DNA from: Ferribacterium limneticum
GTDB lineage: Bacteria; Pseudomonadota; Gammaproteobacteria; Burkholderiales; Rhodocyclaceae
Reading direction: 5' to 3'
Assembly (NCBI RefSeq): GCF_020510585.1
Contig: NZ_CP075190.1
Coordinates: 1,054,501-1,118,500 of the forward strand
Length of the DNA stretch: 64,000 nt
Shown in pieces: positions 1 to 64,000 of the stretch. Position 1 is the first letter of the stretch, and each line of letters starts with the position of its first letter. The translations under genes and the position numbers were made by a program. A model generated the notes under the pieces. That model was not told the DNA's origin and searched no databases. It saw only the letters and a program-made list of their open reading frames with translations.

Positions 1-3000
1 CTGGGCGGGATGACCGCTCGTCTCGCGCCTCAGGATGCCTTCAAACAGGCTGGTGTCGATTTCGCCTCTGTTTTGATGGACCTCCGGTTCACCGTCGAGA
101 AGCGCCCCAATGGGCAGTCGGTGGTCAAGGTGAGTTCGTTCAAGCCGATCAACGAACCCTTCCTGGATTTTCTGGTTGAGCTGAACTGGCCGGCCGGCCG
201 CCTGGTTCGCGAATACACCTTCCTCCTGGATCCACCGGAAATGATGGCTTCCCAGTCGTCGCGCCCGGTTGCCGAGGCGCGGGTCGTGGAGACGGTGCGC
301 GGAGGCGGTTACGCTGGTGAGTCAAGGTCGGTACCAGTCAAGGCTGCGCCTGCACCCCGTCCTGCTCCGGCTCCCAAGCTTGCGGCCGAGCCCAAGCAGA
401 AACCGGAGAGTGCCGGGGCTCATGTTGTGAAGCAGGGCGAAACGCTGCGCAAGATTGCTGCCGAAAACAAGTATGAGGGGGTTTCCCTCGAGCAGATGCT
501 GATTGGTTTGTTCCAGCGCAATCCGGATGCCTTCGTAGCCCAGAATGTCAATCGCCTTAAAGCTGGCGCCATTCTGAATATTCCCGAACAGTCTGCGGTC
601 GAGTCGGTCTCGCCGGCCGAAGCAAGAAAAGTCTATGTCGCCCAGGCGCGTGACTGGAATGACTATCGGCAAAAGCTGGCCGCTTCCACGGCCAGGACGC
701 CAACTGCGGACGGTGCGTCAACCCAGACCAGCGCCGGAAAAATCACGGCCAAGGTAGAAGAGAAAGCCGCGCCGGCCGAGCAGTCCAAGGATCAGGTCAA
801 GGTGGCACGCACCGATCCGGCAGCCAAGGGTGTTGCTGCCGGCAAGGCGGCCGAGACGGCTGATCAGTTAGCCAAGGACAAGGCGCTCAAGGAAGCGCAG
901 GATCGCCTGCAGACACTGGAAAAGAACGTCAATGAGTTGCAAAAGCTTCTGGAGATGAAGAACCAGAAGCTGGCTGAACTGCAGCAACCGCCTGCCAAGA
1001 AGGAAGAGCCCAAGGCGGTTGAGGCGGTGAAGCCTGTCGAGGTAGCCAAGCCGGTCGAGCCGAAGGTGGTGGAGGCTCCCAAGCCGGTAGAGCCGCCGAA
1101 GGCCCCCGAGGTTGCCAAGCCCGTTGAGGAAGCAAAGCCGGTCGAACCACCAAAACCCGTCGAAGCTCCGAAGCCGGAGGCGCCGAAGGTGGCGGCTCCT
1201 GTGCCGACGCCTGAGCCGGAACCCGAACCCGAGCCGAGCTTCGTAGACTCCTTGCTCGAAGACCCGCTTCCCCTGGTTGGCGGCGGCGGAGTTCTTGCCC
1301 TGCTGGCCGGCTACTTCCTGTACAACCGTCGGCGTACCCGGAGCGCGTCTGTTGAAACGACGGCGCTGCCGATGCCGTCCAGCCTTGGTCCCAATTCCGT
1401 ATTCCGCATGACGGGTGGCCAGAGCATTGATACGGGCAATACCCCGCCGCAGACTGGCGAGTTCAGCCAGACCGGTCCGGGCACGATCGATACCGATGAG
1501 GTTGATCCGGTTGCCGAGGCTGATGTGTACATGGCCTATGGCCGTGATACCCAGGCTGAGGAAATCCTTCTTGAAGCATTGCAGAAGGATCCGCAACGCA
1601 CCGCCATCCACGCCAAGCTGCTGGAAATTTACGCCAACCGTCACAGCGTGAAGCAGTTTGAAACGCTGGCTGGCGAGTTGTATGCCCAGACAGCCGGTGT
1701 TGGCCCGGATTGGGCAAAAGTTGCGCTACTTGGCTTGGGCCTCGATCCGAACAATCCGCTATATTCAGCCTCGCATGCTCAGTCTGCACCGGAGATGTCG
1801 GCTGAGCCGGAAGCGCCGATGGCCGACGCTTCTGTTGATATTCCTGCCGATCTACCCTCGACGATGCCAGAGTCGCTGGCGACTTTCCCTGAGCCGGAGC
1901 TTGAGCCCGAAGCAGAGGCTGTCCCTGCGGCGCTCGATCTGTCGGATGATTTCGAGCATGACACCTTGGTTCTCCCGAAAGAGCCGGAGCCGCAGGCCGA
2001 AAATGAGGCCGCAGCCGAGACTCTGGACCTCGGGCAGGATGCAATGACACTTGACTTTGATCTTGGCGCGGAGACGATTGCTCCCGAGATCAAGAGCCAA
2101 ATCGCCGCGGATGCTGAGGCTGAGCCGTATACCGATACCGTGGTTTCGGTGAGTGATTCGGATGCCCTCGATTTCGATCTGGGTAGCGAGCTGGCACCAG
2201 CTGCTGGCGTGGAGGTGGTTCCGCCGGAAGAGCCGAGCGATACCGGTCTGGATCTCGATTTCAACGTTGCCGAGCAAGCGCTGGTTGAAGAGGAGCCTGC
2301 TGCATCGGCGCCTGATTTTTCTCCGGACGGTACTCTGGTGATGCCGTCGGCGGTCGCTGAAATGGCCGACGATCTTGATGTCGGTCTGGGCACCTGGGTT
2401 GGTGGAGAAGAGTTGCCCGAAGAGCTGCGAGCCGAGGTTCCACATCAGGACGAGCCGCAGGCTGTCGAACTCGGTCACGATGCGGACGCGGCGATGTCCA
2501 GGACCGTGGTCAATCAGGTGGCCGGCACGGATACACTGATCGATTCGAATATCCTTAATTTTGGCGGTGATGATCACAATGCCAAGTTGGCTGACACCGT
2601 GGTCAACGCCGGTATTGTTGATAGCGACTCGCTGGAGTTCGATGTCAAGCTGACTGACTCGATGTTCCTTGGCCAGCCCATGGGAACGCAGGAGTTTGAT
2701 ATCGGTTCGATCAATCTCGATCTTTCCGAGCCACCGGAGGCAGCGCCAACTGCGCCAGCTGAGGTGAGTGCCGCTCCGGCTGAAATGGCGCCGCTTGATG
2801 CGCCATCGGCTGACGGTGCTGTAGCTGACGAGGCGCCGGTGCACAACGAGCAGTGGGAAGAGGTCAATACCAAGCTGGATCTGGCCAAGGCCTATGAAGA
2901 AATGGGCGATCTCGAAGGGGCTCGCGAGCTGCTGCAGGAAGTGGTTGGCGAGGGCTCGATTGATCTGGTTGAACAGGCTCGCACGATACTCGGCCGCATA

Positions 3001-3009
3001 GGCGGGTAG
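1..3009 (+). CDS. fimV: FimV-like polar hub protein, 5' end outside the window
   Basis: The frame is open from base 1, so the signal peptide and true start lie upstream; the ATG at 10 is internal. The visible N-terminus has the FimV family segment ending REYTFLLDPP. Then come a LysM peptidoglycan-binding domain (421-591), a coiled coil (about 865-990), a Pro/Lys/Glu/Val-rich linker (991-1245), one membrane span (1267-1325, followed by YNRRR) and a long acidic cytoplasmic region. A short TPR-like FimV C-terminal motif (LDLAKAYEEMGDLEGARELL, about 2875-2934) closes the protein. In this family the protein organises the cell pole and supports type IV pilus assembly and twitching. That fits the MSHA pilus locus 12 kb downstream, although fimV itself sits in the conserved fimV-truA-trpF neighbourhood. 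Family assignment is firm; the exact role here is inferred. Confidence 0.93.
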   Translation: MGGMTARLAPQDAFKQAGVDFASVLMDLRFTVEKRPNGQSVVKVSSFKPINEPFLDFLVELNWPAGRLVREYTFLLDPPEMMASQSSRPVAEARVVETVRGGGYAGESRSVPVKAAPAPRPAPAPKLAAEPKQKPESAGAHVVKQGETLRKIAAENKYEGVSLEQMLIGLFQRNPDAFVAQNVNRLKAGAILNIPEQSAVESVSPAEARKVYVAQARDWNDYRQKLAASTARTPTADGASTQTSAGKITAKVEEKAAPAEQSKDQVKVARTDPAAKGVAAGKAAETADQLAKDKALKEAQDRLQTLEKNVNELQKLLEMKNQKLAELQQPPAKKEEPKAVEAVKPVEVAKPVEPKVVEAPKPVEPPKAPEVAKPVEEAKPVEPPKPVEAPKPEAPKVAAPVPTPEPEPEPEPSFVDSLLEDPLPLVGGGGVLALLAGYFLYNRRRTRSASVETTALPMPSSLGPNSVFRMTGGQSIDTGNTPPQTGEFSQTGPGTIDTDEVDPVAEADVYMAYGRDTQAEEILLEALQKDPQRTAIHAKLLEIYANRHSVKQFETLAGELYAQTAGVGPDWAKVALLGLGLDPNNPLYSASHAQSAPEMSAEPEAPMADASVDIPADLPSTMPESLATFPEPELEPEAEAVPAALDLSDDFEHDTLVLPKEPEPQAENEAAAETLDLGQDAMTLDFDLGAETIAPEIKSQIAADAEAEPYTDTVVSVSDSDALDFDLGSELAPAAGVEVVPPEEPSDTGLDLDFNVAEQALVEEEPAASAPDFSPDGTLVMPSAVAEMADDLDVGLGTWVGGEELPEELRAEVPHQDEPQAVELGHDADAAMSRTVVNQVAGTDTLIDSNILNFGGDDHNAKLADTVVNAGIVDSDSLEFDVKLTDSMFLGQPMGTQEFDIGSINLDLSEPPEAAPTAPAEVSAAPAEMAPLDAPSADGAVADEAPVHNEQWEEVNTKLDLAKAYEEMGDLEGARELLQEVVGEGSIDLVEQARTILGRIGG

Positions 3010-3027
3010 AATTCAGGCTTGTGATCG

Positions 3028-3055
3028 GCACATGGCCCCGCAAGGGGCCGTGTGC
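3028..3055 (+). terminator. GC-rich hairpin after fimV (terminator or attenuator-like)
   Basis: GCACATGGCCCC (3028-3039), tetraloop GCAA, and GGGGCCGTGTGC (3044-3055) form a 12-bp stem with one G-U pair. No clear T-run follows, so intrinsic termination is uncertain. The hairpin lies between the fimV stop (3009) and the start of the CbiQ-like gene. Confidence 0.5.
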
Positions 3056-3072
3056 ATTTCGGGAGCCCGGTT

Positions 3073-3666
3073 TTGCATCCTTCTTGCGCATTGATCGTTT
3101 GGCTGGCAGCGGTTATCGGCGTTCAGTTCGTCGGCTATGCCGCCATGCTCCTGCTCGTAGCCGGTGCCTTGCTGCTGAACCCTGCCTTGCTTCGTCGCTG
3201 GTGGGTGTACATCAGGCGGGCGCGTTGGTTGTTGCTGACTCTCTGGTTGATTCTGGCCTACAACACGCCGGGCGAGGCTCTGCACGACCTGCCCTGGGCG
3301 CCAACCTTTGAAGGTGTGGCCGAAGCCAATTTGCAGGCCGCTCGTCTGGTGGCGATGCTGGCCTGCCTGGCCTGGCTGTTCCTGCATCTCGGCCACGAAG
3401 GGATGATTGCCGGCCTGTGGGGGCTGCTGCAGCCGGTTCGCGGGCTTGGCTTTGATAGCGAGCGTGTTGTCGTCCGTCTGTCGTTGGTGCTTGAGAACCT
3501 TCAGGAGCCTCCGGAAAAAGGGGCGTGGAAGCGGATGCTGGCGGCCCAGCCGTCTGACTCGTCCGGGCAGGAGTCTCTGCATTTGAGTCTGGCGCCATGG
3601 CATCTGCGCGACAGTTTGCTGGTGCTGGCCTCTGGCCTTGGCTTGATGGGAGCGGCATTGTTGTGA
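3073..3666 (+). CDS. CbiQ/EcfT-like membrane protein
   Basis: A 197-aa hydrophobic protein with about four to five membrane spans in its N-terminal two thirds and another near the C-terminus. Sequence pattern and length resemble the transmembrane (T) component of energy-coupling factor transporters, but the Ala-Arg-Gly coupling motif is not evident. I chose TTG 3073 because GGGAG lies 7 nt upstream; a GTG at 3052 is in frame but inside the upstream hairpin. The stop overlaps the truA GTG start (GTGA). No ABC ATPase or substrate-binding S component is nearby, so a transport function is a guess. It may be a membrane protein of unknown role conserved next to truA. Confidence 0.6.
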   Translation: MHPSCALIVWLAAVIGVQFVGYAAMLLLVAGALLLNPALLRRWWVYIRRARWLLLTLWLILAYNTPGEALHDLPWAPTFEGVAEANLQAARLVAMLACLAWLFLHLGHEGMIAGLWGLLQPVRGLGFDSERVVVRLSLVLENLQEPPEKGAWKRMLAAQPSDSSGQESLHLSLAPWHLRDSLLVLASGLGLMGAALL

Positions 3667-4451
3667 GAATTGCCTTGGGCGTCGAATACTGCGGTACTGC
3701 CTTTCATGGCTGGCAAAGTCAGGCCGGCGGCGGCACGGTGCAGGATGCGCTGGAGTCGGCGCTGCGCGAAATCGCCGGGATGCCGGTTGGCGTGATGTGT
3801 GCGGGACGGACCGACGCCGGCGTGCATGCGAGCCATCAGGTCGTGCATTTCGAGACTTCGGTCGAGCGTCCGCTGACGGCCTGGGTGCGTGGCGTCAATT
3901 CGAATTTGCCAGCAGGCGTTGCCGTGCGCTGGGCGCAGGCGGTGGACGACGAATTCCATGCGCGATTCAGCGCCCGTGGCCGGCGTTACCGCTATCTGCT
4001 GCTCAATCGGCCGCAGCGGCCGGGCTTGTGGGCGGGACGGGTTGGCTGGTTTCATGGAACGCTCGAACTGGCGGCGATGCAGGATGCCTGCGCCCGACTG
4101 CTCGGCGAGCATGATTTCTCGGCTTTTCGCGCTGCCGGGTGCCAGGCCAAATCACCGGTCAAGACGCTGGCGCGGGCTGATGTTCGGCAGTGCGGCAGCC
4201 TGTTCATCTTCGATTTCGAGGCCAGTGCCTTCCTGCATCACATGGTGCGCAATCTGGTCGGTACGCTGGTCTATATCGGCAAGGGGGCGCAGTCGCCCGG
4301 TTGGGTCGACGAGTTGTTGCAGATGCAGGACCGCAAGCTGGCGGCGCCGACGTTTTCGCCGGATGGCCTGTATTTCCGCGGCCCGATCTATGAACCGCAC
4401 TGGGGTCTGCCCGATCCGGACGACGATTTTCTCGATGGGCTGTTGAAATAA
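3663..4451 (+). CDS. truA: tRNA pseudouridine(38-40) synthase TruA
   Basis: Converts uridines 38, 39 and 40 of the tRNA anticodon stem-loop to pseudouridine. The 262-aa length is normal for the family. The catalytic Asp sits in AGRTDAGVHA, and the substrate-loop pattern HDFSAFRAAGCQAKSPVKT and the C-terminal FLHHMVRNLVGTL motif are intact. The GTG start at 3663 overlaps the preceding stop and gives the expected N-terminus VRIALGVEYCGTAFHGW. It is the third gene of the conserved fimV-truA-trpF cluster. Confidence 0.95.
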   Translation: MRIALGVEYCGTAFHGWQSQAGGGTVQDALESALREIAGMPVGVMCAGRTDAGVHASHQVVHFETSVERPLTAWVRGVNSNLPAGVAVRWAQAVDDEFHARFSARGRRYRYLLLNRPQRPGLWAGRVGWFHGTLELAAMQDACARLLGEHDFSAFRAAGCQAKSPVKTLARADVRQCGSLFIFDFEASAFLHHMVRNLVGTLVYIGKGAQSPGWVDELLQMQDRKLAAPTFSPDGLYFRGPIYEPHWGLPDPDDDFLDGLLK

Positions 4452-4483
4452 TGCTTTCGGGCCAAATTTTCATTCAAGCAGCG

Positions 4484-4520
4484 ATTTCAATTTTGGCCGT
4501 TTTTTCAGGTTGACCGTAGG
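4484..4520 (+). repeat. Dispersed 36-bp element, copy 1
   Basis: The copy reads ATTTCAATTTTGGC, CG, then TTTTTTCAGGTTGACCGTAG, in the direction of transcription. It lies between truA (stop 4451) and trpF (ATG 4533). The terminal GTAGGA falls close to where a ribosome binding site for trpF would be. Just upstream, GGGCCAAA (4469-4476) can pair with TTTGGCC inside the element, giving a hairpin followed by a T-run. Confidence 0.85.
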
Positions 4521-4532
4521 AATGAAGAATTC

Positions 4533-5159
4533 ATGAAAACACGGATCAAAATCTGTGGTCTGACCCGCGAAGAGGATGTCGACGCGGCGGTGGCGGCTGG
4601 TGCCGATGCGATCGGCTTTGTCTTCTATCCGCCCAGCCCGCGCTACGTCACTCCGCAGCGGGCGGCCGAACTGGCCAAGCGAATTCCGCCTTTTGTCGAT
4701 GTCGTCGGCCTGTTCGTGAACGAAGCGCCGGACGTCGTACGAGCGGCCTGCGAGGCCCTGCCCATCAACGTCCTGCAGTTTCACGGCGACGAGGATGCTG
4801 CCTATTGCCGCCAGTTCGCCCGGCCCTATCTGCGGGCGGCACGAGTGAGGCCGGGGCTTGATCTGGTAGAATTCGCCGGCTCGTTTCCCGACGCCCGGGG
4901 TCTGTTGCTGGATGCCTTTGTCGAGGGCTACGGTGGCGGTGGCCATGTCTTTGACTGGACGCTGATTCCGCCGAATCTCCCATCGTATCTGGTGCTTTCC
5001 GGCGGATTGACCGCAGACAACGTCGGCGATGCCGTGCGGCGCGTGCGCCCGGTGGCCGTCGATGTCTCGTCTGGCGTCGAAGCGGGCAAGGGAATCAAGG
5101 ATCACTCGAAAATCGCTGCCTTCGTGGCGGCTGTACGGAAAGCCGATGAGTCAATATAA
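4533..5159 (+). CDS. trpF: Phosphoribosylanthranilate isomerase
   Basis: Isomerises phosphoribosylanthranilate to CdRP in tryptophan synthesis. It is a 208-aa TIM barrel with the family N-terminus [12 protein letters not shown] (catalytic Cys in KICGLT), the HGDED segment and a C-terminal [13 protein letters not shown] phosphate-binding motif. ATG 4533 is the only good start. The 3' end overlaps trpB by 14 nt, so the two are translationally coupled. Confidence 0.97.
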
Positions 5160-6345
5160 CTTCCCCGACGCCAAGGGCCATTTTGGCCCTTACGGTGGCG
5201 TCTTCGTGGCCGAGACGCTGTTTGGCGCGCTCGATGAATTGAAGGAAGCCTACGCCGCAGCGCAGGCCGATCCGGCCTTCCGGGCCGAATACGAATACGA
5301 GCTCAAACATTTTGTCGGCCGTCCGTCGCCGATCTACCACGCCAAACGCTGGTCGGAAATGCTTGGTGGCGCCCAGATCTACCTGAAGCGTGAAGACCTC
5401 AACCACACCGGTGCCCACAAGGTTAACAACTGCATCGGCCAGGCCATGCTGGCCAAGCGCATGGGCAAGCCGCGCGTCATCGCCGAAACGGGCGCCGGCC
5501 AGCACGGCGTCGCCACGGCCACAGTCGCTGCCCGCTACGGCATGGAGTGCGTGGTCTATATGGGCAGCGAGGACGTCAAGCGTCAGGCGGCAAACGTCTA
5601 TCGCATGAAGCTGCTCGGCGCCACCGTCGTTCCGGTCGAATCCGGCTCGAAGACACTCAAGGACGCGCTCAATGAAGCGATGCGCGACTGGGTCACCAAC
5701 ATCCACAACACCTTCTACATCATTGGTACGGTCGCCGGTCCGCATCCGTATCCGATGCTGGTCCGCGATTTTCAGAAAATCATCGGCGAAGAATGCCTGG
5801 TTCAGATGCCGGAAATGACCGGCCGTCAGCCCGATGCGGTGATTGCCTGCGTCGGTGGTGGTTCCAACGCGATGGGAATTTTTTATCCCTACATCAACGT
5901 CGAGGGCGTTCGCCTGATCGGCGTCGAAGCCGCCGGTGACGGCATGGAAACCGGCCGCCACTCGGCCTCACTGACCGCTGGCGTGCCCGGCGTGCTGCAT
6001 GGCAACCGGACCTACCTGTTGCAGGATGAAGACGGCCAGATCATCGAAACTCATTCGATTTCGGCTGGTCTGGACTACCCGGGCGTCGGTCCGGAGCACG
6101 CTTGGCTCAAGGATATCGGCCGTGCTGAATACCAGCCGATCGACGACAGCGAAGCGCTGGCCGCCTTCCACACCCTGTGCCGCATCGAAGGCATCATCCC
6201 GGCGCTCGAATCCAGCCATGCGCTGGCTTACGCCGCCAAACTGGCGCCGACGTTGCCGAAGGACAAGATTCTGCTGGTCAATCTCTCCGGCCGGGGTGAC
6301 AAGGACATGCACACCGTGGCCGAGAAGTCGGGGATCGTTTTCTGA
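5146..6345 (+). CDS. trpB: Tryptophan synthase beta chain
   Basis: PLP enzyme that condenses indole with serine to form tryptophan. The 399-aa product starts [18 protein letters not shown] and contains the PLP lysine in [21 protein letters not shown], and the phosphate-binding GGGSNA loop. The start at 5146 lies inside the 3' end of trpF; the longer open frame upstream is not TrpB-like. The stop overlaps the trpA ATG (TGATG). Confidence 0.98.
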
Positions 6346-7151
6346 TGTCGCGCATAAAGACCGCTTTTGACCGGCTCAACGCCGAAGGCCGCAAGGCGCT
6401 GATTCCCTTCATCACAGCCGGCGATCCGGATGCCGCACTGACCCTGCCGCTCATGCAGGCGTTGGTCGAGGCCGGCGCCGATGTCATCGAACTCGGCGTG
6501 CCGTTCTCCGACCCGATGGCCGATGGCCCGACCATTCAGCGCGCCTCCGAACGCGCCCTGGCCAAGGGCATGACGCTGCGCAAGGTGCTGCAACTGGTCA
6601 GCGCCTTCCGTACGCTTGATGACAAAACGCCGGTTGTGCTGATGGGCTACGCCAATCCGATCGAGGCGATGGGCCTCGAGAAATTTGCCGAGAAGGCCGC
6701 GCAGTCCGGGGTCGATGGCGTACTCGTCGTCGATTACCCGCCCGAAGAAGCGGCCAGCTTTGGTGCTGCGATGAAGGCGCACGGCATGGATCCGATCTTC
6801 CTGCTGGCCCCGACTTCCAACGCCGAGCGCATCGCCCAGGTGGCCGAAATCGCCAGTGGCTACGTCTATTACGTCTCGCTGGCCGGCGTTACCGGTTCCG
6901 GCGCGCTCAACGTCGAGGCGGTGGCTGAGCGTCTGCCGCTGATCCGCGAAAAGACCGGTCTGCCGGTCGGGGTCGGTTTTGGCATCCGTGACGCGGCTAC
7001 CGCGGCTCGCATTGCCGCTATCGCCGACGCCGTTGTCGTCGGCAGCCGGATTATCGAAGAAATTGAAAAATCGACCGCGGAAACTGCCTGTGCCAACGTG
7101 AAAGCCTTGGTTGCAGACATTCGTCGCGGTGTGGATGAGGTGAAAAAATGA
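6345..7151 (+). CDS. trpA: Tryptophan synthase alpha chain
   Basis: Cleaves indole-3-glycerol phosphate to indole, which channels to TrpB. The 268-aa length is normal. Catalytic Glu lies in [16 protein letters not shown] and catalytic Asp in [11 protein letters not shown]. The glycerol-phosphate loop VGVGFGI is present near the C-terminus. It overlaps trpB by 1 nt and accD by 4 nt. Confidence 0.98.
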
Positions 7152-8017
7152 GCTGGCTGACCAAACTGCTGCCCCCCAAGATCAAGCGCGAGCAAGGCGC
7201 CCAGCGCCGCGGCAACCTGCCGGAAGGCCTGTGGAGCAAGTGCCCGTCCTGCGAGGCAGTGCTCTACGCGACCGATCTGGAAAACAACCTGCAGGTCTGC
7301 CCCAAGTGCGGCCACCACAACCGCCTGAATGCCCGCCAGCGCCTCGATATCCTGTTGGATGCCGAAGGCCGTTTCGAGATCGGCGCCGAGGTATTGCCGG
7401 TCGACAGCCTCAAATTCAAGGACTCCAAGCGCTATCCCGATCGTCTGATGGATGCCAATGAATCGAGCGGTGAAAGCGATTCGCTGGTCGTCCTGCAGGG
7501 TGCCATCAAGACCATGCCGGTCGTTGCTGCGGCCTTCGAGTTCGACTTCATGGGCGGCTCGATGGGCTCCGTGCTCGGCGAACGCTTCGTACGCGGCGTG
7601 CAAACCGCCGTCGAGCACAAGATGCCTTTCATCTGCATCACCGCATCCGGTGGCGCCCGCATGCAGGAAGGCTTGTTCTCGCTCATGCAGATGGCCAAGA
7701 CGACGGCCTCGCTGACCAAACTGTCCGAAGCCGGCCTGCCTTTTATCTCCATCCTGACCGACCCGACCATGGGCGGCGTTTCCGCCTCCTTCGCCTTTGT
7801 TGGCGACGTGGTCATTGCCGAACCCAAGGCGCTGATCGGCTTTGCCGGCCCGCGCGTCATCGAGCAGACCGTCCGCGAAACGCTGCCGGAAGGCTTCCAG
7901 CGCTCCGAGTTCATCATGGAAAAGGGCGCCATCGACATGATTGTCGACCGTCGCGAACTGCGCGATCAGGTCGCCCGCGTCCTGGCTCTGCTGCAAAAAC
8001 TGCCGGCTGCCGCTTGA
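7148..8017 (+). CDS. accD: Acetyl-CoA carboxylase carboxyltransferase beta subunit
   Basis: Transfers carboxyl from biotin carrier protein to acetyl-CoA, the first step of fatty acid synthesis. The 289-aa product has an N-terminal zinc ribbon (CPSC and [10 protein letters not shown]) and the crotonase-fold oxyanion region ([22 protein letters not shown]). ATGA overlap with trpA; the stop overlaps the folC TTG start. A trp-accD-folC arrangement is conserved in beta- and gammaproteobacteria. Confidence 0.97.
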
Positions 8018-9324
8018 AGACACTCGAAGACTGGCTGGCTCACCTCGAAGGCCTGCACCCGAAAGGTCAGGCCGGCATCGAGCTGGGCCTCGACCGTATC
8101 CGGCAGGTCAAGGATGCCCTGGGACAGACCCAACACTGCCCGGTCATCGTGGTCGGTGGCACCAACGGCAAGGGCTCGACCTGCGCCTATCTCGAAAACA
8201 TCATCGACCGCGCCGGCTACAAGGTCGGCTGCTACACCTCGCCGCACCTGTTGGCTTACAACGAGCGGGTGCGCCTGAACGGTCGATCAGTGAGCGATGA
8301 GGCCTTGTGTGCCGCCTTCGCTCGCGTCGAAGGTGCTCGCCAACAGGCCGGCAACGTCGCGCTGACCTATTTCGAATTCGGTACGCTGGCCGCCTGGGAA
8401 GTCTTTGCCGAAGCCGGTGTTGAAGCAGCCGTCCTCGAAGTCGGCCTCGGTGGGCGCCTCGATGCGGTCAACGCCTACGAACCCGATGTTTCCATCGTCA
8501 CTACCGTGGCCCTCGATCACACCGACTGGCTGGGGCCGGATCGCGAAAGCATCGGCTTCGAAAAGGCCGGCATCTACCGCGCCGGCAAGCTGGCCTTGTG
8601 TGCCGACCCGAATCCGCCACAAAGCCTGCTAGCCCACGCCGCAGCCATTGGCGCCGATCTGCGCCTGATCGGTCGCGATTTCGGCTTCGAGCGGCCGGCT
8701 GCCGAAACCAACGAAAACCGCCTGCAATGGCGCTGGTGGTGCCTTTCCGGCGGCCAGCTAATCAAGCGTGCGCTGGCCTATCCCGGCCTGCGCGGCCCGA
8801 CCCAACTCTACAATGCAGCTGTCGCCCTGGCTGCGCTTGATGCGCTCGGCGACAAGCTGCCGGTGACCATGCAGGCCATCCGTCCCGGCATGATCGAAAC
8901 CGAACTGCCCGGGCGCTTTCAGGTTGTTCCCGGCAAGCCTGCTATCGTCCTCGATGTTGGCCACAATCCACAGGCGATCCGGGTGCTTGCCGACAATCTG
9001 TCGAGCATGGGCTTTTTCGACCGGACCTTCGCTGTGCTTGGCATGTTGAGCGACAAGGATATCGTCGGCGCGCTGGCCCCCTTGAAGGGTAAGGTTGATG
9101 TCTGGCATCTGGCGACACTGGCTGGTCCGCGAGGAACCAGCGCCGAGACGCTGGCCGGGATCATTGCCGAAACAGTGCTCGGTGGCGAGGTGGTTTGCCA
9201 CCCCTCCGCGCAGGCTGCCATGCAAGCAGCCAAGGGGCAGGCCGCTGAAAGTGATAGAATCCTCGCCTTTGGATCCTTCTACACGGTAGCCGGAGCGCTA
9301 GAAACGCTACGGAAAAGACCCTAG
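8014..9324 (+). CDS. folC: Dihydrofolate synthase / folylpolyglutamate synthase
   Basis: Adds glutamate to dihydropteroate and extends the polyglutamate tail of folates. The 436-aa product has the ATP-binding loop [14 protein letters not shown], the TSPHL motif, [12 protein letters not shown] and the DVGHNP motif of the Mur ligase-like family. The start is TTG at 8014 in a TTGA overlap with accD; no stronger start is nearby. The next gene begins 2 nt after the stop. Confidence 0.96.
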
Positions 9325-9326
9325 TC

Positions 9327-10073
9327 ATGGACGACAACGACGCCCAGTTGCACCTCAAGAAACGCGCCCGCCGCCGTCTGGTCGGGGCGATATTCTTCGT
9401 ATCCGTGGTTGCCGTTGTGCTGCCCATGGTGATGGATCACGAACCGCGCCAGACCGTGCAGGATGTCGAAATCCGTATTCCAGGGCAGGACGAAAAGCCG
9501 TTTGCGCCGAAATTTGCTGCTGCACCGGTAGAGAGAGCCGCGCCAAAGATTGTCGAGACCCCTGTGGTGCCGCCGGCCGTGGCTACTCCGGAGGCCGTCG
9601 TGGCCGAGCCGGCAGTCAAGCCGACAGCCCGCGTTGTCGAGGTCGCCAAGGATGCCAAGCCGACCGAGAAACCAGTTGAAAAACCGGCGGCCAAGCCGGA
9701 AAAAGCCCCCGAAAAACCGGCTGTAAAAGCCCCTGAAAAGCCGGCCGAAAAGCCGGTCGAGAAGCCCAAGGCCGACGATGCCAAGCGCGCTGCGGCGATT
9801 CTGGCCGGTCAGGCAGCCGAGACCAAGCCGGCCGCCAAAGGTGGTGAATATCTGGTTCTGATCGGTGCCTTTTCGAATGAGGCCAACGTCAAGAGCCTGA
9901 AGGCGAAGCTCAGCGAGGAAGGCATCAAGACTTTCAGCGAGCCGCTCGATACGCCGCAGGGCAAGAAAACCCGCGTTCGGGCCGGACCATTCGCCAGTCG
10001 CGAGGCGGCCGACAAGGCACTGGAAAAGATGAAGCGGATCGGTGTCAGCGGAGTCGTTGCGGCCAAGCCATGA
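9327..10073 (+). CDS. dedD: SPOR-domain cell division protein (DedD-like)
   Basis: A 248-aa protein with a short basic cytoplasmic N-terminus (KKRARRR), one membrane span (about residues 18-36), a long Lys/Pro/Ala/Glu linker with repeated KPxEKP units, and a C-terminal SPOR domain (about 173-248, starting EYLVLIGAFSN). SPOR domains bind denuded peptidoglycan at the septum. Position between folC and cvpA matches dedD in related genomes. The linker repeats are protein-level low complexity, not DNA repeats. Confidence 0.88.
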   Translation: MDDNDAQLHLKKRARRRLVGAIFFVSVVAVVLPMVMDHEPRQTVQDVEIRIPGQDEKPFAPKFAAAPVERAAPKIVETPVVPPAVATPEAVVAEPAVKPTARVVEVAKDAKPTEKPVEKPAAKPEKAPEKPAVKAPEKPAEKPVEKPKADDAKRAAAILAGQAAETKPAAKGGEYLVLIGAFSNEANVKSLKAKLSEEGIKTFSEPLDTPQGKKTRVRAGPFASREAADKALEKMKRIGVSGVVAAKP

Positions 10074-10561
10074 CGGGTTTTGACTACGTTGTAATCGGGA
10101 TTGTCGCTGTCTCGCTGCTGTTTGGTTTGTGGCGTGGCGTGGTTGGCGAGGTAATCGCGCTGGTCGCTTGGGGCGTCGGGATTTTTGCTGCGATCGAGTT
10201 CGGTGCCTCGGTCGGGCATTCCGTTTTTGCCGGCTTGAGCGATCAAGCGTTGCGGACGCTGGCCGGTTGTGTAGTGATATTTGTCGGCATTCTGGTTTCG
10301 ATGGCGGTTTTGAACATGGTGGTACGCAGCATGGTCAAAGCCTTGGGCCTGTCCGTCTCGGATCGCATTCTCGGCATGATCTTCGGACTGGCGCGCGGAG
10401 TGCTGGTGTGCATGGTGCTGGTCGGGTTGGGGGGCATGACCTCTGCCCCGACGCAGTCGTGGTGGAAAAACGCCACGCTGGCGGCGCCTCTGGAAACCGT
10501 CGTTATGGCCGCCAAGCCTTGGCTGCCCGACGATTTGGCAAAACGAATTCGATTTAGCTAA
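10070..10561 (+). CDS. cvpA: CvpA family inner-membrane protein
   Basis: A 163-aa protein with four predicted membrane spans, starting MTGFDYVVIGIVAVS, typical of CvpA/colicin V production proteins. The family was named from colicin V secretion, but its molecular role is not settled. It overlaps dedD by 4 nt (ATGA) and precedes purF by 12 nt, as in E. coli and Pseudomonas. Confidence 0.93.
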   Translation: MTGFDYVVIGIVAVSLLFGLWRGVVGEVIALVAWGVGIFAAIEFGASVGHSVFAGLSDQALRTLAGCVVIFVGILVSMAVLNMVVRSMVKALGLSVSDRILGMIFGLARGVLVCMVLVGLGGMTSAPTQSWWKNATLAAPLETVVMAAKPWLPDDLAKRIRFS

Positions 10562-10573
10562 GCAGGAAATACT

Positions 10574-12115
10574 ATGTGCGGGATTTTGGGTGTAATGGCG
10601 ACAACGCCGGTCAATCAGCTGCTTTACGACGGCCTGATGGTGCTTCAGCACCGCGGCCAGGATGCGGCAGGGATCGCGACGGCGGAGAACAATACTTTTC
10701 ACCTGCACAAGGGGCCGGGGCTGGTCCGCGACGTCTTCCGCACCCGCAACATGCGGGCGCTGCCCGGCAATTGCGGTATCGGCCACGTCCGCTACCCGAC
10801 AGCCGGTTCGGCCTACAATTTTGCCGAGGCGCAACCGTTCTACGTCAATTCGCCATTCGGCATCTGCCTTGGTCACAACGGTAACCTGACCAATGCCGAG
10901 CAACTGAAGGGCGAGATGTTCCGCCTTGATCGCCGGCACATCAATACCAATTCCGACTCGGAAGTCCTGCTCAACGTGCTGGCGCATGAACTGCAGTCGG
11001 CGGCGCACGGTTACGAGCTCGATGTCGATGCTATTTTCCAGGCCGTTGGCGGCGTCCATCGTCGTTGCCGCGGTGCCTACGCGGTCGTCGTGCTGATCGC
11101 CGGTTATGGCCTGCTGGCCTTTCGCGATCCGCACGGTATCCGGCCGCTGGTCTATGGCCAGAATGAAACCCCGGAAGGCATGGAGTATCTCGTTTCGTCC
11201 GAATCGGTTGCCCTCGATACACTGGGTTTCAAGATGGTGCGCGATATCGAGCCGGGTGAAGCAGTCTTCATCGACTTCAACTTCGAGTTCCACAGCCGCC
11301 AGTGTGCGCAGCAGCCGATGTACGCGCCGTGCATTTTCGAATACGTCTATCTGGCCCGTCCGGATTCGGTGATCGACGGTGTTTCCGTCTACGAATCCCG
11401 TCTGGCCATGGGCGAAATGCTGGCCGAGAAGGTCAAGAAGCACATCCCGGTCGAAGAGATCGATGTTGTTATTCCGATTCCGGATTCCAGCCGTCCGTCC
11501 GCCATGCAACTGGCTCAGGTGCTCGGTATTCCGTTCCGCGAGGGCTTCGTCAAGAACCGCTACGTCGGCCGCACCTTCATCATGCCGGGTCAGGCCATGC
11601 GCCGGAAATCGGTGCGTCAGAAGCTCAATACCGTTGGCCAGGAATTCAAGGGCAAGCGGGTTCTGCTGGTCGATGACTCCATCGTCCGCGGCACGACCAG
11701 TCGCGAGATCGTCGACATGGCACGCGCTGCTGGCGCGACCAAGGTCTATTTTGCGTCGGCTGCGCCGCCGGTACGCTTCCCCAACGTCTATGGCATCGAT
11801 ATGCCAACCCGGGCCGAGCTGATCGCCACGGGCCGTACGGATGAGGAAATCGCCGCCGAAATCGGTGCCGATGCGCTGGTTTATCAGGATATCGAGGCGC
11901 TCAAGGAGTCGATTACCTCGTTGCGCTCCGATCTCACGCTGTTCGATGCTTCCTGCTTTGATGGCTGCTACATCACGGGCGACATTGACGATTATTACCT
12001 CGACGCGGTCGAAGGCAAGCGTGGTAGCAAGGGTGGCAAGGGCAGCGACGACGACGGCGATGGCCGCGCCTCGCAGCAACTCGTCCTGCAACTGGCCGAG
12101 GATGCACGGGATTGA
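10574..12115 (+). CDS. purF: Amidophosphoribosyltransferase
   Basis: Commits PRPP to purine synthesis by transferring glutamine amide nitrogen. The 513-aa product begins MCGILGVM, so the nucleophile Cys is exposed simply by Met removal and there is no propeptide. The glutaminase domain is followed by a phosphoribosyltransferase domain with the PRPP loop LLVDDSIVRGTTS. AGGA lies upstream of the start. This is the E. coli-type enzyme, without the obvious Fe-S cysteines of the Bacillus type. Confidence 0.98.
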   Translation: MCGILGVMATTPVNQLLYDGLMVLQHRGQDAAGIATAENNTFHLHKGPGLVRDVFRTRNMRALPGNCGIGHVRYPTAGSAYNFAEAQPFYVNSPFGICLGHNGNLTNAEQLKGEMFRLDRRHINTNSDSEVLLNVLAHELQSAAHGYELDVDAIFQAVGGVHRRCRGAYAVVVLIAGYGLLAFRDPHGIRPLVYGQNETPEGMEYLVSSESVALDTLGFKMVRDIEPGEAVFIDFNFEFHSRQCAQQPMYAPCIFEYVYLARPDSVIDGVSVYESRLAMGEMLAEKVKKHIPVEEIDVVIPIPDSSRPSAMQLAQVLGIPFREGFVKNRYVGRTFIMPGQAMRRKSVRQKLNTVGQEFKGKRVLLVDDSIVRGTTSREIVDMARAAGATKVYFASAAPPVRFPNVYGIDMPTRAELIATGRTDEEIAAEIGADALVYQDIEALKESITSLRSDLTLFDASCFDGCYITGDIDDYYLDAVEGKRGSKGGKGSDDDGDGRASQQLVLQLAEDARD

Positions 12116-12117
12116 CC

Positions 12118-13299
12118 ATGTCTGATTTTCCAGAATACCGTCCGGAAACGCTGGCTGTTCGTGCCGGCCAGCAGCGCAGCCAGTTCGGCGAGCATTCCGA
12201 AGCGCTTTACCTGACCTCGAGTTTCGTCTTCAAGAGCGCAGCACAGGCGGCCAAGCGTTTTTCCGGCGAGGAAGAGGGCAACGTTTACGCCCGCTTCTCG
12301 AACCCGACCGTCACCATGTTCGAGGAACGCCTTGCCGCGCTGGAAGGCGCCGAGGATTGCGTCGCCACGGCGAGCGGCATGTCGGCGATCATGGCCGCTG
12401 TGCTGGCTCACCTCAAGCAGGGCGACCACATCGTCGCTTCGAACAGCCTGTTCGGCGCCACGGTGCAGTTGTTCAACAACATCCTGTCGCGTACCGGCAT
12501 CACGACCACCTTTGTGTCGCATACCGATCCGGCGGCGTGGGAAGCGGCGATCCGTCCGGAAACCAAGCTGTTTTTCCTCGAAACGCCGTCCAATCCGCTG
12601 ACTGAAATCGCCGACATCCGGACGCTGGCCGGGATCGCCCACGCCAAGGGCATCCTGGTCGCCGTCGACAACTGTTTCTGCACGCCCATCCTGCAGCGTC
12701 CGCTCGACATGGGGGCCGATCTGGTCATCCATTCGGCGACCAAGTTCCTTGATGGGCAAGGCCGCGTGCTGGGCGGTGCCGTCTGCGGCCCGAAGAAACT
12801 GACCGAAGAAGTCTTCAAATACCTGCGCACGGCGGGTCCGACGCTGTCGGCCTTCAATGCCTGGGTGCTGCTCAAAGGCCTTGAAACGCTGAAGCTGCGT
12901 GTTGAAGCGCAATCGGCCAATGCGGCACAACTGGCTGCCTGGCTCGAGGCGCATCCGAAAGTGGCGCGCGTTTTCTATCCCGGTCTGCCCTCGCATCCAC
13001 AGCACGAACTGGCCAAGACCCAGCAGAAATCGGGCGGCGCCATCGTCGCCTTCGAAGTCAAGGGGGCTCGCGAACAAGCCTGGCAGGTCGTCGATAATTG
13101 CCGCCTGCTGTCCATTACCGCCAATCTCGGCGACACCAAAACGACCATTACCCATCCCGCCTCCACCACGCATGGCCGCATTTCACCGGAAGCCCGGGCC
13201 GCGGCCGGCATCAATGAAGGGCTGCTGCGCATCGCCGTCGGCCTCGAAGCGGTGGAGGATCTGCAGGCCGATCTTGAGCGTGGACTGAGCCTGATCTGA
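12118..13299 (+). CDS. metZ: O-succinylhomoserine sulfhydrylase
   Basis: PLP enzyme that makes homocysteine from O-succinylhomoserine and sulfide (direct sulfhydrylation). The 393-aa product is of the Cys/Met metabolism PLP family. It has the Schiff-base lysine in HSATKFLDGQGRVLGG, the SNPT motif and the YPGLPSHPQH segment. ATG 12118 is preferred over the TTG two codons upstream. It follows purF by 2 nt, an order shared with Pseudomonas metZ. Confidence 0.93.
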   Translation: MSDFPEYRPETLAVRAGQQRSQFGEHSEALYLTSSFVFKSAAQAAKRFSGEEEGNVYARFSNPTVTMFEERLAALEGAEDCVATASGMSAIMAAVLAHLKQGDHIVASNSLFGATVQLFNNILSRTGITTTFVSHTDPAAWEAAIRPETKLFFLETPSNPLTEIADIRTLAGIAHAKGILVAVDNCFCTPILQRPLDMGADLVIHSATKFLDGQGRVLGGAVCGPKKLTEEVFKYLRTAGPTLSAFNAWVLLKGLETLKLRVEAQSANAAQLAAWLEAHPKVARVFYPGLPSHPQHELAKTQQKSGGAIVAFEVKGAREQAWQVVDNCRLLSITANLGDTKTTITHPASTTHGRISPEARAAAGINEGLLRIAVGLEAVEDLQADLERGLSLI

Positions 13300-13353
13300 T
13301 CGTCTGAATTTTTCCGCGCCGCCAGCGAGGGGGCGCAACCGCCGGATCTCGGT

Positions 13354-13412
13354 GTTTTTCCGGTTAACCGTGTTTGCTACGGTCAACCGGAAAAAATGCC
13401 CAAAATTGAAAT
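13354..13412. repeat. Dispersed 36-bp element, copy 2, with an inverted half-copy forming a long hairpin
   Basis: A full copy on the minus strand occupies 13377-13412. An inverted half-copy lies at 13355-13371. TTTTTCCGGTTAACCGT and ACGGTCAACCGGAAAAA pair at 16 of 17 positions around a 7-nt loop (GTTTGCT). The hairpin lies between metZ and the downstream helicase gene and could act on transcripts from either strand. Confidence 0.85.
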
Positions 13413-13421
13413 CCGGTTTCT

Positions 13422-13465
13422 CCTGACCCTCGCTGTCTCGTTGCATCCTGTCCCTTCTGGTCAGG
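13422..13465 (+). promoter_or_regulatory. Leader inverted repeat upstream of the helicase gene
   Basis: CCTGACC (13422-13428) and GGTCAGG (13459-13465) are perfect complements separated by 30 nt. They sit just before the AAGGA ribosome binding site of the DEAD-box gene. This could be a small leader structure in the mRNA. The evidence is the pairing only. Confidence 0.25.
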
Positions 13466-13483
13466 CTTTATCCAAGGATTTCC

Positions 13484-14761
13484 ATGCATTTTTCCGATCT
13501 CGGCCTCAAGGCCGAACTCCTGCGCGCCGTTGCCGACCAAGGTTACGACACGCCGACCCCCATCCAGCAGCAGGCCATTCCGGCCGTCATGACCGGCCGC
13601 GACCTGATGGCCACGGCCCAGACCGGCACCGGCAAGACGGCCGGTTTCACGCTGCCCATTCTGCACCGGCTGTCCAGCGGTCCGGCCGGGCATCTCGCCC
13701 GCGTCACAAAGAAGCCACGCGTACTGGTCCTCGTGCCGACGCGCGAACTGGCCATCCAGGTCGAAGAAAGCGTGCGCACCTACGGCAAACATCTGCCGAT
13801 CGTCTCGCTGGCTGTTTTCGGCGGTGTCGGCATCAATCCGCAGATTGCCAATCTGCGCCGCGGTGTCGATATTCTGGTGGCGACGCCGGGTCGCCTGCTC
13901 GACCATATTCAGCAGCGCACGGCCGATCTCTCGGCCATCGAGATACTGGTCCTCGACGAAGCCGACCGCATGCTCGACATGGGCTTCATCCGCGATATCC
14001 GCAAGATCATCGCCCTGCTGCCGAAACAGCGGCAGAACCTGATGTTCTCGGCCACTTTCTCGCCGGACATCCGCGAACTGGCCGCCGGCCTGCTGCACAA
14101 TCCGGCCTCGGTCGACGTCGCCGCGCGCAATACGGCGGCTGAAACGGTGGCCCAGTGCGTCATCGAAACCAACCGCGACCAGAAGAAGGAACTCCTCTGT
14201 CACCTGTTCGAGACCCGCGGCTGGCATCAGGTGCTGGTTTTCGCCCGGACCAAGCATGGCGCCGATGCGCTGTCCAAGACGCTGGAAAAAGCCGGTATCA
14301 GCTCGGCGGCTATCCACGGCAACAAGTCGCAGGGGGCGCGGACGCGGGCCCTCACCGATTTCAAGGAGGGCAAGCTGGTGGCGCTGGTGGCAACCGATAT
14401 CGCGGCGCGCGGCATCGATATCGATGCCTTACCCTACGTCATCAATTATGAGCTGCCCGATGTCGCCGAAGACTACGTGCACCGCATCGGCCGGACCGGC
14501 CGGGCCGGCATGGAAGGCAAGGCGATCTCGCTGGTCAGCCACGACGAGCGCGGTAGCCTGCGCGACATTGAACGACTGATCAAGCGCGATCTCGAGCGCC
14601 TCGTCATTCCTGGCTTCGAGGCATCGGCCATCGCGCCGCCCAAGCCGGTGCAGCCGCCGCGCGGCGTGCGCAAGCCGCAACCCGGCCGGCCACAGGCGAA
14701 GAAAACGGCGCAAAACCCGAGTCGACCGCAGCAACATCACAGCGGCAACCGGCATCGCTGA
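13484..14761 (+). CDS. rhlE: DEAD-box ATP-dependent RNA helicase, RhlE type
   Basis: A 425-aa RNA helicase that unwinds structured RNA in ribosome assembly or mRNA decay. Motifs seen: Q motif ([14 protein letters not shown]), I (AQTGTGKT), Ia (PTRELAIQ), II ([13 protein letters not shown]), III (FSATF), V ([12 protein letters not shown]) and VI ([10 protein letters not shown]). A basic Pro/Lys/Gln-rich tail follows. AAGGA lies upstream of ATG 13484. RhlE is the best subgroup by domain length and tail; other DEAD subgroups cannot be excluded. Confidence 0.9.
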
Positions 14762-14766
14762 TCACC

Positions 14767-14793
14767 AGCCACGCGGGAACTAATGGCGTGGCT
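14767..14793 (+). terminator. Hairpin after the helicase gene
   Basis: AGCCACGC (14767-14774) and GCGTGGCT (14786-14793) form a perfect 8-bp stem 5 nt after the helicase stop. No T-run follows, so it may be a weak terminator that separates the helicase from the msh locus. Confidence 0.45.
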
Positions 14794-14887
14794 GACTTGT
14801 CGGGGGGCGAAAAAACGTCTACTGTGGAAACTTAAGCTGTAACTTCATATTGTTAACGCAGTTTCTTAAGGTGTTTTGGAGGTCGGG

Positions 14888-16597
14888 ATGCCCCCCCCGC
14901 AAAAAGTCCGGCTCGGTGACCTGCTGATTCAGCAAGGCCTGCTGACCGAGGAACAACTGAAGATGGCGCTCGACGAGCAAAAACGTACCGGGCGCAAGCT
15001 CGGGCGGGTTTTTGTCGAGAGCGGCTACGTCACCGAGGAAGGCATCTCGCAGGCGCTGGCCCGACAGTTGCGGATTCCCTTTGTCGACCTCAAGAATTTC
15101 ACGCCCAAGCCGGATCTGATCAAACTGTTACCGGAAGCACCGGCCCGGCGTTTTCGGGCCATGGTGCTCGATCAGTTGCCGGATGGCCGTTTGCTGATCG
15201 GCCTGGCCGATCCGACGGACTTGCAGGCGTATGACGAAATCACCCGTCTGGTCAAACGCGAGATCGACCTCGCTGTCGTTACCGAGAGCCAGTTGCTGGC
15301 CATGGTCGACCGCGTCTATCACCGTGGCGAGCAGATTACCGGGCTGGCCAAGGAACTGACGGCCGAACTCGGCGACATGCCGATCGAATTCGGCGACCTG
15401 CTTGGCCTCAATCCGGGCGCCGAGGATGCGCCGGTCGTCAAGCTGCTGCAAACGGTGTTCGAGGAAGCGATGCGTCTGCGCGCTTCCGACATCCATTTCG
15501 AGCCGCAGGAAAAATCGCTGCGCATCCGTTTTCGTATCGACGGCGTGCTGCACATCCAGACCGAAGCCGACGGCAAGGTTTCATCGGCTGTTGCGCTGCG
15601 CCTGAAGCTGATGTCCGGGCTCGACATCTCCGAAAAACGCCTGCCGCAGGATGGCCGTTTCAATATCAAGGTACGGGCCAATCCGGTCGATGTCCGGATT
15701 TCGACCTTGCCGACACAATATGGCGAATCGGTGGTCATGCGTCTACTTGCCCAGAACACCGGCCTGCTCGAACTCGACAAGATCGGCATGCCGCCCCGTG
15801 TGCTCGAGCGCCTCCGCCATGCCTTGAAACGACCGAGCGGCATGGTGCTGGTTACCGGCCCGACTGGTTCCGGCAAGACGACGACGCTCTATGCCGCGCT
15901 CAACGAACTGAATAGCCCCGAGAAGAAGGTCATTACCGTCGAAGACCCGGTCGAATACCGGCTAGGTGGTCTGAATCAGGTGCAGGTGCACGAAAAGATC
16001 GACCTCTCCTTCTCGCGCGTGCTGCGCACCGTGTTGCGCCAGGACCCGGACATCGTGCTGATCGGCGAAATGCGCGACCAGGAAACGGCCGAAATCGGCA
16101 TGCGCGCCGCGATGACCGGCCACCTTGTGCTGTCCACCCTGCACACCAATGACGCCGTATCGACGCCGATCCGCCTGCTCGACATGGGCGTCCCGCGCTA
16201 CATGGTCGCGCTGTCGGTGCACATGGTCATCGCCCAGCGTCTGGTCCGGTTGATCTGCAGCAACTGTCGCGAAGCCTATGCGCTGACGCCGAACGAGCAT
16301 GAATGGCTGCGCTATGAGCTGGGTAATGGCATTGATGACCACACCTACCAACATGGTCGTGGCTGCGCCCATTGCGCCAACACCGGTTATCAGGGGCGGA
16401 GCGGCGTCTACGAGTTTCTTGAAATGAGCGACACCGTGGTCGAAGCGATCAACCACGAAGACCCAGGCGAATTCATGCGCGTTGCCCGCCAGCAGATGGC
16501 CGGCGAAACGCTGCGCCGCGATGCCGTCCGTCTCGTGCTTTCGGGCCGGACAACGGTTTCCGAAGCCATGCGCATCAGCAACCAGTTCGAGGAATAA
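14888..16597 (+). CDS. mshE: MSHA pilus extension ATPase MshE
   Basis: Hexameric GspE/PilB-type ATPase that powers pilus extension. In the 569-aa product the N-terminal MshEN domain has two 24-residue c-di-GMP binding motifs, residues 8-31 (RLGDLLIQQGLL...) and 37-60 (KLGRVFVESGYV...), with the canonical 5-residue spacer. This matches the motif established for Vibrio MshE. Walker A is GPTGSGKTTT (about residue 325); Walker B region is DPDIVLIGEMRD. Two C-terminal CxxC pairs (CSNC, CAHC) form the zinc site. The start ATG 14888 has GGAGG 5 nt upstream. Codons 2-4 lie in a run of eight C. It begins the msh locus and is followed 6 nt later by mshG. Confidence 0.95.
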   Translation: MPPPQKVRLGDLLIQQGLLTEEQLKMALDEQKRTGRKLGRVFVESGYVTEEGISQALARQLRIPFVDLKNFTPKPDLIKLLPEAPARRFRAMVLDQLPDGRLLIGLADPTDLQAYDEITRLVKREIDLAVVTESQLLAMVDRVYHRGEQITGLAKELTAELGDMPIEFGDLLGLNPGAEDAPVVKLLQTVFEEAMRLRASDIHFEPQEKSLRIRFRIDGVLHIQTEADGKVSSAVALRLKLMSGLDISEKRLPQDGRFNIKVRANPVDVRISTLPTQYGESVVMRLLAQNTGLLELDKIGMPPRVLERLRHALKRPSGMVLVTGPTGSGKTTTLYAALNELNSPEKKVITVEDPVEYRLGGLNQVQVHEKIDLSFSRVLRTVLRQDPDIVLIGEMRDQETAEIGMRAAMTGHLVLSTLHTNDAVSTPIRLLDMGVPRYMVALSVHMVIAQRLVRLICSNCREAYALTPNEHEWLRYELGNGIDDHTYQHGRGCAHCANTGYQGRSGVYEFLEMSDTVVEAINHEDPGEFMRVARQQMAGETLRRDAVRLVLSGRTTVSEAMRISNQFEE

Positions 16598-16603
16598 GCC
16601 GGC

Positions 16604-17830
16604 GTGGCCAACTTTGCCTACAAGGGTCGGGATGGTGGCGGCAACCTGATCGAGGGCGTGCTCGAAGGCGCCACCTCGGGCAACGTCGCCGATGTCCTGC
16701 TCGGTCGCGGCATCACGCCGGTCTCGATCCAGGAAACCCGCGTCAAGGCAAAGAGTGCTGGCGAAGCCGGCTTGAATTTCTTCAAGCCCAAAGTCGAACA
16801 CGTCGATATCCTCCTCTTCTCGCGGCAGATTCACACCTTGCTGAGGTCTGGTGTGCCGATCATGCGCGCCTTGAGCGGCCTGCAGGAGTCGGCGACCAAC
16901 CCGGCGATGAAGGACGTCATTCGCGATGTCCGCGAAAGCCTGGAGGCCGGCCGCGAACTGTCGGTGTCACTGGCCCGCCATCCAGAAGTATTCAACCCCT
17001 TCTATATTTCCATGGTGCGGGTCGGCGAAGCGACCGGCCTGCTCGACGAAATTTTCCTGCGCCTGTTTGATCACCTCGAATTTGAGCGCTTCATGCGCGA
17101 ACAGGTCAAGTCGGCCCTGCGTTACCCGACCTTTGTCGTGATGGCCATGGCGGCGGCCATTGTGGTCGTAAACATTTTTGTCATCCCGGCCTTTGCCAAG
17201 GTCTTTCAGGGCTTCGGCGCGGAATTGCCGCTGATGACGCAAATACTGCTTGGGTTCTCCAATTTCATGGTGACCTGGTGGCCGGCCATGCTCGTCGGCA
17301 CCGTTGCTGCCGTATTCATTTTCCGGGCTTGGGTTGCCACCGCGGCGGGGCGCATGCAGTGGGAATCAATGGTGCTGCATTTTCCGATTGCCGGAAAAAT
17401 CGTCCGCAAGGCGGCGATGGCCCGATTTTCCCGCAGCTTCGCCCTCGGCATGCGCAGTGGCGTGCCGGTCATGCAAGCCCTGACCAACTCGTCGCAAACG
17501 GTCGATAACAGCTTTATCGCCGCCAAGATCGAAGGCATGCGCGACACCGTCGAACGCGGTGAAAGCGTCGTCCGTTCGGCCATCGCCTCGGGGTTTTTCT
17601 CGCCAGTCGTGTTGCAGATGATCTCGGTCGGCGAGGAATCCGGTGCGCTCGATGACATGCTGGAAGAAGTCGGCCAGATGTACCAGCGCGAAGTCGAATA
17701 TGAATTGAAGACCCTGGGCCAGCAGATCGAGCCCATACTGATTGTCTGTCTTGGTGCGCTGGTCCTCGTGCTGGCGCTGGGCATCTTCCTGCCGATGTGG
17801 GACCTCGGCAAGGTCGCCATCAAGCGTTGA
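16604..17830 (+). CDS. mshG: MSHA pilus platform protein MshG (GspF/PilC family)
   Basis: Inner-membrane platform protein through which the ATPase drives pilin assembly. The 408-aa product has two T2SSF domains and three membrane spans (about residues 170-195, 220-245 and 375-400). The GTG start at 16604 follows the mshE stop by 6 nt and gives MANFAYKGRDGGG, the family start. Confidence 0.95.
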   Translation: MANFAYKGRDGGGNLIEGVLEGATSGNVADVLLGRGITPVSIQETRVKAKSAGEAGLNFFKPKVEHVDILLFSRQIHTLLRSGVPIMRALSGLQESATNPAMKDVIRDVRESLEAGRELSVSLARHPEVFNPFYISMVRVGEATGLLDEIFLRLFDHLEFERFMREQVKSALRYPTFVVMAMAAAIVVVNIFVIPAFAKVFQGFGAELPLMTQILLGFSNFMVTWWPAMLVGTVAAVFIFRAWVATAAGRMQWESMVLHFPIAGKIVRKAAMARFSRSFALGMRSGVPVMQALTNSSQTVDNSFIAAKIEGMRDTVERGESVVRSAIASGFFSPVVLQMISVGEESGALDDMLEEVGQMYQREVEYELKTLGQQIEPILIVCLGALVLVLALGIFLPMWDLGKVAIKR

Positions 17831-17837
17831 GGCGGCC

Positions 17838-18266
17838 ATGCGGCGCTATTACGAATTCGCGGTTGTCGTCGTCCTGATCAGTATTCTCGCTCTGGTGCTA
17901 CTGAAGGCGCTGGGGCGGGCGAGCAATGAAATGGAAGAGGCCGGCGTGCAGGCGGACGTGGCAGCAATAAGAATAGGCTTGATGGAAGTGGTGGCGCACC
18001 GCGAAACGTTTGGTGGCAGTTTGCCGAAGAGTGACAACCCACTCGATTGGGTGGCCAGTAGGCCGGGAAACTATCTGGGGGAAATGGATGGCGTGCCGGA
18101 CAGCAATGCAGTCTGGTACTTCGACCACCAGGCAAGGGAACTGGTTTACCGCTTTCGCGACGGGCATCGGGCCAGATTCCGGCTCAGTCGCGACGGCAAC
18201 GTGGATAGCCCGAAGGCTGTGGTGGCAGGGGTCGGTTTGTTGCGACTTGAAGATCAACGCGAATAA
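17838..18266 (+). CDS. mshF: MSHA minor protein MshF
   Basis: A 142-aa protein with one N-terminal membrane span (RYYEFAVVVVLISILALVLL) and a periplasmic domain with the WYFDHQARELVYRF pattern. It lacks the G/FTLxE prepilin signature. Length, topology and place between mshG and mshB match MshF, a small MSHA locus protein of undefined mechanism. ATG 17838 is 7 nt after the mshG stop. Confidence 0.75.
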   Translation: MRRYYEFAVVVVLISILALVLLKALGRASNEMEEAGVQADVAAIRIGLMEVVAHRETFGGSLPKSDNPLDWVASRPGNYLGEMDGVPDSNAVWYFDHQARELVYRFRDGHRARFRLSRDGNVDSPKAVVAGVGLLRLEDQRE

Positions 18267-18287
18267 ATGTTGAGAAGGAATGCCAAT

Positions 18288-18893
18288 ATGTCTAAAGTAA
18301 TAAAACTTATAGTCGATAATATAGATATGAACCATCAATCCATCCAGCGCAGGCGAGGCCAGTTCGGTTTTACGCTGATCGAACTGATCGTCGTTATCAT
18401 CATTCTCGGCATCTTGGCCGCTGTTGCTTTGCCAAGATTTGTCAATTTGCAGCGCGATGCCCGCATCGCCAAGCTGCAGGCGGCTCGGGGCAGCGTCTCG
18501 GCGGCTGCGGCGCTGGTCCATGCCACAGCCTTTTCGCGGGCCGGGATTGCCGATACGGTAGCTTGTGCTGGCGGTGGCTTCGCCAACAACGCGACCGGTG
18601 CGACCGGCACCGTTTGTACCGAAAGCGGGATGGTCAACATGGTCTACGCCTACCCGGCGGTGACGGCAATCGGCACAGCCGGCATTCTCTCCATGGCGGG
18701 CCTTACCGGTGTATTCAATCCGACAGCCCAGGACCTGCAGGCTGAAGGCTATACCTACGACGTAGCCGGCGGTGTCGCCACCTTTGGCGTACTCGGGGCG
18801 ACGACTGCGGCCACCTGTTTCTTTACCTACACCCAACCGACGGCGCCGAATCAAGCGGCACCGGTCAGCGGGTTGACCACGACCGGATGTTAA
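18288..18893 (+). CDS. mshB: MSHA prepilin-like protein MshB
   Basis: A type IV prepilin of 201 aa. The cleavage motif is QFG/FTLIELIVVIIILGILAAVALPRF. I chose ATG 18288 because AAGGA lies 8 nt upstream; this gives an unusually long 27-residue leader. ATG 18327 would give a 14-residue leader but has no ribosome binding site. Bases 18280-18330 are much more AT-rich than their surroundings. The mature part is Ala/Thr/Gly-rich with several Cys. It is likely a minor pilin at the mshA-proximal position, as in Vibrio. Confidence 0.85.
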   Translation: MSKVIKLIVDNIDMNHQSIQRRRGQFGFTLIELIVVIIILGILAAVALPRFVNLQRDARIAKLQAARGSVSAAAALVHATAFSRAGIADTVACAGGGFANNATGATGTVCTESGMVNMVYAYPAVTAIGTAGILSMAGLTGVFNPTAQDLQAEGYTYDVAGGVATFGVLGATTAATCFFTYTQPTAPNQAAPVSGLTTTGC

Positions 18894-18917
18894 TTTTTTA
18901 ATTTTTAGGAGTTGGTG

Positions 18918-19328
18918 ATGAAAGCTATGCAAAAAGGTTTTACCTTGATCGAACTGGTGGTCGTGATCGTTATTCTCGGCATCCTGGCGGCAACGGCATT
19001 GCCGAAATTTGTTGATTTGACCGATGAGGCATCCACGGCTGCTGCGGCCGGCATTGCCGGCGGTATTTCGTCGGCTGCTACGGTGAATTACGCAGCCCGC
19101 AAGGGTAGTAATAACACTAAGGGTGTTGCCTATACCTCGGCCACGCCTTGTACTCGGACTGTAATAGATTCGATTATGCAGACGCCGCTGCCGTCTACCG
19201 GCTATACCTTTGCTCAAGTCGGAAGCACGAGCTGTGCGCTCGCGGCTCAGGATGGTACCGCCGTCAGCTGCACGGTAACGCCGACCAAGGGTACGGCCGC
19301 GACCGCAACCATCATTTGTGTCCAGTAA
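18918..19328 (+). CDS. mshA: Major MSHA pilin MshA
   Basis: A 136-aa prepilin: leader MKAMQKG, then [20 protein letters not shown] and the pattern [10 protein letters not shown] seen in MshA proteins. Four Cys in the C-terminal half can form the pilin disulfides. AGGAG sits 6 nt before ATG 18918, the best ribosome binding site among the pilin genes. A strong terminator follows directly, as expected for a gene needing much more product than its downstream neighbours. Confidence 0.88.
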
Positions 19329-19344
19329 GTCTATCCTGCTCAGT

Positions 19345-19370
19345 AAAAACCCGCCTGCTGGCGGGTTTTT
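19345..19370 (+). terminator. Intrinsic terminator between mshA and mshC
   Basis: AAAAACCCGCC (19345-19355), loop TGCT, GGCGGGTTTTT (19360-19370): a perfect 11-bp stem ending in five T. It starts 16 nt after the mshA stop and ends 16 nt before the mshC ATG. It probably makes the downstream pilin genes depend on read-through. Confidence 0.85.
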
Positions 19371-19386
19371 GCCTTGTAGTACCGGA

Positions 19387-19836
19387 ATGCAGGGTTTTAC
19401 TCTGATTGAGCTTGTAGCTGTCATCGTGATCATCGGCATCCTAGCGGTTGTCATGATTCCAAAATGGAGCGGCACCTCAGGTTTCGACGAGCGCGGTTTT
19501 CGCGATCGCGTTGTGGCCGGTTTGCGTTACGCCCAGAAATCTGCCATTGCCAGTCGGCGGACGGTTTGCGCCAGTTTTTCCTCGCCACCGGCAAGCGTTA
19601 CGTTTAGCCTGGCTGCCTTTGGTGCCGTGAATTGCGCAGTCAGCATTCCGCTGGTCGGGCCGGAAAGCACGCCGCTGGTGGTGACGGCAACTGGCGGTGT
19701 CAATTTTGCCGCCCTGCCGGCCGATGTTATTTTTGATGCGGCCGGGCGACCTGCTGCGGCTGCGTTGATCAATGTCTCCGGGCTTCCCGCCGCGCTGGCG
19801 ATCACCGTTGAGGCGGAAACGGGTTATGTTCATTAG
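19387..19836 (+). CDS. mshC: MSHA minor prepilin MshC
   Basis: A 149-aa prepilin starting [27 protein letters not shown], followed by a GspH-like pseudopilin pattern (GLRYAQKSAIASRRTVC). The ATG 19387 gives a leader of only three residues. A longer frame opens at 19318 but would run through the terminator stem. No good ribosome binding site is visible. The mshD ATG lies inside its 3' end. Confidence 0.82.
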   Translation: MQGFTLIELVAVIVIIGILAVVMIPKWSGTSGFDERGFRDRVVAGLRYAQKSAIASRRTVCASFSSPPASVTFSLAAFGAVNCAVSIPLVGPESTPLVVTATGGVNFAALPADVIFDAAGRPAAAALINVSGLPAALAITVEAETGYVH

Positions 19837-20380
19837 GCCAGCCTTGCAGCGCGGCATAACGCTGATCGAGCAGATTGTGTTCATCGTCATCGTCAGCGTT
19901 GGCGTGATGGGCCTGGTCTCGGTGATGAACCCGGCGATCCGGGCCAGCGCCAATCCGATGGTGACCAAGCAACTGGTTGCGATTGCCGAATCCCTGCTCA
20001 ACGAAGTCCTGCACCAGCCATTCACCTGGTGCGATCCCGATGATGTAGCGGCGGCGACGGCGCAGTCCTATGCCGATTGCGCCAATCCGCAAAATGCCTT
20101 CGGGCCGACGCCGGCGGGCGAGACCCGTTATGCGGCAGGTGCCACCCCGGCTTTCGACAACGTGGCGGATTATCACGGCGCCATGGCGACCATCGACGAT
20201 CCTTCCGGCAGCAATGCCATGGCCGGCTATACGGCCAACATCGTCATCGCCCGCGTTGGCAATGTCATGGGCCTGGCCGACGATACGGCGGCGCTCAGTG
20301 TCACGGTGACGGTTACCTTTGGCGCCGCTGAACCCTTTACCCTGACTGGCTACCGTTTCCGCTATGCGCCGCGCATTTGA
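19826..20380 (+). CDS. mshD: MSHA minor prepilin MshD
   Basis: A 184-aa prepilin: leader MFIRPALQRG, then ITLIEQIVFIVIVSVGVMGL, the usual MshD pattern with Ile at +1. It has Cys pairs in the mature part. ATG 19826 overlaps mshC by 11 nt. The TGA stop (20378-20380) lies inside copy 3 of the dispersed element, and the 3' end overlaps mshO by 17 nt. Confidence 0.85.
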   Translation: MFIRPALQRGITLIEQIVFIVIVSVGVMGLVSVMNPAIRASANPMVTKQLVAIAESLLNEVLHQPFTWCDPDDVAAATAQSYADCANPQNAFGPTPAGETRYAAGATPAFDNVADYHGAMATIDDPSGSNAMAGYTANIVIARVGNVMGLADDTAALSVTVTVTFGAAEPFTLTGYRFRYAPRI

Positions 20381-21188
20381 TTTTCGGCCGTTTTTTCCGG
20401 TTGACCGTGGATTCACACTGGTCGAGATGATCATTTCGATTGTCATTACCGGCATCGTCGTTTCGATGGTGGCGATCTTCGGGCGCGGGCAGGTCGAGGC
20501 CTACCTCGATGCTGGCAACCGCGCCGAGTTGTCCGATGCGGCCGACACCACGCTGCGCCGGATCGCCCGGGATTTGCAGGCGGCGCTGCCCAACAGTGTC
20601 CGGCTGTCGGGTAACTTCCTCGAGTTTGTGCCGATTCGCGATGCCGGCCGTTACCGGGCGGAACTGGATGCCGCGGCTGGCGGTGACATCCTTGATTTCA
20701 GCAGCAACATCGACAGTACTTTTGATGTGCTCGGGCCGTCAGTGACGATTCCAGCCGGGGACCAGCTGGTCGTTTTCAATCTGGGCCAACCCGGGTCGGA
20801 CGTTTATGAAGGCACCAGCCGGCGGGCCGTGACGCCCGGGGCAGGCCTGAGCAACATTATCTTCGCCCCGGCTGGCGCGCAGTTTCCGCTGGCCTCGCCG
20901 CAACACCGCTTCCAGATTGTCGGCGCGCCGGTAATTTACGAATGCAGCGTGGCGACGGGGCAATTGATCCGGCGCTCGGGTTTTGCATACGGTCACGCCT
21001 GGCCGCCGGTGCCTGCTGCGCTCGGCGGCATCGCGGCGGTCATGGCCGACAACGTGGCTGCCTGCTCCTTCAACTACGTGCCGGCCATTCTGCAACGCAA
21101 CGGGCTGGTCGTCCTGCGCCTGACGCTGACGCTCAACGGTGAGTCGGTCCAGCTGCTGCATCAGGTCGATGTACTGAACACGCCATGA
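20364..21188 (+). CDS. mshO: MSHA minor prepilin MshO
   Basis: A 274-aa prepilin: MRRAFDFRPFFPVDRG, then FTLVEMIISIVITGIVVSM. Residues 4-16, including the Gly at -1 of the cleavage site, are encoded by copy 3 of the dispersed element. The mature domain (TLRRIARDLQAALPNSVR) fits the GspJ-like minor pilins. ATG 20364 overlaps mshD. The stop overlaps the mshP ATG (ATGA). Confidence 0.86.
   Translation: MRRAFDFRPFFPVDRGFTLVEMIISIVITGIVVSMVAIFGRGQVEAYLDAGNRAELSDAADTTLRRIARDLQAALPNSVRLSGNFLEFVPIRDAGRYRAELDAAAGGDILDFSSNIDSTFDVLGPSVTIPAGDQLVVFNLGQPGSDVYEGTSRRAVTPGAGLSNIIFAPAGAQFPLASPQHRFQIVGAPVIYECSVATGQLIRRSGFAYGHAWPPVPAALGGIAAVMADNVAACSFNYVPAILQRNGLVVLRLTLTLNGESVQLLHQVDVLNTP
20375..20410 (+). repeat. 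Dispersed 36-bp element, copy 3 (in mshD stop / mshO leader)
   Basis: Reads ATTTGATTTTCGGC, CG, then TTTTTTCCGGTTGACCGTGG. Its first bases provide the TGA stop of mshD. In the mshO frame it encodes FDFRPFFPVDRG up to the prepilin cleavage site. Confidence 0.9.
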
Positions 21189-21676
21189 TTTCAAATTTGC
21201 CCATTTTTTCCGGTCGACCGTCGGAATCAGGAATTTCGCCGAGAGGGCGCCAGCGTGGCGTTTCCATTGTCACCGGCGTCTTTCTGCTGTTGCTCATGGC
21301 GGTCCTGGCTGCTGTCATCGCCAACGTCGTGTCGACGGCACACGTGAACATGGCCGCCGACATCGGCGGCGCGCGCGCCTACCAGGCGGCGCGGGCCGGT
21401 GCTGAGTGGGGCATGTTCCAGCTCGACCCGAATGCCCAGGGCGCCGGGCTGCCCGCCTGTGCCAACACCAATACGGTCGTGCTCGGCCATAACGTGGCGG
21501 TCAACTGCCAGAGCTGGGATACGACGGAGGGGAGTCGCCTGATTCGCATCTACCGGATTGTTTCGCAAGCCACCGCCATCGGCGTGAAGGCGCCAGGCAT
21601 CGAGCGCCAGGTCGAGGTGACGCTGGAAAAATGCCGGGATCCGCTGGTGATCACCGTTGCACCTTTTGATTGCTGA
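21185..21676 (+). CDS. mshP: MSHA biogenesis protein MshP
   Basis: A 163-aa protein with a leader ending RGRQRG and a hydrophobic stretch VSIVTGVFLLLLMAVLAAVIANVV, the PilX-like pattern of MshP. Residues 2-14 come from copy 4 of the dispersed element, read in a different frame from mshO. The mature part contains DIGGARAYQAARAGAEWGMF, conserved in PilX/MshP. It overlaps mshO by 4 nt. Confidence 0.82.
   Translation: MISNLPIFSGRPSESGISPRGRQRGVSIVTGVFLLLLMAVLAAVIANVVSTAHVNMAADIGGARAYQAARAGAEWGMFQLDPNAQGAGLPACANTNTVVLGHNVAVNCQSWDTTEGSRLIRIYRIVSQATAIGVKAPGIERQVEVTLEKCRDPLVITVAPFDC
21188..21224 (+). repeat. Dispersed 36-bp element, copy 4 (N-terminus of mshP)
   Basis: Reads ATTTCAAATTTGCC, CA, then TTTTTTCCGGTCGACCGTCGG with one extra base. 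The consensus GGTTGACC would place TGA in the mshP frame; here it is GGTCGACC, keeping the frame open. It starts at the last base of the mshO stop codon. Confidence 0.88.
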
Positions 21677-21698
21677 GTGTTGCGTGGGGATGGCGACG

Positions 21699-24600
21699 AT
21701 GAAGGCAAAAATACGGATAGCCCATAAGTTTTTCGCCCGCTGGCTTTTGCCGGCAGTCCTGGTCTTCCTGCCCGGTATCGCGATGGCAACGGTAAGCATC
21801 AATTCGGCGACAGTGAACGGTGGGGCGACGGTCACCGTCAGCCCCGGCGGCAACATTACGGTTAGTGCGAACGCGACGACCAGCGGTAGCGGTACCAATG
21901 ACGACTGGGGTTCGATACGCTGGGCCATCGCCACGTCGGCGCCATCCGCCGCATCCATGACTTGCGATGCATCGCCCAATTTCAATGGCGACGGTACCTA
22001 TACCCAGGCCTTCAGTGCTACCGCCCCGGCCAGCGCCGGCACCTACAACCTGTATCTGATTGCCTACAACGACAACGCCTGTTCCAGCGGCGCCAGTGCC
22101 ACCTATTCGCGGGCCGGCGCGGTGGTGGTAGACCCGACGCCTCGGGTGCTGTCGATCAATCGCCTCAGCTTCGACCCTTCTGCGGCCGGGGCTTCGGTTC
22201 AGTGGGAGGTGACGTTTTCCGGCTCGGTGAGCGGTGTCGATACGACTGACTTTTCGCTCGTCCAGACTGCTGGCGCGACGGGAGCCAGCTTTGTTTCGGT
22301 GAGCGGTTCGGGGACGACCTGGACGGTCACGGCCAATACCGGGACCGGGTCTGGTACCTTGCGGCTCAATCTTGTCGACGATGACAGCATCGTCTCCGGC
22401 GGCGTCAAGCTTGGGGGCGCGGGGTTGGGCAATGGCAATTTCACGGGGCAGGCGTATACCTTGCTGCCGACCGTCTGTACGCCGGGGCTGCTGTTCTGCG
22501 ATGACTTCGAGCGCGCCAACCCCGGTTCGATTGGCAATGGCTGGACTGTGACGCCGACCTCGTCTTCCAGTGGCTGCAACGGCACGGCGGGCAACATCGG
22601 TTGCGGCGGCATCGACAGCGATATTCCGCCGTTCAATACCTATTCGAATCCACGGCCCAACCCGACGCGCGCCATGTTCACGCGTTGGGCGCAAGTGACG
22701 GTGCAAAGTCCGACCGTCAACCTGGCGGGTAAAGCCGGGGCGCAGCTCAGCTTCTGGATGCGGCGCGGCGATGACTCGTTCAGCGAGTGCCCTGAGGCCA
22801 CCGGTGAAAACTACCTGGTTAAATATCTGGCCAGCGACAACACCTGGAAAATCCTCGCCCAGTATCCGTCAGCGCCATCCGGTTCATTGTGCGACGGGGG
22901 GCCAGTCTATCTGCCGGTCATCGAATTGCCGCCCGATGCACTGCATGCCAATTTCGCCATGCAGTTTTATCAGCCGTCCGGCAGTGGCGACAGCGGCAGC
23001 GGCGGGGCGTCCGGTGTGGTCGGCTACGACTACTGGCACATGGACAACGTGATCATTCGCGAAACGCCGGGCAGCACATTTACCGGTGCCTTCTGCGACA
23101 ACTTCGAAGGCGGCCTGGGGCGCTGGAGTATTTCGGCCGAGGGCGCGCCGGGGACTGCTGCGATCGGTGATTCAAGAATCGGTACCCTGGCCTACAGTTC
23201 GGCGACACATGAGCTGGATTTGCGCTGGGGTTATGTCTCGGCCGCAACGTTCAAGACCAATATGACCGGCGTTTCCGGCGACATTACCTACTGGGTGCGC
23301 AGCGGCACGACAACTGCCCGTGATCCGGACAGCGGTGAGAATCTGGTGGTCGAGTACCTCAACAGCAGCGGGGTGTGGACCAATCTGGACACTTATCTCG
23401 GCACGGCGGCGGCCGGAACGGTCTACAACGGTTCGCATCCCATTCCGGCCGATGCCAAACACACCGGGTTTCGCCTGCGTTTCCGCCAGCTGAACGGTAG
23501 TGGCTATGACAATGACTACTGGCACGTGGACGATGTCTGCGTCGGCAACCTGCTGCCGACCGCCGATCTGGCCATCACCAAAACGCGGGGCGGTGCGCTG
23601 GTGCCGGGAACGAACGCAACCTACACGCTGGCGGTGACGAACAACGGGCCGGACGCGATGGCCGGTTCTCTGGAAATTGTCGATACCCTGCCCACGGGTC
23701 TGAGCTATCTGGCGCACAGCGGTACCGGCTGGAGTTGTGGTGTCAGCGGTCAGGTCATCACCTGCGGCTGGTCGGGGACCGTGAACAATGGCAGCGCCGC
23801 GCCGCCGCTGCTGATCACCGTGCGGGTCGACGCGGCAGCCTCCGGTTCGCTGGTCAACACGGCGACGGTGAACGGGACGGCGAACGACCCGGTGTCCGGC
23901 AACAATACGGCGACCGATACGGCCGCCATCTACACGCCGAGCTATGTGTTCACCGACCGGGCCTGTACCTCCGGCGTGGCCATCGGCAGCGGGGCGAATC
24001 CGTGCAATCTCGTCAACTGGTCGCCGCAGGTGGCCGGCGTGGCCTTGAGCGGCATCTATATCACTGCCCTCAATACATCGGGAGTTCCTACCCAGCTGAG
24101 CGGGACGACAGCGACCTCGGTGGGCTTCCAGTTCGCGCTGTCGTGTATCAATCCAACCGCCAATGCCGGCATTCAGGCCAGCTTCTCGGCGACCGCGACA
24201 GCATTGCCGCTTTGTGCTGCCAACGGCGCGATTCCTGGCACCTGGACGGCATCGACCAACCTCAGTTTTCCGGCGACATCGCCCAGTGTCGGCCCCTACA
24301 GTTTCAGCTACGCCGACGTTGGGCAGGTTGAGCTGTACATGCGCAACAGCGCGGCGACGAGTCAGATCGGCTCGAGCGATCCGTTCGTGGTCAAGCCCTA
24401 CAGCTTGGTGCTGACCGACATCAAGCAGACTGCCTCGCCCTTTACGGCAAACCCGGCGGCGGCTACGGCAGCCGGGAATCGCTTCGTGCGGGCCGGCGAA
24501 AACTTCTCGGCGACGGTCACTGCGGTCAACGCCTCCTGCGCCGCCAGCCTGGGCGGCTATACCCTGCTGGCCAGCATTCCGGCTTCCTGCAAGACGCCCA

Positions 24601-25673
24601 ACTTTGGTCGGGAAAGCGCACCGGAAGCCATTTCGATCAGCAGTACCCTGGTGGCCGGGCTTAATCTGACCAACAATCCGGCGATCACCAATTCGACCGC
24701 CTTTGGTGCCTTTGCCTCAGCTTCTGCTACCGGCACCACCTTCACCTGGGACGACGTCGGAATCATCACGCTGACTCCGGCTATCAGCGATGCCGACTAT
24801 CTTGGTGGTGGTGCCGTGAATGCGACGGTCAGCGGCAATGTCGGGCGTTTTTATGCCGATCATTTCGATGTAGTGGTGACCATGCAGTGCGCCGGTTTTG
24901 TCTATGGCGGTCAGCCGACGCCGGTAGTGCCGGGCCAACCGTTTACGGTGACGGCAACGGCCATGAATGCCAAGGGTGCGACGACGCCGAATTTCAATTC
25001 GACCAGTGGCTTCGCAAAAAGCGTCAACTTGTCGCTGGCTGCCGGTGGCGGCTCGGGAGGCTTGTACGTTGATGCCGTCGCCGGAGGAAATGGCGCCATC
25101 CCGGCTGGCAAGTTTTTGGCCGGGGTCGGGACGGTGGCGTTCAACGATTTGGCCGGCCGGATTTCCTATGTTTTCAGCGTATTTCCGACGGTAAGCACGG
25201 CGATTGCCGTTCATGCCGAAGATGCCGATTCAGCATCCGGCACGGCGCTGATGGCCGGGGCCAACGGCGCGGCCGTGGTCCGCGCCGGGCGCCTGTCCTT
25301 GACCAACGCCTATGGCAGTGAATTGCTGCCCCTCAACGTACCGGTGAGAGTTCAGCAATGGACGGCGAGTGGGTGGACGACCAATGTGGCTGATACCTGT
25401 ACGGCACTGACCGTTCCGACCAACGGAAACACCGGCCTGACCAATACCCTGAGCACGAAGACGGCGGCAACGCTTTCGTCGCCTGTGGCGGCCGGCGATT
25501 CGCGTTTTCGCCTGTCGGCGCCGGGGGCGGGAAATGCCGGTCTGGTTGATATCGCGGGGAATATCGTGCGCGGCGCCAATACCTGGCTGACCCTCTCGGC
25601 ACCCACTGCCCGCGCCTGTTTTGGTTCCTGCGGTCCACGTTCTCCCGTAATCTATTTTCGGGAGCGGTATTGA
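21699..25673 (+). CDS. mshQ: MshQ-like large secreted/adhesin-like protein
   Basis: A 1324-aa protein. ATG 21699 has GGGGA 8 nt upstream and gives a signal peptide (WLLPAVLVFLPGIAMA). Two related beta-rich segments follow, beginning CDDFERANPG (about 22497) and CDNFEGGLGRW (about 23094). Next is a DUF11-like segment (about 23568-23930, LAITKTRGGALVPGTNATYT). The last 580 residues resemble the C-terminal MshQ (DUF6701-type) region. Position at the end of the pilin block matches MshQ. A tip or surface role is inferred. Thr/Ala/Gly-rich composition is typical of such proteins. Confidence 0.8.
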   Translation: MKAKIRIAHKFFARWLLPAVLVFLPGIAMATVSINSATVNGGATVTVSPGGNITVSANATTSGSGTNDDWGSIRWAIATSAPSAASMTCDASPNFNGDGTYTQAFSATAPASAGTYNLYLIAYNDNACSSGASATYSRAGAVVVDPTPRVLSINRLSFDPSAAGASVQWEVTFSGSVSGVDTTDFSLVQTAGATGASFVSVSGSGTTWTVTANTGTGSGTLRLNLVDDDSIVSGGVKLGGAGLGNGNFTGQAYTLLPTVCTPGLLFCDDFERANPGSIGNGWTVTPTSSSSGCNGTAGNIGCGGIDSDIPPFNTYSNPRPNPTRAMFTRWAQVTVQSPTVNLAGKAGAQLSFWMRRGDDSFSECPEATGENYLVKYLASDNTWKILAQYPSAPSGSLCDGGPVYLPVIELPPDALHANFAMQFYQPSGSGDSGSGGASGVVGYDYWHMDNVIIRETPGSTFTGAFCDNFEGGLGRWSISAEGAPGTAAIGDSRIGTLAYSSATHELDLRWGYVSAATFKTNMTGVSGDITYWVRSGTTTARDPDSGENLVVEYLNSSGVWTNLDTYLGTAAAGTVYNGSHPIPADAKHTGFRLRFRQLNGSGYDNDYWHVDDVCVGNLLPTADLAITKTRGGALVPGTNATYTLAVTNNGPDAMAGSLEIVDTLPTGLSYLAHSGTGWSCGVSGQVITCGWSGTVNNGSAAPPLLITVRVDAAASGSLVNTATVNGTANDPVSGNNTATDTAAIYTPSYVFTDRACTSGVAIGSGANPCNLVNWSPQVAGVALSGIYITALNTSGVPTQLSGTTATSVGFQFALSCINPTANAGIQASFSATATALPLCAANGAIPGTWTASTNLSFPATSPSVGPYSFSYADVGQVELYMRNSAATSQIGSSDPFVVKPYSLVLTDIKQTASPFTANPAAATAAGNRFVRAGENFSATVTAVNASCAASLGGYTLLASIPASCKTPNFGRESAPEAISISSTLVAGLNLTNNPAITNSTAFGAFASASATGTTFTWDDVGIITLTPAISDADYLGGGAVNATVSGNVGRFYADHFDVVVTMQCAGFVYGGQPTPVVPGQPFTVTATAMNAKGATTPNFNSTSGFAKSVNLSLAAGGGSGGLYVDAVAGGNGAIPAGKFLAGVGTVAFNDLAGRISYVFSVFPTVSTAIAVHAEDADSASGTALMAGANGAAVVRAGRLSLTNAYGSELLPLNVPVRVQQWTASGWTTNVADTCTALTVPTNGNTGLTNTLSTKTAATLSSPVAAGDSRFRLSAPGAGNAGLVDIAGNIVRGANTWLTLSAPTARACFGSCGPRSPVIYFRERY

Positions 25674-25741
25674 GTTGAAAAACCATTGAAAAATAATGCG
25701 TTACTGGATATCCTTCTGAAAAAACTTAAGGTGTCGGGACA

Positions 25742-26668
25742 ATGTGGCCGAATATTCGGGTGAAGTTTGATGCGGGGTGGATGTCGGTAGTCCGACACGG
25801 CGATCGCATCGACCTTGCTCATGTCATTCGTGCCGCTGGCAAACGCCCTGAAATCAAGCTTTGCGACTCGTTCCGCATCGAGAAGAGCGAAGCCGATGCC
25901 TTGTCCCGCCTGGCGCAGAGCCGTGGACTGAAGCGCTACCGCTGTACCACTCTGCTTGGCGAGAATGGCTACCGGCTGGTTCAGCTCGATGCGCCGGCCG
26001 TGCCGGCCGAAGAGCGGGTGCAAGCCTTGCGCTGGCGCCTCAAGGATGCGGTCGATTTTCCGGTCGATGACGCGGCAGTAGCAGTGGCCGACATTCCCAC
26101 CGAAGGCGGGCGTCAGGCCAGCGTTTTTGCCGTCGTTGCACCGGCATCGGTGGTCGGCGAGCGCATGGCGCTGTTTCACGAAAAGAAGATTCCGCTCGAA
26201 GCAATCGATATTCCCGAAATGGCCGTGCGCAATGTCGCTGTGCTCTTCGAGGAAGAAAATCGCGGCCTGGCCTTCCTGGCCCTGACTCAGGGCGATGGCC
26301 TGCTGACCATCACCTGTCGTGGCGAATTGTTCCTGTCGCGGCGTATCGAAATCGATTCGGATGCACTGGCCAAGGCCGACGAGGAGCGGCGCCGGCAAAT
26401 GCTCGAGCGTTTGGCGCTTGAACTGCAGCGCACGCTGGACAATTTCGATCGCCAATACGGTTTCATTTCGGTGTCGCGTCTGCTGGTGGCTTCCGAGTTC
26501 GATTGTGCCGGCACGGTTGCGGCACTCATCGAAAATCTCTATTTGCCGGTGCAGGCGGCGGACTTCGCGAGCGTGCTGGATTTTCCCGCGCTGCCTGAAT
26601 TGCGCTCGGCCGAGCGTCAGGCGCAGAGCATTCTGGCCATTGGCGCGGCGCTCAGGAGCGACTCATGA
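25742..26668 (+). CDS. mshI: MshI, PilM-like actin-fold assembly protein
   Basis: A 308-aa cytoplasmic protein of the PilM/GspL cytoplasmic-domain type. The segment ALRWRLKDAVDFPVDDAAV matches the MshI/PilM pattern. In related systems it links the ATPase-platform complex to inner-membrane PilN/PilO-like proteins. The upstream CTTAAGGTGT (25725-25734) also occurs before mshE. A 68-nt gap after mshQ may hold a promoter. It overlaps the next gene by 4 nt. Confidence 0.82.
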   Translation: MWPNIRVKFDAGWMSVVRHGDRIDLAHVIRAAGKRPEIKLCDSFRIEKSEADALSRLAQSRGLKRYRCTTLLGENGYRLVQLDAPAVPAEERVQALRWRLKDAVDFPVDDAAVAVADIPTEGGRQASVFAVVAPASVVGERMALFHEKKIPLEAIDIPEMAVRNVAVLFEEENRGLAFLALTQGDGLLTITCRGELFLSRRIEIDSDALAKADEERRRQMLERLALELQRTLDNFDRQYGFISVSRLLVASEFDCAGTVAALIENLYLPVQAADFASVLDFPALPELRSAERQAQSILAIGAALRSDS

Positions 26669-27324
26669 GCCAGCAGATCAACCTGTTGCTGCCGGCCCTG
26701 CGGCCGCGCTTCGACTGGCTGGCCTTGCCGGTGGTGGCTGGCGTGGCACTGGCCGGTCTCGTCCTGATCAGCATCCTGGCTGTGCTGGGGCTTGCCCAGG
26801 CGGCCAATCTCAAGGCCAGCGAGGCCGAAATCAGGAACCAGCTGGCGGCCGTCCAGCAGCAGGTGCAAACGCTTGGGCAATCCCTGGCCGCTCGTCAGGG
26901 CGATACTTCGCTCGATCGCCAGATCGCGACGGCGCGGCTGGCCCTCACTCAGCGCCAGGAAGTGCTGGCCGTCATTGCCCAGGGCGACATTACCCAGGGC
27001 AGCGCTTATTCCGGCCTGCTCCAGGGATTTTCCCGGCAGACCGTCGACGGTGTCTGGCTGGTTGGTTTCGGTTTTGCCGACAAGGAGATCGAGATTCGCG
27101 GCCGACTGCTTGATCCGGCTTTGCTGCCGACCTACATCAACCGGCTTAATGACGAGCCGGCCTTTGCCGGCCGTCGCTTTGCTACGCTCGACATGAAGGG
27201 CTTCGACCCGGCTGACGATAAACGCAGTGACTCGCCGCCCTCGGTCAAGACCAAGGTGCCGGCGCGATATACCGAATTCGCCCTGCGTACTGAACTGATT
27301 GCCGGGCAGGAGAAGGCGCGATGA
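26665..27324 (+). CDS. PilN-like MSHA assembly protein
   Basis: A 219-aa protein: MSQQINLLLPALRPR, then one membrane span (about residues 20-44), a coiled coil and a small periplasmic domain. The N-terminal INLLP motif is the site by which PilN proteins bind PilM, here MshI. In some genomes this gene is called mshI2. It is joined to mshI and mshJ by 4-nt overlaps. Confidence 0.82.
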   Translation: MSQQINLLLPALRPRFDWLALPVVAGVALAGLVLISILAVLGLAQAANLKASEAEIRNQLAAVQQQVQTLGQSLAARQGDTSLDRQIATARLALTQRQEVLAVIAQGDITQGSAYSGLLQGFSRQTVDGVWLVGFGFADKEIEIRGRLLDPALLPTYINRLNDEPAFAGRRFATLDMKGFDPADDKRSDSPPSVKTKVPARYTEFALRTELIAGQEKAR

Positions 27325-28007
27325 ACGCAGTGCGCCAGCAATGGAACCAAATGAACCGCAAATATGCCGCGCTTTCCCGGCGTGAGCGTTTGCTGGTGGC
27401 CCTGGCGTTGGTCCTTGGCCCGCTGTTGATCGGCAATACCCTGTTTGTCGACCCGCAATGGAGCCGTAGCAAGGCGATGCAGAACGGCATCGCCATCCAG
27501 AGCACGACGCTCGCCAGCATGCAGATGCAGGCGGCCAGCCTGCAGCAGGAACTGAATGTCGACCCGGATGCCGGCAAGAAGGCCGAGCTGGCGACACTGG
27601 TCGTGCAAAGGGAACAGCTGGACGAGCAACTGCGGCAAGTCGGCGCTGCGCTGGTGCGGCCCGAGGACATGAATGCCCTGCTCGAAGGGCTGCTGGTACG
27701 CCATTCCGGCTTGCGTCTGATCAGCCTCAAAACGCAGGCGCCGCAAAGCGTGCTGCGCGAAAAAGAGGCGGTCAAGGAAACGGATGGTAAACCGGTCGAG
27801 CGCTCCTTCGATCTCTATCGGCATGGCGTGGAAATTCGCCTTGAAGGTAGTTACGGCCAACTCCAGGCTTATCTGGAACAACTGGAAAAATTGCCGCAGC
27901 GCTTGTTGTGGGGGCAGCTGAGCTATCGCGTGATTGACTATCCACGGTCCGAAATGACCCTGACCGTCTATACCCTGAGTCCGGACAAGACATGGCTTAC
28001 CCTATGA
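27321..28007 (+). CDS. mshJ: MshJ, PilO-like MSHA assembly protein
   Basis: A 228-aa bitopic protein: basic N-terminus, one membrane span (LLVALALVLGPLLIGNTLFV), a coiled coil and a ferredoxin-like periplasmic part ending in PRSEMTLTVYTLSPDKTWLTL. Topology and order match MshJ/PilO, which pairs with the PilN-like protein. Confidence 0.85.
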   Translation: MNAVRQQWNQMNRKYAALSRRERLLVALALVLGPLLIGNTLFVDPQWSRSKAMQNGIAIQSTTLASMQMQAASLQQELNVDPDAGKKAELATLVVQREQLDEQLRQVGAALVRPEDMNALLEGLLVRHSGLRLISLKTQAPQSVLREKEAVKETDGKPVERSFDLYRHGVEIRLEGSYGQLQAYLEQLEKLPQRLLWGQLSYRVIDYPRSEMTLTVYTLSPDKTWLTL

Positions 28008-28390
28008 GGCTGATCACGCTTGCCCTGCTTGCCGTGAGCAGTGCGGCCGTGGCCCAGTCGGCCGACCCGACGCGGCCACCGGCGGCCTGGCTGACGCCGG
28101 CCGACGACGCCACTAAATCGGCTGGCGATGCAGCCGGCGGCCTGCGCCTGCAGTCGGTGAAAATGCCGATTGGCGGCCGCCCGGTCGCCGTGATTGGTGG
28201 CAAAACGGTGACTCTGGGTGGCAGTGTCGGCGGGGCGACGCTGGTCCGCCTGAACGAGCGCGAAGCCGTATTGCAGGGGGCGGATGGGGTGACGCATCTT
28301 TACCTGACTCCCGACGTTGAAAAACAGATGATTGAAATGCCCAAGCCCAGAAAAACGGGGAAAACAGGGCCAGTGAAGGGTCTGCCATGA
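28004..28390 (+). CDS. mshK: MshK, PilP-like periplasmic protein
   Basis: A 128-aa secreted protein with signal peptide MRLITLALLAVSSAAVA, then the DPTRPP motif and a short beta domain (GLRLQSVKM...AVIGGKTVTLGG). This fits MshK/PilP, which bridges the inner-membrane complex to the secretin. ATG 28004 overlaps the mshJ stop; ATG 27992 is in frame but extends the leader unnecessarily. It overlaps mshL by 4 nt. Confidence 0.83.
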   Translation: MRLITLALLAVSSAAVAQSADPTRPPAAWLTPADDATKSAGDAAGGLRLQSVKMPIGGRPVAVIGGKTVTLGGSVGGATLVRLNEREAVLQGADGVTHLYLTPDVEKQMIEMPKPRKTGKTGPVKGLP

Positions 28391-30123
28391 GCAAGATTTT
28401 GATTATCGGATTGTCGGCACTGATGCTGAGCGCGTGCAGCAATCAGCATGCGCGCCGGGGTGATGCTTTTGATCGAGCCGACAAGGAACTGGGTGCGGCT
28501 GCCGCCAGCAAGACGAACCAGCCACAGGGTGACGTCGTCGGTCAGGCCATGGTGCCGCCGCTGCAACTCGATCAGCCAATGCCTGCCAAGCCGGAGCCGC
28601 GTTTTAACCTGGCGGTGAACAATGCGCCGGTTGCCCAGGTGCTTAATGCGCTGGTTTCCGGTACGCCGTACAGCATGCTTTTCCCGCCCGACTTGTCGGG
28701 CACGGTCAGCCTTAACCTGAAGAGCACGACGGTGCGCGAGGCGCTTGAGACGCTGCGTGAAGTCTATGGCTACGATTACCGGATTCAGGGCACCCGCATT
28801 TACGTCCAGCCGAACACCATCCAGACGCGCATTTTCAAGATCAACTATCTGGCCAATCGCCGTCAGGGCATGAGCGATATGCGGGTGACCGGCAGTTCGC
28901 CGACGGCTTCGACGCCGACCACTAGCAGCGGTTCCTCCAGTGGCGCGGGTGGTGTGCCGGGTGGGACGACGGCGCCTCAGCAGCAACGCAGTAACGACAG
29001 CGCTCGTGTGCAGACGAGTTCCGATTACGATTTCTGGAAGGACCTCGGGGCGGCACTCAATTCCATTGTCGGCAACCAGGACGGTCGCAACGTTATCGTC
29101 AATGCGGGCTCGGGCGTCGTGCTGGTCAAGGCTTCACCGGTCGAATTGCGTTCGGTGGATGAGTATCTGCGGGCGACGCAACTGGTGGTCGAACGCCAGG
29201 TTATGCTCGAGGCGAAAATTATCGAGGTGTCGCTCAATGACTCCTATCAGACCGGTATCAACTGGAGCAAATTCGGTGGCCTGCTCGGTGGCGGTGTTGC
29301 CCTGGGCACGCTGGCGCCAGGTGCGACCCTGAGTGGCGCTGCAACGCTGGGTGGATCGGCGACGGGCGTTGCCTCGGGGACGATCATCAATGCCAATCCG
29401 GGGTCGAATGGCAGTCTGACTTCATCGACCGCCGGCCGCGGTTTCTTTGGCCTGGCTTTTCAGTCGCAGAATTTTGCCGCACTCCTTTCCTTCCTCGAAG
29501 GGCAGGGTGATGTGCAGGTGCTGTCCAGCCCGCGCATCGCAACGACCAATAACCAGAAGGCCGTGCTCAAGGTCGGTACCGACGATTTCTTTGTCACCGG
29601 GATCAGCACCAACACGACGACCAGCGCCAGCGGCAATGTCGTGACGCCGAACATCACGCTGCAGCCCTTCTTCTCCGGCATCGCGCTCGATGTGACGCCG
29701 CAGATCGACGACGAAGGCAACATCATCCTGCACGTCCATCCCTCGGTCAGTGTCGTTGAGGAAAAGACCAAGAACGTCAATCTCGGTGACCTCGGCACCT
29801 TCACGCTGCCGCTCGCCTCGAGCACTATCAACGAAACCGACAGCATCGTGCGCGTTCAGGATGGCAGCATCGTCGCCATCGGCGGCCTGATGAGCCAGGA
29901 ACAGAACACCAGTCGCTACGGCCTGCCGGGCATCGGCGGCCTGCCGGGCGTCGGCTCGCTGTTCAGCCAGAAGAGCGTTTCCAACCGGAAGCGCGAACTG
30001 GTCATTCTGATGCGGTCGACAGTCATCAAGGGTGAAAACTCCTGGCGCGATGCCTCGCGCGAAACGCAGGAGCGCGTCCAGGGGCTGGACCCGCGCCAGC
30101 AGCGCCATCTCGAATGGCAATAA
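28387..30123 (+). CDS. mshL: MSHA secretin MshL
   Basis: A 578-aa outer-membrane secretin through which the pilus emerges. The N-terminus ends LSAC, a lipobox for lipid attachment. An N0-like domain and an N1-type region precede a Ser/Gly/Thr-rich loop (about 28880-29000). The secretin core carries QVMLEAKIIEV, LSSPRIATTNNQKAVLKVG and IVAIGGLM. Position after mshK is standard. Confidence 0.95.
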   Translation: MSKILIIGLSALMLSACSNQHARRGDAFDRADKELGAAAASKTNQPQGDVVGQAMVPPLQLDQPMPAKPEPRFNLAVNNAPVAQVLNALVSGTPYSMLFPPDLSGTVSLNLKSTTVREALETLREVYGYDYRIQGTRIYVQPNTIQTRIFKINYLANRRQGMSDMRVTGSSPTASTPTTSSGSSSGAGGVPGGTTAPQQQRSNDSARVQTSSDYDFWKDLGAALNSIVGNQDGRNVIVNAGSGVVLVKASPVELRSVDEYLRATQLVVERQVMLEAKIIEVSLNDSYQTGINWSKFGGLLGGGVALGTLAPGATLSGAATLGGSATGVASGTIINANPGSNGSLTSSTAGRGFFGLAFQSQNFAALLSFLEGQGDVQVLSSPRIATTNNQKAVLKVGTDDFFVTGISTNTTTSASGNVVTPNITLQPFFSGIALDVTPQIDDEGNIILHVHPSVSVVEEKTKNVNLGDLGTFTLPLASSTINETDSIVRVQDGSIVAIGGLMSQEQNTSRYGLPGIGGLPGVGSLFSQKSVSNRKRELVILMRSTVIKGENSWRDASRETQERVQGLDPRQQRHLEWQ

Positions 30124-30139
30124 ACGGTAACAGGCAGCC

Positions 30140-30967
30140 TTGTATCTAGACCATTTCGGCCTGAGCGAGCTGCCCTTCGGCATTACGCCGGACACCAGCT
30201 ACACGGTCATCACGCGCAGCCATCAGGAGGCGCTCAATACGCTGCTCGTCGCGCTCAATAGCGGCGAAGGCTTCATCAAGATTACTGGCGAAGTCGGCAC
30301 CGGCAAGACGCTGCTCTGCCGCCGTCTGTTGCAGGCCCTGCCGGAAGGCAGTGTTTCCGCCTATCTGCCCAATCCCTATCTGGCACCGCGCACCCTGCAA
30401 CTGGCGTTGGCCGAGGAGCTGGGGCTGGCCGTGAGCGCCGACAGCGACGACTATCACCTGCTGCAAAGCATCAACCGGGCGCTGCTTGACCATGCGGCGG
30501 CCGATCGCCAGGTCGTTGTCTGTATCGACGAGGCGCAGGCGATGCCGCTCGAAACGCTGGAGTCCCTGCGCCTGCTGTCGAATCTGGAAACCGAGAAACG
30601 CAAGTTGCTGCAGATCGTCCTTTTCGGCCAGCCGGAGCTTGATCGCAAGCTGGCCGAACCGTCGGTTCGCCAGCTCTTGCAGCGCATCGCCTTTCATTAC
30701 CGGATCGGCGGCCTAGCCCGCGAAGAGGTGGCCAATTATCTGGCGCATAGGCTGCGCGTCGCCGGCTACCGGGGCGAGGATGTTTTTGGGCCGCGTGCCG
30801 TGCGTTCGCTGCACAAGGCCAGCCGGGGCACGCCACGCCTGCTGAACATTCTGGCTCACAAGTCCCTGCTCGCCGTTTTCGGCGAGGGCAAACATGCTGT
30901 GCGCCCTGGTCATGTTCGCCGGGCGGCGGCCGATACCGAAGGTGCGGCTGCGGCCGGGTGGTGGTGA
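30140..30967 (+). CDS. mshM: MshM, ExeA-like AAA ATPase
   Basis: A 275-aa AAA protein with Walker A GEVGTGKT, Walker B VVVCIDEAQAM and the family N-terminus MYLDHFGLSELPFGITPD. ExeA/MshM proteins help place or assemble the secretin through the cell wall. The start is TTG 30140, the only start giving the full conserved N-terminus. No peptidoglycan-binding domain is present, unlike ExeA. The stop is 2 nt before the mshN ATG. Confidence 0.9.
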   Translation: MYLDHFGLSELPFGITPDTSYTVITRSHQEALNTLLVALNSGEGFIKITGEVGTGKTLLCRRLLQALPEGSVSAYLPNPYLAPRTLQLALAEELGLAVSADSDDYHLLQSINRALLDHAAADRQVVVCIDEAQAMPLETLESLRLLSNLETEKRKLLQIVLFGQPELDRKLAEPSVRQLLQRIAFHYRIGGLAREEVANYLAHRLRVAGYRGEDVFGPRAVRSLHKASRGTPRLLNILAHKSLLAVFGEGKHAVRPGHVRRAAADTEGAAAAGWW

Positions 30968-30968
30968 A

Positions 30969-32051
30969 ATGAGCCTGATCAACGACATGCTGCGCAACAT
31001 CGAGGCCAAGCGGCCCGATGACCCGGCCCGGCAAAACCTGCAACGCGAAATCCGTTCGCTGCCGGCGGCGCGAGCCGGTGCCTGGCGCTGGCTGAAACCC
31101 TTGCTGCTCATCGTGGTGCCTGTGCTGGCTGCTGCCGTGCTGCATGCCAACGGGCAACTGTTGCCATTGCTCGGCATGGACAGCGAGGCACCCACGGTGG
31201 CTCCGCCTGCCCCCGTCGTAATCGCCGCGCCCGCACCGATGCCGGCGCCCGCGGTGGCTGTCGTTGACGACCAGCCCATTCCGGAAAGCGATCTGCGTCT
31301 GGCGCCGAATCTGGCCGTCCTGCCCCTGCCGGCGGCGCCCATATTGGCGGTACCTGACCCGGTCGTGCCGGCACCCCTGCCGGCGGCGGCCAAATCGGAT
31401 GCACAGTCGACGCCAGCTCCGGCGCCACTGCCGGCACCTGCCACCCCGCCCGGGCCGGTCAAGATCGAAAAGAGCCCCGTGCTGGCAACAGCGCGCGATC
31501 GGGCCGATGCTGAATATCGCCGGGCGGAAAACGCCTTGGCTGCGGGGCGTATTGTTGAAGGTATCGAAGGTCTGCGCGCAGCGCTCAAGCAGGATCCGGC
31601 CTACGTCCCGGTGCGCCAGATGCTGCTGCGCCAGTTGCTGGAAATGCGCAAGATTGAAGAGGCGATGACGGTTCTTCAGGAAGGCCTCGAACTGCAGCCG
31701 GCGCAAACGGGCTGGGCGATGTCGCTGGCCCGCCTGCAATTGGAGCAGCACGATATCGCGGCGGCTGACCGCACGCTGGCTCGCTCGCAGGTTTACGCCG
31801 AAGCCAGCGCCGACTACGCTGGCTTTCAGGGGCATCTCAAGTCCCGCCAGAGCGCCTATCGCGCCGCCGTGACGCATTACCAGCGAGCAACCCGTCTGGC
31901 CCCCAATGAAGGCCGCTGGTGGTTGGGTCTCGGGCTGGCTCAGGAGGCCGATGGGCGTCTGGCTGAAGCCAAGGAGTCAATGCGCCGCGCCATCGCTACC
32001 GCGACGCTGTCCGTCGAATTGTCGGCGGTGGCCGAGCAGCATTTGCGCTGA
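30969..32051 (+). CDS. mshN: MshN, TPR-containing MSHA protein
   Basis: A 360-aa protein: MSLINDMLRNIEAKRPDD (the MshN/GspB-type start), one membrane span (about residues 41-58), an Ala/Pro-rich linker and a C-terminal block of TPR repeats (about residues 180-360). It is the last msh gene. The ATG 30969 follows the mshM stop by 1 nt. Confidence 0.85.
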   Translation: MSLINDMLRNIEAKRPDDPARQNLQREIRSLPAARAGAWRWLKPLLLIVVPVLAAAVLHANGQLLPLLGMDSEAPTVAPPAPVVIAAPAPMPAPAVAVVDDQPIPESDLRLAPNLAVLPLPAAPILAVPDPVVPAPLPAAAKSDAQSTPAPAPLPAPATPPGPVKIEKSPVLATARDRADAEYRRAENALAAGRIVEGIEGLRAALKQDPAYVPVRQMLLRQLLEMRKIEEAMTVLQEGLELQPAQTGWAMSLARLQLEQHDIAAADRTLARSQVYAEASADYAGFQGHLKSRQSAYRAAVTHYQRATRLAPNEGRWWLGLGLAQEADGRLAEAKESMRRAIATATLSVELSAVAEQHLR

Positions 32052-32121
32052 GCGAGATGCCAGCCCCAGCTAGCTCTCGTGGTATATATCACCTGTTCAT
32101 TCGCCCAGAAAATAAACCATC

Positions 32122-32808
32122 ATGAGCCACCACGAAAGCCCTGTCGTCTACGGTACCGAAGACATCCTGCGCAGCCTGTGCAATTCGATGACCAAGGTGC
32201 TGACCATCGCTACCCAGAGCCAGATCCACTATTCCGGCATGGTCCAGCGCATCACCAAGACCTGCCTGAAGCCGGACATTGGCTGCTTCGTGCTGTTCGA
32301 TGGCGGCTTTTCCGGGCTGGTGGTCACCAATTTCTCGGCCGCGGCGGCGATGGAACTCTACGAGAGCTACATGTTGAGCATGGGCATGGCCAAGGACGAG
32401 CTGGCCAGTTCGCATACCTCGGACGAGGTGGCGAACGTCATGGGCGAACTCATGAACCAGATCGTTGGCGATTTCACCGGCAAGGTGGCGCGCGAGCTGC
32501 AGACGCACATCACCCAGAACCAGCCGAAGATGCTGGCCCTGACCAAGCAGGTCATGCTCAGCGTGGACACCAATCTCGACAAGCCGGAAGCCCGCCGCGT
32601 GACCTTCTTCACCGGCCGTAACAACATCTTTTATCTCGAACTGGCGATCGACCGCACCGAGTTCATCAAGCTCAACGATTTCGAGAGCGAGGAGACCGAT
32701 CCGGATACGCTGATCGAGCAGGCCCATGCGGCGAACGCCACCGCGGTACCGCTGAAAGGCGTCGATGCCAGCGAGCAGGACGACTTCCTCAAATCGCTCG
32801 GGATGTAG
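32122..32808 (+). CDS. CheX/CheC-like protein (DUF3334-type)
   Basis: A 228-aa soluble protein. The pattern GGFSGLVVTNFSAAAAMELYESYM followed by EVANVMGELMNQIVGDF resembles the CheC/CheX/FliY fold, in which an ExxxN motif hydrolyses CheY-P. Here E and N are in GELMNQIVGD. I believe it belongs to the uncharacterised DUF3334 group. It starts 70 nt after mshN and lies on the same strand, so it may be co-expressed with the pilus genes. Phosphatase activity is an inference. Confidence 0.65.
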   Translation: MSHHESPVVYGTEDILRSLCNSMTKVLTIATQSQIHYSGMVQRITKTCLKPDIGCFVLFDGGFSGLVVTNFSAAAAMELYESYMLSMGMAKDELASSHTSDEVANVMGELMNQIVGDFTGKVARELQTHITQNQPKMLALTKQVMLSVDTNLDKPEARRVTFFTGRNNIFYLELAIDRTEFIKLNDFESEETDPDTLIEQAHAANATAVPLKGVDASEQDDFLKSLGM

Positions 32809-32835
32809 CTGAGGACTGACGGTTGGCCGGGACTT

Positions 32836-32871
32836 CCACGGTCAACCGGAAAATTCGCCTTATTTTGAAAT
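32836..32871 (-). repeat. Dispersed 36-bp element, copy 5
   Basis: On the minus strand it reads ATTTCAAAATAAGGCG, then AATTTTCCGGTTGACCGTGG. It overlaps the 3' end of the YjdF-like gene: the last codons and the TAA stop (32862-32860) lie inside the element. Confidence 0.85.
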
Positions 32872-33477
32872 CAGGCGTTTGAGCTGCCGGTCGTGCCAGC
32901 CGGAGAGCAGGGCCATCGCCGTGCTCGAACCAATCAGTGCCATGAACATGTCCGACTGCGTATCCCACTGATCGCCCTGTGTGCCGAGGAATTCGTCGGC
33001 GCCCTGGCCCATGGCCAGCGCTGCCGCCCATTCGATGAGCTCGTAGCTGGCACTGATCGCCATGGCGATGCAGATGCACACAAAGCCGGTCATCCGGCGT
33101 CCGACGACGTAACCGCCGCGGATCAGGATTTCACGGGCGACCATGGCCGGCACGAAACCCTGCAGCAAATGGCCGATCTTGTCGTACGGGTTGCGCACCG
33201 TGCCGAGCAGGTCCTGCAGCCAGAAACCGAGAGGTACGCGGGCGTAGGTGTAGGCGCCGCCGCCGATCAGGACCAGCGCGTGGATGGCGATCAGGACGGT
33301 GAGCAGCATCGTCAGCGGATAGCTTTGGCGCGTGGCGATCATGAGCGGCAGGGCGATCAGCACCGGCGCCACTTCCATGACCCAGGTCGCCCGGTCGAAG
33401 GGGGCGATGCCGGAAACGATCAGCGCCGCGATGACGATGGCGGCCAGCGTGACGTTAACCAGGTTCCGGTTTTCCAT
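32860..33477 (-). CDS. YjdF/DUF2238 family membrane protein
   Basis: A 205-aa inner-membrane protein with about six spans. Conserved polar motifs are YDKIGHLLQGFVPAM and SASYELIEWAAAL, typical of DUF2238/YjdF. Function is unknown in the family. Its ATG at 33477 lies 1 nt after the recQ stop, so it is in an operon with recQ. Its stop lies inside copy 5 of the dispersed element. Confidence 0.85.
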   Translation of the reverse strand: MENRNLVNVTLAAIVIAALIVSGIAPFDRATWVMEVAPVLIALPLMIATRQSYPLTMLLTVLIAIHALVLIGGGAYTYARVPLGFWLQDLLGTVRNPYDKIGHLLQGFVPAMVAREILIRGGYVVGRRMTGFVCICIAMAISASYELIEWAAALAMGQGADEFLGTQGDQWDTQSDMFMALIGSSTAMALLSGWHDRQLKRLISK

Positions 33478-33478
33478 G

Positions 33479-35292
<1,814 letters not shown>

Positions 35293-35296
<4 letters not shown>

Positions 35297-35328
35297 GGTC
35301 AACCGGAAATTTTGGTCAAAATTGAAAT
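35293..35328 (-). repeat. Dispersed 36-bp element, copy 6 (between lpxH and recQ)
   Basis: On the minus strand: ATTTCAATTTTGACCAAAA, then TTTCCGGTTGACCGTGG. It begins 2 nt after the lpxH stop and ends inside the recQ start; GACCGTGG supplies the GTG. Confidence 0.88.
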
Positions 35329-35330
35329 GC

Positions 35331-36050
35331 TCACTGGATGGCTTCGCGGCTCAATTGCTCGCCGTCCCAGAGCAGCGCTTCGGCACGCTCTTCGTGCCAG
35401 TCTGAAAGCACCCAGCGTTCGACGTGGATACCATCGACGATGTGGTCGTGCTTTTCCGGTCGGTGCGTGTGGCCGTGAATGAAGGTGCAATAGCCGTGGT
35501 CGCGCAGGAAGTCGTCGGTTGCCGGGCCATTGAGGTCGGCGTAAACATAGGCGTGGTCACGCTTGCGGCGGGCACTGCGCCAACGGATGTAGCGGCCGAG
35601 CAGGCTGCGCAGGAAACGCGGCTTGGCGCGCATCTTCCGCTGCCATTCCGGGTCGCGCACCTTGGCGCGATAGGCCATGTAGGCGTGGTCGTCGATGCAC
35701 AGGGCGTCGCCATGCGAGAGCACGAAGGACCACTCGGGCAAGACCAGCAAATAAGGATCGGGCAGCAGCGTCATACCGGCGGCGGCGGTAAATTGCTCGC
35801 CAATGGCAAAGTCGCGGTTGCCGTGCATGAAGCAGATCTTCAGCCCGGCATCGCTGGCGGCGCGCAGGGCGGCGGTGATCTGGGCGGCGTAGGGATCGTC
35901 GATGTCGTCGCCGACCCAGACTTCAAAAAGGTCGCCGAGGATGTACAGCGCCTCGGCCTGGCGGGCGCGGCCGGCCAGAAAGCTCAGGAACAAACGAGTC
36001 GCCCCGGGTGACCGGGGCGACAGGTGCAGATCAGAGATGAAGAAGATCAA
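35331..36050 (-). CDS. lpxH: UDP-2,3-diacylglucosamine diphosphatase LpxH
   Basis: Hydrolyses UDP-2,3-diacylglucosamine to lipid X in lipid A synthesis. The 239-aa metallophosphoesterase shows all metal motifs: [28 protein letters not shown] and HGHTHRP. The start overlaps the ppiB stop by 4 nt. Confidence 0.96.
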
Positions 36051-36544
36051 ACGATCTCGGCCTTCTCGATGATCACGTCTTCAGCCGGGACGTCCTGATG
36101 GAAACCCTTGTTGCCGGTCTTGACGGCGCGGATCTTGTCGACCACATCGAGGCCTTCGACAACTTCGCCGAACACGCAGTAGCCCCAGCCCTGGCCGGAC
36201 GGCGACTTGAAGTCGAGGAAATCGTTATCGACTGTGTTGATGAAGAACTGGGCTGTGGCCGAGTGCGGGTCGTTGGTGCGAGCCATGGCAACGGTGCCGC
36301 GCTTGTTCTTCAGGCCATTGGCGGCCTCGTTCTCGATCGGCGCCTGGCAAGCCTTCTGGCCCATGCCCGGCTCCATGCCGCCGCCCTGGATCATGAAGTT
36401 CTTGATGACGCGGTGGAAGATGGTGCCGTTGTAGTGGCCGGCTTCAACGTAGGCGATGAAGTTGGCAACGGTCTTCGGGGCCTTCTCGGCGTTCAGTTCA
36501 AGCGTGATGTCGCCGTGGTTGGTGGTGAGTTTGATTTTGGACAT
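36047..36544 (-). CDS. ppiB: Cytoplasmic peptidyl-prolyl isomerase (cyclophilin B)
   Basis: A 165-aa cyclophilin without signal peptide. Active-site patterns [13 protein letters not shown] and [16 protein letters not shown] are intact. It lies 9 nt downstream of the periplasmic paralogue and overlaps lpxH by 4 nt. Confidence 0.94.
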
Positions 36545-36553
36545 TGGGGATCC

Positions 36554-37126
36554 TTATTTGTCGGAGATGATTTTGACGTTCTGGATGACGACCGGAGTCG
36601 TCGGAACGTTTTCGTAATAGCCAGCGTTGCCGGTCGGCACCTTGGCAATCTTGTCGATGACGTCCATGCCCTGGGTGACCTTGCCGAAGACGGCATAGCC
36701 CCAGCCGCGCGGGTCGCCGGTGGTCTTGTGATTGAGGAAATCGTTGTTCTTGAGATTGACGAAGAACTGGACGCGCGCCGAATGCGGGTCGCCGGTGCGA
36801 GCCATGGCCACCGTGCCGCGATCATTGGCCAGGCCATTGGTCGCTTCGTTCTTCAAGGCCGGGGTCAGCACCTTCTTCTCTTCCATGGCCATGCTGAAAC
36901 CGCCGCCCTGGATCATGAAACCATCGATGACGCGGTGGAAAATGGTTGCCTCGTAAAAGCCGTGCTTGGCGTTGTAGAGGAACATTTCGACCGTTTTCGG
37001 GGCTTTGTCTGGGAACAGCTCAAGCGTGAATTTACCCAGATTGGTCGTCATTTCGACGGTCGGGGCGGCCCACACGGCGAGCGAGACGAGCAGGCCGGCG
37101 GCGAGGGCGGAGACTTTTTTCAACAT
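36554..37126 (-). CDS. ppiA: Periplasmic peptidyl-prolyl isomerase (cyclophilin A)
   Basis: A 190-aa cyclophilin with signal peptide (MLKKVSALAAGLLVSLAVWA). Motifs FHRVIDGFMIQGGGF and ARTGDPHSARVQFFVN match PpiB. ATG 37126 overlaps the stop of the transpeptidase gene (TGATG). The pair ppiA-ppiB probably arose by duplication. Confidence 0.94.
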   Translation of the reverse strand: MLKKVSALAAGLLVSLAVWAAPTVEMTTNLGKFTLELFPDKAPKTVEMFLYNAKHGFYEATIFHRVIDGFMIQGGGFSMAMEEKKVLTPALKNEATNGLANDRGTVAMARTGDPHSARVQFFVNLKNNDFLNHKTTGDPRGWGYAVFGKVTQGMDVIDKIAKVPTGNAGYYENVPTTPVVIQNVKIISDK

Positions 37127-38421
37127 CAGGCACTTCCTTCGTAAATGATTTTCCACTGGTCGCCTTCGCGCAGCCAGTACTGGCGTTTCTTCATCTGGTT
37201 GTTGAGGTTGTTGCTGCGGTAATCCTGGTCGAAAGTCACGACGACCACTTCTTCCTTGCCCGGATTGCGGAACACGGAGAGATTGTCGATCTTGAGCTTG
37301 ATCCATTCCTTGCCGGCATTGACCTGCTTTTTCTGGGCGGAAAACTCGGCGAAATCCTGCTCGCCGGCCTTGAAGCGTTGCGAGTAATGCTTCAGGTAGC
37401 GGTCGGTATCGCGGCTTTCCCAATCGGCGCGCCAGGCGTCGATCGACTTGTTGAGTTCGCTGCGTTCCTTGGCCCAGTCGTCGAGCGACAGCCATTCGAC
37501 CGAGTTGCTGATGATGACCGGCGTCAGGCCGACCTGCAGGTTCTTGGCGACGACGTCGAGATCCTGGTTGGTCAGCACGACGCAGCCGTCGGAGGCGCGC
37601 GGCGGACGGGAAAAGGTGTCGGATGGCGTGCCGTGCAGCCAGATGCCGCTGCCGCCACGACCCTGGCGCTTGTCCCATTCGTTCGGGTAATTGAGCGGAA
37701 AGGCGCCGTTGCCGTAAAGGTCGGCCAGCTTCTGGCGGGGCAGGTTGGCGGTGACGTGATAGACGCCAACCGGGGTCTTCTTGTCGCCTTCGACGAGCTT
37801 TTCCGCACCCAGTTTGCCCTGGGTGACGTAGTAGTCGGCGACGAAGCGTGGCTGACCGCCGTTCTTGAGGTCGTTTTCGTAGAGGTAGAGGCGCGAGCGC
37901 TTGGTGTCCACGACGATGGCGAAACGCTGGTCCGGCTGCATCTGCAGCAGGTAGCGCGGCACGAAATCGGCCGGCGGCTTTTCGCGATAGGCGGCGAGGC
38001 GGGCGATAGCTTCGGCGCGCAGGTCGGCAACCTTGTCGGCCGGGGCATCGGTCAAGGCGCCAAACGTATTGATTGGTTGCTTGCGGGCCAGCAACAGGTC
38101 GCCCTTGATCAGATGGGCCAACCGGTAGTTCGGGTGCTGACGCAGCAGGTTTTCGGTCAGGAGCAGCGCATTGCTCAGGCGATTCGCTTCAATTTCGGCA
38201 AAAATGCGCGTCAATGCTTCTTCCGGCCCGGAATCGGAAACGATCAGGGGCAAGGCCGAACCCTGGCTGGATGCGTCGGGCGTTGTCCGCGCCAAGGCAA
38301 TCGCCGAGAGTTCGTTGATGGTGACTGGGGTAGTCGCCGGCTTGTCTTTAAGCCGGGCTGCTGCACCGGCGGCCAGGGCGACCGCCAGTCCGGACAGAAC
38401 TAATTTACGGCCTAATTTCAC
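37126..38421 (-). CDS. L,D-transpeptidase-fold protein with NTF2-like tail (Csd6-like)
   Basis: A 431-aa exported protein: N-terminal hydrophobic anchor or signal (KLVLSGLAVALAAGAAA), a YkuD-type catalytic domain with WLHGTP and ASDGCVVL (catalytic His and Cys), then a C-terminal NTF2/SnoaL-like domain (about residues 315-431). The same two-part build is known in Helicobacter Csd6, an L,D-carboxypeptidase, and in YafK-type proteins. Either peptidoglycan trimming or cross-linking/anchoring is possible. GTG 38421 gives a GTGA overlap with the upstream gene's stop and has AAGGAAG upstream; a GTG at 38448 is a weaker option. Confidence 0.8.
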   Translation of the reverse strand: MKLGRKLVLSGLAVALAAGAAARLKDKPATTPVTINELSAIALARTTPDASSQGSALPLIVSDSGPEEALTRIFAEIEANRLSNALLLTENLLRQHPNYRLAHLIKGDLLLARKQPINTFGALTDAPADKVADLRAEAIARLAAYREKPPADFVPRYLLQMQPDQRFAIVVDTKRSRLYLYENDLKNGGQPRFVADYYVTQGKLGAEKLVEGDKKTPVGVYHVTANLPRQKLADLYGNGAFPLNYPNEWDKRQGRGGSGIWLHGTPSDTFSRPPRASDGCVVLTNQDLDVVAKNLQVGLTPVIISNSVEWLSLDDWAKERSELNKSIDAWRADWESRDTDRYLKHYSQRFKAGEQDFAEFSAQKKQVNAGKEWIKLKIDNLSVFRNPGKEEVVVVTFDQDYRSNNLNNQMKKRQYWLREGDQWKIIYEGSA

Positions 38422-39560
38422 CGGGCGTTTTCTTCCTTGATCAGCCACTTGCTACCGGCCCGAACGAAGACCAGGGTCTTGGTCGTCGAGCTGCTCAGAC
38501 CGGTTGCCTTGTAATGCTGGCGGAACTTGGCGGTGGCCTTGTCGCCATTGATCGTGACTTGCGGCGTATCGAAGGAAACAGAGATCTTGCCGCCCTTGCC
38601 GGCGATGCGCTGTTCGCGTTCCTGTTCCCAGGCCTTGCGACTCATGCCCTTCGGCGTGTCGAATTCATGTGCATAGGCGCCGAGGTAAGCTCGCATGTCC
38701 TTGCGCGACCAGGCGTCGGCCCAGGCGTTCATGGCCTTGATGACGTCGTCGCTGCCGGCGGTTGCCTTGGCCGGAGCCGGGGCGGGGGTCGGTGCAGCGG
38801 CTGGGGCCGGCGTCGCTACTGCAGCGGCCGGAGCGGGCGCCGCGGCGATCGCTGTCGGCTTGCTGGCTGGTGAGGCGGAGGCAGCGCCCGGCGTCGACGT
38901 GACGATGGTTGCGTTCGGCGCAGCGGCGGCTGGCTTGGCGGCAACCGGCGCGGCGACAGCAACCGGTGCGGCAACGACAGGTGCGGCGGCAGCCGGCTGC
39001 GGCTTGACGTTGCCCTTGCCGGAAGTGGTGATCAGATCGCGGATCAGGGCCAGCTTGTTCTGCGTCGTCGAATTGGAATTATCCAGTTGCAGGGCCTTGT
39101 CGTAGGCCTGACTGGCCAGCTTGGCGTAAACATCGCCGAGATTTTCGTAAGCGATGGCGTAGGACGGGTGAGTCCTTATGGCCATTTCGAGCGCCGTGCG
39201 GGCCTTGTCGTACTGCTTTTGCTGGGCGTAGAGCACGGCCAGGTTGTTATAGGGTTCCGGCAGTTCCGGGTAATCCTCGGAAAGCTTGGTGAAGACGCTG
39301 ATCGCTTCGGCCGGCTTGTTCATCTCGGTATAGATCAGGCCTTTCAGGAAGCGACCCTGGGCATCCTTGGGGCGGCTGCTCAGGTAGGCATCGACTTTCT
39401 CCATGGCTTGCGGATACTGGCCCTGCTTGATCAGGCGCTGGACTTCCGGCAGGTTGTCGGCGAAAGCCGGTACGGCGAAGCTGATGGCCAGGCCAATCGC
39501 CATTGCACGCAACGTCTTGAGCTTCTGAAAACGGGGCTGGAGCAGGGAAATAGAGGTCAT
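38418..39560 (-). CDS. Exported TPR protein with NTF2-like C-terminal domain
   Basis: A 380-aa protein: signal peptide ([15 protein letters not shown] preceded by a basic stretch), about four TPR units (about residues 35-165), an Ala/Pro-rich linker (about 185-270) and a C-terminal NTF2-like domain ([21 protein letters not shown]). That domain resembles the tail of the adjacent L,D-transpeptidase-fold protein. The shared tail and 4-nt gene overlap suggest that the two act together in the cell wall. Start ATG 39560 was chosen from the signal peptide. The open frame continues upstream without family support. Confidence 0.72.
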
Positions 39561-39665
39561 CGCTATGCTATACTTTTCGAGGTTATACAATCTTCCGATT
39601 CTACCAAAAATGCCGGTGATTCCATAGGGATTAGCAAGCCGGCCAAGCCCGGTCTCCCTCCCCGC

Positions 39666-41036
39666 ATGCTCAAGATCTACAACTCCCTCAAGCGCGAAAA
39701 ACAGGTTTTCACCCCGATCGAAGCGAACAAGGTTCGCATGTATGTCTGTGGCATGACGGTCTATGACTATTGCCATCTTGGGCATGCCCGGGTCATGGTT
39801 GTTTTCGACATGGTTTATCGCTGGCTCAAGGCGAGCGGCTACGACGTGACCTATGTTCGCAACATTACCGACATCGACGACAAGATCATCAAGCGCGCCA
39901 TCGAGAATGGCGAGACGATCCAGCAACTGACCAACCGCTTCATCGCCTTCATGCACGAAGACGCCGATGCACTGGGCGTTCAACGTCCGGACTTCGAGCC
40001 GCGGGCGACCGACTACGTGCCGGAAATGCTCGGTCTGATCGGCAAGCTCGAGGCGACCGGCCTCGCCTACCAGGCCACCGACGGCGACGTGAATTACGCC
40101 GTGCGCAAGTTCCCTGGCTACGGCAAGCTGTCCGGCAAGTCGCTCGACGATCTGCGGGCCGGCGAGCGCGTTGAGGTCGATTCGGCCAAGCAGGATCCGC
40201 TCGATTTCGTGCTCTGGAAGCATGCCAAGCCGGGTGAGCCGGCCTGGGAGTCGCCATGGGGTGAAGGTCGTCCGGGTTGGCACATTGAATGTTCGGCCAT
40301 GAGTTCGAAACTGCTTGGCAATCATTTCGACATCCACGGCGGTGGCCAGGATTTGCAGTTCCCGCATCACGAAAACGAGATTGCCCAGTCGGAAGGGGCG
40401 CACCAGTGCTCCTTCGTCAATTACTGGATGCACAACGGGTTTGTTCGTGTCGATAACGAGAAAATGTCCAAGTCACTGGGCAATTTCTTCACGATTCGCA
40501 CGGTTCTTGAACAGTTCGATGCTGAAGTCGTCCGCTTCTTCATCCTGCGTGCCCATTACCGCAGCCCGCTGAATTATTCGGACGCTCATCTCGACGATGC
40601 CAAGCGCAGTCTGGACAGCCTGTATTTCACCTTGCGCGACGTGCCGGCGGTGGCTGTCGAGATCGATTGGAAAAACGATTTCGCGGCCCGCTTTGCGGCG
40701 GCGCTGGACGAGGATTTCGATTCGCATGGCGCCATTTCGGTGCTCTTCGAGCTCGCCGCCGAGGCCAATCGTCAGAAGAGTGGCGAACTGTCAGGCTTGC
40801 TCAAGGCGCTGGGCGCCGTAATCGGCTTGCTCGAGCGTGAGCCGATGGCTTATCTGCAGGGCGGTGGGGCGGCTGGCGGTCTTGATGAAGTGGCTATCGA
40901 GCAGATGATCGCGGATCGGGCGGCGGCCAAGAAGGCCCGGAATTTTGCCGAGTCGGATCGTATTCGCGATGAATTGAAGGCGGCGGGGATTGCGTTGGAT
41001 GATAGTCCGCAGGGGACGACCTGGCGGCGGGCCTGA
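39666..41036 (+). CDS. cysS: Cysteinyl-tRNA synthetase
   Basis: Charges tRNA-Cys. The 456-aa class I synthetase has zinc ligands in [14 protein letters not shown] and WHIECSAMS, the HIGH-like motif HLGHARV, and [11 protein letters not shown] 39666 gives the usual N-terminus [15 protein letters not shown]. The frame extends upstream to 39087, antisense to the TPR gene, and that part is not coding. It is divergent from the TPR gene; the 105-nt gap must hold promoters for both, but I could not assign clear -35/-10 boxes. Confidence 0.97.
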
Positions 41037-41047
41037 TTTTCCGTTTT

Positions 41048-41613
41048 TAATTGGCTTGGGTTTCCGCCTTGTTGGCGGGCGTACTTTCTTTTGCTTCGCC
41101 AAAAGAAAGTAGCCAAAGAAAAGGCGACCCCGAGGGCGGCGCCGGCTTTGCCGGTCCCTTGCGCTACTCGGAACGCCGGGCGGCTGGCTAAACTCGCCTG
41201 CGGCTCAAACAACGCCAGCCGACTGCCCCCGGCCTTCCTGCGTTGCTCAGCGCCTTCCACGGGGACCCCAAAGGCGTCCGGGTTCGACCGTTTTGCCAAA
41301 AGAGCAGGCTCCCACGGTCAACCGGAAAAAACAGCCAAAATTGAAATCTGCCATCTTGGCACCCAAGCCCAAGCGCGGATCGTTTCACCGGGCCCCTTGA
41401 GAGGTGCCGAGCAACGCAGGGTCTGGCGGATAAAGGGCGAGGACTGTCTGAGGGCGAAGCCCGAGTTCCGCAGCCCCCGCCAGTCCCGAGTAGCGCAGGG
41501 AACCGGCGCAGCCGGCACCGACCTAGGGTCGCCTTCTTTTTGCTTATTTTTTCTTGGCGAAGCAAGAAAAAGTGAGACGCCCCGCAAGGGCGGAACCCCA
41601 AGCCAATTTAGAA
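41048..41613. repeat. Large imperfect inverted repeat, non-coding, about 565 bp
   Basis: The left arm begins AATTGGCTTGGGTTTCCGCC and the right arm ends GGCGGAACCCCAAGCCAATT, its near-complement. Inside, CTTTTGCTTCGCCAAAAGAAAG (left, near 41089) mirrors the CTTGGCGAAGCAAGAAA region (right, near 41552). GGCCGGTCCCTTGCGCTACTC-like sequence mirrors GAGTAGCGCAGGGAACCGG, and CCTGCGTTGCTCAGC mirrors GAGCAACGCAGG. The centre holds copy 7 of the dispersed element. Open frames here are short and mirrored, so I see no gene. A transcript would fold into a long hairpin. Such arms resemble intergenic repeats seen in other betaproteobacteria. Confidence 0.75.
41312..41347 (-). repeat. Dispersed 36-bp element, copy 7 (centre of the large inverted repeat)
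   Basis: On the minus strand: ATTTCAATTTTGGC, TG, TTTTTTCCGGTTGACCGTGG. This is a near-perfect consensus copy. Confidence 0.92.
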
Positions 41614-41649
41614 GAATACCCAATAAAACATGGATTTCACAGCCTACGA

Positions 41650-41679
41650 GGCAATGCCACTTAACTAAACGGCATTGCC
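41650..41679 (-). terminator. Hairpin downstream of the amino acid-binding protein gene
   Basis: GGCAATGCC (41650-41658) and GGCATTGCC (41671-41679) form a perfect 9-bp stem with a 12-nt loop, 10 nt after the stop of the minus-strand gene. No T-run follows, so termination would be weak or factor-assisted. Confidence 0.45.
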
Positions 41680-41689
41680 CGAAGAGTGT

Positions 41690-42829
41690 TTACTTCAGAA
41701 TCTTCCCACCTTGCCCAATGACCGTCAGTTCGACAAAGCGCGACCCGAGCCGGGTGTTCGGCCCGTAGTTGATGCGGTAGCCACCAAGATCAGCCCCGTT
41801 CATGCTTTCCAGCGAGCTCACCAGTTTGTCGCGGGTGAGATCCTTGCCGGCCCGCTTCAGGCCTTCGATCATGGTCTTGGCCATCAGGTAGCCTTCCATG
41901 CCGTAGTACGAGTAGGCACCCTTGTCGGACAATTTTTGATAGTCGCGGACGACCGGCACGACGTTGTTCCAAGGATAGGGCACGACCTGCGAAACGCCGA
42001 TGCCGCGTGAATCGGGGCCGAGCTCCTGGACGAGCAGTTCGGCGCCGACCGGGGACAGCGTCATCAGCATCGGATGCTGGCCGACTTTTTTCATGGCCTT
42101 GACGAAGGCGGCCGTCGGCTTGTAGAGCGTGACCATAACCACGGCCTGTGGCGTTGCCTTGGCAATCGTTTCCACAGCCTTGGCAACATCCACCGAATTG
42201 CGTTCGACGGTGCCGACGGCAGACGGGGCGAGGTTGTGCTTCTTGAGCGCGGCGGTGACGCCATCCAGGCCGGATTTGCCGAAGCCGTCGTTCTGGTAGA
42301 ACACGGCGATATTCTTGAGGCCGAGCGAAACCATCTGGTTGACGATGACTTCGGCTTCGTCGGCGTAGCTGGCGCGGACATTGAACATGTAGCGCGCATT
42401 CGGATTGGTGGCCAGCGATTCGCGCAGCGTGGCGGCGCCGGAAATGGTGCCGACCAGCGGCACCTTGGCCGGCCCGAAGACGGTGTTCATGGTTTCGGTC
42501 GTCGGGCTGGAGCCGTAGTAGGCGAGCAGCGCGAAGACATTTTTTTCCTTGATCAGCGTCTTGGTGTTGGCGACGGTGCGCTCGGTTTCGTAGCCATCGT
42601 CGAGGGCGATCAGTTCGAGCTTGCGACCATTGATGCCGCCGGCCTTGTTGACCTGCTCGAAATAGGTCGTGATGGTCTGCCGCATGTCCAGGCCGTAGGC
42701 GCCGTTCGGGCCGGACAGGGGAGCCGACATGCCGAGGGTGATCGTCGTGTCGGTGACGCCGGGCTCGGCCCAGCACAGCGTGGAAAAGGCAATTGCACCA
42801 ACGGCGGCCAGTCGTTTGAAGACTCTCAT
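41690..42829 (-). CDS. Branched-chain amino acid-type ABC transporter substrate-binding protein
   Basis: A 379-aa periplasmic binding protein (Leu/Ile/Val type, Peripla_BP_6) with signal peptide MRVFKRLAAVGAIAFSTLCWA and start of mature part ITLGMSAPLSGPNGAYG. ATG 42829 has GGGGGAG 8 nt upstream. No permease or ATPase genes are adjacent, so it is an orphan here and its ligand is unknown. Confidence 0.9.
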   Translation of the reverse strand: MRVFKRLAAVGAIAFSTLCWAEPGVTDTTITLGMSAPLSGPNGAYGLDMRQTITTYFEQVNKAGGINGRKLELIALDDGYETERTVANTKTLIKEKNVFALLAYYGSSPTTETMNTVFGPAKVPLVGTISGAATLRESLATNPNARYMFNVRASYADEAEVIVNQMVSLGLKNIAVFYQNDGFGKSGLDGVTAALKKHNLAPSAVGTVERNSVDVAKAVETIAKATPQAVVMVTLYKPTAAFVKAMKKVGQHPMLMTLSPVGAELLVQELGPDSRGIGVSQVVPYPWNNVVPVVRDYQKLSDKGAYSYYGMEGYLMAKTMIEGLKRAGKDLTRDKLVSSLESMNGADLGGYRINYGPNTRLGSRFVELTVIGQGGKILK

Positions 42830-42923
42830 TGTTTTTTCTCCCCCTTGTTTGATCAATCGATTCTAACAGTCGGGGATATTACCGGGAACAGGGCGACCCG
42901 GACTTTCGGCATTTTGTTCAGTC

Positions 42924-42959
42924 TTACGGTCAACCGGAAAAAATGGCCAAAAATGAAAC
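42924..42959 (-). repeat. Dispersed 36-bp element, copy 8 (after dnaJ)
   Basis: On the minus strand: GTTTCATTTTTGGCC, A, TTTTTTCCGGTTGACCGTAA. It directly follows the dnaJ terminator stem and supplies its T-rich tail. Confidence 0.88.
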
Positions 42960-42960
42960 A

Positions 42961-42996
42961 GCCCCGGCGCCCCGAAACTTTCGGGTAGGCCGGGGC
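42961..42996 (-). terminator. dnaJ terminator hairpin
   Basis: GCCCCGGC (42961-42968) pairs with GCCGGGGC (42989-42996), with an inner CCCGAAA/TTTCGGG stem. On the minus strand the stem is followed by CTGTTTCATTTTT, the start of copy 8 of the dispersed element. Confidence 0.75.
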
Positions 42997-43016
42997 CGCT
43001 TTGAATAATTAAGTAA

Positions 43017-44144
43017 TTATTCGGCGAAAAAGTCCTTAACCTTGTCCATCCACGACTTCGAGCGCGGGTTGTGCTTGGCGCTGTTGTCGCGGCTCGACTC
43101 TTCCAGTTCGCGCAGCAGTTCCTTCTGGCGATCAGTCAGGTTGACCGGCGTTTCGACGACGACGTGGCACATCAGGTCACCATGGGTATGGCTACGGACT
43201 CCCTTGATGCCCTTGCCGCGTAGGCGGAAGACGCGCCCGGACTGGGTTTCGGCCGGAATCTTGATGGCCGCGGCGCCGTCCAGCGTCGGGATTTCGATTT
43301 CGCCGCCGAGTGCGGCGGCGGTGAAGGAAATCGGCATCTCGCAATGCAGGTCGTTGTGGTCACGGGTGAACACGGCGTGCGCCTTGAGGTGGATCTGCAC
43401 GTACAGATCGCCCGGCGGGCCGCCATTGACGCCATGCTCGCCTTCGCCGGAGAGCCTGATGCGATCGCCTTCATCGACCCCGGCCGGAATCTTGACGGCC
43501 AGCGTCTTGTGCTGCTTGATGCGGCCGGCGCCGTCGCAGTGCTTGCACGGTTCGGCGATGAAGCGGCCGGTGCCGTGGCACTTGTGACAGGTCTGCTGGA
43601 TCGAGAAGAAGCCTTGCTGCAGGCGAACCTGGCCGGAGCCGCCGCAGGTCGGGCAGGTCTTCGGCTGGGTGCCGGGCTTGGCGCCGGAACCGTTGCAGGG
43701 ATCGCAGACTTCCATGGTCGGAATGCGGATCTTGGTTTCCGTGCCGTGGGCGGCCTGTTCGAGCGTGATCTCGAGGTTGTAGCGCAGGTCGGCGCCGCGA
43801 TAGATGTTGGAACGACCGCCGCCGCCACCGCCGCCGCGGCCGCCGAAAATTTCGTCGAAGATGCCGCCGAAGGCATCGGCAAAGCCGGCGCCACCGCCGC
43901 CACCCATGCCGGCCTGCTGGTCGATGCCGGCGTGGCCGAATTGGTCGTAGGCCGAGCGTTTCTGGCCGTCCGACAGAATTTCGTAGGCTTCCTTGGCTTC
44001 CTTGAACTTCTCCTCGGCGCCCGGATTGTCCGGATTGCGGTCGGGGTGGTGCTTCATGGCCAGCTTGCGGTAGGCCTTCTTAATTTCTTCATCGCTGGCG
44101 TCGCGATTGACGCCGAGGATTTCGTAAAAATCGCGTTTTGACAT
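43017..44144 (-). CDS. dnaJ: Chaperone DnaJ
   Basis: Hsp40 co-chaperone that delivers substrates to DnaK and stimulates its ATPase. The 375-aa product has a J domain with HPD (KHHPDRNP), a Gly/Phe-rich region, four CxxCxGxG zinc repeats (starting CDPCNGSG and CPTCGGSG) and the C-terminal substrate domain. It follows dnaK by 83 nt containing a hairpin. Confidence 0.98.
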
Positions 44145-44168
44145 TTCTTCTACCCATCAAGTGACAAA

Positions 44169-44209
44169 GGCGCCGAGCGCCGCCGGAGATTTCCGGAAGG
44201 CTCGGCGCC
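44169..44209 (-). terminator. Hairpin between dnaK and dnaJ
   Basis: GGCGCCGAGC (44169-44178) and GCTCGGCGCC (44200-44209) form a perfect 10-bp stem, with an inner CCGG/CCGG pairing. It may reduce read-through into dnaJ or protect the dnaK mRNA 3' end. There is no T-run. Confidence 0.55.
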
Positions 44210-44227
44210 GGGCTGTGGGGCCAGGAA

Positions 44228-46165
<1,938 letters not shown>

Positions 46166-46201
46166 GATTCGTTCCTTAAAGATAAATGACTGATGTTCGT
46201 G

Positions 46202-46229
46202 AGTTGGGGGCTTTGCCACCGATTTCAAG
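46202..46229 (-). promoter_or_regulatory. Sigma-32 (heat shock) promoter of dnaK
   Basis: On the minus strand: CTTGAAA (46229-46223), 13 nt, CCCCAACT (46209-46202). The sigma-32 consensus is CTTGAA and CCCCATNT with 13-14 nt spacing. It lies about 40 nt before the dnaK ATG. Confidence 0.75.
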
Positions 46230-46246
46230 CCGCATTGACTAGTCTT

Positions 46247-46282
46247 CTACGGTCAACCGGAAAAAACGCCCAAAAGTGAAAT
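46247..46282 (-). repeat. Dispersed 36-bp element, copy 9 (after grpE)
   Basis: On the minus strand: ATTTCACTTTTGGGC, G, TTTTTTCCGGTTGACCGTAG. It begins 4 nt after the grpE stop and ends 17 nt before the dnaK -35 box. Confidence 0.92.
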
Positions 46283-46286
46283 GTGT

Positions 46287-46853
46287 TTATTTGCCCTTGG
46301 CGACCATGACGAGCGCCGGACGCAGGACGCGGTCGGCGATGGTGTAGCCCTTTTGCAGCACGGTGACGACGGTGTTCGGTTCCTGCTCCGAATCGACCAT
46401 GCCGATGGCTTGATGCTTGTGCGGATCAAACTTTTCGCCAGCCGGGCTGACTTCGTTGAGTGCGTTCTTTTCGAAGGCGGCAACCAGTTGCTTGAGCGTC
46501 AGTTCGACGCCGGCCTTGAAGCTCTCGACTGTCTGCTCCGGCACGGCCAGCGCGGCTTCGAGGCTGTCCTTGACGGCCAGCAGTTCGCCGGCAAAGCGCT
46601 CGACGGCGAACTTGTGCGCCTTGGAAATGTCTTCCTGAGCCCGGCGGCGAATATTTTCACCCTCGGCCTTGGCGCGCAGCCAGGCGTCGTGGTGTTCGGC
46701 GGCCAGCAGTTCGAGGGCGCGGAACTGCTCCTCGATGCTCGGCAGCTTGTCGGTGTGTTCCTCGACGGCCGGTTCGGCTGCGGCGGCTGGTGCTGCTTCA
46801 ACGGCAGGCTCGTTGCCTAGCATTGCTTCCTGGTTGTTTTCAGTGTTCGTCAT
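46287..46853 (-). CDS. grpE: Nucleotide exchange factor GrpE
   Basis: Releases ADP from DnaK. The 188-aa product has an acidic, Ala/Glu-rich N-terminus, a long helix ([34 protein letters not shown]) and the C-terminal [23 protein letters not shown] motif. ATG 46853 has GGGAG 8 nt upstream. It is driven by a sigma-32 type promoter at 46882-46909. Confidence 0.97.
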
Positions 46854-46881
46854 GCATGGATCTCCCAAAAATCTGCAAGCT

Positions 46882-46909
46882 ATCTGGGGGTGCTTTCCCG
46901 GCTTTCAAG
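46882..46909 (-). promoter_or_regulatory. Sigma-32 (heat shock) promoter of grpE
   Basis: On the minus strand: CTTGAAA (46909-46903), 13 nt, CCCCAGAT (46889-46882), close to the sigma-32 consensus and with the same spacing as the dnaK promoter. It lies about 30 nt before the grpE ATG. Confidence 0.75.
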
Positions 46910-47002
46910 AGCCGTGCGGCAAAAAATATGGCTCATTTTGACCATCAACTTTCCGGCAAATATGCCGTTAGGAAGTCAGTCGAGTCGGCCGGGGTGAAGG
47001 AC

Positions 47003-47854
47003 ATGGAATTAACTGGATTGGGTGCTACCTACGCTTTGCTGGGGGCAGCCTCGGACGCCCGCAGCAAGGCGAGCGAAGAGCGTCAGGCCAAGCGTCTGGG
47101 CGAGATGCAGGACGCCATCAAGCGCCTTCAGGCGATGCCCACGCCAAAGCAGATGGCCAAGCAGGACTCGATGAATCGCGTCGCCATGCTCAAGAAGCGG
47201 CTCGATGCCTTGAAAGCCATGCTTCTGCATGCCTCGCCCGAACAGGCCAGGGCACTGGCCCGCGAATTGAAAAATATCGCCAAAGAGCTGTCGTCGGTAG
47301 CAAAAAGCCTGGGTAGTGGCGCTCAAGGCGCAGTTTCGGCGCCAGCGGGCGCTGAAGTGGTGACTGGTGCGATGGATGACTCCGGCAGCGCGTCGGCTAA
47401 AGCGCAAGCGGTGGCCAGCACTACGACTGAATTAGCCGCCGTCGAGGCGGCCAGCGGCGCGAGCGATACGGCCCAAGTCAATGAGGCGCAAGCCAAAACG
47501 ACAGCAGATGCCGCCGCTTCATCGACTGCCAGCCCGGCCGATGGCCGGCAGGCCGGGCAGGGTGAGGGCGACGGGGATCTGCGGGCCATGCTGCAGGATG
47601 CGAAAAAGCTCCTCAAGGAAGCGATCGCGATGCTCAAAGCCAAGATGGCCCTGGCCGCCAACCAGGCCCGGGCGAGCAAGGAGGAAAAGCAGGCGAAGCT
47701 CGACCTGCAGTCGGCCGAAAAAAGCCTGGCTGACATCGAAAAATCCTTGTCCCAGGGCGGCAGCGAGTTGTACTCGGCGCAGGGCGACCTTGGGCTGGGT
47801 GGCGCGGGAGACGGGTTTGCCATCAGTGGCTTGAATGTCAATGTCGCGGCCTGA
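47003..47854 (+). CDS. Ala-rich coiled-coil protein of unknown function
   Basis: I do not recognise the family. The 283-aa product (MELTGLGATYALLGAASDAR) has a charged helical N-terminal part with predicted coiled coil (SKASEERQAKRLGEMQDAIK to about residue 100), a low-complexity Ala/Ser/Thr/Gly middle and a second helical stretch (MLQDAKKLLKEAIAMLKAKM). There is no signal peptide or membrane span. ATG 47003 has GGTGA 5 nt upstream. An in-frame ATG at 46928 has no visible ribosome binding site. It is divergent from grpE; the shared upstream region contains the grpE heat-shock promoter. Confidence 0.6.
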   Translation: MELTGLGATYALLGAASDARSKASEERQAKRLGEMQDAIKRLQAMPTPKQMAKQDSMNRVAMLKKRLDALKAMLLHASPEQARALARELKNIAKELSSVAKSLGSGAQGAVSAPAGAEVVTGAMDDSGSASAKAQAVASTTTELAAVEAASGASDTAQVNEAQAKTTADAAASSTASPADGRQAGQGEGDGDLRAMLQDAKKLLKEAIAMLKAKMALAANQARASKEEKQAKLDLQSAEKSLADIEKSLSQGGSELYSAQGDLGLGGAGDGFAISGLNVNVAA

Positions 47855-47875
47855 GCAGCGAAAACCGGTTATAGC

Positions 47876-47894
47876 TGCCGATGATTTATCGGCA
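47876..47894 (+). terminator. Small hairpin before the kinase gene
   Basis: TGCCGAT (47876-47882), loop GATTT, ATCGGCA (47888-47894). The stem is 7 bp, about 20 nt after the coiled-coil gene stop, without a T-run. Confidence 0.35.
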
Positions 47895-47986
47895 AAGCAA
47901 TGCGCCGCTTGCCCGGCGACAAAACTGCTGCCGTGCCGTAACCTGCGTGCTACGATAATTTATTGATTGTTTCTGGCGAATCCTGA

Positions 47987-49354
47987 ATGGAAAAGATCGG
48001 CAAATACCGGGTAATTAAGGAGCTGGGCAAGGGCGCGACGGCCACTGTCTACCTCTGTGACGACCCGGATGCCAACCGCCAGGTGGCCGTCAAGGTGATC
48101 AGCTTTGGTCACGACAGCGCCGCCATGTCGCGGCGCATGCGCAAGCTGTTCCAGAACGAGGGGATGGTTTCCAAGCGCCTCAACCACCCGAATATCGTTC
48201 AGGTTTACGAAGCCGTGGTTGAGCCGGACTTCGCCTATCTGGCCATGGAGTATGTCGACGGCTTCACGCTCGAGGACAACTGCCGGATCGACAAGCTGCT
48301 CCCCATGCACCGGGCGATCAGCATCATCTTCAAGTGCTGCATGGCGCTCGACGCGGCTTACCGGCAGGGCATCATCCACCGCGACATCAAGCCGGCCAAC
48401 ATCATGATCGCCGCCAACGACGAGCCGAAGATCGCCGATTTCGGCCTGGCGCTCAACATGAACAAGGACATGGACCGCGACTCGACCTTCATCATGGGCG
48501 TCGGCTCGCCGGCCTACATGTCGCCGGAGCAGATCAAGGGTTATCCGCTCAACCAGAAGACCGACCTCTATTCGCTCGGCGTCCTGATGTTCCAGCTGCT
48601 GACCGGCCGCCTGCCGTTCCGCGCCAACAACCAGGCGACGCTGGTCTATCGCATCATCAATACCGACGCGCCAGCCGTCACCGCGCTCAACCCGAATCTG
48701 CCGGAAGGCCTCAATGCCATCATGCGCCGGGCGCTGGAGAAGGATCTCTACAGCCGCTACCGGAATGGCGCCGAAATGGCCAAGGACCTCTCGGCCGTGC
48801 GCTACCAGATCCTCGAAGAGGACGAAACGGCGCAGGATACGAGGCATTTCGAGACCTTGCGCGGGCTCGATTTCTTTGTCGAGTTCGAAAACGTCGAAGT
48901 CTGGGAAGTCCTGCGCGTCTCGGTCTGGCGCGAAATACTGCCCAACGTGGCGATCATTCGTGAAGGCGAGCGCAACAAATTCTTCGGCATCATCATCAGC
49001 GGCTCCGTCGAAATCTCGATCGAAGGCAAGGCCCTGTGCCGCCTCGGACGCAGCGAGCCGATCGGCGAGGTGTCCTATCTGCACCCGTCCAGCGACCAGC
49101 GCTGTTCGACCGCCGTCACGCTCGAGCCGACGTTGTTCCTCGAAGTCAATGCGGCAGCGCTCGCCCTGTCGTCGGAAGAGTTGCTTGAACGCATGCGCAA
49201 TGCGCTGCTGGCCAGAATGATCAATCGCCTGCGGGGAGTTAACCGCATAGCTGCGGCGCAAGGCCAGCCGGCCGTCAAGAGCCTGGGCGGCTCAATCAAC
49301 GGGGCCTCGTCGCGCCCGCCGGGCGGCCTCGATCTCGAGTTGACGCCGATGTAA
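47987..49354 (+). CDS. Ser/Thr protein kinase with C-terminal cyclic nucleotide-binding-like domain
   Basis: A 455-aa soluble protein. The kinase domain (about residues 6-275) is complete: Gly loop LGKGATATVYL, catalytic Lys in VAVKVI, HRDIKPANIM, DFGLAL and SPAYMSPEQ. The C-terminal region (about 290-420) has the double-psi/jelly-roll pattern of cNMP-binding domains (FFGIIISGSVEISIEGKALCRLG, then PIGEVSYL). The classical phosphate-binding Arg pattern is not clear, so the ligand may not be cAMP. No transmembrane or PASTA region is present. It converges with the chemoreceptor gene across a shared terminator. Confidence 0.88.
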   Translation: MEKIGKYRVIKELGKGATATVYLCDDPDANRQVAVKVISFGHDSAAMSRRMRKLFQNEGMVSKRLNHPNIVQVYEAVVEPDFAYLAMEYVDGFTLEDNCRIDKLLPMHRAISIIFKCCMALDAAYRQGIIHRDIKPANIMIAANDEPKIADFGLALNMNKDMDRDSTFIMGVGSPAYMSPEQIKGYPLNQKTDLYSLGVLMFQLLTGRLPFRANNQATLVYRIINTDAPAVTALNPNLPEGLNAIMRRALEKDLYSRYRNGAEMAKDLSAVRYQILEEDETAQDTRHFETLRGLDFFVEFENVEVWEVLRVSVWREILPNVAIIREGERNKFFGIIISGSVEISIEGKALCRLGRSEPIGEVSYLHPSSDQRCSTAVTLEPTLFLEVNAAALALSSEELLERMRNALLARMINRLRGVNRIAAAQGQPAVKSLGGSINGASSRPPGGLDLELTPM

Positions 49355-49379
49355 AAACAGCCTCCGGAGAGGCTGTTTT
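49354..49379. terminator. Bidirectional terminator between kinase and chemoreceptor
   Basis: AAAACAGCCTC (49354-49364), loop CGGA, GAGGCTGTTTT (49369-49379): a perfect 11-bp stem with A and T runs on both sides. It overlaps the last base of the kinase stop and ends 20 nt beyond the chemoreceptor stop. Confidence 0.85.
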
Positions 49380-49398
49380 ACCGACAGGCTTTAAATTC

Positions 49399-51018
49399 TC
49401 AGACCTTGAAACGCCCGACCAGAGCAGCCAGGCCTTCGGCCAGGCGCTTGAGGTCGTGTGCGGCGCCGGCCGTCTGTTCGACCGTGCCCGAGTTTTCGCG
49501 GGCCATGCCAGCGATGGCCTCGATGCTGTTTTCGACATCGCCCGAGAAGCGGCGTTGCTGCTCGGTGGCCGAGGCGATGGCGTCGAGGCCATGACCGACT
49601 TCGGTCACCGAGCCATTCGTCGCCTCGAGTACATCCGACACCGAATGGACGGCTGCCTGGCTGCTTTCCAGGTGGGCCATGCCGGCCTCGATACTGCGCC
49701 GGACAGCCACTGACTGGGCGCTGAGCTGGGCGGTGATGGCATCAATTTCAGTGGCCGAGCGCGAAGACTTTTCGGCCAGCTTGCGCACTTCATCGGCCAC
49801 GACCGCGAAACCGCGCCCCTGTTCGCCGGCTCGCGCCGCCTCAATGGCCGCGTTGAGGGCCAGCAGGTTGGTTTGTTCGGCGATGTCCTTGACTTCACGG
49901 GTCATCGTCGTGATCGATTCGGTGTTCTTGACGAAGTTATTGACCGAGTCGGCCATTTCCTTGACGGCGTGCTCGACGACGTTCATTTCACCGAGTAGCA
50001 CGTTGAGGTTGCGGCTACCTTCGGTGGCGCGGGCCAGACTTTCCTGCGACTGGTGCTGGACGTGTTCGGCACTCTTGGCGATCGATGAAATGCTCGAAAC
50101 CAGTTGTTCGACGGCCGAGGCGGCCTCGTTGGACTTCTCGTTCTGCTGATGCGAACTTTGCGTGACGCGGTCGGCGCTCTCGGAGAGGGCGGCGACGCGG
50201 GCGGAAACCTGGCTGGCCGAGTCGCGGACCTGGCGGACCAGCTGGTTGAAGTTCTCCATCATTTCGTTGAAAACCTGTGCCGCCTGGCCAACTTCGTCGT
50301 TGCCCTTGATTGGCAGGCGGCGCGTAAGGTCGCCCTCGCCGCGGGCAATGTCGGCGAGGCCGCTGCGCATGGCTTCGAGCGGCTTGCTGACAAAATGGTT
50401 GGTGATCAGGTAGATGATGACGAGCAGGGCGCCCAGCGCGGCCAGCGCGACGCCGGCAATCTTGACGCGGAAAGCCGAGACCTGGGCTTCGACGGAGTCG
50501 AGCGACACCTTCATGCTGACGACGCCGAGCACGGTGCCTTCAGGAACCTGGTGGCACAGGATGCAGTCCTTGCCAAGGTAGTTTTTCGAGGCCTTGGTCG
50601 GGTTGATAACGTGCAGGTAAGAACTGCCATTGGCCGATTCAACCGACATGTACGGGTTGCCGGTAGCCATCACTTCTTTTTCCAGCGTATCGAGCGGCCG
50701 CTTGCTCTTGGTGTCGGGGCCGTAAAGTTTGACCACGGCATCGCTGCGGGCGACGATTAGATCCTTGATGACCGAGAGCTGTTCGATCTGGTCGAGGAAG
50801 ACTTCACGCTGGCCGACGGTGCCGGTCAGCATCATGCCGGTCAGTCCGGCCATGGTCATTTCGTGGATGCTTTTCGAGAAATCCTGCGCTTGCAGGATCG
50901 CCGTCTCTCGATTGACCTGGGTGGTCCAGACTATTGCCCCTGCCCAGATGATGGCCAGTACTACCCAAATGGCCGCCGTCAGGCGGATCCAAATTTTCAA
51001 ATCGGCAAAGCGCGGCAT
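49399..51018 (-). CDS. Methyl-accepting chemotaxis protein with periplasmic c-type haem motif
   Basis: A 539-aa chemoreceptor: TM1 (about residues 13-32), a periplasmic sensor domain (about 33-185), TM2 (about 187-209), HAMP ([21 protein letters not shown]) and an MCP signalling domain with the conserved hairpin tip [20 protein letters not shown]. The sensor contains CILCH (50551-50565), a CxxCH covalent haem site, as in the haem-containing chemoreceptors of Geobacter and Desulfovibrio. It could sense redox state or a gas. No che genes are adjacent, so it must use a distant array. Confidence 0.9.
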
Positions 51019-51050
51019 GATGTCCCTCGAGTTACTGCCACCATTTTCAG

Positions 51051-52106
51051 CTAGGCGGTCAGGTCTATTTGCTGGATTGTGCCAGCCGCACCCGATTCAT
51101 GCAAAAAAATTCCAGAAGTGCGAATTTCTCCGAGTAGTTCATTGGCATTTGTTTTGAGGTCAAATGGCGTAGTAATACGGCTTAGCGCAATGGCGCCGAC
51201 GCCGGTATTGCTCAGCGAGCGGAGTGCATCTTTGCCAGATTTGTCAGGTGTCCAGACCGTTAACTGTTCAAAAGCGGCGTCGTTTTCATCAATCCAGCCG
51301 TTCTTGTCAGCATCGAGCCTGGCCAGTTCCTGAAAACCGTCGCCGCTCATCGGGCCGAACAATTCACTGCCGTCGTTGATCTCGCCGTCGCCGTTGCGGT
51401 CGAAGGCCAGGAAGCCGCTGCCCGGGGCGAGGCGGTTGATGTTCTCCGCGCTGCCGTCGGCATTGAGGTCGAAGGCAAAACGCTGGTCAGTCAGTTGCGC
51501 CGCGTTGCCGGCGAAGTTGAGGACGAGCGGATCGATCTTGCGCGCCGCGTCGCCGAGGCGGAGGCTGATATCGCTTTCTTCGTGATACTGGCGCGACATC
51601 GACAACTGCAGGTCGAACTTGATCGCGCGGCCATCGGCCGTCGTCACCGTGCCGCTGGCGGCAAAAGTTGTCTGCTCGGCCTCGCTGTAGGATTCATGGC
51701 GGTCGTACTCGATGCCGTAGCCGGCCAACGTCGGGCGCGCCGGGGCATCGGCGGCTGGTGGCGCTTCAATGGCTGGCGTTTCTGCGCTGGGCTGGAGTTC
51801 GCTGGCGTCGAACAGGCGAATCCGGTGCCCAGTCAGCAGCTCCAGCATGGAGCGAATGAAACGTAGCCGCGGATCGGCATCAAGCTCGGAATCCTCGGTG
51901 GTTTCATTGGTGCTGGCTTGGCTGGCCGCCTTGCTGGCATCTGACAGGCTGACGTTGTCGTTGCGCGCCTGGCGGGGGCGCGAATCTTCACCGGCAAATT
52001 GCGGGCGCTGTGGCCCGACCCACATTTTCAGCGATTCGCGGACTTCATGGCGCTGGACGCTGGCGTGCGACGAGGCCATTTGCAGGCTGCTGCTGGCAAT
52101 TTTCAT
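51051..52106 (-). CDS. EF-hand-like calcium-binding protein
   Basis: A 351-aa protein with no obvious signal peptide. It has at least three Ca2+-loop-like segments: [29 protein letters not shown] and [15 protein letters not shown]. The order, including [17 protein letters not shown], is common to a group of uncharacterised proteobacterial proteins. ATG 52106 has GGAGG 5 nt upstream. It is transcribed in the same direction as the chemoreceptor gene, 32 nt upstream of it. Function is unknown. Confidence 0.72.
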
Positions 52107-52162
52107 CGGGGCCTCCGTCGAATGCATTGGGATGCATCATTAACGGCGGCCGGGGGCAGAAG

Positions 52163-52609
52163 TTAAGGTTTGTGGAGATGCGGCTGTATCCAGCGTTTCA
52201 GCGAGCCGAGGTCGAGCGCGCCGCTCTGGCGGGCGATCTCGCGGCCATTAATAAATATGGCCAGCGTCGGAATGCTGCGGATATTGAAGCGGGCGGCCAG
52301 TTGCTGTTCGGCTTCTGTATCGACCTTGACCAGACGGGCGTAGGGTTCGAGATCAATGGCGGCCTGATGGAAATTCGGTGCCATTTGCCGGCATGGCCCG
52401 CACCAGGGCGCCCAGAAATCGACGACGACGGGCAGGTCGTTGCGCGAGATGTGGCGGTCGAAATTGGCTGCGGTCAGTTCGGTCGGCTCACCGGTGAACA
52501 GCGGCTGTTTGCACTGACCGCAGTTCGGTGAGTCTTTCAATTTTTGGCCAAAAATCCGGTTGACCGTGGAACAGTGCGGACAGACGACGTGCAGGCTTTC
52601 TTCAGGCAT
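52163..52609 (-). CDS. trxC: Thioredoxin 2 (TrxC)
   Basis: A 148-aa thioredoxin with an N-terminal zinc ribbon (CPHC...CGQC) and the active site WAPWCGPCRQ. Length and alignment with E. coli TrxC are normal. ATG 52609 has GGAG 6 nt upstream. Codons for TVNRIFGQKLK in the zinc ribbon coincide with copy 11 of the dispersed element, in the opposite orientation to the element consensus. Confidence 0.93.
   Translation of the reverse strand: MPEESLHVVCPHCSTVNRIFGQKLKDSPNCGQCKQPLFTGEPTELTAANFDRHISRNDLPVVVDFWAPWCGPCRQMAPNFHQAAIDLEPYARLVKVDTEAEQQLAARFNIRSIPTLAIFINGREIARQSGALDLGSLKRWIQPHLHKP
52534..52569 (+). repeat. Dispersed 36-bp element, copy 11 (inside trxC)
   Basis: Reads CTTTCAATTTTTGGCC, then AAAAATCCGGTTGACCGTGG; it matches the consensus at most positions, but the T-run centre is AAAAAT. 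It lies in the TrxC coding region and keeps the frame. Confidence 0.7.
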
Positions 52610-52660
52610 CGGGCGCTCCAAATATCATGTTTTTCTGATATGGGTACCCGGTGCCGGATT

Positions 52661-53764
52661 TCAAGAGCGAGCGCCGAATTTGATGGCCTGCCGGGCGCTG
52701 GTTTCGAGCGCCTGCGGGTCGATGGCGGCTTTGGTCGGCCAGCCGGCCAGATGGTTTTCGACGATGTCGGCCAGGGCCCTGATCCACGCGTCGTCTTCGT
52801 TGAGTGCCGGGATGTAGTGGTATTCCTTGCCGCCCGCCTTGAGAAAGTCGGCGCGGCCTTCCTGGGCGATTTCTTCGAGCGTTTCGAGGCAGTCGGCGAC
52901 GAAGCCGGGGCAGATGACATCGACCCGGCGGATGCCCCGCTTGCCCCATTCTTCGAGCGTTGGCGCGGTGTAGGGCTGCAGCCATTCGGCCTTGCCGAAG
53001 CGGGACTGGAAGCAGATCTGGAATTGCTCGGACTTGAGGTTCAGGCGCTCGGCAAGCAGGCGGCCGGTTTTGTGACATTCACAGAAATAGGGGTCGCCGA
53101 GGGTCAGGCTGCGCTTCGGCAGGCCGTGGAAACTGATGAGCAGCTTGTCGTTTTCACCGAGCGCGCCGTTCGTCTGCCAAAGCTGGCGCACCGTTTTTTC
53201 GAGCGCGGCGAGATAGCCGTCATGGTCGTGGAAATTGCGCGTGAAGCGCATTTCAGGCTGGTTGCGGGTTTGCGTCAGCCACTGGCAGGCGTCGTCGACG
53301 ACAGTCGCCGTCGTGCTCGCGGCGTATTGCGGGTACATCGGCACGACCAGAATGCGGCTGGCGCCCTCGGCTTTGAGGTGGCTCAGTACGTCAGGTAGCG
53401 CCGGCGAGCCGTAGCGCATGGCCCAAGTGACGGTGACGTGATGGCCGCGCTGGCCGATCAGGCCCTTGAGCAGCTTGGCCTGACGCTCGGTATGGACGCG
53501 CAGCGGCGAGCCTTCCGGCATCCAGACGGTGGCGTACTTGGCGGCCGATTTTTTCGGCCGGGTATTGAGGATGATGCCGTTGAGGATCAGCCACCAGAGT
53601 GGCTTGGGGATTTCAACGACACGCGGGTCGGAGAGGAACTGCTTGAGGTAGCGCTTGAGGGCCGGCGCGGTCGGCGCGTCCGGTGTGCCGAGATTGACGA
53701 GGACGACAGCGGTGCTGGCCGCATTGCCATGACGGTGCGGCGGTTCCGGGAGAAAACGGGGCAT
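52661..53764 (-). CDS. hemH: Ferrochelatase
   Basis: Inserts Fe2+ into protoporphyrin IX, the last step of haem synthesis. The 367-aa product shows [12 protein letters not shown], the active-site SFHGLPKRS (catalytic His) and [20 protein letters not shown] 53764 overlaps the hrcA stop by 1 nt (TAATG). The long frame upstream antisense to hrcA is not coding. Confidence 0.96.
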
Positions 53765-54792
53765 TAGTTGTCCGACTTGTAGGAAAGGGCGCTGGAAAGC
53801 AGGCGCGCGGTGATGTCGACGATGGGGATCACGCGTTCGTAGGCCATGCGGGTCGGGCCGATGACACCGACCGAACCGACGATGCGGCCATCGACGCTGT
53901 AGGGCGCGGCGATGACGCTGCATTCGTCGAGCGGGGCGATGCCCGATTCGCCGCCGATGAATATCTGCACGCCCTCGGCGCGGTTGGAAATATCGAGCAG
54001 GCGGACGAGGCTGGAACGTTGCTCGAAGAGATCGAATAACTCGCGCAGACGCTTCATGTTCGAGGATAACTCCTCGACATCGAGCAGGTTGCGTTCGCCG
54101 GAAATGACGTAGGGCGCCGAGTTTTCGGCCATCGCCGCGTCGCCGGCGTCGAGCGCCAGAGCCATGAGCGGCTTGATGTCTTCGCGCAACTGCTGGATTT
54201 CACTGGCCAGGCGCTGGCGAATCTGCTCGAAATCGAGGCCGGCGAAATTCTGCGTCAGGTAATTGCCGGCGCTGACCAGCTCCGACGGTGAGTAGGCCTT
54301 GTCGCTGCTGACGATGCGGTTCTGCACGTCGCCGTCAGCGGTGACGATGATGAGCAGGATGCGCTTTTCCGACAGGCTGAGGAATTCGATCTGGCGGATG
54401 CGGCTGGCCTGGCGCCGCGGCGCGATGACGACGCCGGCGAAATTCGACAGGCTGGAGAGCAGTTGCGAGGCGCTGGCGATGATCTGGCTGTTCGGCAGGC
54501 CGTGCAGCGATTCCTTCATTTCGCCCATTTGCCGGGCTTCGAGCGGCTGAACGGTGAGCAGGCTGTCGACGAACAGCCGATAGCCGCGGGCCGTCGGAAT
54601 GCGCCCGGCCGAGGTGTGCGGGCTGGCGACGAAACCGGCCTCTTCGAGGTCGGCCATCACGTTGCGGATCGTCGCCGGCGACAGGTCGAGGCCGGAAAAC
54701 TTGGACAGCGCCCGCGAGCCGACCGGTTGCCCGTCGGCAATATAGTGTTCGACCAAGGTTTTCAGCAGGGTGCGCGAGCGTTCATCAAGCAT
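53764..54792 (-). CDS. hrcA: Heat-inducible transcription repressor HrcA
   Basis: A 342-aa repressor that binds CIRCE elements upstream of groESL in related bacteria. N-terminal winged helix: [43 protein letters not shown]; then a GAF-like dimerisation domain. No CIRCE element was seen in this window, and the dnaK cluster here has sigma-32 promoters instead. Its likely targets are elsewhere. Confidence 0.95.
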
Positions 54793-54834
54793 GGCTGAGG
54801 ATTGTACAAAAAACGGGGCGGCAGCGACGGGCGA

Positions 54835-55353
54835 TTATGGTTGGCCTCCGGGATGTAGTGCCAGGCGGCGCGATTCGAATTCCTGGCGCAGTTCACGCCG
54901 GAGCATGGCCGACTGGTAACGGCGCTTTTCCTCGTCGGTGGTTGGTTCCAGCGGTGGCACGCTGGTCGCCTTGCCGTTTTCATCGACCGCCACCATGGTG
55001 AAAAAGCAGCTGTTGGCATGGCGCACACTTTGCTCGCGGATGTTCTCGGTGAGCACCTTGACGCCAATTTCCATCGAGGTCCGGCCGGTGTAATTGACAG
55101 CGGCCAGAAAAGTGACCAGTTCGCCGACGTGGATGGGCTGGCGGAACATCACCTGGTCGACCGACAGGGTGACGACATATTCGCCGGCATAGCGGCTGGC
55201 ACAGGCGTAGGCGACCTGGTCGAGCAGTTTGAGGATGGTGCCGCCATGGACGTTGCCGGAAAAATTGGCCATGTCCGGCGTCATCAGGACGGTCATGCTG
55301 AGTTGGTGGTTGGCAAGAGGCATGGGTATTTGCGCGCAAGGTTGGTGAGTCAT
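54835..55353 (-). CDS. Acyl-CoA thioesterase (hotdog fold)
   Basis: A 172-aa hotdog thioesterase of the YciA/acyl-CoA hydrolase type. The pattern [34 protein letters not shown] is the family signature, with the catalytic Asp in LLDQ. Start ATG 55353 was chosen; 55323 is a shorter option. It is divergent from nadK with a 75-nt gap. Confidence 0.9.
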
Positions 55354-55428
55354 GTTACTGCGCTTTTCCGGCGAATCGGTGCTGTCCGGTGGCACGATTG
55401 CGCGGTTTTTATGCAAGAATTCGACCCC

Positions 55429-56340
55429 ATGAACAGAAGCTTCGCTTCCATCCGCAATCCCCGGACCATCGCGCTGGTCGGCAAATACCACAGCATGGAA
55501 ATTGCCGAGTCGCTGCGTCGTCTGGCAGAGTACCTTTACGAGCGCGGTGTCTCGGTCTTCATCGAGCGCGAAACATCCGAGCACATCGGCAAGAAGGTCG
55601 ACCTGTCGCGCTGGGTGACCTGCGGCTTCAACGACATCGGCGCCCATGCCGACCTCGCCATCGTGCTTGGCGGCGACGGCACGATGCTCAACGCGGCGCG
55701 CCGTCTGGCCCGCTATTGCGTGCCGCTGGTCGGCGTCAATCAGGGTCGGCTCGGCTTCATGACCGACATCGCCCGTGACGACCTGCTGACCTGCATGGAC
55801 GACCTGCTCGACGGCCGCTTTGCCCAGGAAAACCGCATGTTGCTGGCCGCCGAAGTGACGCGCGACGGCAAGGAAATTGCCGAAAACCTGGCACTCAACG
55901 ATGTCGTGGTCGACAAGGGCGCTATTGGCCGAATGATCGAATTCGAGTTGTTCATCGACGGCGAGTTCATCTACAACCTGCGCTCCGACGGCCTGATCGT
56001 CTCGACACCAACCGGTTCGACGGCCTATTCGATGTCGGCCGGCGGGCCGATCCTGCATCCGACGACCGCCGGCATCGCCCTCGTGCCACTCTGTCCGCAC
56101 GCCCTGAGCAACCGGCCGATCATCGTCAATGACAGCGCCGACATCGAATTGCGCATCGCCAATGCCGACGATGCGCGCGTGCACTTCGACGGTCAGGTGA
56201 CGCTTGACCTGCAGCGTGGCGATTGCGTCCGCCTGCGCCGTTCCGAACACGCCATCTGTTTCCTGCACCCGCCGGGCTACAGTTATTTCGCCATGCTGCG
56301 CCAGAAGCTGCAGTGGAGCGAGCGTCCCAAGGGTACCTGA
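55429..56340 (+). CDS. nadK: NAD kinase
   Basis: Phosphorylates NAD to NADP. The 303-aa product has the [12 protein letters not shown] and [11 protein letters not shown] motifs and [20 protein letters not shown] 55429 gives the standard short N-terminus; an in-frame ATG at 55411 adds six residues. The stop overlaps the recN ATG (TGATG). Confidence 0.97.
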
Positions 56341-57998
56341 TGCTGCAGCACCTGACGATTCGCGACTTTGTCATTGTCGACCGGCTGGAGCTTTCGTTTT
56401 TGGCCGGGTTTGGCGCGTTGACCGGCGAAACTGGGGCTGGCAAGTCGATCCTGATCGACGCCTTGGCGCTGGCCCTCGGTGAACGCGCCGATGCCGGCGT
56501 CGTTCGTTCCGGCTGCGACAAGGCCGAAGTCGCAGCCACCTTCGATATCACCGCCCAGCCGCAAGTGGGCGACTGGCTGCGCGCCAATGACCTTGAGGGC
56601 GATGACGAACTGTTGCTGCGTCGCGTCGTCGATGCCGGCGGCCGGTCGCGCGCCTACATCAATGGCTCGCCGGCGACCGTTCAGCAACTGCGCGAAGTCG
56701 GCGAATGGCTGGTCGATATCCACGGCCAGCATGCCCATCAGTCGCTGTTACGGGCCGAAGCCCAGCGCACGCTGCTCGACAGCCACGCGGGCCTGAGCGG
56801 ACAGTCGCGTGAAGTCGCCGCCGCCTGGAAAATCTGGCGCGACGCCGAGCAAATGCTGCGTACCGCCAGCGACGGCGCCGACGTGCTCCAGCGCGAACGC
56901 GAGCAGTTGCAATGGCAAATCGGCGAACTCGATGCCTTGGCTTTTGGCGACGACGAATGGGCGACGCTCGACGTCGAACACCGTCGCCTCGGGCACGCCG
57001 CCAGCCTGATCGAGGGTGCGCAATACGCGCTGGCCATCCTTTCCGACGACGAAGCTGCCTGCGAACGCCAGATCGATAGCGTCGCCACGCGGCTCGGCAA
57101 TCTCGCCGAGTACGATCCGGCGCTGGCCGAAGTCGCCGCGCTGATTGGCTCGGTGCAGGCCGAATTGTCAGACGCCGTGTCCACCCTGCGCCGCTACGCC
57201 GACCGGGCCGATCTCGACCCGACACGCCTGGCTCAGGTCGAGCGCCGGATGGACGCGGTGATGAGCCATTCCCGCAAGTATCGCGTCCAGCCGGCCGAAC
57301 TGCCGGGCCTGCTCGCCAGCTGGCGGCAGCGCCTCGCTGAACTCGACGAATCAGCCGATCTGGCGGCGCTCGAAACGAAGGTCGCCGCCGCCCGTAAGGA
57401 TTATCTGGCCCAGGCCGAAAAACTCTCGACTGGCCGCAAGAAAGCGGCAACCGAGATGGGCCAGGCAGTCAGCGAAATCATGCGCCAACTGGCACTGTCC
57501 TCCGGCCGTTTCGAAGTCGCCCTGGTCCCGGTTGCCGATGGTGCCGTCTACGGCCTGGAGCAGATCGAATTCCGCATCGGTGGCCTGGCCGGCAACGAAG
57601 CCAAGCCGCTGGCCAAGGTCGCTTCGGGCGGCGAGTTGTCGCGCATCAGCCTGGCGATACAAGTACTCACTTCGCGCTCAGCCAGCGTCCCGACCTTGAT
57701 TTTCGACGAGGTTGATGTCGGTATCGGCGGCGGCGTCGCCGAAATCGTCGGCCGCCTGCTGCGCGAACTGGGCAGTGAACGTCAGGTCCTCTGCGTCACC
57801 CACCTACCGCAAGTCGCCGCCCAGGCCAACTGGCAGTGGCAGGTCAGCAAGGCGACGCGCGATGGCATCACCTTGAGCGCCATTCAGCCGCTAGCCGAAG
57901 CCGGCCGAATCCAGGAAATCGCCCGCATGCTGGGCGGGGTCGATATCACCGATATCACCTTGCAGCATGCACGGGAACTGCTCCGCCTGAAGGCGTGA
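56340..57998 (+). CDS. recN: DNA repair protein RecN
   Basis: SMC-like ATPase for double-strand break repair, 552 aa. Walker A GETGAGKSIL, the QHAHQSLL Q-loop region, long coiled-coil arms, the ABC signature KVASGGELSRISLA and Walker B LIFDEVDVGIGG are intact. It overlaps nadK by 1 nt, a pairing conserved in proteobacteria. Confidence 0.97.
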   Translation: MLQHLTIRDFVIVDRLELSFLAGFGALTGETGAGKSILIDALALALGERADAGVVRSGCDKAEVAATFDITAQPQVGDWLRANDLEGDDELLLRRVVDAGGRSRAYINGSPATVQQLREVGEWLVDIHGQHAHQSLLRAEAQRTLLDSHAGLSGQSREVAAAWKIWRDAEQMLRTASDGADVLQREREQLQWQIGELDALAFGDDEWATLDVEHRRLGHAASLIEGAQYALAILSDDEAACERQIDSVATRLGNLAEYDPALAEVAALIGSVQAELSDAVSTLRRYADRADLDPTRLAQVERRMDAVMSHSRKYRVQPAELPGLLASWRQRLAELDESADLAALETKVAAARKDYLAQAEKLSTGRKKAATEMGQAVSEIMRQLALSSGRFEVALVPVADGAVYGLEQIEFRIGGLAGNEAKPLAKVASGGELSRISLAIQVLTSRSASVPTLIFDEVDVGIGGGVAEIVGRLLRELGSERQVLCVTHLPQVAAQANWQWQVSKATRDGITLSAIQPLAEAGRIQEIARMLGGVDITDITLQHARELLRLKA

Positions 57999-58016
57999 GG
58001 CCGATTTTCCGGAGTC

Positions 58017-58052
58017 CTACGGTCAACCGGAAAGAACGGCAAAAATTCAAAT
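58017..58052 (-). repeat. Dispersed 36-bp element, copy 10 (stop of the UPF0016 gene)
   Basis: On the minus strand: ATTTGAATTTTTGCC, G, TTCTTTCCGGTTGACCGTAG. The TGA in ATTTGA is the stop codon of the UPF0016 gene. Just beyond, TTTTCCGG (58005-58012) can pair with CCGGAAA in the element, echoing the inverted half-copy at copy 2. Confidence 0.88.
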
Positions 58053-58652
58053 GATGCCGAGCAGGCGCAAGACGGCGAGTAGCGCCAACAACAGGAAAAA
58101 GACCCCGCTGATTCGGTGAATCCAGTGCAGGGGCAGGCGGTTGAGCCAGCGCCGCCCGGCGACAACGCCGAGTATCGACGTGCAGGCCAGCGCCAGCGTG
58201 GCGCCGACCCAAGTGGCCGTTGCGTCGGCGGTGCTGCCCAGGCCGGCGATGGCGATCTGGGTCTTGTCGCCGAATTCGGCGAGAAAGATCATCAGGAAAG
58301 TGCTGGCGAAGATGCCGTAGCCTGGCTTTTCCTTAATTTCCTCTTCGCCGTCCTCTTCTTCCTCGAAGCGCAGGGCGCTGATGCCGAAGACGGTGAAGAG
58401 CATGGCAACGGCTGCCGTAACGACCCATTCCGGCAGCCAGGCGGCAATCGCCGCGCCGAACAATACGGCGAGCAGGTTGAGGAGGGCGAAGGCAGCGACG
58501 GCGCCGAGAACGATCGGCAGGCCGCGATGGCGGGCGGCCAGCGTCATGCAGACGAGTTGGCTCTTGTCGCCGAATTCGGCGAGGGCGATCAGCAAAAAGG
58601 TGGCGCCGGCCGAGGATAGCCAAGCCCCCGGCGCCAGGGCGATATCAGTCAT
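58047..58652 (-). CDS. UPF0016/GDT1 family cation (Mn2+/Ca2+) exporter
   Basis: A 201-aa membrane protein with six spans and the duplicated signature ALAEFGDKSQL and FLAEFGDKTQI. Family members (TMEM165/Gdt1, bacterial MneA) export Mn2+ or Ca2+. An acidic loop (EEEEDGEEE) separates the halves. It lies 17 nt downstream of fur, so it is probably co-transcribed with it, which fits metal homeostasis. Its stop is inside copy 10 of the dispersed element. Confidence 0.9.
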   Translation of the reverse strand: MTDIALAPGAWLSSAGATFLLIALAEFGDKSQLVCMTLAARHRGLPIVLGAVAAFALLNLLAVLFGAAIAAWLPEWVVTAAVAMLFTVFGISALRFEEEEDGEEEIKEKPGYGIFASTFLMIFLAEFGDKTQIAIAGLGSTADATATWVGATLALACTSILGVVAGRRWLNRLPLHWIHRISGVFFLLLALLAVLRLLGII

Positions 58653-58669
58653 CGGGGAAAATCAGAAAG

Positions 58670-59113
58670 TCAGGACTTGGCGTCCGGATGGTCGCGATGC
58701 GGGCACTCGGCCTTGGTGCATTGGGCGTACAGGTAAAGCGCATGGTCCTGGATGGCGAAGCCGCGCTCCTGGGCGATGGCGTTCTGGCGCTTTTCGATTT
58801 CCGGATCGTAGAACTCTTCGACGCGGCCGCAATTGATGCAGACCAGATGGTCGTGATGCTTGCCGTGATTGATCTCAAAGACGGCCTTGCCGGATTCGAA
58901 GAAGTGCCGTTCGAGCAGGCCGGCCTGCTCGAACTGGGTGAGCACGCGGTAAACGGTGGCCAGCCCGATGTCCATGTTTTCGGCAATCAGCATCTTGTAG
59001 ACGTCTTCCGCAGTCATATGGCGCAAGGTGCTCGTTTCGAACAACTCAAGAATTTTCAGGCGGGGAAAAGTGGCTTTTAGCCCCATGTTCTTGAGGCTTT
59101 GCGGATCGCTCAT
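58670..59113 (-). CDS. fur: Ferric uptake regulator Fur
   Basis: Fe2+-dependent repressor, 147 aa. The DNA-binding region ([15 protein letters not shown]) and helix [19 protein letters not shown], the metal site [17 protein letters not shown] and the second Cys pair CTKAEC are all present. ATG 59113 is the start. It is divergent from bamE, a common arrangement. The 94-nt gap contains GGTATGATATACC (59160-59172), which may be part of a -10 region; no Fur box was recognised. Confidence 0.96.
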
Positions 59114-59207
59114 TGCTGGAATTCCTGAAATTGTTCGATCAGGCGAAATGCTGATTTCGGGTATGATATACCGCTTCAAAGCCGATTGAAAAACTCCGGA
59201 AAACTGA

Positions 59208-59690
59208 ATGCGCCGTTCCCGTCTATTGCTCGTAGCCGCCTCCTGCGCGCTCATCTCCGCTTGTTCCTACAAGCCGGGCTTCATCAACGAATACAAGATC
59301 GATATCCAGCAGGGCAATGTCCTGACGCAGGAGATGGTTTCCCAGCTCAAGCCGGGCCAGACGCGCGATCAGGTTCGCTTCCTGCTCGGTACGCCGATGG
59401 TGGCAGACATCTTCCATCAGCAACGTTGGGACTACGTCTACCGCTACCAGAACGGCCAGACTGGCAAGGTCGAAGCACGCAAATTCACCGCGTTCTTCAG
59501 CAATGACGGCCTGCTCGAGCGGGTTGAGGGCGATATCGCCGAGGGCGAATCCGGCGAACTGAATGCCCCGCTCAACAAGAGCCGTCTCGTCGATCTCGGA
59601 TCGCTGTCGGCCGAACAGGCAGACAAGCCGTTGCCGCCGCGCGAGCCGCCGAGCTATTACCGTCGTTTCATGGACATGATAGGGTTTTAA
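59208..59690 (+). CDS. bamE: Outer membrane assembly lipoprotein BamE (SmpA)
   Basis: A 160-aa lipoprotein: signal peptide ending ISAC (lipobox), then the SmpA/OmlA domain ([31 protein letters not shown], ...WDYVYRY). It is part of the BAM complex inserting beta-barrel proteins. dapB starts 3 nt after the stop. Confidence 0.95.
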
Positions 59691-60500
<810 letters not shown>

Positions 60501-60505
60501 TCTCC

Positions 60506-63076
60506 ATGAAATCCCGCCTGCTGGATCGGCAGCTCCAGGAAATCTTCGGCGGCGAAGGTGAGCCACAATTCAGGCAGTTGATCGAGCAGGCCAGGGCTGC
60601 GCGGCAGGACGTTCTGGCTGACGGCATGGAAAGGCTGGTCGGGGTCGTCGATTCCTCCTATCGCGCCTACGCCGGACTCAATCTAAGCGCCTGGCATACC
60701 AAGTTGTCGGGCGATGCGCTGGCCGACTGGAATCTGCGGGCCGGTACCGTCGAAGCCGGTCGTCAGTGGAAAGAAATGCTCGGTTACACCGCTGGCGATT
60801 TCGACAACTCGATCGTCCAGTGGCAACGCATGCTGCATCCGGATGATTTGCGCCTGTTGCAGGCGCGTATCGATGCGCATGTCCAGAGTCAGGATCCCTA
60901 TTTTCAGGCCGAGTGCCGCTTCAAGGCGTGCGACGGCCAGTGGCGCTGGTTCCTGCTGCGCGGTGCCGTCGCGGCACGCGAGGCCGGGGGGCAACCGGTG
61001 CGCATGCTGGTCCTGCAGCGCGACATCAGCGAAGTCAAGGCGGCGGAAGCAGCGCTGATTTCGGCCAAGGAGGCGGCCGAGGCAGCGAACAAGGCACGCG
61101 GTGCTTTCCTGGCCAACATGAGCCATGAAATCCGGACGCCAATGAACGGCATCATCGGCATGACTGAACTGGCGCTCGATACCCAGCTTGATGCCGAGCA
61201 GCGCCACTATCTGAAGACCGTCAAATCATCGGCCGAGGCCTTGCTGACGATCGTCAACGACATTCTCGACTTTTCGAAAATCGAAGCCGGCAAGATGGAG
61301 TTCGAGGCGCTGGCTTTTTCCATTCAGGACACGGTGCTCGAGGCCGTTCGGGTTCTGGCGGTCAGCGCGCACAAGAAGGGCCTCGAACTGGTGGCCAACG
61401 TGCAGCCCGATGTGCCGCCACGCATCGTTGGCGATCCGACTCGCCTGCGCCAGGTCATCATCAACCTGATCGGCAACGCCATCAAGTTTACCGAGCAGGG
61501 CGAAGTGGCGCTCGATGTGAGCATCGATCAGCAGACCGAGCATTCAGTTTATTTGCGCTTTTCGATCCGCGACACGGGTATCGGTGTCCCGCCCGACAAA
61601 CAGCAGGCAATCTTCGAGGCATTTTCCCAGGCCGACGTATCGACGACCCGTCGTTTTGGCGGGACGGGACTTGGGCTGGCTATTAGCGCCCGCCTTGTGC
61701 AGTTGATGGATGGCAAGATAACGCTTGAAAGCACGCAGGGCGTCGGCTCGGTCTTTTCATTTACCGGACGGTTTGGCGTCGAAACCTCGGTGTTGTCGCA
61801 GACCCAGGCCTTCGCGCCGGGATCACGCTATGTTGGCCGGCGCGCCTTGGTCATTGATGACAACGAGACGGTCGGACGTTATCTGGTCGAATTGCTTGAG
61901 CGCTGCGGAATCCAGTCTTCGCTGTCGGCGGATGGGGCTGCGGCCGTGGCTGCGATGGAGCGCAGCCGCGCCGTCGATTTTCCCTACGACTATGTGGTGG
62001 CTGACGCCAATATGGAGGCCCCGGCTGGCTTTGCTCTGGCTGAGGCCTGGCAGAAGTCCGGTCGCGTCGAGAAGTTGCTGGTCATGCTGACGACTGAAAA
62101 TCAGCGGCACGATCTGACCCGGTTGCGTGAAATCGGCGTCTCGGCTCATCTCGTCAAACCGATTGGCAGCGCCGATATGCTGGATGCGCTGGCGCTGGCC
62201 GAGGGGCCGGCTTTGTCAGAGCAGAACGAATTCATGCTGTCGCAAATCGATCTGGGCGAGATTGCCCAGGGCGGTAGTTCGGCACTGAACATTCTGTTGG
62301 TTGAAGACAATCCGGTGAATCAGGAATTGGCGACCCGCTTGCTTGAGCGGCTGTCGCACCGGGTGACACTGGCTAACAACGGTATCGAGGCGGTTGATTT
62401 GTTCGATAGCAGCCATTTTGACGTGATCCTGATGGACATGCAGATGCCGGTGATGGGCGGCATCGAGGCGACGGAGGCCATACGTTCCCGCGAGATGCGC
62501 CGGAGCTGGGTGGTTTCCCACGAGGTCAAGCCCGTCTACATCATCGCCATGACCGCCAATGTCATGGCAAGCGACCGGGATCGCTGCATGGAGGCGGGAA
62601 TGAATGACTACGTCGCCAAGCCATTGCGGCCGGACGAGTTGTTTGCTGCTCTGGATCGATCCCGTGGTGTTGGTAGCGCAGATGAGCCCATCATTTTTGC
62701 TACTGCGCCGGTCAGGGCGGGCGCGCAACTCGATCTGGCGGCAGCCCTTCGCGATATTGGCGAACCCGAGCTGTTTGCGACGATGGCCGGCATGTTTCTG
62801 TCGGAGTGGGACGCACATCTGGGACGCATCAGGAAAGCGCTCGACAGTGCCGATGCGCACGAGTTGCGCATGCATGCGCATACCGTGAAGAGTCTCCTGG
62901 CCATGTTTCATGCCGAAAATGCCCGGCGTCGGGCGATGGAAATAGAGCAGGCGGCCATGGTGGTCGACAATGTCGACTGGGCCGCCTGTAATCGGCTCCA
63001 CGCTGCGCTGGTCGATGAAATGTCGCAGATCAAACCTATATTGAAGCGCTACGTCGAGACTCGCGTAATCCCTTGA
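60506..63076 (+). CDS. Hybrid sensor histidine kinase (PAS-HisKA-HATPase-REC-REC-HPt)
   Basis: An 856-aa soluble hybrid kinase with no membrane span. Order: N-terminal region, PAS/PAC (about residues 80-180), HisKA (H in [11 protein letters not shown], about 207), HATPase ([14 protein letters not shown]), receiver 1 (about 447-570: VIDDNE, phospho-Asp in VVADANM, LVKPI), receiver 2 (about 594-720: [24 protein letters not shown]) and HPt (about 745-856, His in HAHTVKSL). This is a full phosphorelay in one protein. It starts 5 nt after dapB and has no cognate response regulator nearby. The signal is unknown. Confidence 0.93.
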
Positions 63077-63078
63077 AT

Positions 63079-63108
63079 TTGCCTGAAAAGCCTCTTTTCG
63101 GCTAAAAT
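63079..63108 (+). promoter_or_regulatory. Candidate sigma-70 promoter of carA
   Basis: TTGCCT (63079-63084), 18 nt, TAAAAT (63103-63108), about 85 nt before the carA start. It begins just after the histidine kinase stop. Confidence 0.5.
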
Positions 63109-63125
63109 AGGAAGGTTAAAAAGCA

Positions 63126-63155
63126 CGAGCGGGGAGGCGCAAGCCTTCCCGCTCG
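63126..63155 (+). promoter_or_regulatory. Strong hairpin in the carA leader
   Basis: CGAGCGGGGAGGC (63126-63138), tetraloop GCAA, GCCTTCCCGCTCG (63143-63155): a 13-bp stem with one G-U pair. It lies between the candidate promoter and the carA ribosome binding site, so it is positioned as a leader or attenuation element. Confidence 0.5.
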
Positions 63156-63191
63156 GCACATGAAAAATTAGAAATTCAAGGAGAGCCGGTC

Positions 63192-64000
63192 GTGTCGTTG
63201 CTGCCCTCATTTATACCTGCCATTCTCGCCCTCGCCGACGGAACGGTTTTCAAGGGCCAATCCATCGGCGCTGATGGCGTTACCAGTGGCGAGGTGGTGT
63301 TCAACACCGCCATGTCCGGCTACCAGGAAATCCTTACCGATCCCTCCTATTGCCGTCAGATCGTCACGTTGACCTACCCGCATATCGGCAACACCGGTTG
63401 CAATGCGGAAGATTTTGAATCTAACGCCAATTACGCCGCTGGTCTGGTCATTCGTGACCTGCCGCTGGTTGCCTCGAACTGGCGTAGCGAGGAGGACTTG
63501 TCGTCCTATCTCAAGAAGCACGGTATCGTCGCCATTGCCGGCATCGATACGCGCAAGCTGACCCGTATCCTGCGGGAAAAGGGCGCTCAGGCCGGTTGCA
63601 TTCTGGCCGGCGAAGCCGACGAGTCGAAGGCGCTGGCCATGGCCAAGGCCTTCCCGGGCCTGGCTGGCATGGACCTGGCCAAGGTCGTTTCGGCCAAGGC
63701 CAACTATGCCTGGACCGAGGCCGAGTGGACGCTGGATGGTTACAAGCAAGCTGCCGAGCCGCGTTTCCATGTCGTTGCCTACGATTTTGGCGTCAAGCGC
63801 AACATCCTGCGCATGCTGGCCGAGCGCGGTTGCCGGCTGACCGTGGTGCCGGCCCAAACGCCGGCTGCCGATGTCCTGGCGATGAAGCCTGACGGCATCT
63901 TCCTGTCCAACGGCCCCGGCGATCCGGAGCCTTGTGATTACGCGATTGCTGCTATCCGCGAATTCCTCGAGCGTGGCATTCCGACTTTTGGCATCTGTCT
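63192..64000 (+). CDS. carA: Carbamoyl-phosphate synthase small subunit, 3' end outside the window
   Basis: Glutaminase subunit supplying ammonia to CarB for pyrimidine and arginine synthesis. The visible 269 residues include [13 protein letters not shown], the [15 protein letters not shown] segment and [10 protein letters not shown]. The window ends at FGIC, the nucleophile Cys of the class I glutaminase. The GTG start at 63192 has AAGGAGA 6 nt upstream. The frame runs to the last base. Confidence 0.95.

Follow-up and report, generated by a model that had tools for sequence, protein, structure and literature searches.

A genus-restricted 38-bp repeat of Azonexus/Dechloromonas as a candidate third DNA uptake sequence

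Uptake sequences are known, according to a 2025 paper (PMC12616744), from only two families, the Neisseriaceae (DUS) and the Pasteurellaceae (USS), and both families with sequence-specific DNA uptake include notable human pathogens. The USS is described in PMC12616744, PMC7811141, PMC1939737 and PMC2346458 as occurring in many copies on both strands at relatively even spacing; it has a core flanked on one side by two AT-rich tracts, forming a discontinuous motif of up to ~32 nt, evolves by point mutation, is under-represented in new segments, and shows a biased placement within genes. The repeat described here resembles the USS in these respects; it differs in its core, GGTYGACCG, which is unrelated to AAGTGCGGT, and in that its intragenic copies favour the 5' fifth of genes only. 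Identity with the Pasteurellaceae USS was considered and rejected, since the inner core GCGG within AAGTGCGGT or ACAAGCGGT was not found in the core of this repeat.

The Neisseriaceae DUS, as described in PMC3630211, occurs as several dialects per lineage with a common inner part, dialects that follow phylogeny, is very highly over-represented, and has no obvious counterpart in some family members; dialects with a common inner part, over-representation and repeat-free members are likewise found here. The DUS, unlike the present repeat, is uninterrupted, spans at most ~13 nt and has no AT tracts (PMC12616744). It also differs in sequence and has a known ComP receptor; the CTG core of a GCCGTCTGAA-type word was not found in GGTYGACCG, and DUS identity was rejected as well.

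The repeat and its copies in the window

The window is the whole stretch of DNA analysed, 64,000 nucleotides of the genome designated G000. The original prediction held that it contained about 11 dispersed copies of a 36-bp element; all 11 were present, as 38-bp units. The shared motif stood, but the base profile gave a unit of ~38 bp, ATTTCAATTTTGGCCNTTTTTTCCGGTTGACCGTRGNA, with a 5' AT-rich half looser than had been stated. A 33-mer consensus matched 8 of the 11 window copies at ≤3 mismatches and had 0 matches in 100 shuffles. Across the 4.42-Mb genome, the 18-mer TTTTCCGGTTGACCGTRG gave 627 matches at ≤2 mismatches (319 forward, 308 reverse), with no strand bias overall, versus 0 for its reversed-pattern control, which bears out the statement that the repeat was not due to chance. 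In a genome sample of 864 kb (about one fifth of the genome, holding 169 copies) motif words ranked top among the over-represented 10- and 12-mers, and GGTTGACCGTGG was observed 74 times versus 0.18 expected. The window copies and two adjacent second cores were as follows.

4484..4521, plus strand: motif copy in the truA-trpF spacer; PWM 61.3 bits.
13361..13370, plus strand: second core, CGGTTAACCG, lying 18 nt from that of the 13375-13412 copy; the pair forms a hairpin (fold z -5.1).
13375..13412, minus strand: motif copy between a metZ-like gene (O-succinylhomoserine sulfhydrylase) and an rhlE-like gene; PWM 65.4.
20375..20412, plus strand: motif copy overlapping the stop of ORF 19772-20380 and lying in the N-terminal leader of ORF 20364-21188, which has a prepilin-type N terminus.
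21188..21225, plus strand: motif copy spanning the junction of two ORFs, the stop of 20364-21188 and the start of 21185-21676.
32820..32829, plus strand: sequence like a second core, CGGTTGGCCG, lying 18 nt from that of the 32834 copy.
32834..32871, minus strand: motif copy overlapping the stop of a DUF2238 gene; a DUF3334 gene is convergent.
35291..35328, minus strand: motif copy between lpxH and a recQ-like gene, 2 nt past the lpxH stop.
41310..41347, minus strand: motif copy in the gap between a cysS-like gene (plus) and a periplasmic binding protein gene (minus).
42922..42959, minus strand: motif copy on the downstream side of dnaJ.
46245..46282, minus strand: motif copy between grpE and dnaK, 4 nt past the grpE stop.
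52534..52571, plus strand: motif copy within a trxC-like gene, in the zinc-ribbon part, on the strand opposite to the gene.
58015..58052, minus strand: motif copy overlapping the stop of ORF 58047-58652; a RecN/SMC-type gene is convergent.

Gene-finder start codons are rough, so the assignment of copies to the edge or inside of genes is approximate, as in the case of the one at 20375. Around 38.4-41 kb two gene-finder runs disagreed; there Pfam assigned a cysS-like domain to the plus strand and TPRs to the minus strand.

Placement, spacing and RNA folding

We examined the placement of copies relative to genes in the window and in the 864-kb sample. For six window copies, a same-strand stop codon ended in the interval from 4 nt ahead of the element start to 12 nt past it, and the earlier remarks on direction and stop codons were about right within the window; the direction failed to generalise, as copies in tandem gene gaps of the sample lay 22 with and 24 against transcription. 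The described enrichment at gene ends was sustained by the sample, in which convergent gaps (16.6 kb) contained 37 copies and divergent gaps (20.8 kb) 9, and the placement bias that remains is a preference for gene 3' ends. Copies starting at a same-strand stop made up 16 of the 93 outside genes. The other 76 of the 169 were wholly intragenic, in both orientations; these spanned all six frame/strand classes but fell mostly in two (31 in opposite-strand frame 2, 28 in same-strand frame 1), and were skewed to the 5' fifth of genes (25/73) and not to both ends.

These data bear on whether the repeat is an mRNA 3'-end signal, as had been suggested, or a transcription terminator. The enrichment past stops and in convergent gaps would suit such a role, as would the paired cores at 13.36 kb, which fold into a strong hairpin. 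A second core at 18 nt was nevertheless found for only 5 of the 169 copies, two of the five in direct orientation, and the five single window copies that were folded as RNA were all unremarkable (z -0.64 to 1.18, no more than 0.7 SD from shuffles or less stable). The combination of a stable hairpin and a U tract, as in an intrinsic terminator, was not found as a feature of each copy, and an Rfam search of the window, with gathering thresholds, gave no match. With tandem gaps free of orientation bias and so many copies intragenic, we regard a general role of this kind as extremely improbable.

Copies were more evenly spaced than chance. Gaps of <500 bp between copies numbered 0 of 78 in 360 kb versus 15% in random placements (2000 placements preserving the coding/intergenic mix), and the variance/mean of copy counts was 0.52-0.57 in 10-20 kb bins. 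Copies per 5 kb were 0.10 at GC <0.56 (21 bins) versus 1.37 at GC ≥0.62 (59 bins); the low-GC DNA that is poor in copies is probably foreign. Densities in the 3.66-3.70 Mb stretch of G000 and in stretches of G042, G048 and G065 are biased because these stretches were picked near known matches. A Ter-exclusion or nucleoid-occlusion site was also considered and dropped; the apparent absence of exact copies on the plus strand from 1.33 to 3.06 Mb was, as further sampling showed, an artefact of the listing.

Dialects and site evolution in the genus

The motif is restricted to one genus: its generic form was matched in 67 of 76 Azonexus/Dechloromonas genomes (up to 330 matches each) and was absent from the other 9, and among 393 other genomes of the order 18 had matches, ≤2 each. 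The genome records of the genus name soil, sludge and reactor sources. Sister species carried different, largely exclusive dialects, GGTTGACCGTRG, GGTCGACCGTGA and GTCGACCGCAAC, which have a common inner core and a common layout of AT tract, GC, AT tract and core. Matches to GGTCGACCGTGA numbered 355 in G011, 317 in G042, 141 in G049 and 56 in G019, with ≤29 in the other 72 of the 76 genomes; a word with a palindromic centre can score once per strand at a single site, as was seen for G049, so that GGTCGACCGTGA sites are fewer than these matches. GTCGACCGCAAC had 63-384 matches in 12 genomes and ≤40 in the other 64, and G019 was intermediate for both words (56 and 40, respectively). The own-type motif of the window's genome, counted in 24 genus relatives of the 75, was present in at least 46 copies in each of G000, G002, G003, G005 and G012.

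In a two-protein tree of 20 species, the own-type genomes G000, G002 and G012 grouped with a support of 100, and the node uniting the GTCGACCGCAAC species with G011 had a support of 50. Intragenic copies were few in the sampled parts of G053 (3/17) and G042 (7/42); the G041 sample was 180 kb. A 100-kb sample of G024 held 0 copies of GTCGACCGCAAC, yet its genome has 168, so the missing word in samples of G016 (100 kb) and G018 (64 kb) is weak evidence.

We compared two intragenic sites in 15 species each, and both changed mainly by base substitution. At the first (14 loci, L126-L139, aligned with L125 of G000; L140-L142 left out as fragments or short matches) the element codons were without indel in 15/15 species; at the second (L144-L157 with L143 of G000; left out were L158, which has an internal stop, and L159-L167, which matched less well) indels occurred in 3/15 (G007, G014, G017) and were confined to the final two codons. 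At the same codons G020 carried its own dialect in the first gene, as did G011 in the second. In the truA-trpF spacer the motif was present in 10 of 27 rows, and in 11 motif-free rows the genes abut, indicating that an indel took part at that intergenic site. Evolution by substitution in existing sequence, as looked for in an uptake sequence, was seen at the two intragenic sites, and truA-trpF differs by indel.

REP elements with RAYT transposases are dispersed short repeats, many of them in intergenic DNA, and in these traits the present repeat is like them. The spacer difference at truA-trpF and the high copy number are what a MITE-like element or, as put forward in the original prediction, a REP-like one moved by an unseen enzyme could leave. 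A search of 25 genomes for RAYT (PF01797) gave matches in 12, including three that abound in other dialects (G010, G011 and G015), and this counts against a clean exclusion of RAYT/REP; it gave 0 matches in G000, G002, G003, G005 and G012, the five genomes richest in the own type among those searched. The repeat further differs from REP elements in its dialects, its even spacing and its substitution-changed intragenic copies, which lie in open frames though the 38-bp length is not divisible by 3. We did not retain the mobile-element proposal, which appears very unlikely.

A candidate uptake sequence and the competence genes

The remaining possibility raised at the outset, a protein-binding site, was upheld; a core plus AT tracts suggests recognition by a specific protein. 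This protein could be intracellular, nucleoid-associated or chromosome-organising, with the sites kept by selection and the dialects reflecting change in the protein; high copy number and even spacing would suit an organiser. An informal look at the sampled stretches showed no obvious ori/ter or strand pattern, however, several dialects and motif-free species within one genus would be atypical of an organiser that is essential, and mid-gene copies were accompanied by protein-level change (two sites). We consider the intracellular protein unlikely.

From the pattern of copies, we think it likely that the repeat is instead a DNA uptake sequence, preferred by a surface DNA receptor and spread via biased uptake and recombination. 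The receptor, for which a minor type IV pilin is the most probable candidate, would prefer the motif when competent cells bind free DNA; motif-bearing fragments would enter more often, and recombination would then substitute them for the homologous part of the chromosome. Under this proposal chance near-matches would be pushed towards the consensus where coding constraint permits, and biased uptake would yield hundreds of copies in two orientations, dense at gene ends, sparser in genes, evenly spaced, and absent from new DNA. We infer that the recogniser would belong to the uptake machinery and that molecular drive would uphold the motif. Any biased transfer followed by recombination should give the same pattern, and the logic extends to gene transfer agents or transducing phages whose packaging is motif-biased; IMG/VR, however, held only 3 stretches with the exact 18-mer, and the motif layout parallels the USS, leaving biased packaging a highly improbable source. 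Phages gave one weak partial match to the 38-mer and plasmids gave none.

In G000 comEC is split by a 43-kb insertion, so that the strain may be non-transformable now; G002 has a 34-kb insert in comEC, and neither insert contained a motif copy. ComEC (TIGR00361) and TIGR00426 were each matched in 75 of the 76 genus genomes, motif-free ones included, and in 12/14 and 9/14 control genomes, respectively, and are thus non-discriminating for the motif. The available main text of PMC8649781 does not contain "comEC". Among the literature matches listed, from a collection that lacks most subscription journals and bioRxiv, none gave data on uptake or transformation in the genus, and none described an uptake sequence for Azonexus/Dechloromonas.

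The proposed system would, on the best reading, be a third, independent uptake-sequence system. It seems likely that Azonexus/Dechloromonas evolved such self-DNA uptake independently, that at least three dialects split the genus into DNA-exchange groups, that some species lose the motif, and that repeated landing of mobile elements in comEC may switch exchange off. The motif would then be a "self" password favouring DNA of a cell's own kind, in environmental bacteria. A third, environmental case, if true, would mean that sequence-specific uptake evolves repeatedly, also outside mucosal hosts; it would account for the most over-represented 10- and 12-mers of the genome, and would offer 76 species genomes, in which dialects, losses and intermediates all occur, for the study of molecular drive, receptor-motif co-evolution and sexual isolation.

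The repeat and its placement relative to genes

The 64-kb window held 11 copies of a 38-bp motif. The genome of the strain (G000; 4,419,140 bp in one contig, placed among Azonexus/Dechloromonas by the relatives of its TruA) gave 627 matches to TTTTCCGGTTGACCGTRG with up to two mismatches (319 forward and 308 reverse), and none to the same word read backwards. A base profile of 77 copies from 464 kb (any copies at stretch ends excluded) gave the sharp-edged consensus ATTTCAATTTTGGCCNTTTTTTCCGGTTGACCGTRGNA, with a nearly invariant core, GGTTGACCG; to one side of it lie AT tracts, spaced by roughly a helical turn, where A and T substitute for each other. A position weight matrix found 98 copies at 12 bits or more in 464 kb and none in the reversed sequence, and words from the motif topped the lists of both over-represented 10-mers and 12-mers in 864 kb of G000. 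Three IMG/VR contigs (L252, L253, L254) carried one exact motif 18-mer apiece.

A simple gene finder placed 76 of 169 copies in the 864-kb sample (88.9% of bases coding) entirely in genes, 22 over gene edges and 71 between genes. The in-gene copies occurred in both orientations and favoured two reading frames, whose peptides resemble FxFGxFFRLTVE and xTVNRKxxxK; they also favoured the first fifth of the gene (25/73, genes of at least 300 bp). The original prediction was of an element at gene ends pointing with transcription. The gene-end rule stands, as gaps between convergent genes held 37 copies vs 9 for divergent gaps, and 16 of the 93 copies outside genes started at a same-strand stop; the rule of direction was a small-sample effect, because in tandem gaps of the wider sample 22 copies lay along transcription and 24 opposed it.

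The window's copy at 52534-52571 lies inside trxC, in the zinc-ribbon part, where the gene strand encodes CSTVNR, an example of the motif fitted into a housekeeping-protein domain. Two further copies form part of overlapping gene ends in an operon (18327-25673), which we take to be MSHA-like; it encodes a large DUF6701 protein along with proteins whose N termini are of the prepilin type.

Terminator use of the motif is secondary here, since a second core 18 nt off was seen in only 5/169 sampled copies (two direct, three inverted or palindromic) and five single copies folded unremarkably (z -0.64 to 1.18); at 13.36 kb of the window the paired cores form a hairpin whose stem is 17 bp long (z -5.1).

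Spacing and change at individual sites

Copies were spaced more evenly than chance. None of 78 gaps between copies in 360 kb was below 500 bp, vs 15% expected from 2000 placements preserving the coding/intergenic mix, and the variance/mean was 0.75 for 5-kb bins, dropping to 0.52-0.57 when the bins were 10-20 kb.

Two in-gene copies were each traced through 15 species. At both sites base changes make the motif present, partial or absent. The element codons of the first were free of indels in 15/15 rows, and in G020 they spelled that genome's dialect, CGGTCGACCGCAAC; at the second, where G011 carried GGTCGACCGTGA, indels occurred in 3/15 rows (G007, G014, G017), all in the last two codons. These base changes, the even spacing and the lack of any match to PF01797 (the RAYT transposase family) in G000, G002, G003, G005 and G012 do not bear out, as far as tested, the mobile element that was suggested initially; G010, G011 and G015, all rich in other dialects, had one or two PF01797 matches each. 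At the intergenic truA-trpF site (window 4452-4532) 10/27 rows, including the window's clade, had a spacer with the motif, vs 11/27 without it in which the genes abut, and therefore an indel was involved there; the remaining 6/27 rows were intermediate or had other spacers. In L129, the G002 orthologue of G000:C1:604666-607701, about 40 residues are added shortly past the motif-encoded peptide.

Dialects within the genus

The generic pattern TTTNNCGGTYGACCGYRR matched in 67 of 76 Azonexus/Dechloromonas genomes (0 to 330 matches per genome). Elsewhere in the order 393 genomes were searched; 18 had one or two matches, and the 7 of the 393 that came from other genera of the family had none. Within the genus, dialect words were largely exclusive (palindromic sites being counted on both strands).

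Counts of dialect words per genome
Own type (up to one mismatch; G000 and 24 relatives): G002 477, G000 458, G012 244, G003 155, G005 46; remaining 20 genomes at most 18
GGTCGACCGTGA: G011 355, G042 317, G049 141, G019 56; remaining 72 of 76 at most 29
GTCGACCGCAAC: G020 384, G054 327, G066 277, G021 270, G023 257, G024 168, G008 149, G015 122, G010 100, G076 96, G068 80, G017 63; remaining 64 at most 40 (G019 highest)

Aligned copies (47 in G020, 17 of the own type in G053, 42 in G042) showed one layout for the three dialects, namely AT tract, about four G/C, AT tract and core; the G042 copies have a palindromic core with AT tracts to either side. The in-gene share was 25/47, 3/17 and 7/42, respectively. 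In G065, 8 rows showed a further variant, ending GACCGCRG. No comparable word was seen in samples from G041 and G016, but a 100-kb sample of G024 likewise missed that genome's dialect. In a maximum-likelihood tree (two proteins, 20 species, motif codons taken out) G000, G002 and G012 formed one group (support 100), to which G005 and G007 were nearest; the GTCGACCGCAAC species fell together, G011 among them (support 50), and G019, which has two words, paired with the motif-free G013 (support 75).

A proposed uptake sequence

We propose that the motif is an uptake sequence of the genus Azonexus/Dechloromonas. DNA uptake would be biased by the motif and followed by recombination, with a surface pilin as putative receptor; the copy number, placement, spacing, base changes, dialects and scarcity in low-GC and inserted DNA are what such a process would predict. 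Published work describes uptake sequences as motifs present in hundreds, with dialects inside a family, inverted pairs serving as terminators and, in USS, AT-rich parts that are discontinuous (PMC12616744, PMC3630211, PMC13020248); as scarcer in new segments and evenly spread through molecular drive (PMC7811141); as changing via point mutation (PMC1939737); and as biased in orientation and position within genes (PMC2346458). The motif could alternatively serve a chromosome-organising protein, which could yield the abundance and even spacing, but turnover and dialects inside one genus are not easily explained in this way, and an informal look at sampled stretches gave no obvious ori/ter or strand pattern.

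Among the points against the uptake reading, competence genes do not tell motif-rich from motif-free species. ComEC (TIGR00361) was found in 75/76 genomes of the genus (68 over the curated cut-off) and TIGR00426, presumably the ComEA region, in 75/76 (67 over the cut-off); most controls also had them (12/14 and 9/14), so this only shows that the machinery is not missing. Also counting against the reading is comEC of G000 itself, which is split by an insert of 43 kb (G000:C1:2720194-2765330; L212-L214), the larger part being ComEC/Rec2 (NCBIfam). The insert has a rve/Mu-type transposase gene adjoining a TniB-like ATPase gene, along with two-component genes, c-di-GMP genes and a weak Shedu-like match. 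It held no motif copies, though its flanks have copies, and the 34-kb comEC insert of G002 held none. Low-GC DNA was likewise poor in the motif, as the proposal would predict: copies per 5 kb were 0.10 at GC below 0.56 (21 bins), 0.39 at 0.56-0.59 (28 bins), 1.07 at 0.59-0.62 (76 bins) and 1.37 at 0.62 or above (59 bins). At least 10 of the 76 genomes have comEC in fragments, separated by 2-64 kb of a single contig, and among the matches listed the break points recurred near profile positions 145-165 and 590.

Among the papers listed for uptake sequences or competence in Dechloromonas, Azonexus, Rhodocyclaceae, Rhodocyclales or Betaproteobacteria, none reported another case. By sequence the motif is neither the USS of Pasteurellaceae nor the DUS of Neisseriaceae; its behaviour is like theirs and suggests a third lineage with this type of system.
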